Origin: Rhynochetos jubatus
Lineage: Eukaryota > Chordata > Aves > Eurypygiformes > Rhynochetidae
Assembly (NCBI GenBank): GCA_027574665.1
Contig: CM050655.1
Coordinates: 620,001-684,000 of the forward strand
DNA: 64,000 nucleotides
Direction: 5' to 3'
In this document: positions 1 through 64,000 of the stretch, one piece after another
How the letters are laid out: every line of letters begins with the position of its first letter
Numbering within the stretch: position 1 is the first letter of the stretch
Notes under the pieces: model-generated
What the model was told of the DNA's origin: nothing
The model's input: only the letters and a program-made list of their open reading frames with translations
Database searches by the model: none
Program-made: the position numbers and the translations under genes

Positions 1-12
1 GGATTGCTTGCA
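1..12. repeat. Partial unit at left window edge
   Basis: The last 12 bases of a unit, ending directly before the HindIII site at 13. The window starts inside the array, so the array continues to the left. Confidence 0.8.
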
Positions 13-484
13 AAGCTTAGAAACAAGCCTCTCCCTTTTCCTCCCAAGTGGAAAGAGCTACGAGAGAATTTCTGAGTGAAACCTTGTTTGTTTTGGCAGA
101 GCACTGCATGCCTCTTAAGACAGAGCTCTGGATCCCCGGGAAAGTCGAAATCCAGGGGGACACCTTCTCTGTGCTAGTAGACTCGGAGAGGCTCGAATGC
201 GCGGCTCGTTGAAGCGTCTGCCCGAACACGGACATCTAAAGCAGCACTGTAATGCGACCAAACAGAAAGAGTTAGGAGAGAATTTCTTGTCCCTTCCTTC
301 TGTGCCTTTGCAGAGCACTGCGTGCCAGAGCAGCCAGATCGCTGTCTTGCTTACAATCTCCAGTTCCAATAGTGCTACAGTTCCTCGGCAACAGAAAGAG
401 CTAGGAAGGAATTGCTTGCGCTGTTTTCTCTCGCTGTGCACTAGCAGTTCGTTCCCTTTTTGGCAGAACGCGGGACTGCTTGCA
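13..484. repeat. Diverged full-length unit
   Basis: A 472-bp unit carrying about 16 base changes not seen, or hardly seen, in other units, against one or two private changes in a typical unit. Examples lie in the dyad arm (46-50), near 175-176, around 297-303, at 325, 351, 379, 385, 445, 467 and 474. At least three are CpG losses (CG to TG or CA). The changes break the dyad present in nearly all other units. The CENP-B-box-like motif is intact at 134-150. High divergence is typical of units near an array edge, where homogenisation is weak, so a boundary may lie not far left of the window. Confidence 0.9.
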
Positions 485-756
485 AAGCTTAGAAACAAAC
501 CTCTCCCTTTTCCTCCAAAAGGGAAAGAGCTACGAGAGAATTTCTTAGTGAAACATTGTTTGTTTTGGCAGAGCACTGCATGCCTCTTAAGACAGAGCTC
601 TGGATCACCGGGAAAGTCTAAATCTAGAGGGACACATTGTGGTTCAAACAGACTAGGACAAAACACAAAGAGCTAGGAAGGAATTGCTTGCGCTGTTTTC
701 TCTCGCTGTGCTCTAGCAGTTCGTTCCCTTTTCGGCAGAGCGCGGGACCGCTTGCA
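485..756. repeat. Short 272-bp variant unit S1
   Basis: HindIII-to-HindIII distance is 272 bp instead of 472. Segments C and B are present; segment A and 71 bp of linker are missing. The join is visible near 633-668, where a stretch reading GGTTCAAACAGACTAGGAC replaces the usual CTCGGAGAGGCTCG linker and runs straight into the B segment. Diagnostic bases are GGATCACC at 602-609 and CTAA in place of CGAA at 618-621, so the CENP-B-box-like motif is lost. It lies beside the diverged unit at 13-484. Confidence 0.95.
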
Positions 757-772
757 AAGCTTAGAAACAAAC

Positions 773-799
773 CTCTCCCTTTTCCTCCAAAAGGGAAAG
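773..799. other. Dyad (inverted repeat), mismatched arm form
   Basis: CTCTCCCTTTT, a 5-base loop CCTCC, then AAAAGGGAAAG. Arms pair over 8 bp, one C/A mismatch, then 2 bp. It lies at unit positions 17-43 in nearly every unit and also forms a run of 17 or more pyrimidines followed by 13 purines. Units at 7837, 8781, 17277, 20581, 28605, 31909, 46541 and 60373 have CGTCC in the loop. Confidence 0.8.
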
Positions 800-856
800 A
801 GCTACGAGAGAATTTCTGAGTGAAACCTTGTTTGTTTTGGCAGAGCACTGCATGCC
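796..856. repeat. Internal segment C (61 bp)
   Basis: Begins with AAAGAGCTACGAGAGAATTT and ends in GCAGAGCACTGCATGCC. It aligns without gaps to segment A of the same unit at about 43 of 61 bases, with best matches at the two ends. The repetition shows the 472-bp unit grew from shorter related segments. The same segment starts at position 40 of every unit. Confidence 0.75.
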
Positions 857-864
857 TCTTAAGA

Positions 865-874
865 CAGAGCTCTG
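865..874. other. 10-bp palindrome CAGAGCTCTG
   Basis: A perfect 10-bp palindrome containing a SacI site, 3 bp before the CENP-B-box-like motif. It recurs at unit positions 109-118. Units with GAGCTGTGG (for example 1815, 12671, 15031, 29191, 32495, 40519, 45711, 47127 and 53263) have lost it. Confidence 0.7.
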
Positions 875-877
875 GAT

Positions 878-894
878 CCCCGGGAAAGTCGAAA
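878..894 (-). other. CENP-B-box-like 17-mer (8 of 9 core bases)
   Basis: Read on the minus strand this is TTTCGACTTTCCCGGGG. The mammalian CENP-B box core is nTTCGnnnnAnnCGGGn. TTCG and CGGG match with correct spacing; the central A is T. The motif sits at unit positions 122-138 and by reading is retained in about 126 of 133 full-type units. It is lost at 8430, 12678, 35806, 49966, 56646, 58334 and 60022 and in all five short units. A one-mismatch core is expected by chance in roughly one of ten random 472-bp sequences, so binding by CENP-B is unproven. Confidence 0.45.
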
Positions 895-1009
895 TCCAGG
901 GGGACACCTTCTCTGTCCTAACTTGCTCGGAGAGGCTCGAATGCGCGGCTCGTTGAAGCGTCTGCCCGAACACGGACATCTGAAGCATCACTGTAATGCG
1001 ACCAAACAG

Positions 1010-1070
1010 AAAGAGTTAGGAGACAATTTCTTGTCCCTTCTTGCTGCGCCTTTGCAGAGCACTGCGTGCC
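1010..1070. repeat. Internal segment A (61 bp)
   Basis: Begins AAAGAGTTAGGAGACAATTT in this copy (GAGAATTT in most) and ends GCAGAGCACTGCGTGCC. It is related to segment C (about 70 percent by eye) and, over its first 24 bases, to segment B (about 20 of 24). It starts at position 254 of each full unit. It is absent from all five 272-bp units. Confidence 0.75.
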
Positions 1071-1138
1071 AGAGCAGCCGGATGGCTGTGTTGCTTGCAA
1101 TCTCCAGTTCCAACAGTGCCACAGTTCCTCGGCAACAG

Positions 1139-1228
1139 AAAGAGCTAGGAAGGAATTGCTTGCGCTGTTTTCTCTCGCTGTGCTCTAGCAGTTCGTTCCC
1201 TTTTCGGCAGAGCACGGGACCGCTTGCA
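1139..1228. repeat. Internal segment B
   Basis: Begins AAAGAGCTAGGAAGGAATTG, exactly 129 bp after segment A and 129 bp before the next segment C (1268). Similarity to A and C is clear for the first 24 bases and reappears around CGGCAGAGC near 1206. The middle has diverged. It is retained in full and short units alike. Confidence 0.65.
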
Positions 1229-1716
1229 AAGCTTAGAAACAAACCTCTCCCTTTTCCTCCAAAAGGGAAAGAGCTACGAGAGAATTTCTTAGGGAAACCT
1301 TGTTTGTTTTGGCAGAGCACTGCATGCCTCTTAAGACAGAGCTCTGGATCCCCGGGAAAGTCGAAATCCAGGGGGACACCTTCTCTGTCCTAACTTGCTC
1401 GGAGAGGCTCGAATGCACGGCTCGTTGAAGCGTCTGCCCGAACACGGACATCTGAAGCAGCACTGTAATGCGACCAAACAGAAAGAGTTAGGAGAGAATT
1501 TCTTGTCCCTTCTTGCTGCGCCTTTGCAGAGCACTGCGTGCCAGAGCAGCCGGATCGCTGTGTTGCTTGCAATCTCCAGTTCCAACAGTGCCACAGTTCC
1601 TCGGCAACAGAAAGAGCTAGGAAGGAATTGCTTGCGCTGATTTCTCTCGCTGTGCTCTAGCAGTTCGTTCCCTTTTCGGCAGAGCGCGGGACCGCTTGCA
1701 AAGCTTAGAAACAAAC

Positions 1717-1743
1717 CTCTCCCTTTTCCTCCAAAAGGGAGAG
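1717..1743. other. Dyad, perfect 11-bp arm form
   Basis: The same element as at 773-799, but the second arm reads AAAAGGGAGAG, so the 11-bp arms are perfectly complementary around a 5-base loop. This G form goes mostly with units that also carry CCACAGGGTCACC. It could extrude as a cruciform or hairpin; that is inference. Confidence 0.8.
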
Positions 1744-2172
1744 AGCTACGAGAGAATTTCTTAGGGAAACCTTGTTTGTTTTGGCAGAGCACTGCATGCC
1801 TCTTAAGACAGAGCTGTGGATCCCCGGGAAAGTCGAAATCCACAGGGTCACCTTCTCTGTGCTAACAGGCTCGGAGAGGCTCGAAGGCGCGGCTCGTTGA
1901 AGCGTCTGCCCGAACACGGACATCTAAAGCAGCACTGTAATGCGACCAAACAGAAAGAGTTAGGAGAGAATTTCTTGTCCCTCCTTGCTGCGCCTTTGCA
2001 GAGCACTGCGTGCCAGAGCAGCCGGATCGCTGTCTTGCTTGCAATCTCCAGTTCCAACAGTGCCACAGTTCCTCGGCAACAGAAAGAGCTAGGAAGGAAT
2101 TGCTTGCGCTGATTTCTCTCGCTGTGCTCTAGCAGTTCGTTCCCTTTTCGGCAGAGCGCGGGACCGCTTGCA

Positions 2173-5004
2173 AAGCTTAGAAACAAACCTCTCCCTTTTC
2201 CTCCAAAAGGGAGAGAGCTACGAGAGAATTTCTTAGGGAAACCTTGTTTGTTTTGGCAGAGCACTGCATGCCTCTTAAGACAGAGCTCTGGATCCCCGGG
2301 AAAGTCGAAATCCACAGGGTCACCTTCTCTGTGCTAACAGGCTCGGAGAGGCTCGAAGGCGCGGCTCGTTGAAGCGTCTGCCCGAACACGGACATCTAAA
2401 GCAGCACTGTAATGCGACCAAACAGAAAGAGTTAGGAGAGAATTTCTTGTCCCTCCTTGCTGCGCCTTTGCAGAGCACTGCGTGCCAGAGCAGCCGGATC
2501 GCTGTGTTGCTTGCAATCTCCAGTTCCAACAGTGCCACAGTTCCTCGGCAACAGAAAGAGCTAGGAAGGAATTGCTTGCGCTGATTTCTCTCGCTGTGCT
2601 ACAGCAGTTCGTTCCCTTTTCGGCAGAGCGCGGGACCGCTTGCAAAGCTTAGAAACAAACCTCTCCCTTTTCCTCCAAAAGGGAGAGAGCTACGAGAGAA
2701 TTTCTTAGGGAAACCTTGTTTGTTTTGGCAGAGCACTGCATGCCTCTTAAGACAGAGCTCTGGATCCCCGGGAAAGTCGAAATCCACAGGGTCACCTTCT
2801 CTGTGCTAACCGGCTCGGAGAGGCTCGAAGGCGCGGCTCGTTGAAGCGTCTGCCCGAACACGGACATCTAAAGCAGCACTGTAATGCGACCAAACAGAAA
2901 GAGTTAGGAGAGAATTTCTTGTCCCTCCTTGCTGCGCCTTTGCAGAGCACTGCGTGCCAGAGCAGCCGGATCGCTGTCTTGCTTGCAATCTCCAGTTCCA
3001 ACAGTGCCACAGTTCCTCGGCAACAGAAAGAGCTAGGAAGGAATTGCTTGCGCTGATTTCTCTCGCTGTGCTCTAGCAGTTCGTTCCCTTTTCGGCAGAG
3101 CGCGGGACTGCTTGCAAAGCTTAGAAACAAACCTCTCCCTTTTCCTCCAAAAGGGAGAGAGCTACGAGAGAATTTCTTAGGGAAACCTTGTTTGTTTTGG
3201 CAGAGCACTGCATGCCTCTTAAGACAGAGCTCTGTATCCCCGGGAAAGTCGAAATCCAGGGGGACACCTTCTCTGTCCTAACAGGCTCGGAGAGGCTCGA
3301 ATGCATGGCTCGTTGAAGCGTCTGCCCGAACACGGACATCTGAAGCAGCACTGTAATGCGAGCAAACAGAAAGAGTTAGGAGAGAATTTCTTGTCCCTTC
3401 TTGCTGCTCCTTTGCAGAGCACTGCGTGCCAGAGCAGCCGGATCGCTGTGTCGCTTGCAATCTCCAGTTCCAACAGTGCCACAGTTCCTCGGCAACAGAA
3501 AGAGCTAGGAAGGAATTGCTTGCGCTGATTTCTCTCGCTGTGCTCTAGCAGTTCGTTCCCTTTTCGGCAGAGCGCGGGACTGCTTGCAAAGCTTAGAAAC
3601 AAACCTCTCCCTTTTCCTCCAAAAGGGAGAGAGCTACGAGAGAATTTCTTAGGGAAACCTTGTTTGTTTTGGCAGAGCACTGCATGCCTCTTAAGACAGA
3701 GCTCTGTATCCCCGGGAAAGTCGAAATCCAGGGGGACACCTTCTCTGTCCTAACAGGCTCGGAGAGGCTCGAATGCGCGGCTCTTTGAAGCGTCTGCCCG
3801 AACACGGACATCTGAAGCAGCACTGTAATGCGAGCAAACAGAAAGAGTTAGGAGAGAATTTCTTGTCCCTTCTTGCTGCGCCTTTGCAGAGCACTGCGTG
3901 CCAGAGCAGCCGGATGGCTGTGTTGCTTGCAATCTCCAGTTCCAACAGTGCCACAGTTCCTCGGCAACAGAAAGAGCTAGGAAGGAATTGCTTGCGCTGT
4001 TTTCTCTCGCTGTGCTCTAGCAGTTCGTTCCCTTTTCGGCAGAGCGCGGGACCGCTTGCAAAGCTTAGAAACAAACCTCTCCCTTTTCCTCCAAAAGGGA
4101 AAGAGCTACGAGAGAATTTCTTAGGGAAACCTTGTTTGTTTTGGCAGAGCACTGCATGCCTCTTAAGACAGAGCTCTGGATCCCCGGGAAAGTCGAAATC
4201 CAGGGGGACACCTTCTCTGTCCTAACCGGCTCGGAGAGGCTCGAATGCACGGCTCGTTGAAGCGTCTGCCCGAACACGGACATCTGAAGCAGCACTGTAA
4301 TGCGACCAAACAGAAAGAGTTAGGAGAGAATTTCTTGTCCCTTCTTGCTGCTCCTTTGCAGAGCACTGCGTGCCAGAGCAGCCGGATCGCTGTGTCGCTT
4401 GCAATCTCCAGTTCCAACAGTGCCACAGTTCCTCGGCAACAGAAAGAGCTAGGAAGGAATTGCTTGCGCTGTTTTCTCTCGCTCTGCTCTAGCAGTTCGT
4501 TCCCTTTTCGGCAGAGCGCGGGACCGCTTGCAAAGCTTAGAAACAAACCTCTCCCTTTTCCTCCAAAAGGGAAAGAGCTACGAGAGAATTTCTTAGGGAA
4601 ACCTTGTTTGTTTTGGCAGAGCACTGCATGCCTCTTAAGACAGAGCTCTGTATCCCCGGGAAAGTCGAAATCCAGAGGGACACCTTCTCTGTGCTAACAG
4701 ACTCGGAGAGGCTCGAATGCGCGGCTCGTTGAAGCGTCTGCCCGAACACGGACATCTGAAGCAGCACTGTAATGCGACCAAACAGAAAGAGTTAGGAGAG
4801 AATTTCTTGTCCCTTCTTGCTGCGCCTTTGCAGAGCACTGCGTGCCAGAGCAGCCGGATGGCTGTGTTGCTTGCAATCTCCAGTTCCAACAGTGCCACAG
4901 TTCCTCGGCAACAGAAAGAGCTAGGAAGGAATTGCTTGCGCTGTTTTCTCTCGCTGTGCTCTAGCAGTTCGTTCCCTTTTCGGCAGAGCGCGGGACCGCT
5001 TGCA
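2173..5004. repeat. Six-unit segment, copy 1 of a 7080-bp-offset duplication
   Basis: Unit types here (two CCACAGGGTCACC units, a third, then GGGGGACACC units, ending in the landmark type at 4533) largely recur 15 units further on at 9253-12084. Some middle units do not match at that offset, so the correspondence is mosaic. Unit 3117 carries the private ATGCATGG in place of ATGCGCGG or ATGCACGG. Confidence 0.65.
4533..5004. repeat. Landmark monomer type (AGAGGGACACC / AACAGACTCGG)
   Basis: A distinctive unit type with TGTATCC, CCAGAGGGACACC and GCTAACAGACTCGG. It recurs in the units starting at 11613, 19165, 24829, 27189, 30965, 38045 and 44653, giving spacings of 15, 16, 12, 5, 8, 15 and 14 units. 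AGAGGGACAC and AACAGACT are also found at the join of the short units, which suggests common descent or exchange with that type. Useful as a marker of long-range higher-order structure of roughly 6.6-7.6 kb. Confidence 0.75.
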
Positions 5005-8000
5005 AAGCTTAGAAACAAACCTCTCCCTTTTCCTCCAAAAGGGAAAGAGCTACGAGAGAATTTCTGAGTGAAACCTTGTTTGTTTTGGCAGAGCACTGCA
5101 TGCCTCTTAAGACAGAGCTCTGGATCCCCGGGAAAGTCGAAATCCAGGGGGACACCTTCTCTGTCCTAACTTGCTCGGAGAGGCTCGAATGCGCGGCTCG
5201 TTGAAGCGTCTGCCCGAACACGGACATCTGAAGCAGCACTGTAATGCGACCAAACAGAAAGAGTTAGGAGAGAATTTCTTGTCCCTTCTTGCTGCTCCTT
5301 TGCAGAGCACTGCGTGCCAGAGCAGCCGGATGGCTGTGTTGCTTGCAATCTCCAGTTCCAACAGTGCCACAGTTCCTCGGCAACAGAAAGAGCTAGGAAG
5401 GAATTGCTTGCGCTGTTTTCTCTCGCTGTGCTCTAGCAGTTCGTTCCCTTTTCGGCAGAGCGCGGGACCGCTTGCAAAGCTTAGAAACAAACCTCTCCCT
5501 TTTCCTCCAAAAGGGAAAGAGCTACGAGAGAATTTCTTAGGGAAACCTTGTTTGTTTTGGCAGAGCACTGCATGCCTCTTAAGACAGAGCTCTGGATCCC
5601 CGGGAAAGTCGAAATCCAGGGGGACACCTTCTCTGTCCTAACTTGCTCGGAGAGGCTCGAATGCACGGCTCGTTGAAGCGTCTGCCCGAACACGGACATC
5701 TGAAGCAGCACTGTAATGCGACCAAACAGAAAGAGTTAGGAGAGAATTTCTTGTCCCTTCTTGCTGCGCCTTTGCAGAGCACTGCGTGCCAGAGCAGCCG
5801 GATCGCTGTGTTGCTTGCAATCTCCAGTTCCAACAGTGCCACAGTTCCTCGGCAACAGAAAGAGCTAGGAAGGAATTGCTTGCGCTGTTTTCTCTCGCTG
5901 TGCTCTAGCAGTTCGTTCCCTTTTCGGCAGAGCGCGGGACCGCTTGCAAAGCTTAGAAACAAACCTCTCCCTTTTCCTCCAAAAGGGAAAGAGCTACGAG
6001 AGAATTTCTGAGTGAAACCTTGTTTGTTTTGGCAGAGCACTGCATGCCTCTTAAGACAGAGCTCTGGATCCCCGGGAAAGTCGAAATCCAGGGGGACACC
6101 TTCTCTGTCCTAACTTGCTCGGAGAGGCTCGAATGCGCGGCTCGTTGAAGCGTCTGCCCGAACACGGACATCTGAAGCATCACTGTAATGCGAGCAAACA
6201 GAAAGAGTTAGGAGAGAATTTCTTGTCCCTTCTTGCTGCGCCTTTGCAGAGCACTGCGTGCCAGAGCAGCCGGATGGCTGTGTTGCTTGCAATCTCCAGT
6301 TCCAACAGTGCCACAGTTCCTCGGCAACAGAAAGAGCTAGGAAGGAATTGCTTGCGCTGTTTTCTCTCGCTGTGCTCTAGCAGTTCGTTCCCTTTTCGGC
6401 AGAGCGCGGGACCGCTTGCAAAGCTTAGAAACAAACCTCTCCCTTTTCCTCCAAAAGGGAAAGAGCTACGAGAGAATTTCTGAGTGAAACCTTGTTTGTT
6501 TTGGCAGAGCACTGCATGCCTCTTAAGACAGAGCTCTGGATCCCCGGGAAAGTCGAAATCCAGGGGGACACCTTCTCTGTCCTAACTTGCTCGGAGAGGC
6601 TCGAATGCACGGCTCGTTGAAGCGTCTGCCCGAACACGGACATCTGAAGCAGCACTGTAATGCGACCAAACAGAAAGAGTTAGGAGAGAATTTCTTGTCC
6701 CTTCTTGCTGCGCCTTTGCAGAGCACTGCGTGCCAGAGCAGCCGGATCGCTGTGTTGCTTGCAATCTCCAGTTCCAACAGTGCCACAGTTCCTCGGCAAC
6801 AGAAAGAGCTAGGAAGGAATTGCTTGCGCTGTTTTCTCTCGCTGTGCTCTAGCAGTTCGTTCCCTTTTCGGCAGAGCGCGGGACCGCTTGCAAAGCTTAG
6901 AAACAAACCTCTCCCTTTTCCTCCAAAAGGGAAAGAGCTACGAGAGAATTTCTTAGGGAAACCTTGTTTGTTTTGGCAGAGCACTGCATGCCTCTTAAGA
7001 CAGAGCTCTGGATCCCCGGGAAAGTCGAAATCCAGGGGGACACCTTCTCTGTCCTAACTTGCTCGGAGAGGCTCGAATGCACGGCTCGTTGAAGCGTCTG
7101 CCCGAACACGGACATCTGAAGCAGCACTGTAATGCGACCAAACAGAAAGAGTTAGGAGAGAATTTCTTGTCCCTTCTTGCTGCGCCTTTGCAGAGCACTG
7201 CGTGCCAGAGCAGCCGGATCGCTGTGTTGCTTGCAATCTCCAGTTCCAACAGTGCCACAGTTCCTCGGCAACAGAAAGAGCTAGGAAGGAATTGCTTGCG
7301 CTGTTTTCTCTCGCTGTGCTCTAGCAGTTCGTTCCCTTTTCGGCAGAGCGCGGGACCGCTTGCAAAGCTTAGAAACAAACCTCTCCCTTTTCCTCCAAAA
7401 GGGAAAGAGCTACGAGAGAATTTCTGAGTGAAACCTTGTTTGTTTTGGCAGAGCACTGCATGCCTCTTAAGACAGAGCTCTGGATCCCCGGGAAAGTCGA
7501 AATCCAGGGGGACACCTTCTCTGTCCTAACTTGCTCGGAGAGGCTCGAATGCGCGGCTCGTTGAAGCGTCTGCCCGAACACGGACATCTGAAGCATCACT
7601 GTAATGCGACCAAACAGAAAGAGTTAGGAGACAATTTCTTGTCCCTTCTTGCTGCGCCTTTGCAGAGCACTGCGTGCCAGAGCAGCCGGATGGCTGTGTT
7701 GCTTGCAATCTCCAGTTCCAACAGTGCCACAGTTCCTCGGCAACAGAAAGAGCTAGGAAGGAATTGCTTGCGCTGTTTTCTCTCGCTGTGCTCTAGCAGT
7801 TCGTTCCCTTTTCGGCAGAGCGCGGGACCGCTTGCAAAGCTTAGAAACAAACCTCTCCCTTTTCGTCCAAAAGGGAAAGAGCTACGAGAGAATTTCTTAG
7901 GGAAACCTTGTTTGTTTTGGCAGAGCACTGCATGCCTCTTAAGACAGAGCTCTGGATCCCCGGGAAAGTCGAAATCCAGGGGGACACCTTCTCTGTCCTA

Positions 8001-9252
8001 ACTTGCTCGGAGAGGCTCGAATGCACGGCTCGTTGAAGCGTCTGCCCGAACACGGACATCTGAAGCAGCACTGTAATGCGACCAAACAGAAAGAGTTAGG
8101 AGAGAATTTCTTGTCCCTTCTTGCTGCGCCTTTGCAGAGCACTGCGTGCCAGAGCAGCCGGATCGCTGTGTTGCTTGCAATCTCCAGTTCCAACAGTGCC
8201 ACAGTTCCTCGGCAACAGAAAGAGCTAGGAAGGAATTGCTTGCGCTGTTTTCTCTCGCTGTGCTCTAGCAGTTCGTTCCCTTTTCGGCAGAGCGCGGGAC
8301 CGCTTGCAAAGCTTAGAAACAAACCTCTCCCTTTTCCTCCAAAAGGGAAAGAGCTACGAGAGAATTTCTTAGGGAAACCTTGTTTGTTTTGGCAGAGCAC
8401 TGCATGCCTCTTAAGACAGAGCTCTGGATCCCCGGGAAAGTTGAAATCCAGGGGGACACCTTCTCTGTCCTAACTTGCTCGGAGAGGCTCGAAGGCGCGG
8501 CTCGTTGAAGCGTCTGCCCGAACACGGACATCTGAAGCAGCACTGTAATGCGACCAAACAGAAAGAGTTAGGAGACAATTTCTTGTCCCTTCTTGCTGCT
8601 CCTTTGCAGAGCACTGCGTGCCAGAGCAGCCGGATCGCTGTGTTGCTTGCAATCTCCAGTTCCAACAGTGCCACAGTTCCTCGGCAACAGAAAGAGCTAG
8701 GAAGGAATTGCTTGCGCTGTTTTCTCTCGCTGTGCTCTAGCAGTTCGTTCCCTTTTCGGCAGAGCGCGGGACCGCTTGCAAAGCTTAGAAACAAACCTCT
8801 CCCTTTTCGTCCAAAAGGGAAAGAGCTACGAGAGAATTTCTTAGGGAAACCTTGTTTGTTTTGGCAGAGCACTGCATGCCTCTTAAGACAGAGCTCTGGA
8901 TCCCCGGGAAAGTCGAAATCCAGGGGGACACCTTCTCTGTGCTAACCGGCTCGGAGAGGCTCGAAGGCGCGGCTCGTTGAAGCGTCTGCCCGAACACGGA
9001 CATCTGAAGCAGCACTGTAATGCGACCAAACAGAAAGAGTTAGGAGACAATTTCTTGTCCCTTCTTGCTGCTCCTTTGCAGAGCACTGCGTGCCAGAGCA
9101 GCCGGATCGCTGTGTCGCTTGCAATCTCCAGTTCCAACAGTGCCACAGTTCCTCGGCAACAGAAAGAGCTAGGAAGGAATTGCTTGCGCTGATTTCTCTC
9201 GCTGTGCTCTAGCAGTTCGTTCCCTTTTCGGCAGAGCGCGGGACCGCTTGCA

Positions 9253-12084
9253 AAGCTTAGAAACAAACCTCTCCCTTTTCCTCCAAAAGGGAGAGAGCTA
9301 CGAGAGAATTTCTTAGGGAAACCTTGTTTGTTTTGGCAGAGCACTGCATGCCTCTTAAGACAGAGCTCTGGATCCCCGGGAAAGTCGAAATCCACAGGGT
9401 CACCTTCTCTGTGCTAACAGGCTCGGAGAGGCTCGAAGGCGCGGCTCGTTGAAGCGTCTGCCCGAACACGGACATCTAAAGCAGCACTGTAATGCGACCA
9501 AACAGAAAGAGTTAGGAGAGAATTTCTTGTCCCTCCTTGCTGCGCCTTTGCAGAGCACTGCGTGCCAGAGCAGCCGGATCGCTGTGTTGCTTGCAATCTC
9601 CAATTGCAACAGTGCCACAGTTCCTCGGCAACAGAAAGAGCTAGGAAGGAATTGCTTGCGCTGATTTCTCTCGCTGTGCTACAGCAGTTCGTTCCCTTTT
9701 CGGCAGAGCGCGGGACCGCTTGCAAAGCTTAGAAACAAACCTCTCCCTTTTCCTCCAAAAGGGAGAGAGCTACGAGAGAATTTCTTAGGGAAACCTTGTT
9801 TGTTTTGGCAGAGCACTGCATGCCTCTTAAGACAGAGCTCTGGATCCCCGGGAAAGTCGAAATCCACAGGGTCACCTTCTCTGTGCTAACCGGCTCGGAG
9901 AGGCTCGAAGGCGCGGCTCGTTGAAGCGTCTGCCCGAACACGGACATCTAAAGCAGCACTGTAATGCGACCAAACAGAAAGAGTTAGGAGAGAATTTCTT
10001 GTCCCTCCTTGCTGCGCCTTTGCAGAGCACTGCGTGCCAGAGCAGCCGGATCGCTGTGTTGCTTGCAATCTCCAGTTCCAACAGTGCCACAGTTCCTCGG
10101 CAACAGAAAGAGCTAGGAAGGAATTGCTTGCGCTGATTTCTCTCGCTGTGCTCTAGCAGTTCGTTCCCTTTTCGGCAGAGCGCGGGACTGCTTGCAAAGC
10201 TTAGAAACAAACCTCTCCCTTTTCCTCCAAAAGGGAGAGAGCTACGAGAGAATTTCTTAGGGAAACCTTGTTTGTTTTGGCAGAGCACTGCATGCCTCTT
10301 AAGACAGAGCTCTGTATCCCCGGGAAAGTCGAAATCCAGGGGGACACCTTCTCTGTCCTAACAGGCTCGGAGAGGCTCGAATGCGCGGCTCTTTGAAGCG
10401 TCTGCCCGAACACGGACATCTGAAGCAGCACTGTAATGCGAGCAAACAGAAAGAGTTAGGAGAGAATTTCTTGTCCCTCCTTGCTGCGCCTTTGCAGAGC
10501 ACTGCGTGCCAGAGCAGCCGGATCGCTGTGTTGCTTGCAATCTCCAATTGCAACAGTGCCACAGTTCCTCGGCAACAGAAAGAGCTAGGAAGGAATTGCT
10601 TGCGCTGTTTTCTCTCGCTGTGCTCTAGCAGTTCGTTCCCTTTTCGGCAGAGCGCGGGACCGCTTGCAAAGCTTAGAAACAAACCTCTCCCTTTTCCTCC
10701 AAAAGGGAAAGAGCTACGAGAGAATTTCTTAGGGAAACCTTGTTTGTTTTGGCAGAGCACTGCATGCCTCTTAAGACAGAGCTCTGGATCCCCGGGAAAG
10801 TCGAAATCCAGGGGGACACCTTCTCTGTCCTAACCGGCTCGGAGAGGCTCGAATGCACGGCTCGTTGAAGCGTCTGCCCGAACACGGACATCTGAAGCAG
10901 CACTGTAATGCGACCAAACAGAAAGAGTTAGGAGAGAATTTCTTGTCCCTTCTTGCTGCTCCTTTGCAGAGCACTGCGTGCCAGAGCAGCCGGATCGCTG
11001 TGTCGCTTGCAATCTCCAGTTCCAACAGTGCCACAGTTCCTCGGCAACAGAAAGAGCTAGGAAGGAATTGCTTGCGCTGTTTTCTCTCGCTGTGCTCTAG
11101 CAGTTCGTTCCCTTTTCGGCAGAGCGCGGGACCGCTTGCAAAGCTTAGAAACAAACCTCTCCCTTTTCCTCCAAAAGGGAAAGAGCTACGAGAGAATTTC
11201 TTAGGGAAACCTTGTTTGTTTTGGCAGAGCACTGCATGCCTCTTAAGACAGAGCTCTGGATCCCCGGGAAAGTCGAAATCCAGGGGGACACCTTCTCTGT
11301 CCTAACCGGCTCGGAGAGGCTCGAATGCACGGCTCGTTGAAGCGTCTGCCCGAACACGGACATCTGAAGCAGCACTGTAATGCGAGCAAACAGAAAGAGT
11401 TAGGAGAGAATTTCTTGTCCCTTCTTGCTGCTCCTTTGCAGAGCACTGCGTGCCAGAGCAGCCGGATCGCTGTGTCGCTTGCAATCTCCAGTTCCAACAG
11501 TGCCACAGTTCCTCGGCAACAGAAAGAGCTAGGAAGGAATTGCTTGCGCTGTTTTCTCTCGCTCTGCTCTAGCAGTTCGTTCCCTTTTCGGCAGAGCGCG
11601 GGACCGCTTGCAAAGCTTAGAAACAAACCTCTCCCTTTTCCTCCAAAAGGGAAAGAGCTACGAGAGAATTTCTTAGGGAAACCTTGTTTGTTTTGGCAGA
11701 GCACTGCATGCCTCTTAAGACAGAGCTCTGTATCCCCGGGAAAGTCGAAATCCAGAGGGACACCTTCTCTGTGCTAACAGACTCGGAGAGGCTCGAATGC
11801 GCGGCTCGTTGAAGCGTCTGCCCGAACACGGACATCTGAAGCAGCACTGTAATGCGACCAAACAGAAAGAGTTAGGAGAGAATTTCTTGTCCCTTCTTGC
11901 TGCGCCTTTGCAGAGCGCTGCGTGCCAGAGCAGCCGGATCGCTGTGTTGCTTGCAATCTCCAGTTCCAACAGTGCCACAGTTCCTCGGCAACAGAAAGAG
12001 CTAGGAAGGAATTGCTTGCGCTGTTTTCTCTCGCTGTGCTCTAGCAGTTCGTTCCCTTTTCGGCAGAGCGCGGGACCGCTTGCA
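9253..12084. repeat. Six-unit segment, copy 2 of the 7080-bp-offset duplication
   Basis: Counterpart of 2173-5004. Units at 9253 and 10197 share the rare CAATTGCAAC (about 9602 and 10546), exactly two units apart. A private GCAGAGCGCTGC change occurs near 11917. Confidence 0.65.
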
Positions 12085-12556
12085 AAGCTTAGAAACAAAC
12101 CTCTCCCTTTTCCTCCAAAAGGGAAAGAGCTACGAGAGAATTTCTGAGTGAAACCTTGTTTGTTTTGGCAGAGCACTGCATGCCTCTTAAGACAGAGCTC
12201 TGGATCCCCGGGAAAGTCGAAATCCAGGGGGACACCTTCTCTGTCCTAACTTGCTCGGAGAGGCTCGAATGCACGGCTCGTTGAAGCGTCTGCCCGAACA
12301 CGGACATCTGAAGCAGCACTGTAATGCGACCAAACAGAAAGAGTTAGGAGAGAATTTCTTGTCCCTTCTTGCTGCGCCTTTGCAGAGCACTGCGTGCCAG
12401 AGCAGCCGGATCGCTGTGTTGCTTGCAATCTCCAGTTCCAACAGTGCCACAGTTCCTCGGCAACAGAAAGAGCTAGGAAGGAATTGCTTGCGCTGTTTTC
12501 TCTCGCTGTGCTCTAGCAGTTCGTTCCCTTTTCGGCAGAGCGCGGGACCGCTTGCA

Positions 12557-14916
12557 AAGCTTAGAAACAAACCTCTCCCTTTTCCTCCAAAAGGGAGAGA
12601 GCTACGAGAGAATTTCTTAGGGAAACCTTGTTTGTTTTGGCAGAGCACTGCATGCCTCTTAAGACAGAGCTGTGGATCCCCGGGAAAGTCAAAATCCACA
12701 GGGTCACCTTCTCTGTGCTAACAGGCTCGGAGAGGCTCGAAGGCGCGGCTCGTTGAAGCGTCTGCCCGAACACGGACATCTAAAGCAGCACTGTAATGCG
12801 ACCAAACAGAAAGAGTTAGGAGAGAATTTCTTGTCCCTCCTTGCTGCGCCTTTGCAGAGCACTGCGTGCCAGAGCAGCCGGATCGCTGTGTCGCTTGCAA
12901 TCTCCAGTTCCAACAGTGCCACAGTTCCTCGGCAACAGAAAGAGCTAGGAAGGAATTGCTTGCGCTGATTTCTCTCGCTGTGCTCTAGCAGTTCGTTCCC
13001 TTTTCGGCAGAGCGCGGGACCGCTTGCAAAGCTTAGAAACAAACCTCTCCCTTTTCCTCCAAAAGGGAGAGAGCTACGAGAGAATTTCTTAGGGAAACCT
13101 TGTTTGTTTTGGCAGAGCACTGCATGCCTCTTAAGACAGAGCTCTGGATCCCCGGGAAAGTCGAAATCCACAGGGTCACCTTCTCTGTGCTAACAGGCTC
13201 GGAGAGGCTCGAAGGCGCGGCTCGTTGAAGCGTCTGCCCGAACACGGACATCTAAAGCAGCACTGTAATGCGACCAAACAGAAAGAGTTAGGAGAGAATT
13301 TCTTGTCCCTCCTTGCTGCGCCTTTGCAGAGCACTGCGTGCCAGAGCAGCCGGATCGCTGTGTTGCTTGCAATCTCCAGTTCCAACAGTGCCACAGTTCC
13401 TCGGCAACAGAAAGAGCTAGGAAGGAATTGCTTGCGCTGATTTCTCTCGCTGTGCTACAGCAGTTCGTTCCCTTTTCGGCAGAGCGCGGGACCGCTTGCA
13501 AAGCTTAGAAACAAACCTCTCCCTTTTCCTCCAAAAGGGAGAGAGCTACGAGAGAATTTCTTAGGGAAACCTTGTTTGTTTTGGCAGAGCACTGCATGCC
13601 TCTTAAGACAGAGCTCTGGATCCCCGGGAAAGTCGAAATCCACAGGGTCACCTTCTCTGTGCTAACCGGCTCGGAGAGGCTCGAAGGCGCGGCTCGTTGA
13701 AGCGTCTGCCCGAACACGGACATCTAAAGCAGCACTGTAATGCGACCAAACAGAAAGAGTTAGGAGAGAATTTCTTGTCCCTCCTTGCTGCGCCTTTGCA
13801 GAGCACTGCGTGCCAGAGCAGCCGGATCGCTGTCTTGCTTGCAATCTCCAGTTCCAACAGTGCCACAGTTCCTCGGCAACAGAAAGAGCTAGGAAGGAAT
13901 TGCTTGCGCTGATTTCTCTCGCTGTGCTCTAGCAGTTCGTTCCCTTTTCGGCAGAGCGCGGGACTGCTTGCAAAGCTTAGAAACAAACCTCTCCCTTTTC
14001 CTCCAAAAGGGAGAGAGCTACGAGAGAATTTCTTAGGGAAACCTTGTTTGTTTTGGCAGAGCACTGCATGCCTCTTAAGACAGAGCTCTGTATCCCCGGG
14101 AAAGTCGAAATCCAGGGGGACACCTTCTCTGTCCTAACAGGCTCGGAGAGGCTCGAATGCGCGGCTCTTTGAAGCGTCTGCCCGAACACGGACATCTGAA
14201 GCAGCACTGTAATGCGAGCAAACAGAAAGAGTTAGGAGAGAATTTCTTGTCCCTTCTTGCTGCGCCTTTGCAGAGCACTGCGTGCCAGAGCAGCCGGATC
14301 GCTGTGTCGCTTGCAATCTCCAGTTCCAACAGTGCCACAGTTCCTCGGCAACAGAAAGAGCTAGGAAGGAATTGCTTGCGCTGTTTTCTCTCGCTGTGCT
14401 CTAGCAGTTCGTTCCCTTTTCGGCAGAGCGCGGGACCGCTTGCAAAGCTTAGAAACAAACCTCTCCCTTTTCCTCCAAAAGGGAAAGAGCTACGAGAGAA
14501 TTTCTGAGTGAAACCTTGTTTGTTTTGGCAGAGCACTGCATGCCTCTTAAGACAGAGCTCTGGATCCCCGGGAAAGTCGAAATCCAGGGGGACACCTTCT
14601 CTGTCCTAACTTGCTCGGAGAGGCTCGAATGCACGGCTCGTTGAAGCGTCTGCCCGAACACGGACATCTGAAGCAGCACTGTAATGCGACCAAACAGAAA
14701 GAGTTAGGAGAGAATTTCTTGTCCCTTCTTGCTGCTCCTTTGCAGAGCACTGCGTGCCAGAGCAGCCGGATCGCTGTGTCGCTTGCAATCTCCAGTTCCA
14801 ACAGTGCCACAGTTCCTCGGCAACAGAAAGAGCTAGGAAGGAATTGCTTGCGCTGTTTTCTCTCGCTGTGCTCTAGCAGTTCGTTCCCTTTTCGGCAGAG
14901 CGCGGGACTGCTTGCA
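12557..14916. repeat. Five-unit higher-order repeat (2360 bp), copy 1
   Basis: The order of unit types is three CCACAGGGTCACC units (the first with GAGCTGTGG), one CCTAACAGGCTCGG unit with ATGCGCGGCTCTTT, then one CCTAACTTGCTCGG unit with ATGCACGG. The same order returns 2360 bp later. Copies are similar but not identical; for example this copy has AAAGTCAAAAT near 12691. Confidence 0.8.
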
Positions 14917-17276
14917 AAGCTTAGAAACAAACCTCTCCCTTTTCCTCCAAAAGGGAGAGAGCTACGAGAGAATTTCTTAGGGAAACCTTGTTTGTTTTGG
15001 CAGAGCACTGCATGCCTCTTAAGACAGAGCTGTGGATCCCCGGGAAAGTCGAAATCCACAGGGTCACCTTCTCTGTGCTAACAGGCTCGGAGAGGCTCGA
15101 AGGCGCGGCTCGTTGAAGCGTCTGCCCGAACACGGACATCTAAAGCAGCACTGTAATGCGACCAAACAGAAAGAGTTAGGAGAGAATTTCTTGTCCCTCC
15201 TTGCTGCGCCTTTGCAGAGCACTGCGTGCCAGAGCAGCCGGATCGCTGTCTTGCTTGCAATCTCCAGTTCCAACAGTGCCACAGTTCCTCGGCAACAGAA
15301 AGAGCTAGGAAGGAATTGCTTGCGCTGATTTCTCTCGCTGTGCTCTAGCAGTTCGTTCCCTTTTCGGCAGAGCGCGGGACCGCTTGCAAAGCTTAGAAAC
15401 AAACCTCTCCCTTTTCCTCCAAAAGGGAGAGAGCTACGAGAGAATTTCTTAGGGAAACCTTGTTTGTTTTGGCAGAGCACTGCATGCCTCTTAAGACAGA
15501 GCTCTGGATCCCCGGGAAAGTCGAAATCCACAGGGTCACCTTCTCTGTGCTAACAGGCTCGGAGAGGCTCGAAGGCGCGGCTCGTTGAAGCGTCTGCCCG
15601 AACACGGACATCTAAAGCAGCACTGTAATGCGACCAAAGAGAAAGAGTTAGGAGAGAATTTCTTGTCCCTTCTTGCTGCGCCTTTGCAGAGCACTGCGTG
15701 CCAGAGCAGCCGGATCGCTGTGTTGCTTGCAATCTCCAGTTCCAACAGTGCCACAGTTCCTCGGCAACAGAAAGAGCTAGGAAGGAATTGCTTGCGCTGA
15801 TTTCTCTCGCTGTGCTACAGCAGTTCGTTCCCTTTTCGGCAGAGCGCGGGACCGCTTGCAAAGCTTAGAAACAAACCTCTCCCTTTTCCTCCAAAAGGGA
15901 GAGAGCTACGAGAGAATTTCTTAGGGAAACCTTGTTTGTTTTGGCAGAGCACTGCATGCCTCTTAAGACAGAGCTCTGGATCCCCGGGAAAGTCGAAATC
16001 CACAGGGTCACCTTCTCTGTGCTAACCGGCTCGGAGAGGCTCGAAGGCGCGGCTCGTTGAAGCGTCTGCCCGAACACGGACATCTAAAGCAGCACTGTAA
16101 TGCGACCAAACAGAAAGAGTTAGGAGAGAATTTCTTGTCCCTCCTTGCTGCGCCTTTGCAGAGCACTGCGTGCCAGAGCAGCCGGATCGCTGTCTTGCTT
16201 GCAATCTCCAGTTCCAACAGTGCCACAGTTCCTCGGCAACAGAAAGAGCTAGGAAGGAATTGCTTGCGCTGATTTCTCTCGCTGTGCTCTAGCAGTTCGT
16301 TCCCTTTTCGGCAGAGCGCGGGACTGCTTGCAAAGCTTAGAAACAAACCTCTCCCTTTTCCTCCAAAAGGGAGAGAGCTACGAGAGAATTTCTTAGGGAA
16401 ACCTTGTTTGTTTTGGCAGAGCACTGCATGCCTCTTAAGACAGAGCTCTGTATCCCCGGGAAAGTCGAAATCCAGGGGGACACCTTCTCTGTCCTAACAG
16501 GCTCGGAGAGGCTCGAATGCGCGGCTCTTTGAAGCGTCTGCCCGAACACGGACATCTGAAGCAGCACTGTAATGCGAGCAAACAGAAAGAGTTAGGAGAG
16601 AATTTCTTGTCCCTCCTTGCTGCGCCTTTGCAGAGCACTGCGTGCCAGAGCAGCCGGATCGCTGTGTCGCTTGCAATCTCCAGTTCCAACAGTGCCACAG
16701 TTCCTCGGCAACAGAAAGAGCTAGGAAGGAATTGCTTGCGCTGTTTTCTCTCGCTGTGCTCTAGCAGTTCGTTCCCTTTTCGGCAGAGCGCGGGACCGCT
16801 TGCAAAGCTTAGAAACAAACCTCTCCCTTTTCCTCCAAAAGGGAAAGAGCTACGAGAGAATTTCTTAGTGAAACCTTGTTTGTTTTGGCAGAGCACTGCA
16901 TGCCTCTTAAGACAGAGCTCTGGATCCCCGGGAAAGTCGAAATCCAGGGGGACACCTTCTCTGTCCTAACTTGCTCGGAGAGGCTCGAATGCACGGCTCG
17001 TTGAAGCGTCTGCCCGAACACGGACATCTGAAGCAGCACTGTAATGCGACCAAACAGAAAGAGTTAGGAGAGAATTTCTTGTCCCTTCTTGCTGCTCCTT
17101 TGCAGAGCACTGCGTGCCAGAGCAGCCGGATCGCTGTGTTGCTTGCAATCTCCAGTTCCAACAGTGCCACAGTTCCTCGGCAACAGAAAGAGCTAGGAAG
17201 GAATTGCTTGCGCTGTTTTCTCTCGCTGTGCTCTAGCAGTTCGTTCCCTTTTCGGCAGAGCGCGGGACCGCTTGCA
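14917..17276. repeat. Five-unit higher-order repeat (2360 bp), copy 2
   Basis: Same five unit types in the same order as 12557-14916. The second unit has CGACCAAAGAG near 15634, shared with copy 3 but not copy 1. Confidence 0.8.
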
Positions 17277-19164
17277 AAGCTTAGAAACAAACCTCTCCCT
17301 TTTCGTCCAAAAGGGAAAGAGCTACGAGAGAATTTCTTAGGGAAACCTTGTTTGTTTTGGCAGAGCACTGCATGCCTCTTAAGACAGAGCTCTGGATCCC
17401 CGGGAAAGTCGAAATCCAGGGGGACACCTTCTCTGTGCTAACCGGCTCGGAGAGGCTCGAAGGCGCGGCTCGTTGAAGCGTCTGCCCGAACACGGACATC
17501 TGAAGCAGCACTGTAATGCGACCAAACAGAAAGAGTTAGGAGACAATTTCTTGTCCCTTCTTGCTGCTCCTTTGCAGAGCACTGCGTGCCAGAGCAGCCG
17601 GATCGCTGTGTCGCTTGCAATCTCCAGTTCCAACAGTGCCACAGTTCCTCGGCAACAGAAAGAGCTAGGAAGGAATTGCTTGCGCTGATTTCTCTCGCTG
17701 TGCTCTAGCAGTTCGTTCCCTTTTCGGCAGAGCGCGGGACCGCTTGCAAAGCTTAGAAACAAACCTCTCCCTTTTCCTCCAAAAGGGAGAGAGCTACGAG
17801 AGAATTTCTTAGGGAAACCTTGTTTGTTTTGGCAGAGCACTGCATGCCTCTTAAGACAGAGCTCTGGATCCCCGGGAAAGTCGAAATCCACAGGGTCACC
17901 TTCTCTGTGCTAACAGGCTCGGAGAGGCTCGAAGGCGCGGCTCGTTGAAGCGTCTGCCCGAACACGGACATCTAAAGCAGCACTGTAATGCGACCAAAGA
18001 GAAAGAGTTAGGAGAGAATTTCTTGTCCCTCCTTGCTGCGCCTTTGCAGAGCACTGCGTGCCAGAGCAGCCGGATCGCTGTGTTGCTTGCAATCTCCAGT
18101 TCCAACAGTGCCACAGTTCCTCGGCAACAGAAAGAGCTAGGAAGGAATTGCTTGCGCTGATTTCTCTCGCTGTGCTACAGCAGTTCGTTCCCTTTTCGGC
18201 AGAGCGCGGGACCGCTTGCAAAGCTTAGAAACAAACCTCTCCCTTTTCCTCCAAAAGGGAGAGAGCTACGAGAGAATTTCTTAGGGAAACCTTGTTTGTT
18301 TTGGCAGAGCACTGCATGCCTCTTAAGACAGAGCTCTGGATCCCCGGGAAAGTCGAAATCCACAGGGTCACCTTCTCTGTGCTAACCGGCTCGGAGAGGC
18401 TCGAAGGCGCGGCTCGTTGAAGCGTCTGCCCGAACACGGACATCTAAAGCAGCACTGTAATGCGACCAAACAGAAAGAGTTAGGAGAGAATTTCTTGTCC
18501 CTCCTTGCTGCGCCTTTGCAGAGCACTGCGTGCCAGAGCAGCCGGATCGCTGTCTTGCTTGCAATCTCCAGTTCCAACAGTGCCACAGTTCCTCGGCAAC
18601 AGAAAGAGCTAGGAAGGAATTGCTTGCGCTGATTTCTCTCGCTGTGCTCTAGCAGTTCGTTCCCTTTTCGGCAGAGCGCGGGACTGCTTGCAAAGCTTAG
18701 AAACAAACCTCTCCCTTTTCCTCCAAAAGGGAGAGAGCTACGAGAGAATTTCTTAGGGAAACCTTGTTTGTTTTGGCAGAGCACTGCATGCCTCTTAAGA
18801 CAGAGCTCTGTATCCCCGGGAAAGTCGAAATCCAGGGGGACACCTTCTCTGTCCTAACAGGCTCGGAGAGGCTCGAATGCGCGGCTCTTTGAAGCGTCTG
18901 CCCGAACACGGACATCTGAAGCAGCACTGTAATGCGAGCAAACAGAAAGAGTTAGGAGAGAATTTCTTGTCCCTTCTTGCTGCGCCTTTGCAGAGCACTG
19001 CGTGCCAGAGCAGCCGGATCGCTGTGTCGCTTGCAATCTCCAGTTCCAACAGTGCCACAGTTCCTCGGCAACAGAAAGAGCTAGGAAGGAATTGCTTGCG
19101 CTGTTTTCTCTCGCTGTGCTCTAGCAGTTCGTTCCCTTTTCGGCAGAGCGCGGGACCGCTTGCA
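17277..19164. repeat. Five-unit higher-order repeat, partial copy 3 (four units)
   Basis: Follows the pattern for four units, but the first unit has CAGGGGGACACC instead of CACAGGGTCACC. The fifth position (19165) is replaced by the landmark type, ending the series. Confidence 0.7.
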
Positions 19165-20108
19165 AAGCTTAGAAACAAACCTCTCCCTTTTCCTCCAAAA
19201 GGGAAAGAGCTACGAGAGAATTTCTTAGGGAAACCTTGTTTGTTTTGGCAGAGCACTGCATGCCTCTTAAGACAGAGCTCTGTATCCCCGGGAAAGTCGA
19301 AATCCAGAGGGACACCTTCTCTGTGCTAACAGACTCGGAGAGGCTCGAATGCGCGGCTCGTTGAAGCGTCTGCCCGAACACGGACATCTGAAGCAGCACT
19401 GTAATGCGACCAAACAGAAAGAGTTAGGAGAGAATTTCTTGTCCCTTCTTGCTGCGCCTTTGCAGAGCACTGCGTGCCAGAGCAGCCGGATCGCTGTGTT
19501 GCTTGCAATCTCCAGTTCCAACAGTGCCACAGTTCCTCGGCAACAGAAAGAGCTAGGAAGGAATTGCTTGCGCTGTTTTCTCTCGCTGTGCTACAGCAGT
19601 TCGTTCCCTTTTCGGCAGAGCGCGGGACCGCTTGCAAAGCTTAGAAACAAACCTCTCCCTTTTCCTCCAAAAGGGAAAGAGCTACGAGAGAATTTCTGAG
19701 TGAAACCTTGTTTGTTTTGGCAGAGCACTGCATGCCTCTTAAGACAGAGCTCTGGATCCCCGGGAAAGTCGAAATCCAGGGGGACACCTTCTCTGTCCTA
19801 ACTTGCTCGGAGAGGCTCGAATGCACGGCTCGTTGAAGCGTCTGCCCGAACACGGACATCTGAAGCAGCACTGTAATGCGACCAAACAGAAAGAGTTAGG
19901 AGAGAATTTCTTGTCCCTTCTTGCTGCGCCTTTGCAGAGCACTGCGTGCCAGAGCAGCCGGATCGCTGTGTTGCTTGCAATCTCCAGTTCCAACAGTGCC
20001 ACAGTTCCTCGGCAACAGAAAGAGCTAGGAAGGAATTGCTTGCGCTGTTTTCTCTCGCTGTGCTCTAGCAGTTCGTTCCCTTTTCGGCAGAGCGCGGGAC
20101 CGCTTGCA

Positions 20109-21524
20109 AAGCTTAGAAACAAACCTCTCCCTTTTCCTCCAAAAGGGAAAGAGCTACGAGAGAATTTCTGAGTGAAACCTTGTTTGTTTTGGCAGAGCAC
20201 TGCATGCCTCTTAAGACAGAGCTCTGGATCCCCGGGAAAGTCGAAATCCAGGGGGACACCTTCTCTGTCCTAACTTGCTCGGAGAGGCTCGAATGCACGG
20301 CTCGTTGAAGCGTCTGCCCGAACACGGACATCTGAAGCAGCACTGTAATGCGACCAAACAGAAAGAGTTAGGAGAGAATTTCTTGTCCCTTCTTGCTGCT
20401 CCTTTGCAGAGCACTGCGTGCCAGAGCAGCCGGATCGCTGTGTTGCTTGCAATCGCCACTTCCAACAGTGCCACAGTTCCTCGGCAACAGAAAGAGCTAG
20501 GAAGGAATTGCTTGCGCTGTTTTCTCTCGCTGTGCTCTAGCAGTTCGTTCCCTTTTCGGCAGAGCGCGGGACCGCTTGCAAAGCTTAGAAACAAACCTCT
20601 CCCTTTTCGTCCAAAAGGGAAAGAGCTACGAGAGAATTTCTTAGGGAAACCTTGTTTGTTTTGGCAGAGCACTGCATGCCTCTTAAGACAGAGCTCTGGA
20701 TCCCCGGGAAAGTCGAAATCCAGGGGGACACCTTCTCTGTGCTAACCGGCTCGGAGAGGCTCGAAGGCGCGGCTCGTTGAAGCGTCTGCCCGAACACGGA
20801 CATCTGAAGCAGCACTGTAATGCGACCAAACAGAAAGAGTTAGGAGACAATTTCTTGTCCCTTCTTGCTGCTCCTTTGCAGAGCACTGCGTGCCAGAGCA
20901 GCCGGATCGCTGTGTCGCTTGCAATCTCCAGTTCCAACAGTGCCACAGTTCCTCGGCAACAGAAAGAGCTAGGAAGGAATTGCTTGCGCTGATTTCTCTC
21001 GCTGTGCTCTAGCAGTTCGTTCCCTTTTCGGCAGAGCGCGGGACTGCTTGCAAAGCTTAGAAACAAACCTCTCCCTTTTCCTCCAAAAGGGAGAGAGCTA
21101 CGAGAGAATTTCTTAGGGAAACCTTGTTTGTTTTGGCAGAGCACTGCATGCCTCTTAAGACAGAGCTCTGTATCCCCGGGAAAGTCGAAATCCAGGGGGA
21201 CACCTTCTCTGTCCTAACAGGCTCGGAGAGGCTCGAATGCGCGGCTCTTTGAAGCGTCTGCCCGAACACGGACATCTGAAGCAGCACTGTAATGCGAGCA
21301 AACAGAAAGAGTTAGGAGAGAATTTCTTGTCCCTTCTTGCTGCGCCTTTGCAGAGCACTGCGTGCCAGAGCAGCCGGATCGCTGTGTTGCTTGCAATCTC
21401 CAGTTCCAACAGTGCCACAGTTCCTCGGCAACAGAAAGAGCTAGGAAGGAATTGCTTGCGCTGTTTTCTCTCGCTGTGCTCTAGCAGTTCGTTCCCTTTT
21501 CGGCAGAGCGCGGGACCGCTTGCA
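20109..21524. repeat. Three-unit higher-order repeat (1416 bp), copy 1
   Basis: Order: ATGCACGG unit with CCTAACTTGC and the rare GCAATCGCCACTTCC; a CCGGCTCGG/GAAGGCGCGG unit with GGAGACAAT; then an ATGCGCGGCTCTTT unit with CGAGCAAAC. Its first unit differs from the later copies in the dyad loop (CGTCC). Confidence 0.8.
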
Positions 21525-22940
21525 AAGCTTAGAAACAAACCTCTCCCTTTTCCTCCAAAAGGGAAAGAGCTACGAGAGAATTTCTGAGTGAAACCTTGTT
21601 TGTTTTGGCAGAGCACTGCATGCCTCTTAAGACAGAGCTCTGGATCCCCGGGAAAGTCGAAATCCAGGGGGACACCTTCTCTGTCCTAACTTGCTCGGAG
21701 AGGCTCGAATGCACGGCTCGTTGAAGCGTCTGCCCGAACACGGACATCTGAAGCAGCACTGTAATGCGACCAAACAGAAAGAGTTAGGAGAGAATTTCTT
21801 GTCCCTTCTTGCTGCTCCTTTGCAGAGCACTGCGTGCCAGAGCAGCCGGATCGCTGTGTTGCTTGCAATCGCCACTTCCAACAGTGCCACAGTTCCTCGG
21901 CAACAGAAAGAGCTAGGAAGGAATTGCTTGCGCTGTTTTCTCTCGCTGTGCTCTAGCAGTTCGTTCCCTTTTCGGCAGAGCGCGGGACCGCTTGCAAAGC
22001 TTAGAAACAAACCTCTCCCTTTTCCTCCAAAAGGGAGAGAGCTACGAGAGAATTTCTTAGGGAAACCTTGTTTGTTTTGGCAGAGCACTGCATGCCTCTT
22101 AAGACAGAGCTCTGGATCCCCGGGAAAGTCGAAATCCAGGGGGACACCTTCTCTGTGCTAACCGGCTCGGAGAGGCTCGAAGGCGCGGCTCGTTGAAGCG
22201 TCTGCCCGAACACGGACATCTGAAGCAGCACTGTAATGCGACCAAACAGAAAGAGTTAGGAGACAATTTCTTGTCCCTTCTTGCTGCTCCTTTGCAGAGC
22301 ACTGCGTGCCAGAGCAGCCGGATCGCTGTGTCGCTTGCAATCTCCAGTTCCAACAGTGCCACAGTTCCTCGGCAACAGAAAGAGCTAGGAAGGAATTGCT
22401 TGCGCTGATTTCTCTCGCTGTGCTCTAGCAGTTCGTTCCCTTTTCGGCAGAGCGCGGGACTGCTTGCAAAGCTTAGAAACAAACCTCTCCCTTTTCCTCC
22501 AAAAGGGAGAGAGCTACGAGAGAATTTCTTAGGGAAACCTTGTTTGTTTTGGCAGAGCACTGCATGCCTCTTAAGACAGAGCTCTGTATCCCCGGGAAAG
22601 TCGAAATCCAGGGGGACACCTTCTCTGTCCTAACAGGCTCGGAGAGGCTCGAATGCGCGGCTCTTTGAAGCGTCTGCCCGAACACGGACATCTGAAGCAG
22701 CACTGTAATGCGAGCAAACAGAAAGAGTTAGGAGAGAATTTCTTGTCCCTTCTTGCTGCGCCTTTGCAGAGCACTGCGTGCCAGAGCAGCCGGATCGCTG
22801 TGTTGCTTGCAATCTCCAGTTCCAACAGTGCCACAGTTCCTCGGCAACAGAAAGAGCTAGGAAGGAATTGCTTGCGCTGTTTTCTCTCGCTGTGCTCTAG
22901 CAGTTCGTTCCCTTTTCGGCAGAGCGCGGGACCGCTTGCA
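21525..22940. repeat. Three-unit higher-order repeat (1416 bp), copy 2
   Basis: Same order as copy 1. Comparing translations in several frames on both strands, about 20.7-22.0 kb and 22.1-23.4 kb are indistinguishable apart from the first-unit difference noted for copy 1, so these are recent duplicates. Confidence 0.8.
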
Positions 22941-24356
22941 AAGCTTAGAAACAAACCTCTCCCTTTTCCTCCAAAAGGGAAAGAGCTACGAGAGAATTTC
23001 TGAGTGAAACCTTGTTTGTTTTGGCAGAGCACTGCATGCCTCTTAAGACAGAGCTCTGGATCCCCGGGAAAGTCGAAATCCAGGGGGACACCTTCTCTGT
23101 CCTAACTTGCTCGGAGAGGCTCGAATGCACGGCTCGTTGAAGCGTCTGCCCGAACACGGACATCTGAAGCAGCACTGTAATGCGACCAAACAGAAAGAGT
23201 TAGGAGAGAATTTCTTGTCCCTTCTTGCTGCTCCTTTGCAGAGCACTGCGTGCCAGAGCAGCCGGATCGCTGTGTTGCTTGCAATCGCCACTTCCAACAG
23301 TGCCACAGTTCCTCGGCAACAGAAAGAGCTAGGAAGGAATTGCTTGCGCTGTTTTCTCTCGCTGTGCTCTAGCAGTTCGTTCCCTTTTCGGCAGAGCGCG
23401 GGACCGCTTGCAAAGCTTAGAAACAAACCTCTCCCTTTTCCTCCAAAAGGGAGAGAGCTACGAGAGAATTTCTTAGGGAAACCTTGTTTGTTTTGGCAGA
23501 GCACTGCATGCCTCTTAAGACAGAGCTCTGGATCCCCGGGAAAGTCGAAATCCAGGGGGACACCTTCTCTGTGCTAACCGGCTCGGAGAGGCTCGAAGGC
23601 GCGGCTCGTTGAAGCGTCTGCCCGAACACGGACATCTGAAGCAGCACTGTAATGCGACCAAACAGAAAGAGTTAGGAGACAATTTCTTGTCCCTTCTTGC
23701 TGCTCCTTTGCAGAGCACTGCGTGCCAGAGCAGCCGGATCGCTGTGTCGCTTGCAATCTCCAGTTCCAACAGTGCCACAGTTCCTCGGCAACAGAAAGAG
23801 CTAGGAAGGAATTGCTTGCGCTGATTTCTCTCGCTGTGCTCTAGCAGTTCGTTCCCTTTTCGGCAGAGCGCGGGACTGCTTGCAAAGCTTAGAAACAAAC
23901 CTCTCCCTTTTCCTCCAAAAGGGAGAGAGCTACGAGAGAATTTCTTAGGGAAACCTTGTTTGTTTTGGCAGAGCACTGCATGCCTCTTAAGACAGAGCTC
24001 TGTATCCCCGGGAAAGTCGAAATCCAGGGGGACACCTTCTCTGTCCTAACAGGCTCGGAGAGGCTCGAATGCGCGGCTCTTTGAAGCGTCTGCCCGAACA
24101 CGGACATCTGAAGCAGCACTGTAATGCGAGCAAACAGAAAGAGTTAGGAGAGAATTTCTTGTCCCTTCTTGCTGCGCCTTTGCAGAGCACTGCGTGCCAG
24201 AGCAGCCGGATCGCTGTGTCGCTTGCAATCTCCAGTTCCAACAGTGCCACAGTTCCTCGGCAACAGAAAGAGCTAGGAAGGAATTGCTTGCGCTGTTTTC
24301 TCTCGCTGTGCTCTAGCAGTTCGTTCCCTTTTCGGCAGAGCGCGGGACCGCTTGCA
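22941..24356. repeat. Three-unit higher-order repeat (1416 bp), copy 3
   Basis: First two units match copy 2. The third has TTAGGG where copies 1 and 2 have TGAGTG after GAATTTC, and GTGTCGC in place of GTGTTGC. This copy is also the first part of the five-unit repeat at 22941-25300. Confidence 0.75.
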
Positions 24357-25300
24357 AAGCTTAGAAACAAACCTCTCCCTTTTCCTCCAAAAGGGAAAGA
24401 GCTACGAGAGAATTTCTTAGGGAAACCTTGTTTGTTTTGGCAGAGCACTGCATGCCTCTTAAGACAGAGCTCTGGATCCCCGGGAAAGTCGAAATCCAGG
24501 GGGACACCTTCTCTGTCCTAACTTGCTCGGAGAGGCTCGAATGCACGGCTCGTTGAAGCGTCTGCCCGAACACGGACATCTGAAGCAGCACTGTAATGCG
24601 ACCAAACAGAAAGAGTTAGGAGAGAATTTCTTGTCCCTTCTTGCTGCTCCTTTGCAGAGCACTGCGTGCCAGAGCAGCCGGATCGCTGTGTCGCTTGCAA
24701 TCTCCAGTTCCAACAGTGCCACAGTTCCTCGGCAACAGAAAGAGCTAGGAAGGAATTGCTTGCGCTGTTTTCTCTCGCTCTGCTCTAGCAGTTCGTTCCC
24801 TTTTCGGCAGAGCGCGGGACCGCTTGCAAAGCTTAGAAACAAACCTCTCCCTTTTCCTCCAAAAGGGAAAGAGCTACGAGAGAATTTCTTAGGGAAACCT
24901 TGTTTGTTTTGGCAGAGCACTGCATGCCTCTTAAGACAGAGCTCTGTATCCCCGGGAAAGTCGAAATCCAGAGGGACACCTTCTCTGTGCTAACAGACTC
25001 GGAGAGGCTCGAATGCGCGGCTCGTTGAAGCGTCTGCCCGAACACGGACATCTGAAGCAGCACTGTAATGCGACCAAACAGAAAGAGTTAGGAGAGAATT
25101 TCTTGTCCCTTCTTGCTGCGCCTTTGCAGAGCACTGCGTGCCAGAGCAGCCGGATCGCTGTGTTGCTTGCAATCTCCAGTTCCAACAGTGCCACAGTTCC
25201 TCGGCAACAGAAAGAGCTAGGAAGGAATTGCTTGCGCTGTTTTCTCTCGCTGTGCTCTAGCAGTTCGTTCCCTTTTCGGCAGAGCGCGGGACCGCTTGCA
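22941..25300. repeat. Second five-unit repeat family (2360 bp), copy 1
   Basis: The three-unit repeat extended by an ATGCACGG unit with GCTCTGCTCTAG and a landmark-type unit (24829). The same five types return at 25301-27660. Confidence 0.8.
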
Positions 25301-27660
25301 AAGCTTAGAAACAAACCTCTCCCTTTTCCTCCAAAAGGGAAAGAGCTACGAGAGAATTTCTGAGTGAAACCTTGTTTGTTTTGGCAGAGCACTGCATGCC
25401 TCTTAAGACAGAGCTCTGGATCCCCGGGAAAGTCGAAATCCAGGGGGACACCTTCTCTGTCCTAACTTGCTCGGAGAGGCTCGAATGCACGGCTCGTTGA
25501 AGCGTCTGCCCGAACACGGACATCTGAAGCAGCACTGTAATGCGACCAAACAGAAAGAGTTAGGAGAGAATTTCTTGTCCCTTCTTGCTGCTCCTTTGCA
25601 GAGCACTGCGTGCCAGAGCAGCCGGATCGCTGTGTTGCTTGCAATCGCCACTTCCAACAGTGCCACAGTTCCTCGGCAACAGAAAGAGCTAGGAAGGAAT
25701 TGCTTGCGCTGTTTTCTCTCGCTGTGCTCTAGCAGTTCGTTCCCTTTTCGGCAGAGCGCGGGACCGCTTGCAAAGCTTAGAAACAAACCTCTCCCTTTTC
25801 CTCCAAAAGGGAGAGAGCTACGAGAGAATTTCTTAGGGAAACCTTGTTTGTTTTGGCAGAGCACTGCATGCCTCTTAAGACAGAGCTCTGGATCCCCGGG
25901 AAAGTCGAAATCCAGGGGGACACCTTCTCTGTGCTAACCGGCTCGGAGAGGCTCGAAGGCGCGGCTCGTTGAAGCGTCTGCCCGAACACGGACATCTGAA
26001 GCAGCACTGTAATGCGACCAAACAGAAAGAGTTAGGAGACAATTTCTTGTCCCTTCTTGCTGCTCCTTTGCAGAGCACTGCGTGCCAGAGCAGCCGGATC
26101 GCTGTGTCGCTTGCAATCTCCAGTTCCAACAGTGCCACAGTTCCTCGGCAACAGAAAGAGCTAGGAAGGAATTGCTTGCGCTGATTTCTCTCGCTGTGCT
26201 CTAGCAGTTCGTTCCCTTTTCGGCAGAGCGCGGGACTGCTTGCAAAGCTTAGAAACAAACCTCTCCCTTTTCCTCCAAAAGGGAGAGAGCTACGAGAGAA
26301 TTTCTTAGGGAAACCTTGTTTGTTTTGGCAGAGCACTGCATGCCTCTTAAGACAGAGCTCTGTATCCCCGGGAAAGTCGAAATCCAGGGGGACACCTTCT
26401 CTGTCCTAACAGGCTCGGAGAGGCTCGAATGCGCGGCTCTTTGAAGCGTCTGCCCGAACACGGACATCTGAAGCAGCACTGTAATGCGAGCAAACAGAAA
26501 GAGTTAGGAGAGAATTTCTTGTCCCTTCTTGCTGCGCCTTTGCAGAGCACTGCGTGCCAGAGCAGCCGGATCGCTGTGTCGCTTGCAATCTCCAGTTCCA
26601 ACAGTGCCACAGTTCCTCGGCAACAGAAAGAGCTAGGAAGGAATTGCTTGCGCTGTTTTCTCTCGCTGTGCTCTAGCAGTTCGTTCCCTTTTCGGCAGAG
26701 CGCGGGACCGCTTGCAAAGCTTAGAAACAAACCTCTCCCTTTTCCTCCAAAAGGGAAAGAGCTACGAGAGAATTTCTTAGGGAAACCTTGTTTGTTTTGG
26801 CAGAGCACTGCATGCCTCTTAAGACAGAGCTCTGGATCCCCGGGAAAGTCGAAATCCAGGGGGACACCTTCTCTGTCCTAACTTGCTCGGAGAGGCTCGA
26901 ATGCACGGCTCGTTGAAGCGTCTGCCCGAACACGGACATCTGAAGCAGCACTGTAATGCGACCAAACAGAAAGAGTTAGGAGAGAATTTCTTGTCCCTTC
27001 TTGCTGCTCCTTTGCAGAGCACTGCGTGCCAGAGCAGCCGGATCGCTGTGTCGCTTGCAATCTCCAGTTCCAACAGTGCCACAGTTCCTCGGCAACAGAA
27101 AGAGCTAGGAAGGAATTGCTTGCGCTGTTTTCTCTCGCTCTGCTCTAGCAGTTCGTTCCCTTTTCGGCAGAGCGCGGGACCGCTTGCAAAGCTTAGAAAC
27201 AAACCTCTCCCTTTTCCTCCAAAAGGGAAAGAGCTACGAGAGAATTTCTTAGGGAAACCTTGTTTGTTTTGGCAGAGCACTGCATGCCTCTTAAGACAGA
27301 GCTCTGTATCCCCGGGAAAGTCGAAATCCAGAGGGACACCTTCTCTGTGCTAACAGACTCGGAGAGGCTCGAATGCGCGGCTCGTTGAAGCGTCTGCCCG
27401 AACACGGACATCTGAAGCAGCACTGTAATGCGACCAAACAGAAAGAGTTAGGAGAGAATTTCTTGTCCCTTCTTGCTGCGCCTTTGCAGAGCACTGCGTG
27501 CCAGAGCAGCCGGATCGCTGTGTTGCTTGCAATCTCCAGTTCCAACAGTGCCACAGTTCCTCGGCAACAGAAAGAGCTAGGAAGGAATTGCTTGCGCTGT
27601 TTTCTCTCGCTGTGCTACAGCAGTTCGTTCCCTTTTCGGCAGAGCGCGGGACCGCTTGCA
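25301..27660. repeat. Second five-unit repeat family (2360 bp), copy 2
   Basis: Matches 22941-25300 in every translated stretch compared for the first four units. The fifth unit (27189) differs at TGCTACAG in place of TGCTCTAG near 27615. Confidence 0.8.
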
Positions 27661-28132
27661 AAGCTTAGAAACAAACCTCTCCCTTTTCCTCCAAAAGGGA
27701 AAGAGCTACGAGAGAATTTCTGAGTGAAACCTTGTTTGTTTTGGCAGAGCACTGCATGCCTCTTAAGACAGAGCTCTGGATCCCCGGGAAAGTCGAAATC
27801 CAGGGGGACACCTTCTCTGTCCTAACTTGCTCGGAGAGGCTCGAATGCACGGCTCGTTGAAGCGTCTGCCCGAACACGGACATCTGAAGCAGCACTGTAA
27901 TGCGACCAAACAGAAAGAGTTAGGAGAGAATTTCTTGTCCCTTCTTGCTGCGCCTTTGCAGAGCACTGCGTGCCAGAGCAGCCGGATCGCTGTGTTGCTT
28001 GCAATCTCCAGTTCCAACAGTGCCACAGTTCCTCGGCAACAGAAAGAGCTAGGAAGGAATTGCTTGCGCTGTTTTCTCTCGCTGTGCTCTAGCAGTTCGT
28101 TCCCTTTTCGGCAGAGCGCGGGACCGCTTGCA

Positions 28133-30492
28133 AAGCTTAGAAACAAACCTCTCCCTTTTCCTCCAAAAGGGAAAGAGCTACGAGAGAATTTCTGAGTGAA
28201 ACCTTGTTTGTTTTGGCAGAGCACTGCATGCCTCTTAAGACAGAGCTCTGGATCCCCGGGAAAGTCGAAATCCAGGGGGACACCTTCTCTGTCCTAACCG
28301 GCTCGGAGAGGCTCGAATGCACGGCTCGTTGAAGCGTCTGCCCGAACACGGACATCTGAAGCAGCACTGTAATGCGACCAAACAGAAAGAGTTAGGAGAG
28401 AATTTCTTGTCCCTTCTTGCTGCTCCTTTGCAGAGCACTGCGTGCCAGAGCAGCCGGATCGCTGTGTTGCTTGCAATCGCCACTTCCAACAGTGCCACAG
28501 TTCCTCGGCAACAGAAAGAGCTAGGAAGGAATTGCTTGCGCTGTTTTCTCTCGCTGTGCTCTAGCAGTTCGTTCCCTTTTCGGCAGAGCGCGGGACCGCT
28601 TGCAAAGCTTAGAAACAAACCTCTCCCTTTTCGTCCAAAAGGGAAAGAGCTACGAGAGAATTTCTTAGGGAAACCTTGTTTGTTTTGGCAGAGCACTGCA
28701 TGCCTCTTAAGACAGAGCTCTGGATCCCCGGGAAAGTCGAAATCCAGGGGGACACCTTCTCTGTGCTAACCGGCTCGGAGAGGCTCGAAGGCGCGGCTCG
28801 TTGAAGCGTCTGCCCGAACACGGACATCTGAAGCAGCACTGTAATGCGACCAAACAGAAAGAGTTAGGAGACAATTTCTTGTCCCTTCTTGCTGCTCCTT
28901 TGCAGAGCACTGCGTGCCAGAGCAGCCGGATCGCTGTGTCGCTTGCAATCTCCAGTTCCAACAGTGCCACAGTTCCTCGGCAACAGAAAGAGCTAGGAAG
29001 GAATTGCTTGTGCTGATTTCTCTCGCTGTGCTCTAGCAGTTCGTTCCCTTTTCGGCAGAGCGCGGGACCGCTTGCAAAGCTTAGAAACAAACCTCTCCCT
29101 TTTCCTCCAAAAGGGAGAGAGCTACGAGAGAATTTCTTAGGGAAACCTTGTTTGTTTTGGCAGAGCACTGCATGCCTCTTAAGACAGAGCTGTGGATCCC
29201 CGGGAAAGTCGAAATCCACAGGGTCACCTTCTCTGTGCTAACAGGCTCGGAGAGGCTCGAAGGCGCGGCTCGTTGAAGCGTCTGCCCGAACACGGACATC
29301 TAAAGCAGCACTGTAATGCGACCAAACAGAAAGAGTTAGGAGAGAATTTCTTGTCCCTTCTTGCTGCGCCTTTGCAGAGCACTGCGTGCCAGAGCAGCCG
29401 GATCGCTGTCTTGCTTGCAATCTCCAGTTCCAACAGTGCCACAGTTCCTCGGCAACAGAAAGAGCTAGGAAGGAATTGCTTGCGCTGATTTCTCTCGCTG
29501 TGCTACAGCAGTTCGTTCCCTTTTCGGCAGAGCGCGGGACCGCTTGCAAAGCTTAGAAACAAACCTCTCCCTTTTCCTCCAAAAGGGAGAGAGCTACGAG
29601 AGAATTTCTTAGGGAAACCTTGTTTGTTTTGGCAGAGCACTGCATGCCTCTTAAGACAGAGCTCTGGATCCCCGGGAAAGTCGAAATCCAGGGGGACACC
29701 TTCTCTGTGCTAACCGGCTCGGAGAGGCTCGAAGGCGCGGCTCGTTGAAGCGTCTGCCCGAACACGGACATCTGAAGCAGCACTGTAATGCGACCAAACA
29801 GAAAGAGTTAGGAGACAATTTCTTGTCCCTTCTTGCTGCTCCTTTGCAGAGCACTGCGTGCCAGAGCAGCCGGATCGCTGTGTCGCTTGCAATCTCCAGT
29901 TCCAACAGTGCCACAGTTCCTCGGCAACAGAAAGAGCTAGGAAGGAATTGCTTGCGCTGATTTCTCTCGCTGTGCTCTAGCAGTTCGTTCCCTTTTCGGC
30001 AGAGCGCGGGACCGCTTGCAAAGCTTAGAAACAAACCTCTCCCTTTTCCTCCAAAAGGGAGAGAGCTACGAGAGAATTTCTTAGGGAAACCTTGTTTGTT
30101 TTGGCAGAGCACTGCATGCCTCTTAAGACAGAGCTCTGGATCCCCGGGAAAGTCGAAATCCACAGGGTCACCTTCTCTGTGCTAACAGGCTCGGAGAGGC
30201 TCGAAGGCGCGGCTCGTTGAAGCGTCTGCCCGAACACGGACATCTAAAGCAGCACTGTAATGCGACCAAACAGAAAGAGTTAGGAGAGAATTTCTTGTCC
30301 CTCCTTGCTGCGCCTTTGCAGAGCACTGCGTGCCAGAGCAGCCGGATCGCTGTCTTGCTTGCAATCTCCAGTTCCAACAGTGCCACAGTTCCTCGGCAAC
30401 AGAAAGAGCTAGGAAGGAATTGCTTGCGCTGTTTTCTCTCGCTCTGCTCTAGCAGTTCGTTCCCTTTTCGGCAGAGCGCGGGACCGCTTGCA
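28133..30492. repeat. Five units duplicated at 3304-bp offset, copy 1
   Basis: Unit types recur exactly seven units later. The rare TTGTGCTGATTT near 29009 (normally TTGCGCTG) and an antisense arginine-to-histidine-type change near 29018-29030 are shared with the second copy, showing direct duplication. The fifth unit (30021) departs at its right end, with CTGTTTT and GCTCTGCTC. Confidence 0.75.
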
Positions 30493-31436
30493 AAGCTTAG
30501 AAACAAACCTCTCCCTTTTCCTCCAAAAGGGAAAGAGCTACGAGAGAATTTCTTAGGGAAACCTTGTTTGTTTTGGCAGAGCACTGCATGCCTCTTAAGA
30601 CAGAGCTCTGGATCCCCGGGAAAGTCGAAATCCAGGGGGACACCTTCTCTGTCCTAACCGGCTCGGAGAGGCTCGAATGCACGGCTCGTTGAAGCGTCTG
30701 CCCGAACACGGACATCTGAAGCAGCACTGTAATGCGACCAAACAGAAAGAGTTAGGAGAGAATTTCTTGTCCCTTCTTGCTGCTCCTTTGCAGAGCACTG
30801 CGTGCCAGAGCAGCCGGATCGCTGTGTCGCTTGCAATCTCCAGTTCCAACAGTGCCACAGTTCCTCGGCAACAGAAAGAGCTAGGAAGGAATTGCTTGCG
30901 CTGTTTTCTCTCGCTCTGCTCTAGCAGTTCGTTCCCTTTTCGGCAGAGCGCGGGACCGCTTGCAAAGCTTAGAAACAAACCTCTCCCTTTTCCTCCAAAA
31001 GGGAAAGAGCTACGAGAGAATTTCTTAGGGAAACCTTGTTTGTTTTGGCAGAGCACTGCATGCCTCTTAAGACAGAGCTCTGTATCCCCGGGAAAGTCGA
31101 AATCCAGAGGGACACCTTCTCTGTGCTAACAGACTCGGAGAGGCTCGAATGCGCGGCTCGTTGAAGCGTCTGCCCGAACACGGACATCTGAAGCAGCACT
31201 GTAATGCGACCAAACAGAAAGAGTTAGGAGAGAATTTCTTGTCCCTTCTTGCTGCGCCTTTGCAGAGCACTGCGTGCCAGAGCAGCCGGATCGCTGTGTT
31301 GCTTGCAATCTCCAGTTCCAACAGTGCCACAGTTCCTCGGCAACAGAAAGAGCTAGGAAGGAATTGCTTGCGCTGTTTTCTCTCGCTGTGCTACAGCAGT
31401 TCGTTCCCTTTTCGGCAGAGCGCGGGACCGCTTGCA

Positions 31437-33796
31437 AAGCTTAGAAACAAACCTCTCCCTTTTCCTCCAAAAGGGAAAGAGCTACGAGAGAATTTCTGAG
31501 TGAAACCTTGTTTGTTTTGGCAGAGCACTGCATGCCTCTTAAGACAGAGCTCTGGATCCCCGGGAAAGTCGAAATCCAGGGGGACACCTTCTCTGTCCTA
31601 ACTTGCTCGGAGAGGCTCGAATGCACGGCTCGTTGAAGCGTCTGCCCGAACACGGACATCTGAAGCAGCACTGTAATGCGACCAAACAGAAAGAGTTAGG
31701 AGAGAATTTCTTGTCCCTTCTTGCTGCTCCTTTGCAGAGCACTGCGTGCCAGAGCAGCCGGATCGCTGTGTTGCTTGCAATCGCCACTTCCAACAGTGCC
31801 ACAGTTCCTCGGCAACAGAAAGAGCTAGGAAGGAATTGCTTGCGCTGTTTTCTCTCGCTGTGCTCTAGCAGTTCGTTCCCTTTTCGGCAGAGCGCGGGAC
31901 CGCTTGCAAAGCTTAGAAACAAACCTCTCCCTTTTCGTCCAAAAGGGAAAGAGCTACGAGAGAATTTCTTAGGGAAACCTTGTTTGTTTTGGCAGAGCAC
32001 TGCATGCCTCTTAAGACAGAGCTCTGGATCCCCGGGAAAGTCGAAATCCAGGGGGACACCTTCTCTGTGCTAACCGGCTCGGAGAGGCTCGAAGGCGCGG
32101 CTCGTTGAAGCGTCTGCCCGAACACGGACATCTGAAGCAGCACTGTAATGCGACCAAACAGAAAGAGTTAGGAGACAATTTCTTGTCCCTTCTTGCTGCT
32201 CCTTTGCAGAGCACTGCGTGCCAGAGCAGCCGGATCGCTGTGTCGCTTGCAATCTCCAGTTCCAACAGTGCCACAGTTCCTCGGCAACAGAAAGAGCTAG
32301 GAAGGAATTGCTTGTGCTGATTTCTCTCGCTGTGCTCTAGCAGTTCGTTCCCTTTTCGGCAGAGCGCGGGACCACTTGCAAAGCTTAGAAACAAACCTCT
32401 CCCTTTTCCTCCAAAAGGGAGAGAGCTACGAGAGAATTTCTTAGGGAAACCTTGTTTGTTTTGGCAGAGCACTGCATGCCTCTTAAGACAGAGCTGTGGA
32501 TCCCCGGGAAAGTCGAAATCCACAGGGTCACCTTCTCTGTGCTAACAGGCTCGGAGAGGCTCGAAGGCGCGGCTCGTTGAAGCGTCTGCCCGAACACGGA
32601 CATCTAAAGCAGCACTGTAATGCGACCAAACAGAAAGAGTTAGGAGAGAATTTCTTGTCCCTTCTTGCTGCGCCTTTGCAGAGCACTGCGTGCCAGAGCA
32701 GCCGGATCGCTGTCTTGCTTGCAATCTCCAGTTCCAACAGTGCCACAGTTCCTCGGCAACAGAAAGAGCTAGGAAGGAATTGCTTGCGCTGATTTCTCTC
32801 GCTGTGCTACAGCAGTTCGTTCCCTTTTCGGCAGAGCGCGGGACCGCTTGCAAAGCTTAGAAACAAACCTCTCCCTTTTCCTCCAAAAGGGAGAGAGCTA
32901 CGAGAGAATTTCTTAGGGAAACCTTGTTTGTTTTGGCAGAGCACTGCATGCCTCTTAAGACAGAGCTCTGGATCCCCGGGAAAGTCGAAATCCAGGGGGA
33001 CACCTTCTCTGTGCTAACCGGCTCGGAGAGGCTCGAAGGCGCGGCTCGTTGAAGCGTCTGCCCGAACACGGACATCTGAAGCAGCACTGTAATGCGACCA
33101 AACAGAAAGAGTTAGGAGACAATTTCTTGTCCCTTCTTGCTGCTCCTTTGCAGAGCACTGCGTGCCAGAGCAGCCGGATCGCTGTGTCGCTTGCAATCTC
33201 CAGTTCCAACAGTGCCACAGTTCCTCGGCAACAGAAAGAGCTAGGAAGGAATTGCTTGCGCTGATTTCTCTCGCTGTGCTCTAGCAGTTCGTTCCCTTTT
33301 CGGCAGAGCGCGGGACCGCTTGCAAAGCTTAGAAACAAACCTCTCCCTTTTCCTCCAAAAGGGAGAGAGCTACGAGAGAATTTCTTAGGGAAACCTTGTT
33401 TGTTTTGGCAGAGCACTGCATGCCTCTTAAGACAGAGCTCTGGATCCCCGGGAAAGTCGAAATCCACAGGGTCACCTTCTCTGTGCTAACAGGCTCGGAG
33501 AGGCTCGAAGGCGCGGCTCGTTGAAGCGTCTGCCCGAACACGGACATCTAAAGCAGCACTGTAATGCGACCAAACAGAAAGAGTTAGGAGAGAATTTCTT
33601 GTCCCTCCTTGCTGCGCCTTTGCAGAGCACTGCGTGCCAGAGCAGCCGGATCGCTGTCTTGCTTGCAATCTCCAGTTCCAACAGTGCCACAGTTCCTCGG
33701 CAACAGAAAGAGCTAGGAAGGAATTGCTTGCGCTGATTTCTCTCGCTGTGCTACAGCAGTTCGTTCCCTTTTCGGCAGAGCGCGGGACCGCTTGCA
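31437..33796. repeat. Five units duplicated at 3304-bp offset, copy 2
   Basis: Counterpart of 28133-30492, with TTGTGCTGATTT near 32313. It has a private GGGACCACTTGC near 32374 (normally CCGC). The first unit differs at TTGCTCGG in place of CGGCTCGG. Confidence 0.75.
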
Positions 33797-34740
33797 AAGC
33801 TTAGAAACAAACCTCTCCCTTTTCCTCCAAAAGGGAAAGAGCTACGAGAGAATTTCTGAGTGAAACCTTGTTTGTTTTGGCAGAGCACTGCATGCCTCTT
33901 AAGACAGAGCTCTGGATCCCCGGGAAAGTCGAAATCCAGGGGGACACCTTCTCTGTCCTAACTTGCTCGGAGAGGCTCGAAGGCGCGGCTCGTTGAAGCG
34001 TCTGCCCGAACACGGACATCTGAAGCAGCACTGTAATGCGACCAAACAGAAAGAGTTAGGAGACAATTTCTTGTCCCTTCTTGCTGCTCCTTTGCAGAGC
34101 ACTGCGTGCCAGAGCAGCCGGATCGCTGTGTTGCTTGCAATCTCCAGTTCCAACAGTGCCACAGTTCCTCGGCAACAGAAAGAGCTAGGAAGGAATTGCT
34201 TGCGCTGATTTCTCTCGCTGTGCTACAGCAGTTCGTTCCCTTTTCGGCAGAGCGCCGGACTGCTTGCAAAGCTTAGAAACAAACCTCTCCCTTTTCCTCC
34301 AAAAGGGAGAGAGCTACGAGAGAATTTCTTAGGGAAACCTTGTTTGTTTTGGCAGAGCACTGCATGCCTCTTAAGACAGAGCTCTGGATCCCCGGGAAAG
34401 TCGAAATCCACAGGGTCACCTTCTCTGTGCTAACCGGCTCGGAGAGGCTCGAAGGCGCGGCTCGTTGAAGCGTCTGCCCGAACACGGACATCTAAAGCAG
34501 CACTGTAATGCGAGCAAACAGAAAGAGTTAGGAGAGAATTTCTTGTCCCTTCTTGCTGCTCCTTTGCAGAGCACTGCGTGCCAGAGCAGCCGGATCGCTG
34601 TGTCGCTTGCTATCTCCAGTTCCAACAGTGCCACAGTTCCTCGGCAACAGAAAGAGCTAGGAAGGAATTGCTTGCGCTGTTTTCTCTCGCTGTGCTCTAG
34701 CAGTTCGTTCCCTTTTCGGCAGAGCGCGGGACCGCTTGCA

Positions 34741-36156
34741 AAGCTTAGAAACAAACCTCTCCCTTTTCCTCCAAAAGGGAGAGAGCTACGAGAGAATTTC
34801 TTAGGGAAACCTTGTTTGTTTTGGCAGAGCACTGCATGCCTCTTAAGACAGAGCTCTGTATCCCCGGGAAAGTCGAAATCCACAGGGTCACCTTCTCTGT
34901 GCTAACCGGCTCGGAGAGGCTCGAAGGCGCGGCTCGTTGAAGCGTCTGCCCGAACACGGACATCTGAAGCAGCACTGTAATGCGACCAAACAGAAAGAGT
35001 TAGGAGAGAATTTCTTGTCCCTTCTTGCTGCGCCTTTGCAGAGCACTGCGTGCCAGAGCAGCCGGATCGCTGTGTTGCTTGCAATCTCCAGTTCCAACAG
35101 TGCCACAGTTCCTCGGCAACAGAAAGAGCTAGGAAGGAATTGCTTGCGCTGATTTCTCTCGCTGTGCTCTAGCAGTTCGTTCCCTTTTCGGCAGAGCGCC
35201 GGACTGCTTGCAAAGCTTAGAAACAAACCTCTCCCTTTTCCTCCAAAAGGGAGAGAGCTACGAGAGAATTTCTTAGGGAAACCTTGTTTGTTTTGGCAGA
35301 GCACTGCATGCCTCTTAAGACAGAGCTCTGGATCCCCGGGAAAGTCGAAATCCACAGGGTCACCTTCTCTGTGCTAACCGGCTCGGAGAGGCTCGAAGGC
35401 GCGGCTCGTTGAAGCGTCTGCCCGAACACGGACATCTAAAGCAGCACTGTAATGCGAGCAAACAGAAAGAGTTAGGAGAGAATTTCTTGTCCCTCCTTGC
35501 TGCGCCTTTGCAGAGCACTGCGTGCCAGAGCAGCCGGATCGCTGTGTCGCTTGCAATCTCCAGTTCCAACAGTGCCACAGTTCCTCGGCAACAGAAAGAG
35601 CTAGGAAGGAATTGCTTGCGCTGATTTCTCTCGCTGTGCTCTAGCAGTTCGTTCCCTTTTCGGCAGAGCGCGGGACCGCTTGCAAAGCTTAGAAACAAAC
35701 CTCTCCCTTTTCCTCCAAAAGGGAGAGAGCTACGAGAGAATTTCTTAGGGAAACCTTGTTTGTTTTGGCAGAGCACTGCATGCCTCTTAAGACAGAGCTC
35801 TGGATCACCGGGAAAGTCAAAATCCACAGGGTCACCTTCTCTGTGCTAACAGGCTCGGAGAGGCTCGAAGGCGCGGCTCGTTGAAGCGTCTGCCCGAACA
35901 CGGACATCTAAAGCAGCACTGTAATGCGACCAAACAGAAAGAGTTAGGAGAGAATTTCTTGTCCCTCCTTGCTGCGCCTTTGCAGAGCACTGCGTGCCAG
36001 AGCAGCCGGATCGCTGTGTCGCTTGCAATCTCCAGTTCCAACAGTGCCACAGTTCCTCGGCAACAGAAAGAGCTAGGAAGGAATTGCTTGCGCTGATTTC
36101 TCTCGCTGTGCTACAGCAGTTCGTTCCCTTTTCGGCAGAGCGCGGGACCGCTTGCA
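34741..36156. repeat. Three units repeated 14,160 bp downstream, copy 1
   Basis: Shares with 48901-50316 the double rare variant GGATCACC plus AAAGTCAAAAT (near 35807 and 35819), found together in full units nowhere else. Translations of about 34.9-36.1 kb and 49.0-50.3 kb agree throughout. The offset is 30 units. Confidence 0.75.
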
Positions 36157-39100
36157 AAGCTTAGAAACAAACCTCTCCCTTTTCCTCCAAAAGGGAGAGA
36201 ACTACGAGAGAATTTCTTAGGGAAACCTTGTTTGTTTTGGCAGAGCACTGCATGCCTCTTAAGACAGAGCTCTGGATCCCCGGGAAAGTCGAAATCCACA
36301 GGGTCACCTTCTCTGTGCTAACCGGCTCGGAGAGGCTCGAAGGCGCGGCTCGTTGAAGCGTCTGCCCGAACACGGACATCTAAAGCAGCACTGTAATGCG
36401 ACCAAAGAGAAAGAGTTAGGAGAGAATTTCTTGTCCCTTCTTGCTGCGCCTTTGCAGAGCACTGCGTGCCAGAGCAGCCGGATCGCTTTGTCGCTTGCAA
36501 TCTCCAGTTCCAACAGTGCCACAGTTCCTCGGCAACAGAAAGAGCTAGGAAGGAATTGCTTGCGCTGATTTCTCTCGCTGTGCTCTAGCAGTTCGTTCCC
36601 TTTTCGGCAGAGCGCGGGACCGCTTGCAAAGCTTAGAAACAAACCTCTCCCTTTTCCTCCAAAAGGGAGAGAGCTACGAGAGAATTTCTGAGTGAAACAG
36701 TGTTTGTTTTGGCAGAGCACTGCATGCCTCTTAAGACAGAGCTCTGGATCCCCGGGAAAGTCGAAATCCACAGGGTCACCTTCTCTGTGCTAACCGGCTC
36801 GGAGAGGCTCGAAGGCGCGGCTCGTTGAAGCGTCTGCCCGAACACGGACATCTAAAGCAGCACTGTAATGCGACCAAACAGAAAGAGTTAGGAGAGAATT
36901 TCTTGTCCCTCCTTGCTGCGCCTTTGCAGAGCACTGCGTGCCAGAGCAGCCGGATCGCTGTCTTGCTTGCAATCTCCAGTTCCAACAGTGCCACAGTTCC
37001 TCGGCAACAGAAAGAGCTAGGAAGGAATTGCTTGCGCTGATTTCTCTCGCTGTGCTCTAGCAGTTCGTTCCCTTTTCGGCAGAGCGCGGGACTGCTTGCA
37101 AAGCTTAGAAACAAACCTCTCCCTTTTCCTCCAAAAGGGAGAGAGCTACGAGAGAATTTCTTAGGGAAACCTTGTTTGTTTTGGCAGAGCACTGCATGCC
37201 TCTTAAGACAGAGCTCTGTATCCCCGGGAAAGTCGAAATCCAGGGGGACACCTTCTCTGTCCTAACAGGCTCGGAGAGGCTCGAATGCGCGGCTCGTTGA
37301 AGCGTCTGCCCGAACACGGACATCTGAAGCAGCACTGTAATGCGAGCAAACAGAAAGAGTTAGGAGAGAATTTCTTGTCCCTTCTTGCTGCGCCTTTGCA
37401 GAGCACTGCGTGCCAGAGCAGCCGGATCGCTGTGTCGCTTGCAATCTCCAGTTCCAACAGTGCCACAGTTCCTCGGCAACAGAAAGAGCTAGGAAGGAAT
37501 TGCTTGCGCTGTTTTCTCTCGCTGTGCTCTAGCAGTTCGTTCCCTTTTCGGCAGAGCGCGGGACCGCTTGCAAAGCTTAGAAACAAACCTCTCCCTTTTC
37601 CTCCAAAAGGGAAAGAGCTACGAGAGAATTTCTTAGGGAAACCTTGTTTGTTTTGGCAGAGCACTGCATGCCTCTTAAGACAGAGCTCTGGATCCCCGGG
37701 AAAGTCGAAATCCAGGGGGACACCTTCTCTGTCCTAACTTGCTCGGAGAGGCTCGAATGCACGGCTCGTTGAAGCGTCTGCCCGAACACGGACATCTGAA
37801 GCAGCACTGTAATGCGACCAAACAGAAAGAGTTAGGAGAGAATTTCTTGTCCCTTCTTGCTGCTCCTTTGCAGAGCACTGCGTGCCAGAGCAGCCGGATC
37901 GCTGTGTCGCTTGCAATCTCCAGTTCCAACAGTGCCACAGTTCCTCGGCAACAGAAAGAGCTAGGAAGGAATTGCTTGCGCTGTTTTCTCTCGCTCTGCT
38001 CTAGCAGTTCGTTCCCTTTTCGGCAGAGCGCGGGACCGCTTGCAAAGCTTAGAAACAAACCTCTCCCTTTTCCTCCAAAAGGGAAAGAGCTACGAGAGAA
38101 TTTCTTAGGGAAACCTTGTTTGTTTTGGCAGAGCACTGCATGCCTCTTAAGACAGAGCTCTGTATCCCCGGGAAAGTCGAAATCCAGAGGGACACCTTCT
38201 CTGTGCTAACAGACTCGGAGAGGCTCGAATGCGCGGCTCGTTGAAGCGTCTGCCCGAACACGGACATCTGAAGCAGCACTGTAATGCGACCAAACAGAAA
38301 GAGTTAGGAGAGAATTTCTTGTCCCTTCTTGCTGCGCCTTTGCAGAGCACTGCGTGCCAGAGCAGCCGGATCGCTGTGTTGCTTGCAATCTCCAGTTCCA
38401 ACAGTGCCACAGTTCCTCGGCAACAGAAAGAGCTAGGAAGGAATTGCTTGCGCTGTTTTCTCTCGCTGTGCTCTAGCAGTTCGTTCCCTTTTCGGCAGAG
38501 CGCGGGACCGCTTGCAAAGCTTAGAAACAAACCTCTCCCTTTTCCTCCAAAAGGGAAAGAGCTACGAGAGAATTTCTGAGTGAAACCTTGTTTGTTTTGG
38601 CAGAGCACTGCATGCCTCTTAAGACAGAGCTCTGGATCCCCGGGAAAGTCGAAATCCAGGGGGACACCTTCTCTGTCCTAACTTGCTCGGAGAGGCTCGA
38701 ATGCACGGCTCGTTGAAGCGTCTGCCCGAACACGGACATCTGAAGCAGCACTGTAATGCGACCAAACAGAAAGAGTTAGGAGAGAATTTCTTGTCCCTTC
38801 TTGCTGCGCCTTTGCAGAGCACTGCGTGCCAGAGCAGCCGGATCGCTGTGTTGCTTGCAATCTCCAGTTCCAACAGTGCCACAGTTCCTCGGCAACAGAA
38901 AGAGCTAGGAAGGAATTGCTTGCGCTGTTTTCTCTCGCTGTGCTCTAGCAGTTCGTTCCCTTTTCGGCAGAGCGCGGGACCGCTTGCAAAGCTTAGAAAC
39001 AAACCTCTCCCTTTTCCTCCAAAAGGGAAAGAGCTACGAGAGAATTTCTGAGTGAAACCTTGTTTGTTTTGGCAGAGCACTGCATGCCTCTTAAGACAGA

Positions 39101-39932
39101 GCTCTGGATCCCCGGGAAAGTCGAAATCCAGGGGGACACCTTCTCTGTCCTAACTTGCTCGGAGAGGCTCGAATGCACGGCTCGTTGAAGCGTCTGCCCG
39201 AACACGGACATCTGAAGCAGCACTGTAATGCGACCAAACAGAAAGAGTTAGGAGAGAATTTCTTGTCCCTTCTTGCTGCTCCTTTGCAGAGCACTGCGTG
39301 CCAGAGCAGCCGGATCGCTGTGTTGCTTGCAATCTCCAGTTCCAACAGTGCCACAGTTCCTCGGCAACAGAAAGAGCTAGGAAGGAATTGCTTGCGCTGT
39401 TTTCTCTCGCTGTGCTCTAGCAGTTCGTTCCCTTTTCGGCAGAGCGCGGGACCGCTTGCAAAGCTTAGAAACAAACCTCTCCCTTTTCCTCCAAAAGGGA
39501 AAGAGCTACGAGAGAATTTCTGAGTGAAACCTTGTTTGTTTTGGCAGAGCACTGCATGCCTCTTAAGACAGAGCTCTGGATCCCCGGGAAAGTCGAAATC
39601 CACAGGGTCACCTTCTCTGTGCTAACCGGCTCGGAGAGGCTCGAAGGCGCGGCTCGTTGAAGCGTCTGCCCGAACACGGACATCTAAAGCAGCACTGTAA
39701 TGCGACCAAACAGAAAGAGTTAGGAGAGAATTTCTTGTCCCTCCTTGCTGCGCCTTTGCAGAGCACTGCGTGCCAGAGCAGCCGGATCGCTGTGTTGCTT
39801 GCAATCTCCAGTTCCAACAGTGCCACAGTTCCTCGGCAACAGAAAGAGCTAGGAAGGAATTGCTTGCGCTGATTTCTCTCGCTGTGCTACAGCAGTTCGT
39901 TCCCTTTTCGGCAGAGCGCGGGACCGCTTGCA

Positions 39933-40876
39933 AAGCTTAGAAACAAACCTCTCCCTTTTCCTCCAAAAGGGAAAGAGCTACGAGAGAATTTCTGAGTGAA
40001 ACCTTGTTTGTTTTGGCAGAGCACTGCATGCCTCTTAAGACAGAGCTCTGGATCCCCGGGAAAGTCGAAATCCAGGGGGACACCTTCTCTGTGCTAACCG
40101 GCTCGGAGAGGCTCGAAGGCGCGGCTCGTTGAAGCGTCTGCCCGAACACGGACATCTGAAGCAGCACTGTAATGCGACCAAACAGAAAGAGTTAGGAGAC
40201 AATTTCTTGTCCCTTCTTGCTGCTCCTTTGCAGAGCACTGCGTGCCAGAGCAGCCGGATCGCTGTGTCGCTTGCAATCTCCAGTTCCAACAGTGCCACAG
40301 TTCCTCGGCAACAGAAAGAGCTAGGAAGGAATTGCTTGCGCTGATTTCTCTCGCTGTGCTCTAGCAGTTCGTTCCCTTTTCGGCAGAGCGCGGGACCGCT
40401 TGCAAAGCTTAGAAACAAACCTCTCCCTTTTCCTCCAAAAGGGAGAGAGCTACGAGAGAATTTCTTAGGGAAACCTTGTTTGTTTTGGCAGAGCACTGCA
40501 TGCCTCTTAAGACAGAGCTGTGGATCCCCGGGAAAGTCGAAATCCACAGGGTCACCTTCTCTGTGCTAACCGGCTCGGAGAGGCTCGAAGGCGCGGCTCG
40601 TTGAAGCGTCTGCCCGAACACGGACATCTAAAGCAGCACTGTAATGCGACCAAACAGAAAGAGTTAGGAGAGAATTTCTTGTCCCTCCTTGCTGCGCCTT
40701 TGCAGAGCACTGCGTGCCAGAGCAGCCGGATCGCTGTCTTGCTTGCAATCTCCAGTTCCAACAGTGCCACAGTTCCTCGGCAACAGAAAGAGCTAGGAAG
40801 GAATTGCTTGCGCTGATTTCTCTCGCTGTGCTCTAGCAGTTCGTTCCCTTTTCGGCAGAGCGCGGGACCGCTTGCA
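39933..40876. repeat. Two units duplicated at 6608-bp offset, copy 1
   Basis: A GCTAACCGG/GAAGGCGCGG unit followed by a GAGCTGTGG unit, matching 46541-47484. The next unit, 40877-41348, has the private CACACTAGGAGAGG near 41041 and TCTCACTGTG near 41295. Confidence 0.65.
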
Positions 40877-41348
40877 AAGCTTAGAAACAAACCTCTCCCT
40901 TTTCCTCCAAAAGGGAGAGAGCTACGAGAGAATTTCTTAGGGAAACCTTGTTTGTTTTGGCAGAGCACTGCATGCCTCTTAAGACAGAGCTCTGGATCCC
41001 CGGGAAAGTCGAAATCCACAGGGTCACCTTCTCTGTGCTAACACACTAGGAGAGGCTCGAAGGCGCGGCTCGTTGAAGCGTCTGCCCGAACACGGACATC
41101 TAAAGCAGCACTGTAATGCGACCAAACAGAAAGAGTTAGGAGAGAATTTCTTGTCCCTCCTTGCTGCGCCTTTGCAGAGCACTGCGTGCCAGAGCAGCCG
41201 GATCGCTGTCTTGCTTGCAATCTCCAGTTCCAACAGTGCCACAGTTCCTCGGCAACAGAAAGAGCTAGGAAGGAATTGCTTGCGCTGATTTCTCTCACTG
41301 TGCTACAGCAGTTCGTTCCCTTTTCGGCAGAGCGCGGGACCGCTTGCA

Positions 41349-43708
41349 AAGCTTAGAAACAAACCTCTCCCTTTTCCTCCAAAAGGGAAAGAGCTACGAG
41401 AGAATTTCTGAGTGAAACCTTGTTTGTTTTGGCAGAGCACTGCATGCCTCTTAAGACAGAGCTCTGGATCCCCGGGAAAGTCGAAATCCAGGGGGACACC
41501 TTCTCTGTCCTAACTTGCTCGGAGAGGCTCGAAGGCGCGGCTCGTTGAAGCGTCTGCCCGAACACGGACATCTGAAGCAGCACTGTAATGCGACCAAACA
41601 GAAAGAGTTAGGAGACAATTTCTTGTCCCTTCTTGCTGCTCCTTTGCAGAGCACTGCGTGCCAGAGCAGCCGGATCGCTGTGTCGCTTGCAATCTCCAGT
41701 TCCAACAGTGCCACAGTTCCTCGGCAACAGAAAGAGCTAGGAAGGAATTGCTTGCGCTGTTTTCTCTCGCTGTGCTCTAGCAGTTCGTTCCCTTTTCGGC
41801 AGAGCGCGGGACCGCTTGCAAAGCTTAGAAACAAACCTCTCCCTTTTCCTCCAAAAGGGAGAGAGCTACGAGAGAATTTCTTAGGGAAACCTTGTTTGTT
41901 TTGGCAGAGCACTGCATGCCTCTTAAGACAGAGCTCTGGATCCCCGGGAAAGTCGAAATCCACAGGGTCACCTTCTCTGTGCTAACCGGCTCGGAGAGGC
42001 TCGAAGGCGCGGCTCGTTGAAGCGTCTGCCCGAACACGGACATCTGAAGCAGCACTGTAATGCGACCAAACAGAAAGAGTTAGGAGAGAATTTCTTGTCC
42101 CTCCTTGCTGCGCCTTTGCAGAGCACTGCGTGCCAGAGCAGCCGGATCGCTGTGTTGCTTGCAATCTCCAGTTCCAACAGTGCCACAGTTCCTCGGCAAC
42201 AGAAAGAGCTAGGAAGGAATTGCTTGCGCTGATTTCTCTCGCTGTGCTACAGCAGTTCGTTCCCTTTTCGGCAGAGCGCCGGACTGCTTGCAAAGCTTAG
42301 AAACAAACCTCTCCCTTTTCCTCCAAAAGGGAGAGAGCTACGAGAGAATTTCTTAGGGAAACCTTGTTTGTTTTGGCAGAGCACTGCATGCCTCTTAAGA
42401 CAGAGCTCTGGATCCCCGGGAAAGTCGAAATCCACAGGGTCACCTTCTCTGTGCTAACCGGCTCGGAGAGGCTCGAAGGCGCGGCTCGTTGAAGCGTCTG
42501 CCCGAACACGGACATCTAAAGCAGCACTGTAATGCGAGCAAACAGAAAGAGTTAGGAGAGAATTTCTTGTCCCTTCTTGCTGCTCCTTTGCAGAGCACTG
42601 CGTGCCAGAGCAGCCGGATCGCTGTGTCGCTTGCAATCTCCAGTTCCAACAGTGCCACAGTTCCTCGGCAACAGAAAGAGCTAGGAAGGAATTGCTTGCG
42701 CTGTTTTCTCTCGCTGTGCTCTAGCAGTTCGTTCCCTTTTCGGCAGAGCGCGGGACCGCTTGCAAAGCTTAGAAACAAACCTCTCCCTTTTCCTCCAAAA
42801 GGGAGAGAGCTACGAGAGAATTTCTTAGGGAAACCTTGTTTGTTTTGGCAGAGCACTGCATGCCTCTTAAGACAGAGCTCTGGATCCCCGGGAAAGTCGA
42901 AATCCACAGGGTCACCTTCTCTGTGCTAACCGGCTCGGAGAGGCTCGAAGGCGCGGCTCGTTGAAGCGTCTGCCCGAACACGGACATCTGAAGCAGCACT
43001 GTAATGCGACCAAACAGAAAGAGTTAGGAGAGAATTTCTTGTCCCTTCTTGCTGCGCCTTTGCAGAGCACTGCGTGCCAGAGCAGCCGGATCGCTGTGTC
43101 GCTTGCAATCTCCAGTTCCAACAGTGCCACAGTTCCTCGGCAACAGAAAGAGCTAGGAAGGAATTGCTTGCGCTGATTTCTCTCGCTGTGCTCTAGCAGT
43201 TCGTTCCCTTTTCGGCAGAGCGCCGGACTGCTTGCAAAGCTTAGAAACAAACCTCTCCCTTTTCCTCCAAAAGGGAGAGAGCTACGAGAGAATTTCTTAG
43301 GGAAACCTTGTTTGTTTTGGCAGAGCACTGCATGCCTCTTAAGACAGAGCTCTGGATCCCCGGGAAAGTCGAAATCCACAGGGTCACCTTCTCTGTGCTA
43401 ACCGGCTCGGAGAGGCTCGAAGGCGCGGCTCGTTGAAGCGTCTGCCCGAACACGGACATCTAAAGCAGCACTGTAATGCGAGCAAACAGAAAGAGTTAGG
43501 AGAGAATTTCTGGTCCCTCCTTGCTGCGCCTTTGCAGAGCACTGCGTGCCAGAGCAGCCGGATCGCTGTGTCGCTTGCAATCTCCAGTTCCAACAGTGCC
43601 ACAGTTCCTCGGCAACAGAAAGAGCTAGGAAGGAATTGCTTGCGCTGATTTCTCTCGCTGTGCTACAGCAGTTCGTTCCCTTTTCGGCAGAGCGCGGGAC
43701 CGCTTGCA
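41349..43708. repeat. Five units duplicated at 6136-bp offset, copy 1
   Basis: Matches 47485-49844 in translations of about 41.4-42.9 kb. The rare TCTCACTGTG at about 41293 recurs at 47429, also 6136 bp apart. The offset changes from 14 to 13 units across the unit at 40877, so one unit was gained or lost between the copies. A private TTTCTGGTCCC lies near 43508. Confidence 0.75.
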
Positions 43709-46700
43709 AAGCTTAGAAACAAACCTCTCCCTTTTCCTCCAAAAGGGAGAGAGCTACGAGAGAATTTCTTAGGGAAACCTTGTTTGTTTTGGCAGAGCAC
43801 TGCATGCCTCTTAAGACAGAGCTCTGGATCCCCGGGAAAGTCGAAATCCACAGGGTCACCTTCTCTGTGCTAACCGGCTCGGAGAGGCTCGAAGGCGCGG
43901 CTCGTTGAAGCGTCTGCCCGAACACGGACATCTAAAGCAGCACTGTAATGCGACCAAAGAGAAAGAGTTAGGAGAGAATTTCTTGTCCCTTCTTGCTGCG
44001 CCTTTGCAGAGCACTGCGTGCCAGAGCAGCCGGATCGCTTTGTCGCTTGCAATCTCCAGTTCCAACAGTGCCACAGTTCCTCGGCAACAGAAAGAGCTAG
44101 GAAGGAATTGCTTGCGCTGATTTCTCTCGCTGTGCTCTAGCAGTTCGTTCCCTTTTCGGCAGAGCGCGGGACCGCTTGCAAAGCTTAGAAACAAACCTCT
44201 CCCTTTTCCTCCAAAAGGGAGAGAGCTACGAGAGAATTTCTGAGTGAAACAGTGTTTGTTTTGGCAGAGCACTGCATGCCTCTTAAGACAGAGCTCTGTA
44301 TCCCCGGGAAAGTCGAAATCCAGGGGGACACCTTCTCTGTCCTAACAGGCTCGGAGAGGCTCGAATGCGCGGCTCTTTGAAGCGTCTGCCCGAACACGGA
44401 CATCTGAAGCAGCACTGTAATGCGAGCAAACAGAAAGAGTTAGGAGAGAATTTCTTGTCCCTTCTTGCTGCGCCTTTGCAGAGCACTGCGTGCCAGAGCA
44501 GCCGGATCGCTGTGTCGCTTGCAATCTCCAGTTCCAACAGTGCCACAGTTCCTCGGCAACAGAAAGAGCTAGGAAGGAATTGCTTGCGCTGTTTTCTCTC
44601 GCTCTGCTCTAGCAGTTCGTTCCCTTTTCGGCAGAGCGCGGGACCGCTTGCAAAGCTTAGAAACAAACCTCTCCCTTTTCCTCCAAAAGGGAAAGAGCTA
44701 CGAGAGAATTTCTTAGGGAAACCTTGTTTGTTTTGGCAGAGCACTGCATGCCTCTTAAGACAGAGCTCTGTATCCCCGGGAAAGTCGAAATCCAGAGGGA
44801 CACCTTCTCTGTGCTAACAGACTCGGAGAGGCTCGAATGCGCGGCTCGTTGAAGCGTCTGCCCGAACACGGACATCTGAAGCAGCACTGTAATGCGACCA
44901 AACAGAAAGAGTTAGGAGAGAATTTCTTGTCCCTTCTTGCTGCGCCTTTGCAGAGCACTGCGTGCCAGAGCAGCCGGATCGCTGTGTTGCTTGCAATCTC
45001 CAGTTCCAACAGTGCCACAGTTCCTCGGCAACAGAAAGAGCTAGGAAGGAATTGCTTGCGCTGTTTTCTCTCGCTGTGCTCTAGCAGTTCGTTCCCTTTT
45101 CGGCAGAGCGCGGGACCGCTTGCAAAGCTTAGAAACAAACCTCTCCCTTTTCCTCCAAAAGGGAAAGAGCTACGAGAGAATTTCTGAGTGAAACCTTGTT
45201 TGTTTTGGCAGAGCACTGCATGCCTCTTAAGACAGAGCTCTGGATCCCCGGGAAAGTCGAAATCCAGGGGGACACCTTCTCTGTGCTAACCGGCTCGGAG
45301 AGGCTCGAAGGCGCGGCTCGTTGAAGCGTCTGCCCGAACACGGACATCTGAAGCAGCACTGTAATGCGACCAAACAGAAAGAGTTAGGAGAGAATTTCTT
45401 GTCCCTTCTTGCTGCTCCTTTGCAGAGCACTGCGTGCCAGAGCAGCCGGATCGCTGTGTCGCTTGCAATCTCCAGTTCCAACAGTGCCACAGTTCCTCGG
45501 CAACAGAAAGAGCTAGGAAGGAATTGCTTGCGCTGATTTCTCTCGCTGTGCTCTAGCAGTTCGTTCCCTTTTCGGCAGAGCGCGGGACCGCTTGCAAAGC
45601 TTAGAAACAAACCTCTCCCTTTTCCTCCAAAAGGGAGAGAGCTACGAGAGAATTTCTTAGGGAAACCTTGTTTGTTTTGGCAGAGCACTGCATGCCTCTT
45701 AAGACAGAGCTGTGGATCCCCGGGAAAGTCGAAATCCACAGGGTCACCTTCTCTGTGCTAACCGGCTCGGAGAGGCTCGAAGGCGCGGCTCGTTGAAGCG
45801 TCTGCCCGAACACGGACATCTAAAGCAGCACTGTAATGCGACCAAACAGAAAGAGTTAGGAGAGAATTTCTTGTCCCTCCTTGCTGCGCCTTTGCAGAGC
45901 ACTGCGTGCCAGAGCAGCCGGATCGCTGTGTTGCTTGCAATCTCCAGTTCCAACAGTGCCACAGTTCCTCGGCAACAGAAAGAGCTAGGAAGGAATTGCT
46001 TGCGCTGATTTCTCTCGCTGTGCTACAGCAGTTCGTTCCCTTTTCGGCAGAGCGCGGGACCGCTTGCAAAGCTTAGAAACAAACCTCTCCCTTTTCCTCC
46101 AAAAGGGAAAGAGCTACGAGAGAATTTCTGAGTGAAACCTTGTTTGTTTTGGCAGAGCACTGCATGCCTCTTAAGACAGAGCTCTGGATCCCCGGGAAAG
46201 TCGAAATCCAGGGGGACACCTTCTCTGTCCTAACTTGCTCGGAGAGGCTCGAATGCACGGCTCGTTGAAGCGTCTGCCCGAACACGGACATCTGAAGCAG
46301 CACTGTAATGCGAGCAAACAGAAAGAGTTAGGAGAGAATTTCTTGTCCCTTCTTGCTGCTCCTTTGCAGAGCACTGCGTGCCAGAGCAGCCGGATCGCTG
46401 TGTTGCTTGCAATCTCCAGTTCCAACAGTGCCACAGTTCCTCGGCAACAGAAAGAGCTAGGAAGGAATTGCTTGCGCTGTTTTCTCTCGCTGTGCTCTAG
46501 CAGTTCGTTCCCTTTTCGGCAGAGCGCGGGACCGCTTGCAAAGCTTAGAAACAAACCTCTCCCTTTTCGTCCAAAAGGGAAAGAGCTACGAGAGAATTTC
46601 TTAGGGAAACCTTGTTTGTTTTGGCAGAGCACTGCATGCCTCTTAAGACAGAGCTCTGGATCCCCGGGAAAGTCGAAATCCAGGGGGACACCTTCTCTGT

Positions 46701-47484
46701 GCTAACCGGCTCGGAGAGGCTCGAAGGCGCGGCTCGTTGAAGCGTCTGCCCGAACACGGACATCTGAAGCAGCACTGTAATGCGACCAAACAGAAAGAGT
46801 TAGGAGACAATTTCTTGTCCCTTCTTGCTGCTCCTTTGCAGAGCACTGCGTGCCAGAGCAGCCGGATCGCTGTGTCGCTTGCAATCTCCAGTTCCAACAG
46901 TGCCACAGTTCCTCGGCAACAGAAAGAGCTAGGAAGGAATTGCTTGCGCTGATTTCTCTCGCTGTGCTCTAGCAGTTCGTTCCCTTTTCGGCAGAGCGCG
47001 GGACCGCTTGCAAAGCTTAGAAACAAACCTCTCCCTTTTCCTCCAAAAGGGAGAGAGCTACGAGAGAATTTCTTAGGGAAACCTTGTTTGTTTTGGCAGA
47101 GCACTGCATGCCTCTTAAGACAGAGCTGTGGATCCCCGGGAAAGTCGAAATCCACAGGGTCACCTTCTCTGTGCTAACAGGCTCGGAGAGGCTCGAAGGC
47201 GCGGCTCGTTGAAGCGTCTGCCCGAACACGGACATCTAAAGCAGCACTGTAATGCGACCAAACAGAAAGAGTTAGGAGAGAATTTCTTGTCCCTCCTTGC
47301 TGCGCCTTTGCAGAGCACTGCGTGCCAGAGCAGCCGGATCGCTGTCTTGCTTGCAATCTCCAGTTCCAACAGTGCCACAGTTCCTCGGCAACAGAAAGAG
47401 CTAGGAAGGAATTGCTTGCGCTGATTTCTCTCACTGTGCTACAGCAGTTCGTTCCCTTTTCGGCAGAGCGCGGGACCGCTTGCA

Positions 47485-49844
47485 AAGCTTAGAAACAAAC
47501 CTCTCCCTTTTCCTCCAAAAGGGAAAGAGCTACGAGAGAATTTCTGAGTGAAACCTTGTTTGTTTTGGCAGAGCACTGCATGCCTCTTAAGACAGAGCTC
47601 TGGATCCCCGGGAAAGTCGAAATCCAGGGGGACACCTTCTCTGTCCTAACTTGCTCGGAGAGGCTCGAAGGCGCGGCTCGTTGAAGCGTCTGCCCGAACA
47701 CGGACATCTGAAGCAGCACTGTAATGCGACCAAACAGAAAGAGTTAGGAGACAATTTCTTGTCCCTTCTTGCTGCTCCTTTGCAGAGCACTGCGTGCCAG
47801 AGCAGCCGGATCGCTGTGTCGCTTGCAATCTCCAGTTCCAACAGTGCCACAGTTCCTCGGCAACAGAAAGAGCTAGGAAGGAATTGCTTGCGCTGTTTTC
47901 TCTCGCTGTGCTCTAGCAGTTCGTTCCCTTTTCGGCAGAGCGCGGGACCGCTTGCAAAGCTTAGAAACAAACCTCTCCCTTTTCCTCCAAAAGGGAGAGA
48001 GCTACGAGAGAATTTCTTAGGGAAACCTTGTTTGTTTTGGCAGAGCACTGCATGCCTCTTAAGACAGAGCTCTGGATCCCCGGGAAAGTCGAAATCCACA
48101 GGGTCACCTTCTCTGTGCTAACCGGCTCGGAGAGGCTCGAAGGCGCGGCTCGTTGAAGCGTCTGCCCGAACACGGACATCTGAAGCAGCACTGTAATGCG
48201 ACCAAACAGAAAGAGTTAGGAGAGAATTTCTTGTCCCTCCTTGCTGCGCCTTTGCAGAGCACTGCGTGCCAGAGCAGCCGGATCGCTGTGTTGCTTGCAA
48301 TCTCCAGTTCCAACAGTGCCACAGTTCCTCGGCAACAGAAAGAGCTAGGAAGGAATTGCTTGCGCTGATTTCTCTCGCTGTGCTACAGCAGTTCGTTCCC
48401 TTTTCGGCAGAGCGCCGGACTGCTTGCAAAGCTTAGAAACAAACCTCTCCCTTTTCCTCCAAAAGGGAGAGAGCTACGAGAGAATTTCTTAGGGAAACCT
48501 TGTTTGTTTTGGCAGAGCACTGCATGCCTCTTAAGACAGAGCTCTGGATCCCCGGGAAAGTCGAAATCCACAGGGTCACCTTCTCTGTGCTAACCGGCTC
48601 GGAGAGGCTCGAAGGCGCGGCTCGTTGAAGCGTCTGCCCGAACACGGACATCTAAAGCAGCACTGTAATGCGAGCAAACAGAAAGAGTTAGGAGAGAATT
48701 TCTTGTCCCTTCTTGCTGCTCCTTTGCAGAGCACTGCGTGCCAGAGCAGCCGGATCGCTGTGTCGCTTGCAATCTCCAGTTCCAACAGTGCCACAGTTCC
48801 TCGGCAACAGAAAGAGCTAGGAAGGAATTGCTTGCGCTGTTTTCTCTCGCTGTGCTCTAGCAGTTCGTTCCCTTTTCGGCAGAGCGCGGGACCGCTTGCA
48901 AAGCTTAGAAACAAACCTCTCCCTTTTCCTCCAAAAGGGAGAGAGCTACGAGAGAATTTCTTAGGGAAACCTTGTTTGTTTTGGCAGAGCACTGCATGCC
49001 TCTTAAGACAGAGCTCTGGATCCCCGGGAAAGTCGAAATCCACAGGGTCACCTTCTCTGTGCTAACCGGCTCGGAGAGGCTCGAAGGCGCGGCTCGTTGA
49101 AGCGTCTGCCCGAACACGGACATCTGAAGCAGCACTGTAATGCGACCAAACAGAAAGAGTTAGGAGAGAATTTCTTGTCCCTTCTTGCTGCGCCTTTGCA
49201 GAGCACTGCGTGCCAGAGCAGCCGGATCGCTGTGTTGCTTGCAATCTCCAGTTCCAACAGTGCCACAGTTCCTCGGCAACAGAAAGAGCTAGGAAGGAAT
49301 TGCTTGCGCTGATTTCTCTCGCTGTGCTCTAGCAGTTCGTTCCCTTTTCGGCAGAGCGCCGGACTGCTTGCAAAGCTTAGAAACAAACCTCTCCCTTTTC
49401 CTCCAAAAGGGAGAGAGCTACGAGAGAATTTCTTAGGGAAACCTTGTTTGTTTTGGCAGAGCACTGCATGCCTCTTAAGACAGAGCTCTGGATCCCCGGG
49501 AAAGTCGAAATCCACAGGGTCACCTTCTCTGTGCTAACCGGCTCGGAGAGGCTCGAAGGCGCGGCTCGTTGAAGCGTCTGCCCGAACACGGACATCTAAA
49601 GCAGCACTGTAATGCGAGCAAACAGAAAGAGTTAGGAGAGAATTTCTTGTCCCTCCTTGCTGCGCCTTTGCAGAGCACTGCGTGCCAGAGCAGCCGGATC
49701 GCTGTGTCGCTTGCAATCTCCAGTTCCAACAGTGCCACAGTTCCTCGGCAACAGAAAGAGCTAGGAAGGAATTGCTTGCGCTGATTTCTCTCGCTGTGCT
49801 CTAGCAGTTCGTTCCCTTTTCGGCAGAGCGCGGGACCGCTTGCA
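47485..49844. repeat. Five units duplicated at 6136-bp offset, copy 2
   Basis: Counterpart of 41349-43708. Several units share GAGCGCCGGACTGC, also seen in the 34-35 kb units. Confidence 0.75.
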
Positions 49845-50316
49845 AAGCTTAGAAACAAACCTCTCCCTTTTCCTCCAAAAGGGAGAGAGCTACGAGAGAA
49901 TTTCTTAGGGAAACCTTGTTTGTTTTGGCAGAGCACTGCATGCCTCTTAAGACAGAGCTCTGGATCACCGGGAAAGTCAAAATCCACAGGGTCACCTTCT
50001 CTGTGCTAACAGGCTCGGAGAGGCTCGAAGGCGCGGCTCGTTGAAGCGTCTGCCCGAACACGGACATCTAAAGCAGCACTGTAATGCGACCAAACAGAAA
50101 GAGTTAGGAGAGAATTTCTTGTCCCTCCTTGCTGCGCCTTTGCAGAGCACTGCGTGCCAGAGCAGCCGGATCGCTGTGTCGCTTGCAATCTCCAGTTCCA
50201 ACAGTGCCACAGTTCCTCGGCAACAGAAAGAGCTAGGAAGGAATTGCTTGCGCTGATTTCTCTCGCTGTGCTACAGCAGTTCGTTCCCTTTTCGGCAGAG
50301 CGCGGGACTGCTTGCA
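48901..50316. repeat. Three units repeated from 34,741, copy 2
   Basis: Counterpart of 34741-36156. The rare pair is at about 49967 and 49979. Agreement fades to the right, where 50317 onwards has GGGACTGC and other changes. Confidence 0.75.
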
Positions 50317-51260
50317 AAGCTTAGAAACAAACCTCTCCCTTTTCCTCCAAAAGGGAGAGAGCTACGAGAGAATTTCTTAGGGAAACCTTGTTTGTTTTGG
50401 CAGAGCACTGCATGCCTCTTAAGACAGAGCTCTGGATCCCCGGGAAAGTCGAAATCCACAGGGTCACCTTCTCTGTGCTAACCGGCTCGGAGAGGCTCGA
50501 AGGCGCGGCTCTTTGAAGCGTCTGCCCGAACACGGACATCTAAAGCAGCACTGTAATGCGACCAAAGAGAAAGAGTTAGGAGAGAATTTCTTGTCCCTTC
50601 TTGCTGCGCCTTTGCAGAGCACTGCGTGCCAGAGCAGCCGGATCGCTGTGTTGCTTGCAATCTCCAGTTCCAACAGTGCCACAGTTCCTCGGCAACAGAA
50701 AGAGCTAGGAAGGAATTGCTTGCGCTGATTTCTCTCGCTGTGCTCTAGCAGTTCGTTCCCTTTTCGGCAGAGCGCGGGACCGCTTGCAAAGCTTAGAAAC
50801 AAACCTCTCCCTTTTCCTCCAAAAGGGAAAGAGCTACGAGAGAATTTCTGAGTGAAACAGTGTTTGTTTTGGCAGAGCACTGCATGCCTCTTAAGACAGA
50901 GCTCTGGATCCCCGGGAAAGTCGAAATCCAGGGGGACACCTTCTCTGTCCTAACTTGCTCGGAGAGGCTCGAATGCGCGGCTCGTTGAAGCGTCTGCCCG
51001 AACACGGACATCTAAAGCAGCACTGTAATGCGACCAAACAGAAAGAGTTAGGAGAGAATTTCTTGTCCCTCCTTGCTGCGCCTTTGCAGAGCACTGCGTG
51101 CCAGAGCAGCCGGATCGCTGTGTCGCTTGCAATCTCCAGTTCCAACAGTGCCACAGTTCCTCGGCAACAGAAAGAGCTAGGAAGGAATTGCTTGCGCTGA
51201 TTTCTCTCGCTGTGCTCTAGCAGTTCGTTCCCTTTTCGGCAGAGCGCGGGACCGCTTGCA

Positions 51261-53148
51261 AAGCTTAGAAATAAACCTCTCCCTTTTCCTCCAAAAGGGA
51301 GAGAGCTACGAGAGAATTTCTTAGGGAAACCTTGTTTGTTTTGGCAGAGCACTGCATGCCTCTTAAGACAGAGCTCTGGATCCCCGGGAAAGTCGAAATC
51401 CACAGGGTCACCTTCTCTGTGCTAACCGGCTCGGAGAGGCTCGAAGGCGCGGCTCGTTGAAGCGTCTGCCCGAACACGGACATCTAAAGCAGCACTGTAA
51501 TGCGACCAAAGAGAAAGAGTTAGGAGAGAATTTCTTGTCCCTTCTTGCTGCGCCTTTGCAGAGCACTGCGTGCCAGAGCAGCCGGATCGCTTTGTCGCTT
51601 GCAATCTCCAGTTCCAACAGTGCCACAGTTCCTCGGCAACAGAAAGAGCTAGGAAGGAATTGCTTGCGCTGATTTCTCTCGCTGTGCTCTAGCAGTTCGT
51701 TCCCTTTTCGGCAGAGCGCGGGACCGCTTGCAAAGCTTAGAAACAAACCTCTCCCTTTTCCTCCAAAAGGGAAAGAGCTACGAGAGAATTTCTGAGTGAA
51801 ACCTTGTTTGTTTTGGCAGAGCACTGCATGCCTCTTAAGACAGAGCTCTGGATCCCCGGGAAAGTCGAAATCCAGGGGGACACCTTCTCTGTCCTAACTT
51901 GCTCGGAGAGGCTCGAATGCACGGCTCGTTGAAGCGTCTGCCCGAACACGGACATCTGAAGCAGCACTGTAATGCGACCAAACAGAAAGAGTTAGGAGAG
52001 AATTTCTTGTCCCTTCTTGCTGCTCCTTTGCAGAGCACTGCGTGCCAGAGCAGCCGGATCGCTGTGTCGCTTGCAATCTCCAGTTCCAACAGTGCCACAG
52101 TTCCTCGGCAACAGAAAGAGCTAGGAAGGAATTGCTTGCGCTGTTTTCTCTCGCTGTGCTCTAGCAGTTCGTTCCCTTTTCGGCAGAGCGCGGGACCGCT
52201 TGCAAAGCTTAGAAACAAACCTCTCCCTTTTCCTCCAAAAGGGAGAGAGCTACGAGAGAATTTCTGAGTGAAACCTTGTTTGTTTTGGCAGAGCACTGCA
52301 TGCCTCTTAAGACAGAGCTCTGTATCCCCGGGAAAGTCGAAATCCACAGGGTCACCTTCTCTGTGCTAACCGGCTCGGAGAGGCTCGAATGCGCGGCTCG
52401 TTGAAGCGTCTGCCCGAACACGGACATCTGAAGCAGCACTGTAATGCGACCAAACAGAAAGAGTTAGGAGAGAATTTCTTGTCCCTTCTTGCTGCGCCTT
52501 TGCAGAGCACTGCGTGCCAGAGCAGCCGGATCGCTGTGTTGCTTGCAATCGCCACTTCCAACAGTGCCACAGTTCCTCGGCAACAGAAAGAGCTAGGAAG
52601 GAATTGCTTGTGCTGTTTTCTCTCGCTGTGCTCTAGCAGTTCGTTCCCTTTTCGGCAGAGCGCGGGACCGCTTGCAAAGCTTAGAAACAAACCTCTCCCT
52701 TTTCCTCCAAAAGGGAAAGAGCTACGAGAGAATTTCTGAGTGAAACCTTGTTTGTTTTGGCAGAGCACTGCATGCCTCTTAAGACAGAGCTCTGGATCCC
52801 CGGGAAAGTCGAAATCCACAGGGTCACCTTCTCTGTGCTAACAGGCTCGGAGAGGCTCGAATGCACGGCTCGTTGAAGCGTCTGCCCGAACACGGACATC
52901 TAAAGCAGCACTGTAATGCGACCAAACAGAAAGAGTTAGGAGAGAATTTCTTGTCCCTCCTTGCTGCGCCTTTGCAGAGCACTGCGTGCCAGAGCAGCCG
53001 GATCGCTGTGTTGCTTGCAATCTCCAGTTCCAACAGTGCCACAGTTCCTCGGCAACAGAAAGAGCTAGGAAGGAATTGCTTGCGCTGATTTCTCTCGCTG
53101 TGCTACAGCAGTTCGTTCCCTTTTCGGCAGAGCGCGGGACCGCTTGCA
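51261..53148. repeat. Four units repeated across the short-unit zone, copy 1
   Basis: Recurs at 61789-63676, an offset of 10,528 bp. Shared rare bases are AGAAATAAACC near 51269, TGTATCC with CCACAGGGTCACC near 52322-52352, and an ATGCACGG unit with CACAGGGTCACC. Copies differ at a handful of sites, for example GGGAGAG against GGGAAAG. Confidence 0.75.
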
Positions 53149-53620
53149 AAGCTTAGAAACAAACCTCTCCTTTTTCCTCCAAAAGGGAGAGAGCTACGAG
53201 AGAATTTCTTAGGGAAACCTTGTTTGTTTTGGCAGAGCACTGCATGCCTCTTAAGACAGAGCTGTGGATCCCCGGGAAAGTCGAAATCCACAGGGTCACC
53301 TTCTCTGTGCTAACCGGCTCGGAGAGGCTCGAAGGCGCGGCTCGTTGAAGCGTCTGCCCGAACACGGACATCTAAAGCAGCACTGTAATGCGAGCAAACA
53401 GAAAGAGTTAGGAGAGAATTTCTTGTCCCTTCTTGCTGCGCCTTTGCAGAGCACTGCGTGCCAGAGCAGCCGGATCGCTGTGTTGCTTGCAATCTCCAGT
53501 TCCAACAGTGCCACAGTTCCTCGGCAACAGAAAGAGCTAGGAAGGAATTGCTTGCGCTGATTTCTCTCGCTGTGCTCTAGCAGTTCGTTCCCTTTTCGGC
53601 AGAGCGCGGGACCGCTTGCA

Positions 53621-53892
53621 AAGCTTAGAAACAAACCTCTCCCTTTTCCTCCAAAAGGGAGAGAGCTACGAGAGAATTTCTTAGGGAAACCTTGTTTGTT
53701 TTGGCAGAGCACTGCATGCCTGTTAAGACAGAGCTCTGGATCACCGGGAAAGTCTAAATCTAGAGGGACACATTGTGGTTCAAACAGACTAGGACAAAAC
53801 ACAAAGAGCTAGGAAGGAATTGCTTGCACTGTTTTCTCTCGCTGTGCTCTAGCAGTTCGTTCCCTTTTCGGCAGAGCGCGGGACCACTTGCA
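53621..53892. repeat. Short 272-bp variant unit S2
   Basis: Same 200-bp absence as S1, with the join at about 53770-53805. Private changes are CTGTTAAGAC near 53720, TTGCACTG near 53825 and GGACCACTTG near 53883. The CENP-B-box-like motif is lost at both ends of the core (from 53742). Confidence 0.95.
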
Positions 53893-55308
53893 AAGCTTAG
53901 AAACAAACCTCTCCCTTTTCCTCCAAAAGGGAAAGAGCTACGAGAGAATTTCTGAGTGAAACCTTGTTTGTTTTGGCAGAGCACTGCATGCCTCTTAAGA
54001 CAGAGCTCTGGATCCCCGGGAAGGTCGAAATCCAGGGGGACACCTTCTCTGTCCTAACCGGCTCGGAGAGGCTCGAAGGCGCGGCTCGTTGAAGCGTCTG
54101 CCCGAAGACGGACATCTAAAGCAGCACTGTAATGCGAGCAAACAGAAAGAGTTAGGAGAGAATTTCTTGTCCCTTCTTGCTGCGCCTTTGCAGAGCACTG
54201 CGTGCCAGAGCAGCCGGATCGCTGTGTTGCTTGCAATCTCCAGTTCCAACAGTGCCACAGTTCCTCGGCAACAGAAAGAGCTAGGAAGGAATTGCTTGCG
54301 CTGATTTCTCTCGCTGTGCTCTAGCAGTTCGTTCCCTTTTCGGCAGAGCGCGGGACCGCTTGCAAAGCTTAGAAACAAACCTCTCCCTTTTCCTCCAAAA
54401 GGGAGAGAGCTACGAGAGAATTTCTTAGGGAAACCTTGTTTGTTTTGGCAGAGCACTGCATGCCTCTTAAGACAGAGCTCTGGATCCCCGGGAAAGTCGA
54501 AATCCACAGGGTCACCTTCTCTGTGCTAACCGGCTCGGAGAGGCTCGAAGGCGCGGCTCGTTGAAGCGTCTGCCCGAACACGGACATCTAAAGCAGCACT
54601 GTAATGCGAGCAAACAGAAAGAGTTAGGAGAGAATTTCTTGTCCCTCCTTGCTGCGCCTTTGCAGAGCACTGCGTGCCAGAGCAGCCGGATCGCTGTGTT
54701 GCTTGCAATCTCCAGTTCCAACAGTGCCACAGTTCCTCGGCAACAGAAAGAGCTAGGAAGGAATTGCTTGCGCTGATTTCTCTCGCTGTGCTCTAGCAGT
54801 TCGTTCCCTTTTCGGCAGAGCGCGGGACCGCTTGCAAAGCTTAGAAACAAACCTCTCCCTTTTCCTCCAAAAGGGAGAGAGCTACGAGAGAATTTCTTAG
54901 GGAAACCTTGTTTGTTTTGGCAGAGCACTGCATGCCTCTTAAGACAGAGCTCTGGATCCCCGGGAAAGTCGAAATCCACAGGGTCACCTTCTCTGTGCTA
55001 ACCGGCTCGGAGAGGCTCGAAGGCGCGGCTCGTTGAAGCGTCTGCCCGAACATGGACATCTAAAGCAGCACTGTAATGCGACCAAACAGAAAGAGTTAGG
55101 AGAGAATTTCTTGTCCCTTCTTGCTGCGCCTTTGCAGAGCACTGCGTGCCAGAGCAGCCGGATCGCTGTGTCGCTTGCAATCTCCAGTTCCAACAGTGCC
55201 ACAGTTCCTCGGCAACAGAAAGAGCTAGGAAGGAATTGCTTGCGCTGATTTCTCTCGCTGTGCTCTAGCAGTTCGTTCCCTTTTCGGCAGAGCGCGGGAC
55301 CGCTTGCA
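53893..55308. repeat. Three full units between S2 and S3
   Basis: Three 472-bp units. Private changes include GGGAAGGTCG near 54022, CGAAGACGG near 54105 and AACATGGACATC near 55050. Confidence 0.9.
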
Positions 55309-55580
55309 AAGCTTAGAAACAAACCTCTCCCTTTTCCTCCAAAAGGGAAAGAGCTACGAGAGAATTTCTTAGTGAAACCTTGTTTGTTTTGGCAGAGCAC
55401 TGCATGCCTCTTAAGACAGAGCTCTGGATCACCGGGAAAGTCTAAATCTAGAGGGACACATTGTGGTTCAAACAGACTAGGACAAAACACAAAGAGCTAG
55501 GAAGGAATTGCTTGCGCTGATTTCTCTCGCTGTGCTCTAGCAGTTCGTTCCCTTTTCGGCAGAGCGCGGGACCGCTTGCA
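55309..55580. repeat. Short 272-bp variant unit S3
   Basis: Join at about 55457-55492 with the same sequence as S1 and S2 (GACACATTGTGG). It begins a 1688-bp period with S4 and S5. Confidence 0.95.
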
Positions 55581-56996
55581 AAGCTTAGAAACAAACCTCT
55601 CCCTTTTCCTCCAAAAGGGAGAGAGCTACGAGAGAATTTCTTAGGGAAACCTTGTTTGTTTTGGCAGAGCACTGCATGCCTCTTAAGACAGAGCTCTGGA
55701 TCCCCGGGAAAGTCGAAATCCACAGGGTCACCTTCTCTGTGCTAACCGGCTCGGAGAGGCTCGAAGGCGCGGCTCGTTGAAGCGTCTGCCCGAACACGGA
55801 CATCTGAAGCAGCACTGTAATGCGAGCAAACAGAAAGAGTTAGGAGAGAATTTCTTGTCCCTCCTTGCTGCGCCTTTGCAGAGCACTGCGTGCCAGAGCA
55901 GCCGGATCGCTGTGTGGCTTGCAATCTCCAGTTCCAACAGTGCCACATTTCCTCGGCAACAGAAAGAGCTAGGAAGGAATTGCTTGCGCTGTTTTCTCTC
56001 GCTGTGCTCTAGCAGTTCGTTCCCTTTTCGGCAGAGCGCGGGACCGCTTGCAAAGCTTAGAAACAAACCTCTCCCTTTTCCTCCAAAAGGGAAAGAGCTA
56101 CGAGAGAATTTCTGAGTGAAACCTTGTTTGTTTTGGCAGAGCACTGCATGCCTCTTAAGACAGAGCTCTGGATCCCCGGGAAAGTCGAAATCCACAGGGT
56201 CACCTTCTCTGTGCTAACCGGCTCGGAGAGGCTCGAAGGCGCGGCTCGTTGAAGCGTCTGCCCGAACACGGACATCTGAAGCAGCACTGTAATGCGACCA
56301 AACAGAAAGAGTTAGGAGAGAATTTCTTGTCCCTCCTTGCTGCGCCTTTGCAGAGCACTGCGTGCCAGAGCAGCCGGATCGCTGTGTTGCTTGCAATCTC
56401 CAGTTCCAACAGTGCCACAGTTCCTCGGCAACAGAAAGAGCTAGGAAGGAATTGCTTGCGCTGTTTTCTCTCGCTGTGCTCTAGCAGTTCGTTCCCTTTT
56501 CGGCAGAGCGCGGGACCGCTTGCAAAGCTTAGAAACAAACCTCTCCCTTTTCCTCCAAAAGGGAAAGAGCTACGAGAGAATTTCTGAGTGAAACCTTGTT
56601 TGTTTTGGCAGAGCACTGCATGCCTCTTAAGACAGAGCTCTGGATCACCGGGAAAGTCGAAATCCAGGGGGACACCTTCTCTGTCCTAACTTGCTCGGAG
56701 AGGCTCGAATGCACGGCTCGTTGAAGCGTCTGCCCGAACACGGACATCTGAAGCAGCACTGTAATGCGAGCAAACAGAAAGAGTTAGGAGAGAATTTCTT
56801 GTCCCTTCTTGCTGCTCCTTTGCAGAGCACTGCGTGCCAGAGCAGCCGGATCGCTGTGTTGCTTGCAATCTCCAGTTCCAACAGTGCCACAGTTCCTCGG
56901 CAACAGAAAGAGCTAGGAAGGAATTGCTTGCGCTGTTTTCTCTCGCTCTGCTCTAGCAGTTCGTTCCCTTTTCGGCAGAGCGCGGGACCGCTTGCA
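55309..56996. repeat. 1688-bp compound repeat, copy 1 (short unit + three full units)
   Basis: One 272-bp unit plus three 472-bp units. The rare GTGTGGCTT near 55913 is repeated exactly 1688 bp downstream and seen nowhere else. The third full unit has GGATCACC at 56642. S2 to S3 is also 1688 bp, but the full units between them are of other types. Confidence 0.85.
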
Positions 56997-57268
56997 AAGC
57001 TTAGAAACAAACCTCTCCCTTTTCCTCCAAAAGGGAAAGAGCTACGAGAGAATTTCTTAGTGAAACCTTGTTTGTTTTGGCAGAGCACTGCATGCCTCTT
57101 AAGACAGAGCTCTGGATCACCGGGAAAGTCTAAATCTAGAGGGACACCTTGTGGTTCAAACAGACTAGGACAAAACACAAAGAGCTAGGAAGGAATTGCT
57201 TGCGCTGATTTCTCTCGCTGTGCTCTAGCAGTTCGTTCCCTTTTCGGCAGAGCGCGGGACCGCTTGCA
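56997..57268. repeat. Short 272-bp variant unit S4
   Basis: Join at about 57145-57180. Reads GACACCTTGTGG where S1-S3 have GACACATTGTGG. Confidence 0.95.
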
Positions 57269-58684
57269 AAGCTTAGAAACAAACCTCTCCCTTTTCCTCC
57301 AAAAGGGAGAGAGCTACGAGAGAATTTCTTAGGGAAACCTTGTTTGTTTTGGCAGAGCACTGCATGCCTCTTAAGACAGAGCTCTGGATCCCCGGGAAAG
57401 TCGAAATCCACAGGGTCACCTTCTCTGTGCTAACCGGCTCGGAGAGGCTCGAAGGCCCGGCTCGTTGAAGCGTCTGCCCGAACACGGACATCTGAAGCAG
57501 CACTGTAATGCGAGCAAACAAAAAGAGTTAGGAGAGAATTTCTTGTCCCTCCTTGCTGCGCCTTTGCAGAGCACTGCGTGCCAGAGCAGCCGGATCGCTG
57601 TGTGGCTTGCAATCTCCAGTTCCAACAGTGCCACAGTTCCTCGGCAACAGAAAGAGCTAGGAAGGAATTGCTTGCGCTGTTTTCTCTCGCTGTGCTCTAG
57701 CAGTTCGTTCCCTTTTCGGCAGAGCGCGGGACCGCTTGCAAAGCTTAGAAACAAACCTCTCCCTTTTCCTCCAAAAGGGAAAGAGCTACGAGAGAATTTC
57801 TGAGTGAAACCTTGTTTGTTTTGGCAGAGCACTGCATGCCTCTTAAGACAGAGCTCTGGATCCCCGGGAAAGTCGAAATCCACAGGGTCACCTTCTCTGT
57901 GCTAACCGGCTCGGAGAGGCTCGAAGGCGCGGCTCGTTGAAGCGTCTGCCCGAACACGGACATCTGAAGCAGCACTGTAATGCGACCAAACAGAAAGAGT
58001 TAGGAGAGAATTTCTTGTCCCTCCTTGCTGCGCCTTTGCAGAGCACTGCGTGCCAGAGCAGCCGGATCGCTGTGTTGCTTGCAATCTCCAGTTCCAACAG
58101 TGCCACAGTTCCTCGGCAACAGAAAGAGCTAGGAAGGAATTGCTTGCGCTGTTTTCTCTCGCTCTGCTCTAGCAGTTCGTTCCCTTTTCGGCAGAGCGCG
58201 GGACCGCTTGCAAAGCTTAGAAACAAACCTCTCCCTTTTCCTCCAAAAGGGAAAGAGCTACGAGAGAATTTCTGAGTGAAACCTTGTTTGTTTTGGCAGA
58301 GCACTGCATGCCTCTTAAGACAGAGCTCTGGATCACCGGGAAAGTCGAAATCCAGGGGGACACCTTCTCTGTCCTAACTTGCTCGGAGAGGCTCGAATGC
58401 ACGGCTCGTTGAAGCGTCTGCCCGAACACGGACATCTGAAGCAGCACTGTAATGCGAGCAAACAGAAAGAGTTAGGAGAGAATTTCTTGTCCCTTCTTGC
58501 TGCTCCTTTGCAGAGCACTGCGTGCCAGAGCAGCCGGATCGCTGTGTTGCTTGCAATCTCCAGTTCCAACAGTGCCACAGTTCCTCGGCAACAGAAAGAG
58601 CTAGGAAGGAATTGCTTGCGCTGTTTTCTCTCGCTCTGCTCTAGCAGTTCGTTCCCTTTTCGGCAGAGCGCGGGACCGCTTGCA
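56997..58684. repeat. 1688-bp compound repeat, copy 2
   Basis: Same composition and order as 55309-56996, including GTGTGGCTT near 57601 and GGATCACC at 58330. Private changes are GAAGGCCCGG near 57453 and AACAAAAAGAG near 57518. Confidence 0.85.
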
Positions 58685-58956
58685 AAGCTTAGAAACAAAC
58701 CTCTCCCTTTTCCTCCAAAAGGGAAAGAGCTACGAGAGAATTTCTTAGTGAAACCTTGTTTGTTTTGGCAGAGCACTGCATGCCTCTTAAGACAGAGCTC
58801 TGGATCACCGGGAAAGTCTAAATCTAGAGGGACACCTTGTGGTTCAAACAGACTAGGACAAAACAGAAAGAGCTAGGAAGGAATTGCTTGCGCTGATTTC
58901 TCTCGCTGTGCTCTAGCAGTTCGTTCCCTTTTCGGCAGAGCGCGGGACCGCTTGCA
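58685..58956. repeat. Short 272-bp variant unit S5
   Basis: Join at about 58833-58868. Like S4 it has GACACCTTGTGG; it differs from all others with ACAGAAAGAG in place of ACACAAAGAG. It starts a third, less faithful 1688-bp copy (58685-60372) whose third full unit again has GGATCACC at 60018. Confidence 0.95.
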
Positions 58957-61900
58957 AAGCTTAGAAACAAACCTCTCCCTTTTCCTCCAAAAGGGAGAGA
59001 GCTACGAGAGAATTTCTTAGGGAAACCTTGTTTGTTTTGGCAGAGCACTGCATGCCTCTTAAGACAGAGCTCTGGATCCCCGGGAAAGTCGAAATCCACA
59101 GGGTCACCTTCTCTGTGCTAACCGGCTCGGAGAGGCTCGAAGGCGCGGCTCGTTGAAGCGTCTGCCCGAACACGGACATCTGAAGCAGCACTGTAATGCG
59201 ACCAAACAGAAAGAGTTAGGAGAGAATTTCTTATCCCTCCTTGCTGCGCCTTTGCAGAGCACTGCGTGCCAGAGCAGCCGGATCGCTGTGTTGCTTGCAA
59301 TCTCCAGTTCCAACAGTGCCACAGTTCCTCGGCAACAGAAAGAGCTAGGAAGGAATTGCTTGCGCTGATTTCTCTCGCTGTGCTACAGCAGTTCGTTCCC
59401 TTTTCGGCAGAGCGCCGGACCGCTTGCAAAGCTTAGAAACAAACCTCTCCCTTTTCCTCCAAAAGGGAGAGAGCTACGAGAGAATTTCTTAGGGAAACCT
59501 TGTTTGTTTTGGCAGAGCACTGCATGCCTCTTAAGACAGAGCTCTGGATCCCCGGGAAAGTCGAAATCCAGGGGGACACCTTCTCTGTCCTAACTTGCTC
59601 GGAGAGGCTCGAATGCACGGCTCTTTGAAGCGTCTGCCCGAACACGGACATCTGAAGCAGCACTGTAATGCGACCAAACAGAAAGAGTTAGGAGAGAATT
59701 TCTTGTCCCTTCTTGCTGCGCCTTTGCAGAGCACTGCGTGCCAGAGCAGCCGGATCGCTGTCTTGCTTGCAATCTCCAGTTCCAACAGTGCCACAGTTCC
59801 TCGGCAACAGAAAGAGCTAGGAAGGAATTGCTTGCGCTGTTTTCTCTCGCTCTGCTCTAGCAGTTCGTTCCCTTTTCGGCAGAGCGCGGGACCGCTTGCA
59901 AAGCTTAGAAACAAACCTCTCCCTTTTCCTCCAAAAGGGAAAGAGCTACGAGAGAATTTCTTAGTGAAACCTTGTTTGTTTTGGCAGAGCACTGCATGCC
60001 TCTTAAGACAGAGCTCTGGATCACCGGGAAAGTCGAAATCCAGGGGGACACCTTCTCTGTCCTAACTTGCTCGGAGAGGCTCGAATGCGCGGCTCGTTGA
60101 AGCGTCTGCCCGAACACGGACATCTGAAGCAGCACTGTAATGCGACCAAACAGAAAGAGTTAGGAGACAATTTCTTGTCCCTTCTTGCTGCGCCTTTGCA
60201 GAGCACTGCGTGCCAGAGCAGCCGGATGGCTGTGTTGCTTGCAATCTCCAGTTCCAACAGTGCCACAGTTCCTCGGCAACAGAAAGAGCTAGGAAGGAAT
60301 TGCTTGCGCTGTTTTCTCTCGCTGTGCTCTAGCAGTTCGTTCCCTTTTCGGCAGAGCGCGGGACCGCTTGCAAAGCTTAGAAACAAACCTCTCCCTTTTC
60401 GTCCAAAAGGGAAAGAGCTACGAGAGAATTTCTTAGGGAAACCTTGTTTGTTTTGGCAGAGCACTGCATGCCTCTTAAGACAGAGCTCTGGATCCCCGGG
60501 AAAGTCGAAATCCAGGGGGACACCTTCTCTGTCCTAACTTGCTCGGAGAGGCTCGAATGCACGGCTCGTTGAAGCGTCTGCCCGAACACGGACATCTGAA
60601 GCAGCACTGTAATGCGACCAAACAGAAAGAGTTAGGAGAGAATTTCTTGTCCCTTCTTGCTGCGCCTTTGCAGAGCACTGCGTGCCAGAGCAGCCGGATC
60701 GCTGTGTTGCTTGCAATCTCCAGTTCCAACAGTGCCACAGTTCCTCGGCAACAGAAAGAGCTAGGAAGGAATTGCTTACGCTGTTTTCTCTCGCTGTGCT
60801 CTAGCAGTTCGTTCCCTTTTCGGCAGAGCGCGGGACCGCTTGCAAAGCTTAGAAACAAACCTCTCCCTTTTCCTCCAAAAGGGAAAGAGCTACGAGAGAA
60901 TTTCTTAGGGAAACCTTGTTTGTTTTGGCAGAGCACTGCATGCCTCTTAAGACAGAGCTCTGGATCCCCGGGAAAGTCGAAATCGAGGGGGACACCTTCT
61001 CTGTGCTAACCGGCTCGGAGAGGCTCGAAGGCGCGGCTCGTTGAAGCGTCTGCCCGAACACGGACATCTGAAGCAGCACTGTAATGCGACCAAACAGAAA
61101 GAGTTAGGAGAGAATTTCTTGTCCCTTCTTGCTGCTCCTTTGCAGAGCACTGCGTGCCAGAGCAGCCGGATCGCTGTGTCGCTTGCAATCTCCAGTTCCA
61201 ACAGTGCCACAGTTCCTCGGCAACAGAAAGAGCTAGGAAGGAATTGCTTGCGCTGTTTTCTCTCGCTGTGCTCTAGCAGTTCGTTCCCTTTTCGGCAGAG
61301 CGCGGGACCGCTTGCAAAGCTTAGAAACAAACCTCTCCCTTTTCCTCCAAAAGGGAGAGAGCTACGAGAGAATTTCTTAGGGAAACCTTGTTTGTTTTGG
61401 CAGAGCACTGCATGCCTCTTAAGACAGAGCTCTGGATCCCCGGGAAAGTCGAAATCCACAGGGTCACCTTCTCTGTGCTAACCGGCTCGGAGAGGCTCGA
61501 AGGCGCGGCTCGTTGAAGCGTCTGCCCGAACACGGACATCTGAAGCAGCACTGTAATGCGACCAAACAGAAAGAGTTAGGAGAGAATTTCTTGTCCCTTC
61601 TTGCTGCGCCTTTGCAGAGCACTGCGTGCCAGAGCAGCCGGATCGCTGTGTTGCTTGCAATCTCCAGTTCCAACAGTGCCACAGTTCCTCGGCAACAGAA
61701 AGAGCTAGGAAGGAATTGCTTGCGCTGATTTCTCTCGCTGTGCTACAGCAGTTCGTTCCCTTTTCGGCAGAGCGCGGGACCGCTTGCAAAGCTTAGAAAT
61801 AAACCTCTCCCTTTTCCTCCAAAAGGGAGAGAGCTACGAGAGAATTTCTTAGGGAAACCTTGTTTGTTTTGGCAGAGCACTGCATGCCTCTTAAGACAGA

Positions 61901-63676
61901 GCTCTGGATCCCCGGGAAAGTCGAAATCCACAGGGTCACCTTCTCTGTGCTAACCGGCTCGGAGAGGCTCGAAGGCGCGGCTCGTTGAAGCGTCTGCCCG
62001 AACACGGACATCTGAAGCAGCACTGTAATGCGACCAAAGAGAAAGAGTTAGGAGAGAATTTCTTGTCCCTTCTTGCTGCGCCTTTGCAGAGCACTGCGTG
62101 CCAGAGCAGCCGGATCGCTGTGTCGCTTGCAATCTCCAGTTCCAACAGTGCCACAGTTCCTCGGCAACAGAAAGAGCTAGGAAGGAATTGCTTGCGCTGA
62201 TTTCTCTCGCTGTGCTCTAGCAGTTCGTTCCCTTTTCGGCAGAGCGCGGGACCGCTTGCAAAGCTTAGAAACAAACCTCTCCCTTTTCCTCCAAAAGGGA
62301 AAGAGCTACGAGAGAATTTCTGAGTGAAACCTTGTTTGTTTTGGCAGAGCACTGCATGCCTCTTAAGACAGAGCTCTGGATCCCCGGGAAAGTCGAAATC
62401 CAGGGGGACACCTTCTCTGTCCTAACTTGCTCGGAGAGGCTCGAATGCACGGCTCGTTGAAGCGTCTGCCCGAACACGGACATCTGAAGCAGCACTGTAA
62501 TGCGACCAAACAGAAAGAGTTAGGAGAGAATTTCTTGTCCCTTCTTGCTGCTCCTTTGCAGAGCACTGCGTGCCAGAGCAGCCGGATCGCTGTGTCGCTT
62601 GCAATCTCCAGTTCCAACAGTGCCACAGTTCCTCGGCAACAGAAAGAGCTAGGAAGGAATTGCTTGCGCTGTTTTCTCTCGCTGTGCTCTAGCAGTTCGT
62701 TCCCTTTTCGGCAGAGCGCGGGACCGCTTGCAAAGCTTAGAAACAAACCTCTCCCTTTTCCTCCAAAAGGGAAAGAGCTACGAGAGAATTTCTGAGTGAA
62801 ACCTTGTTTGTTTTGGCAGAGCACTGCATGCCTCTTAAGACAGAGCTCTGTATCCCCGGGAAAGTCGAAATCCACAGGGTCACCTTCTCTGTGCTAACCG
62901 GCTCGGAGAGGCTCGAATGCGCGGCTCGTTGAAGCGTCTGCCCGAACACGGACATCTGAAGCAGCACTGTAATGCGACCAAACAGAAAGAGTTAGGAGAG
63001 AATTTCTTGTCCCTTCTTGCTGCGCCTTTGCAGAGCACTGCGTGCCAGAGCAGCCGGATCGCTCTGTTGCTTGCAATCGCCACTTCCAACAGTGCCACAG
63101 TTCCTCGGCAACAGAAAGAGCTAGGAAGGAATTGCTTGCGCTGTTTTCTCTCGCTGTGCTCTAGCAGTTCGTTCCCTTTTCGGCAGAGCGCGGGACCGCT
63201 TGCAAAGCTTAGAAACAAACCTCTCCCTTTTCCTCCAAAAGGGAAAGAGCTACGAGAGAATTTCTGAGTGAAACCTTGTTTGTTTTGGCAGAGCACTGCA
63301 TGCCTCTTAAGACAGAGCTCTGGATCCCCGGGAAAGTCGAAATCCACAGGGTCACCTTCTCTGTGCTAACAGGCTCGGAGAGGCTCGAATGCACGGCTCG
63401 TTGAAGCGTCTGCCCGAACACGGACATCTAAAGCAGCACTGTAATGCGACCAAACAGAAAGAGTTAGGAGAGAATTTCTTGTCCCTCCTTGCTGCGCCTT
63501 TGCAGAGCACTGCGTGCCAGAGCAGCCGGATCGCTGTGTTGCTTGCAATCTCCAGTTCCAACAGTGCCACAGTTCCTCGGCAACAGAAAGAGCTAGGAAG
63601 GAATTGCTTGCGCTGATTTCTCTCGCTGTGCTACAGCAGTTCGTTCCCTTTTCGGCAGAGCGCGGGACCGCTTGCA
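58957..63676. repeat. Ten full 472-bp units right of the short-unit zone
   Basis: Ordinary units with no length change. Private changes include TTCTTATCCC near 59230, GCTTACGCTG near 60777 and AAATCGAGGG near 60983. The segment 61789-63676 repeats 51261-53148. Confidence 0.95.
61789..63676. repeat. Four units repeated across the short-unit zone, copy 2
   Basis: Counterpart of 51261-53148, with AGAAATAAACC near 61797 and TGTATCC with CCACAGGGTCACC near 62850-62880. A private GCTCTGTTGC lies near 63062. Confidence 0.75.
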
Positions 63677-64000
63677 AAGCTTAGAAACAAACCTCTCCCT
63701 TTTCCTCCAAAAGGGAGAGAGCTACGAGAGAATTTCTTAGGGAAACCTTGTTTGTTTTGGCAGAGCACTGCATGCCTCTTAAGACAGAGCTCTGGATCCC
63801 CGGGAAAGTCGAAATCCACAGGGTCACCTTCTCTGTGCTAACCGGCTCGGAGAGGCTCGAAGGCGCGGCTCGTTGAAGCGTCTGCCCGAACACGGACATC
63901 TAAAGCAGCACTGTAATGCGAGCAAACAGAAAGAGTTAGGAGAGAATTTCTTGTCCCTTCTTGCTGCGCCTTTGCAGAGCACTGCGTGCCAGAGCAGCCG
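63677..64000. repeat. Partial unit at right window edge (324 bp)
   Basis: A normal unit cut by the window end, with CCACAGGGTCACC, GAAGGCGCGG and CGAGCAAAC. The array continues to the right; no boundary is seen here. Confidence 0.9.

Follow-up and report, generated by a model that had tools for sequence, protein, structure and literature searches.

The 472-bp array and its unit

The window, that is the whole stretch of 64,000 bp analysed here, corresponds to C8:620001-684000 in a genome of 1,331,379,947 bases and 148 contigs. It is occupied from position 1 to 64000, on the plus strand, by a head-to-tail array of a 472-bp satellite that runs without interruption and comprises 132 full units and five units of 272 bp. 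A scan of the window with a 29-bp anchor located 138 sites across 99-63763, with no copy on the minus strand. The 137 spacings between these sites are exactly 472 bp in 132 instances and exactly 272 bp in the other five, and together with the 98 bp before the first site and the 238 bp at the right-hand end they sum to 64000. Tandem Repeats Finder gives a period of 472 bp with 133.9 copies and 94% matches over 662-64000, plus a 272-bp row at 390-907. Self-identity of the window is 0.948 at lag 472 compared to 0.424 at the best lag within 20-471. The window is certainly satellite DNA, a long head-to-tail array of a homogenised unit. The first-pass annotation had proposed the 472-bp period, which is borne out by Tandem Repeats Finder and the 132 exact spacings. 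Its count of 132 full units, five 272-bp units and two partial ends is exact, with anchor spacings that sum to 64000, and its single uninterrupted array is confirmed by anchors on one strand which, with spacings and ends, account for every base pair. That description was right as to satellite, period and counts; it overlooked the composite unit, a 1688-bp repeat, the likely age of the 272-bp units and the genome context.

The absence of a true boundary, also claimed earlier, is correct within the window, but the first 650 bp or so (1-650, plus strand) represent the inner rim of a diverged array edge of mixed 272- and 472-bp units, which starts 8.9 kb left of the window, at C8:611,143. The rim is placed by steps in identity to the consensus. 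Between C8:611,143 and 620.1 kb those 472-bp steps that align over nearly their full length are 93-96% identical to the consensus, from C8 621.1 kb onward the values are 97.5-98.5%, and the homogeneous core (about 98%) starts near window position 650.

The unit itself is composite, with internal repetition visible at lag 129. In an example unit at 1137-1608 on the plus strand (consensus position 1 is 1137) we distinguish subunit B (1137-1265, 129 bp), subunit D (1266-1394, 129 bp), segment E (1395-1478, 84 bp) and subunit A (1479-1608, 130 bp). Local alignment scores are 54 for A with B, 56 for A with D and 46 for B with D, against approximately 17 ± 3 for shuffles, and the three pairings share 72, 74 and 68 identical positions of 129 aligned columns (53-57%). 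The subunit tails show no significant relationship. Segment E, placed between the second and third subunits and the most variable part of the unit (pi 0.0375), fits none of the three in local alignment. With three related stretches of about 129 bp and an unrelated 84 bp, the unit is best described as an amplified trimer with one additional segment. The consensus has a GC content of 53.0%.

A 43-bp run at consensus 165-207 is invariant in all 132 full units, the 95% limit being 41 bp if the 73 variable sites are placed randomly. Constraint on bases common to the three subunits was considered and rejected, since 19 of 150 such positions are variable compared with 41 of 238 others (p = 0.25). The best CENP-B-box-like site in the unit, at consensus 214-230 on the minus strand, carries 8 of 9 core bases, and its exact 17-mer is retained in 124 of the 132 full units. 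This is a chance-level match, equalled by 43 of 500 dinucleotide shuffles, and the unit holds no intact 17-bp CENP-B box.

Other readings of the array were also discarded. It is not coding: a period of 472 bp does not divide by 3, 26 of 500 dinucleotide shuffles contain an open frame as long as its longest one (176 codons), and the four frames scanned of the 157 of at least 120 aa in the window have no Pfam family at E<=0.1. An RNA-gene origin is rejected because Rfam and ARAGORN gave no matches; with Rfam there were none at E<=1 in 1-10000 and none at gathering thresholds in the whole window, and ARAGORN found nothing in the window. Bacterial, viral and plasmid relatives are rejected likewise, two exact 22-mers of the satellite being absent from the bacterial and viral contig collections searched and one 472-bp unit having no blastn match in plasmids and phages.

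Short units, higher-order repeats and variation

The five 272-bp units, measured anchor to anchor on the plus strand, lie at 571-842, 53707-53978, 55395-55666, 57083-57354 and 58771-59042. The first consists of subunit B and a divergent D, termed D', and lacks A and most of E. That these units match the consensus except for about 200 absent bp would suit an origin as recent deletions inside 472-bp units, which we nonetheless consider very improbable: one junction is common to all five, the D' substitutions at positions 227 and 233 occur in every one of them and in none of the 132 full units, and 272-bp spacings are abundant in the diverged outer edges of the arrays on C8 (7 of 18) and C7 (5 of 11). 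Their frequency in those edges suggests that the 272-bp units are long-established variants and not fresh deletions.

Four of the five are spaced exactly 1688 bp apart and define a local higher-order repeat (272 + 3 x 472 bp) of four blocks at 53707-60458 on the plus strand, consecutive blocks being 97.5, 99.7 and 98.0% identical. Two further local repetitions, also on the plus strand, involve full units: a three-unit (1416-bp) pattern at 19883-24691, where 3393 bp compared at lag 1416 differ at 5 positions, and a five-unit (2360-bp) pattern at 11949-19228, where 4920 bp compared at lag 2360 differ at 27. Series also recur in the window when units three, five, seven and thirteen apart are compared. 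Higher-order repeat organisation is thus present locally; no single array-wide higher-order unit was seen in the window at lags 1-14.

The 132 full units include 93 distinct sequences, with a mean pairwise identity of 97.5% and 73 variable columns, 33 of which vary at 5% or more. Similarity between units at distances of two, five and thirteen exceeds that in every one of 500 permutations, and the values for unit lags 1, 2, 3, 5, 11 and 13 (of 1-14) lie below at least 98% of 500 permutations. Of the 528 pairs formed by common variable sites, 342 show all four gametes. Linkage extends past the borders of units and declines with distance: r2 is 0.116 at 0-100 bp, 0.03 at 300-500 bp and 0.012 at 800 bp. 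Recombination among the units of the array has therefore been extensive. The likeness of spaced units, the four gametes, and this decay of linkage over a few hundred bp irrespective of unit borders fit unequal exchange combined with short conversion tracts.

Singleton variants comprise 22 transitions and 11 transversions and are enriched at CpG (11 of 33, CpG positions being 50 of 472). Common variants are rich in transversions (10 transitions to 24 transversions, with 12 of 34 being C/G). The contrast has p = 0.003, a value inflated by clustered, linked changes among the common variants. The transversion excess might reflect GC-biased conversion that spares C/G changes, or clustered mutations.

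Satellite blocks across the genome

An invariant 33-mer of the satellite has 57,950 copies genome-wide (36,556 forward and 21,394 reverse), its reversed control none. At one 33-mer per 472 bp the satellite totals about 27 Mb or some 2% of the genome. It was found at ten places checked among the 148 contigs, nine of the contigs sampled having at least one block at a plausible centromere position. Contig C8 starts with a vertebrate-type telomere repeat, (CCCTAA)n, and its array begins 0.61 Mb in. By sampling, this array covers about 440 kb, starting on the left at 611,143 with an old edge of mixed 272- and 472-bp units and stopping somewhere in the interval 1.05-1.06 Mb. Sampling also placed blocks on C7 (0.563 to 1.2-1.4 Mb), C4 (approximately 0.49 to 0.60-0.65 Mb), C5 (approximately 76.76-77.21 Mb, minus strand) and, internally, C1 (approximately 104.18 to 104.5-105 Mb of a 148.6 Mb contig). 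Blocks on C6, C17, C25 and C71 adjoin copies of the C8 array flank, and C9 (0.32 Mb) has satellite at both sampled ends. Block extents, as sampled, range from about 0.1 to more than 0.6 Mb. On eight contigs the outer block edge lies 0.24-0.61 Mb from a contig end, in one common orientation relative to that end. The array flanks also contain apparently CR1-like sequence; together with the C8 telomere repeat and the size of the genome this points to a probable bird. A search of the genome for COX1 gave no match.

Between contigs, core units resemble each other nearly as closely as units inside one array do. Mean unit identity is 97.6% within C8, 97.3% between C8 and C5, 96.8% between C8 and C7 and 96.9% between C8 and C1. 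This comparison concerns units of exactly 472 bp (158 from C8, 36 from C4, 32 from C5, 14 from C9, 12 from C7, three from C1, two each from C6 and C71, one each from C17 and C25) and leaves out spacings of 471, 468, 466, 462, 274 and 272 bp; units on other contigs are also 471 bp long, and a few measure 462-468 bp (468, 466, 462). Core samples are mostly at 96-98% and edge samples are diverged (C1 86.6%, C5 88.8%, C8 left edge 93.8%). Samples from C17, C25 and C71, taken near edges, are 92-96% identical to the others in rows of one or two units. A C1-specific subfamily, suggested by two 401-bp samples at 93-94%, was rejected when a 1.9-kb core sample gave 97.0%. Next to the flank, C8 and C7 have colinear satellite that is 99.1% identical over its first 2426 bp. 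No identical unit common to two contigs occurs in the samples compared, and thus recent transfer from array to array is not seen directly.

What does this satellite do? Blocks near one end of eight contigs in a single relative orientation, together with an internal block on C1, make a centromeric satellite the best reading, and the family is likely centromeric. The blocks would then mark candidate centromeres, eight of them on presumptive acrocentric chromosomes. An alternative is that the satellite belongs to subtelomeric or pericentromeric heterochromatin with no kinetochore role, the centromeres being elsewhere and subtelomeric exchange explaining the sharing of sequence described below. 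Eight of the nine blocks placed on contigs have their outer edge in the terminal 0.24-0.61 Mb, shared DNA comes within 41-109 kb of several contig ends, and there are similarities close to the ends themselves (C8:931-3000 is 96% identical to C1:1-2043, and C8:1987-3000 is 92% identical to C4:1-1025). A large block deep inside C1 is, however, unexpected for a subtelomeric repeat, and an abundance of about 2% of the genome and the layering of core and edge match centromeric arrays; we judge this alternative improbable.

The reading that we hold with considerable confidence is that of the main (peri)centromeric satellite of this genome, with arrays homogenised by unequal crossover and conversion and with short arms and satellite variants spread by ectopic exchange. 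Unequal crossover and conversion would homogenise each array, whilst ectopic exchange between the short arms of non-homologous chromosomes would spread both variants and whole short arms, a process that the common orientation of the blocks would permit.

Shared short-arm DNA and known systems

Directly outside the C8 array lie 1041 bp of non-satellite DNA that recur at 99-100% identity on C6, C4, C5, C7, C25, C17 and C71, so that at least eight contigs including C8 carry them. The search gave 40 matches from the best 40 of 294 candidates, and the other 32 of these are 96-97% identical and lie on C148, C66, C49, C130, C3, C35, C32 and C12. Copies of the flank segment at 96-97% are mostly inside a tandem macrosatellite of approximately 4.1-4.3 kb (C3:111-133 kb, C12:31.11-31.15 Mb, C49:491-534 kb and C148:502-508 kb). 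Next to the satellite edge, the shared flank contains a 196-aa open frame (L016:1649-2239, on C7) that has no Pfam family at E<=1.

The likeness continues outward. A marker 15 kb beyond the flank was found at 99-100% on the same eight contigs, where its distance to the flank is 15.07-15.15 kb; with all 10 candidates scored, C22 alone has another full-length copy, at 94%. About 84 kb out, C5 does not differ from C8 or from C4 at any of 1501 bp, and identity between C8 and C4 is 99.3% over 3318 bp; about 184 kb out, C5 and C8 are 99.5% identical over 1508 bp. Direct comparison shows C8 identical to C7 over 1001 bp. A 1001-bp marker at about 210 kb, for which all 14 candidates were scored, is present on 12 contigs including C8 at 100% (rounded), six of them including C8 with the full self score, and its only other full-length copies (94-95%) are on C2 and C6. 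A marker at about 460 kb occupies, among the best 40 of 1530 candidates, at least 21 places on at least 20 contigs including C8 at 99-100% and a further place, at 96%, on C2; the remaining 18 matches are partial, at 80-86%. On C4, C6, C7, C8, C17, C25, C49 and C71, eight contigs of known length, this marker lies 41-150 kb from a contig end; it is in forward orientation where that end is the start of the contig and in reverse where it is the far end. Contig C32 has two copies, neither near its start. Single copies of short-arm markers at 94-96% (C2:5.55-5.65 Mb, C22:14.99 Mb and C6:44.25 Mb) are possible source loci of the shared arm.

In this assembly, then, near-identical non-satellite DNA is present between array and contig end on many contigs, the near-identity of sequence that characterises pseudo-homologous acrocentric short arms. 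The copies are not uniform. Contig C4 has the markers at 0, 15, 84 and 460 kb and no match to that at 210 kb, whilst C146, C49, C130, C148 and C15 have the 210-kb marker without the 15-kb one. The distance from the 210-kb marker to the array flank varies from 207.8 to 239.5 kb across seven contigs. The 460-kb marker is absent from the stretches at the positions predicted for C4 and C6, its copies sitting about 9 kb and 23 kb beyond them. Given that the contigs differ in which markers they carry and in how far apart these lie, non-homologous short arms have probably exchanged DNA recently, and we infer that short-arm recombination may be ongoing.

Controls from the other side of the arrays are of limited weight. 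A 401-bp long-arm-side marker (C8:1,060,000, less than 10 kb from the array) had no other copy above 94% among the best 40 of 1959 candidates; it is an interspersed repeat and so a weak control. Thirty of its 39 other copies are on C46 among the matches listed, and this repeat-dense contig could be a W chromosome. The 22 long-arm-side samples showed no mutual matches, a weak control also as their positions were not matched, and 20 short-arm-side samples gave the expected mutual matches plus one partial match of 62 bp.

Could the sharing be an artefact of assembly, with one arm assembled once and joined to many chromosomes? The satellite would be real in either case. The six full self scores at 210 kb and the identity of C5 with C8 and C4 at 84 kb are what such joining might produce, and near-identity could come in part from an assembler reusing graph nodes. 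One reused node would give equal copies, and these are unequal: the 460-kb marker scores from 1752 to 1806 bits among its at least 21 places, C8 and C4 differ over the 3318 bp compared, and both the marker content of C4 and the marker-to-flank distances vary. The mosaic of markers favours repeated exchange and disfavours plain copying by the assembler. Moreover, an assembler could reuse nodes only if the arms were nearly identical, so that near-identity of the arms would hold even so. We regard the artefact as unlikely.

On balance we lean, by a modest degree, to a broader proposal: that at least 20 non-homologous chromosomes carry one freely exchanged short arm, about 0.5 Mb of almost allelic DNA in a fixed orientation, on at least eight of them joined to the 472-bp candidate centromeric satellite, with adjacency to the satellite established on those eight contigs and the figure of 20 concerning the distal marker. 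The arms would amount to a pseudo-autosomal region spread over many chromosomes, with ectopic recombination, either through the satellite or through the arm itself, keeping the copies alike. The satellite by itself is one more family of the centromere type and it is the surroundings that make it useful. Near-identical short arms beside arrays of low chromosome specificity would allow a test of whole-arm exchange outside primates, and the same setting would allow tests of what keeps centromeric satellites alike throughout a karyotype and of whether short-arm sharing leads to Robertsonian fusions.

The first-pass annotation did not recognise the family, and no 472-bp satellite of matching sequence was found in the CC-licensed PMC literature searched by length or sequence words, the scope within which that claim stands. 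Several matches to the number 472 were accidental: in Tanacetum a 472-bp 5S probe, in Hirsutella and CHM13 numbers that end in 472, and in Adalia two PubMed ids. A Leptidea paper contained no relevant 472-bp satellite. Primate alpha satellite offers a general parallel, with diverged subunits in a homogenised larger unit and with older, diverged edges around a younger core. The 472-bp satellite shares these features and departs from alpha satellite in that an unrelated segment accompanies its subunits of about 129 bp, that it has no CENP-B box beyond chance expectation and that it shows little chromosome specificity in the samples.

The Penaeus monodon repeat FAM121, described as '472 bp-repeat x2.3' with a 1.368-kb consensus (PMC3124438), has the same period. 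Its GC content over that consensus is 56.07%, compared with 53.0% here, and we see no grounds for linking the two. Chicken centromeres, as reported by Huang et al. 2023 (PMC9974502), include 41-bp CNM higher-order repeats on acrocentric chromosomes. In both cases a tandem satellite organised in higher-order repeats lies close to the end of chromosomes that are acrocentric, or here inferred to be so, but our unit is 472 bp with subunits of about 129 bp rather than 41 bp, and the window has no (TTAGGG)n tract. Titles and abstracts from a narrow search of CC-licensed literature gave no report of shared short arms in birds. The closest precedent is provided by the pseudo-homologous regions of human acrocentric chromosomes, near-identical short-arm segments on non-homologous chromosomes that Guarracino et al. 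2023 (PMC10172130) read as heterologous recombination. The two systems are alike in near-identical short-arm DNA across non-homologous chromosomes; the human case involves five chromosomes, whereas in the one genome assembly from which the present case is known at least 20 contigs are concerned.
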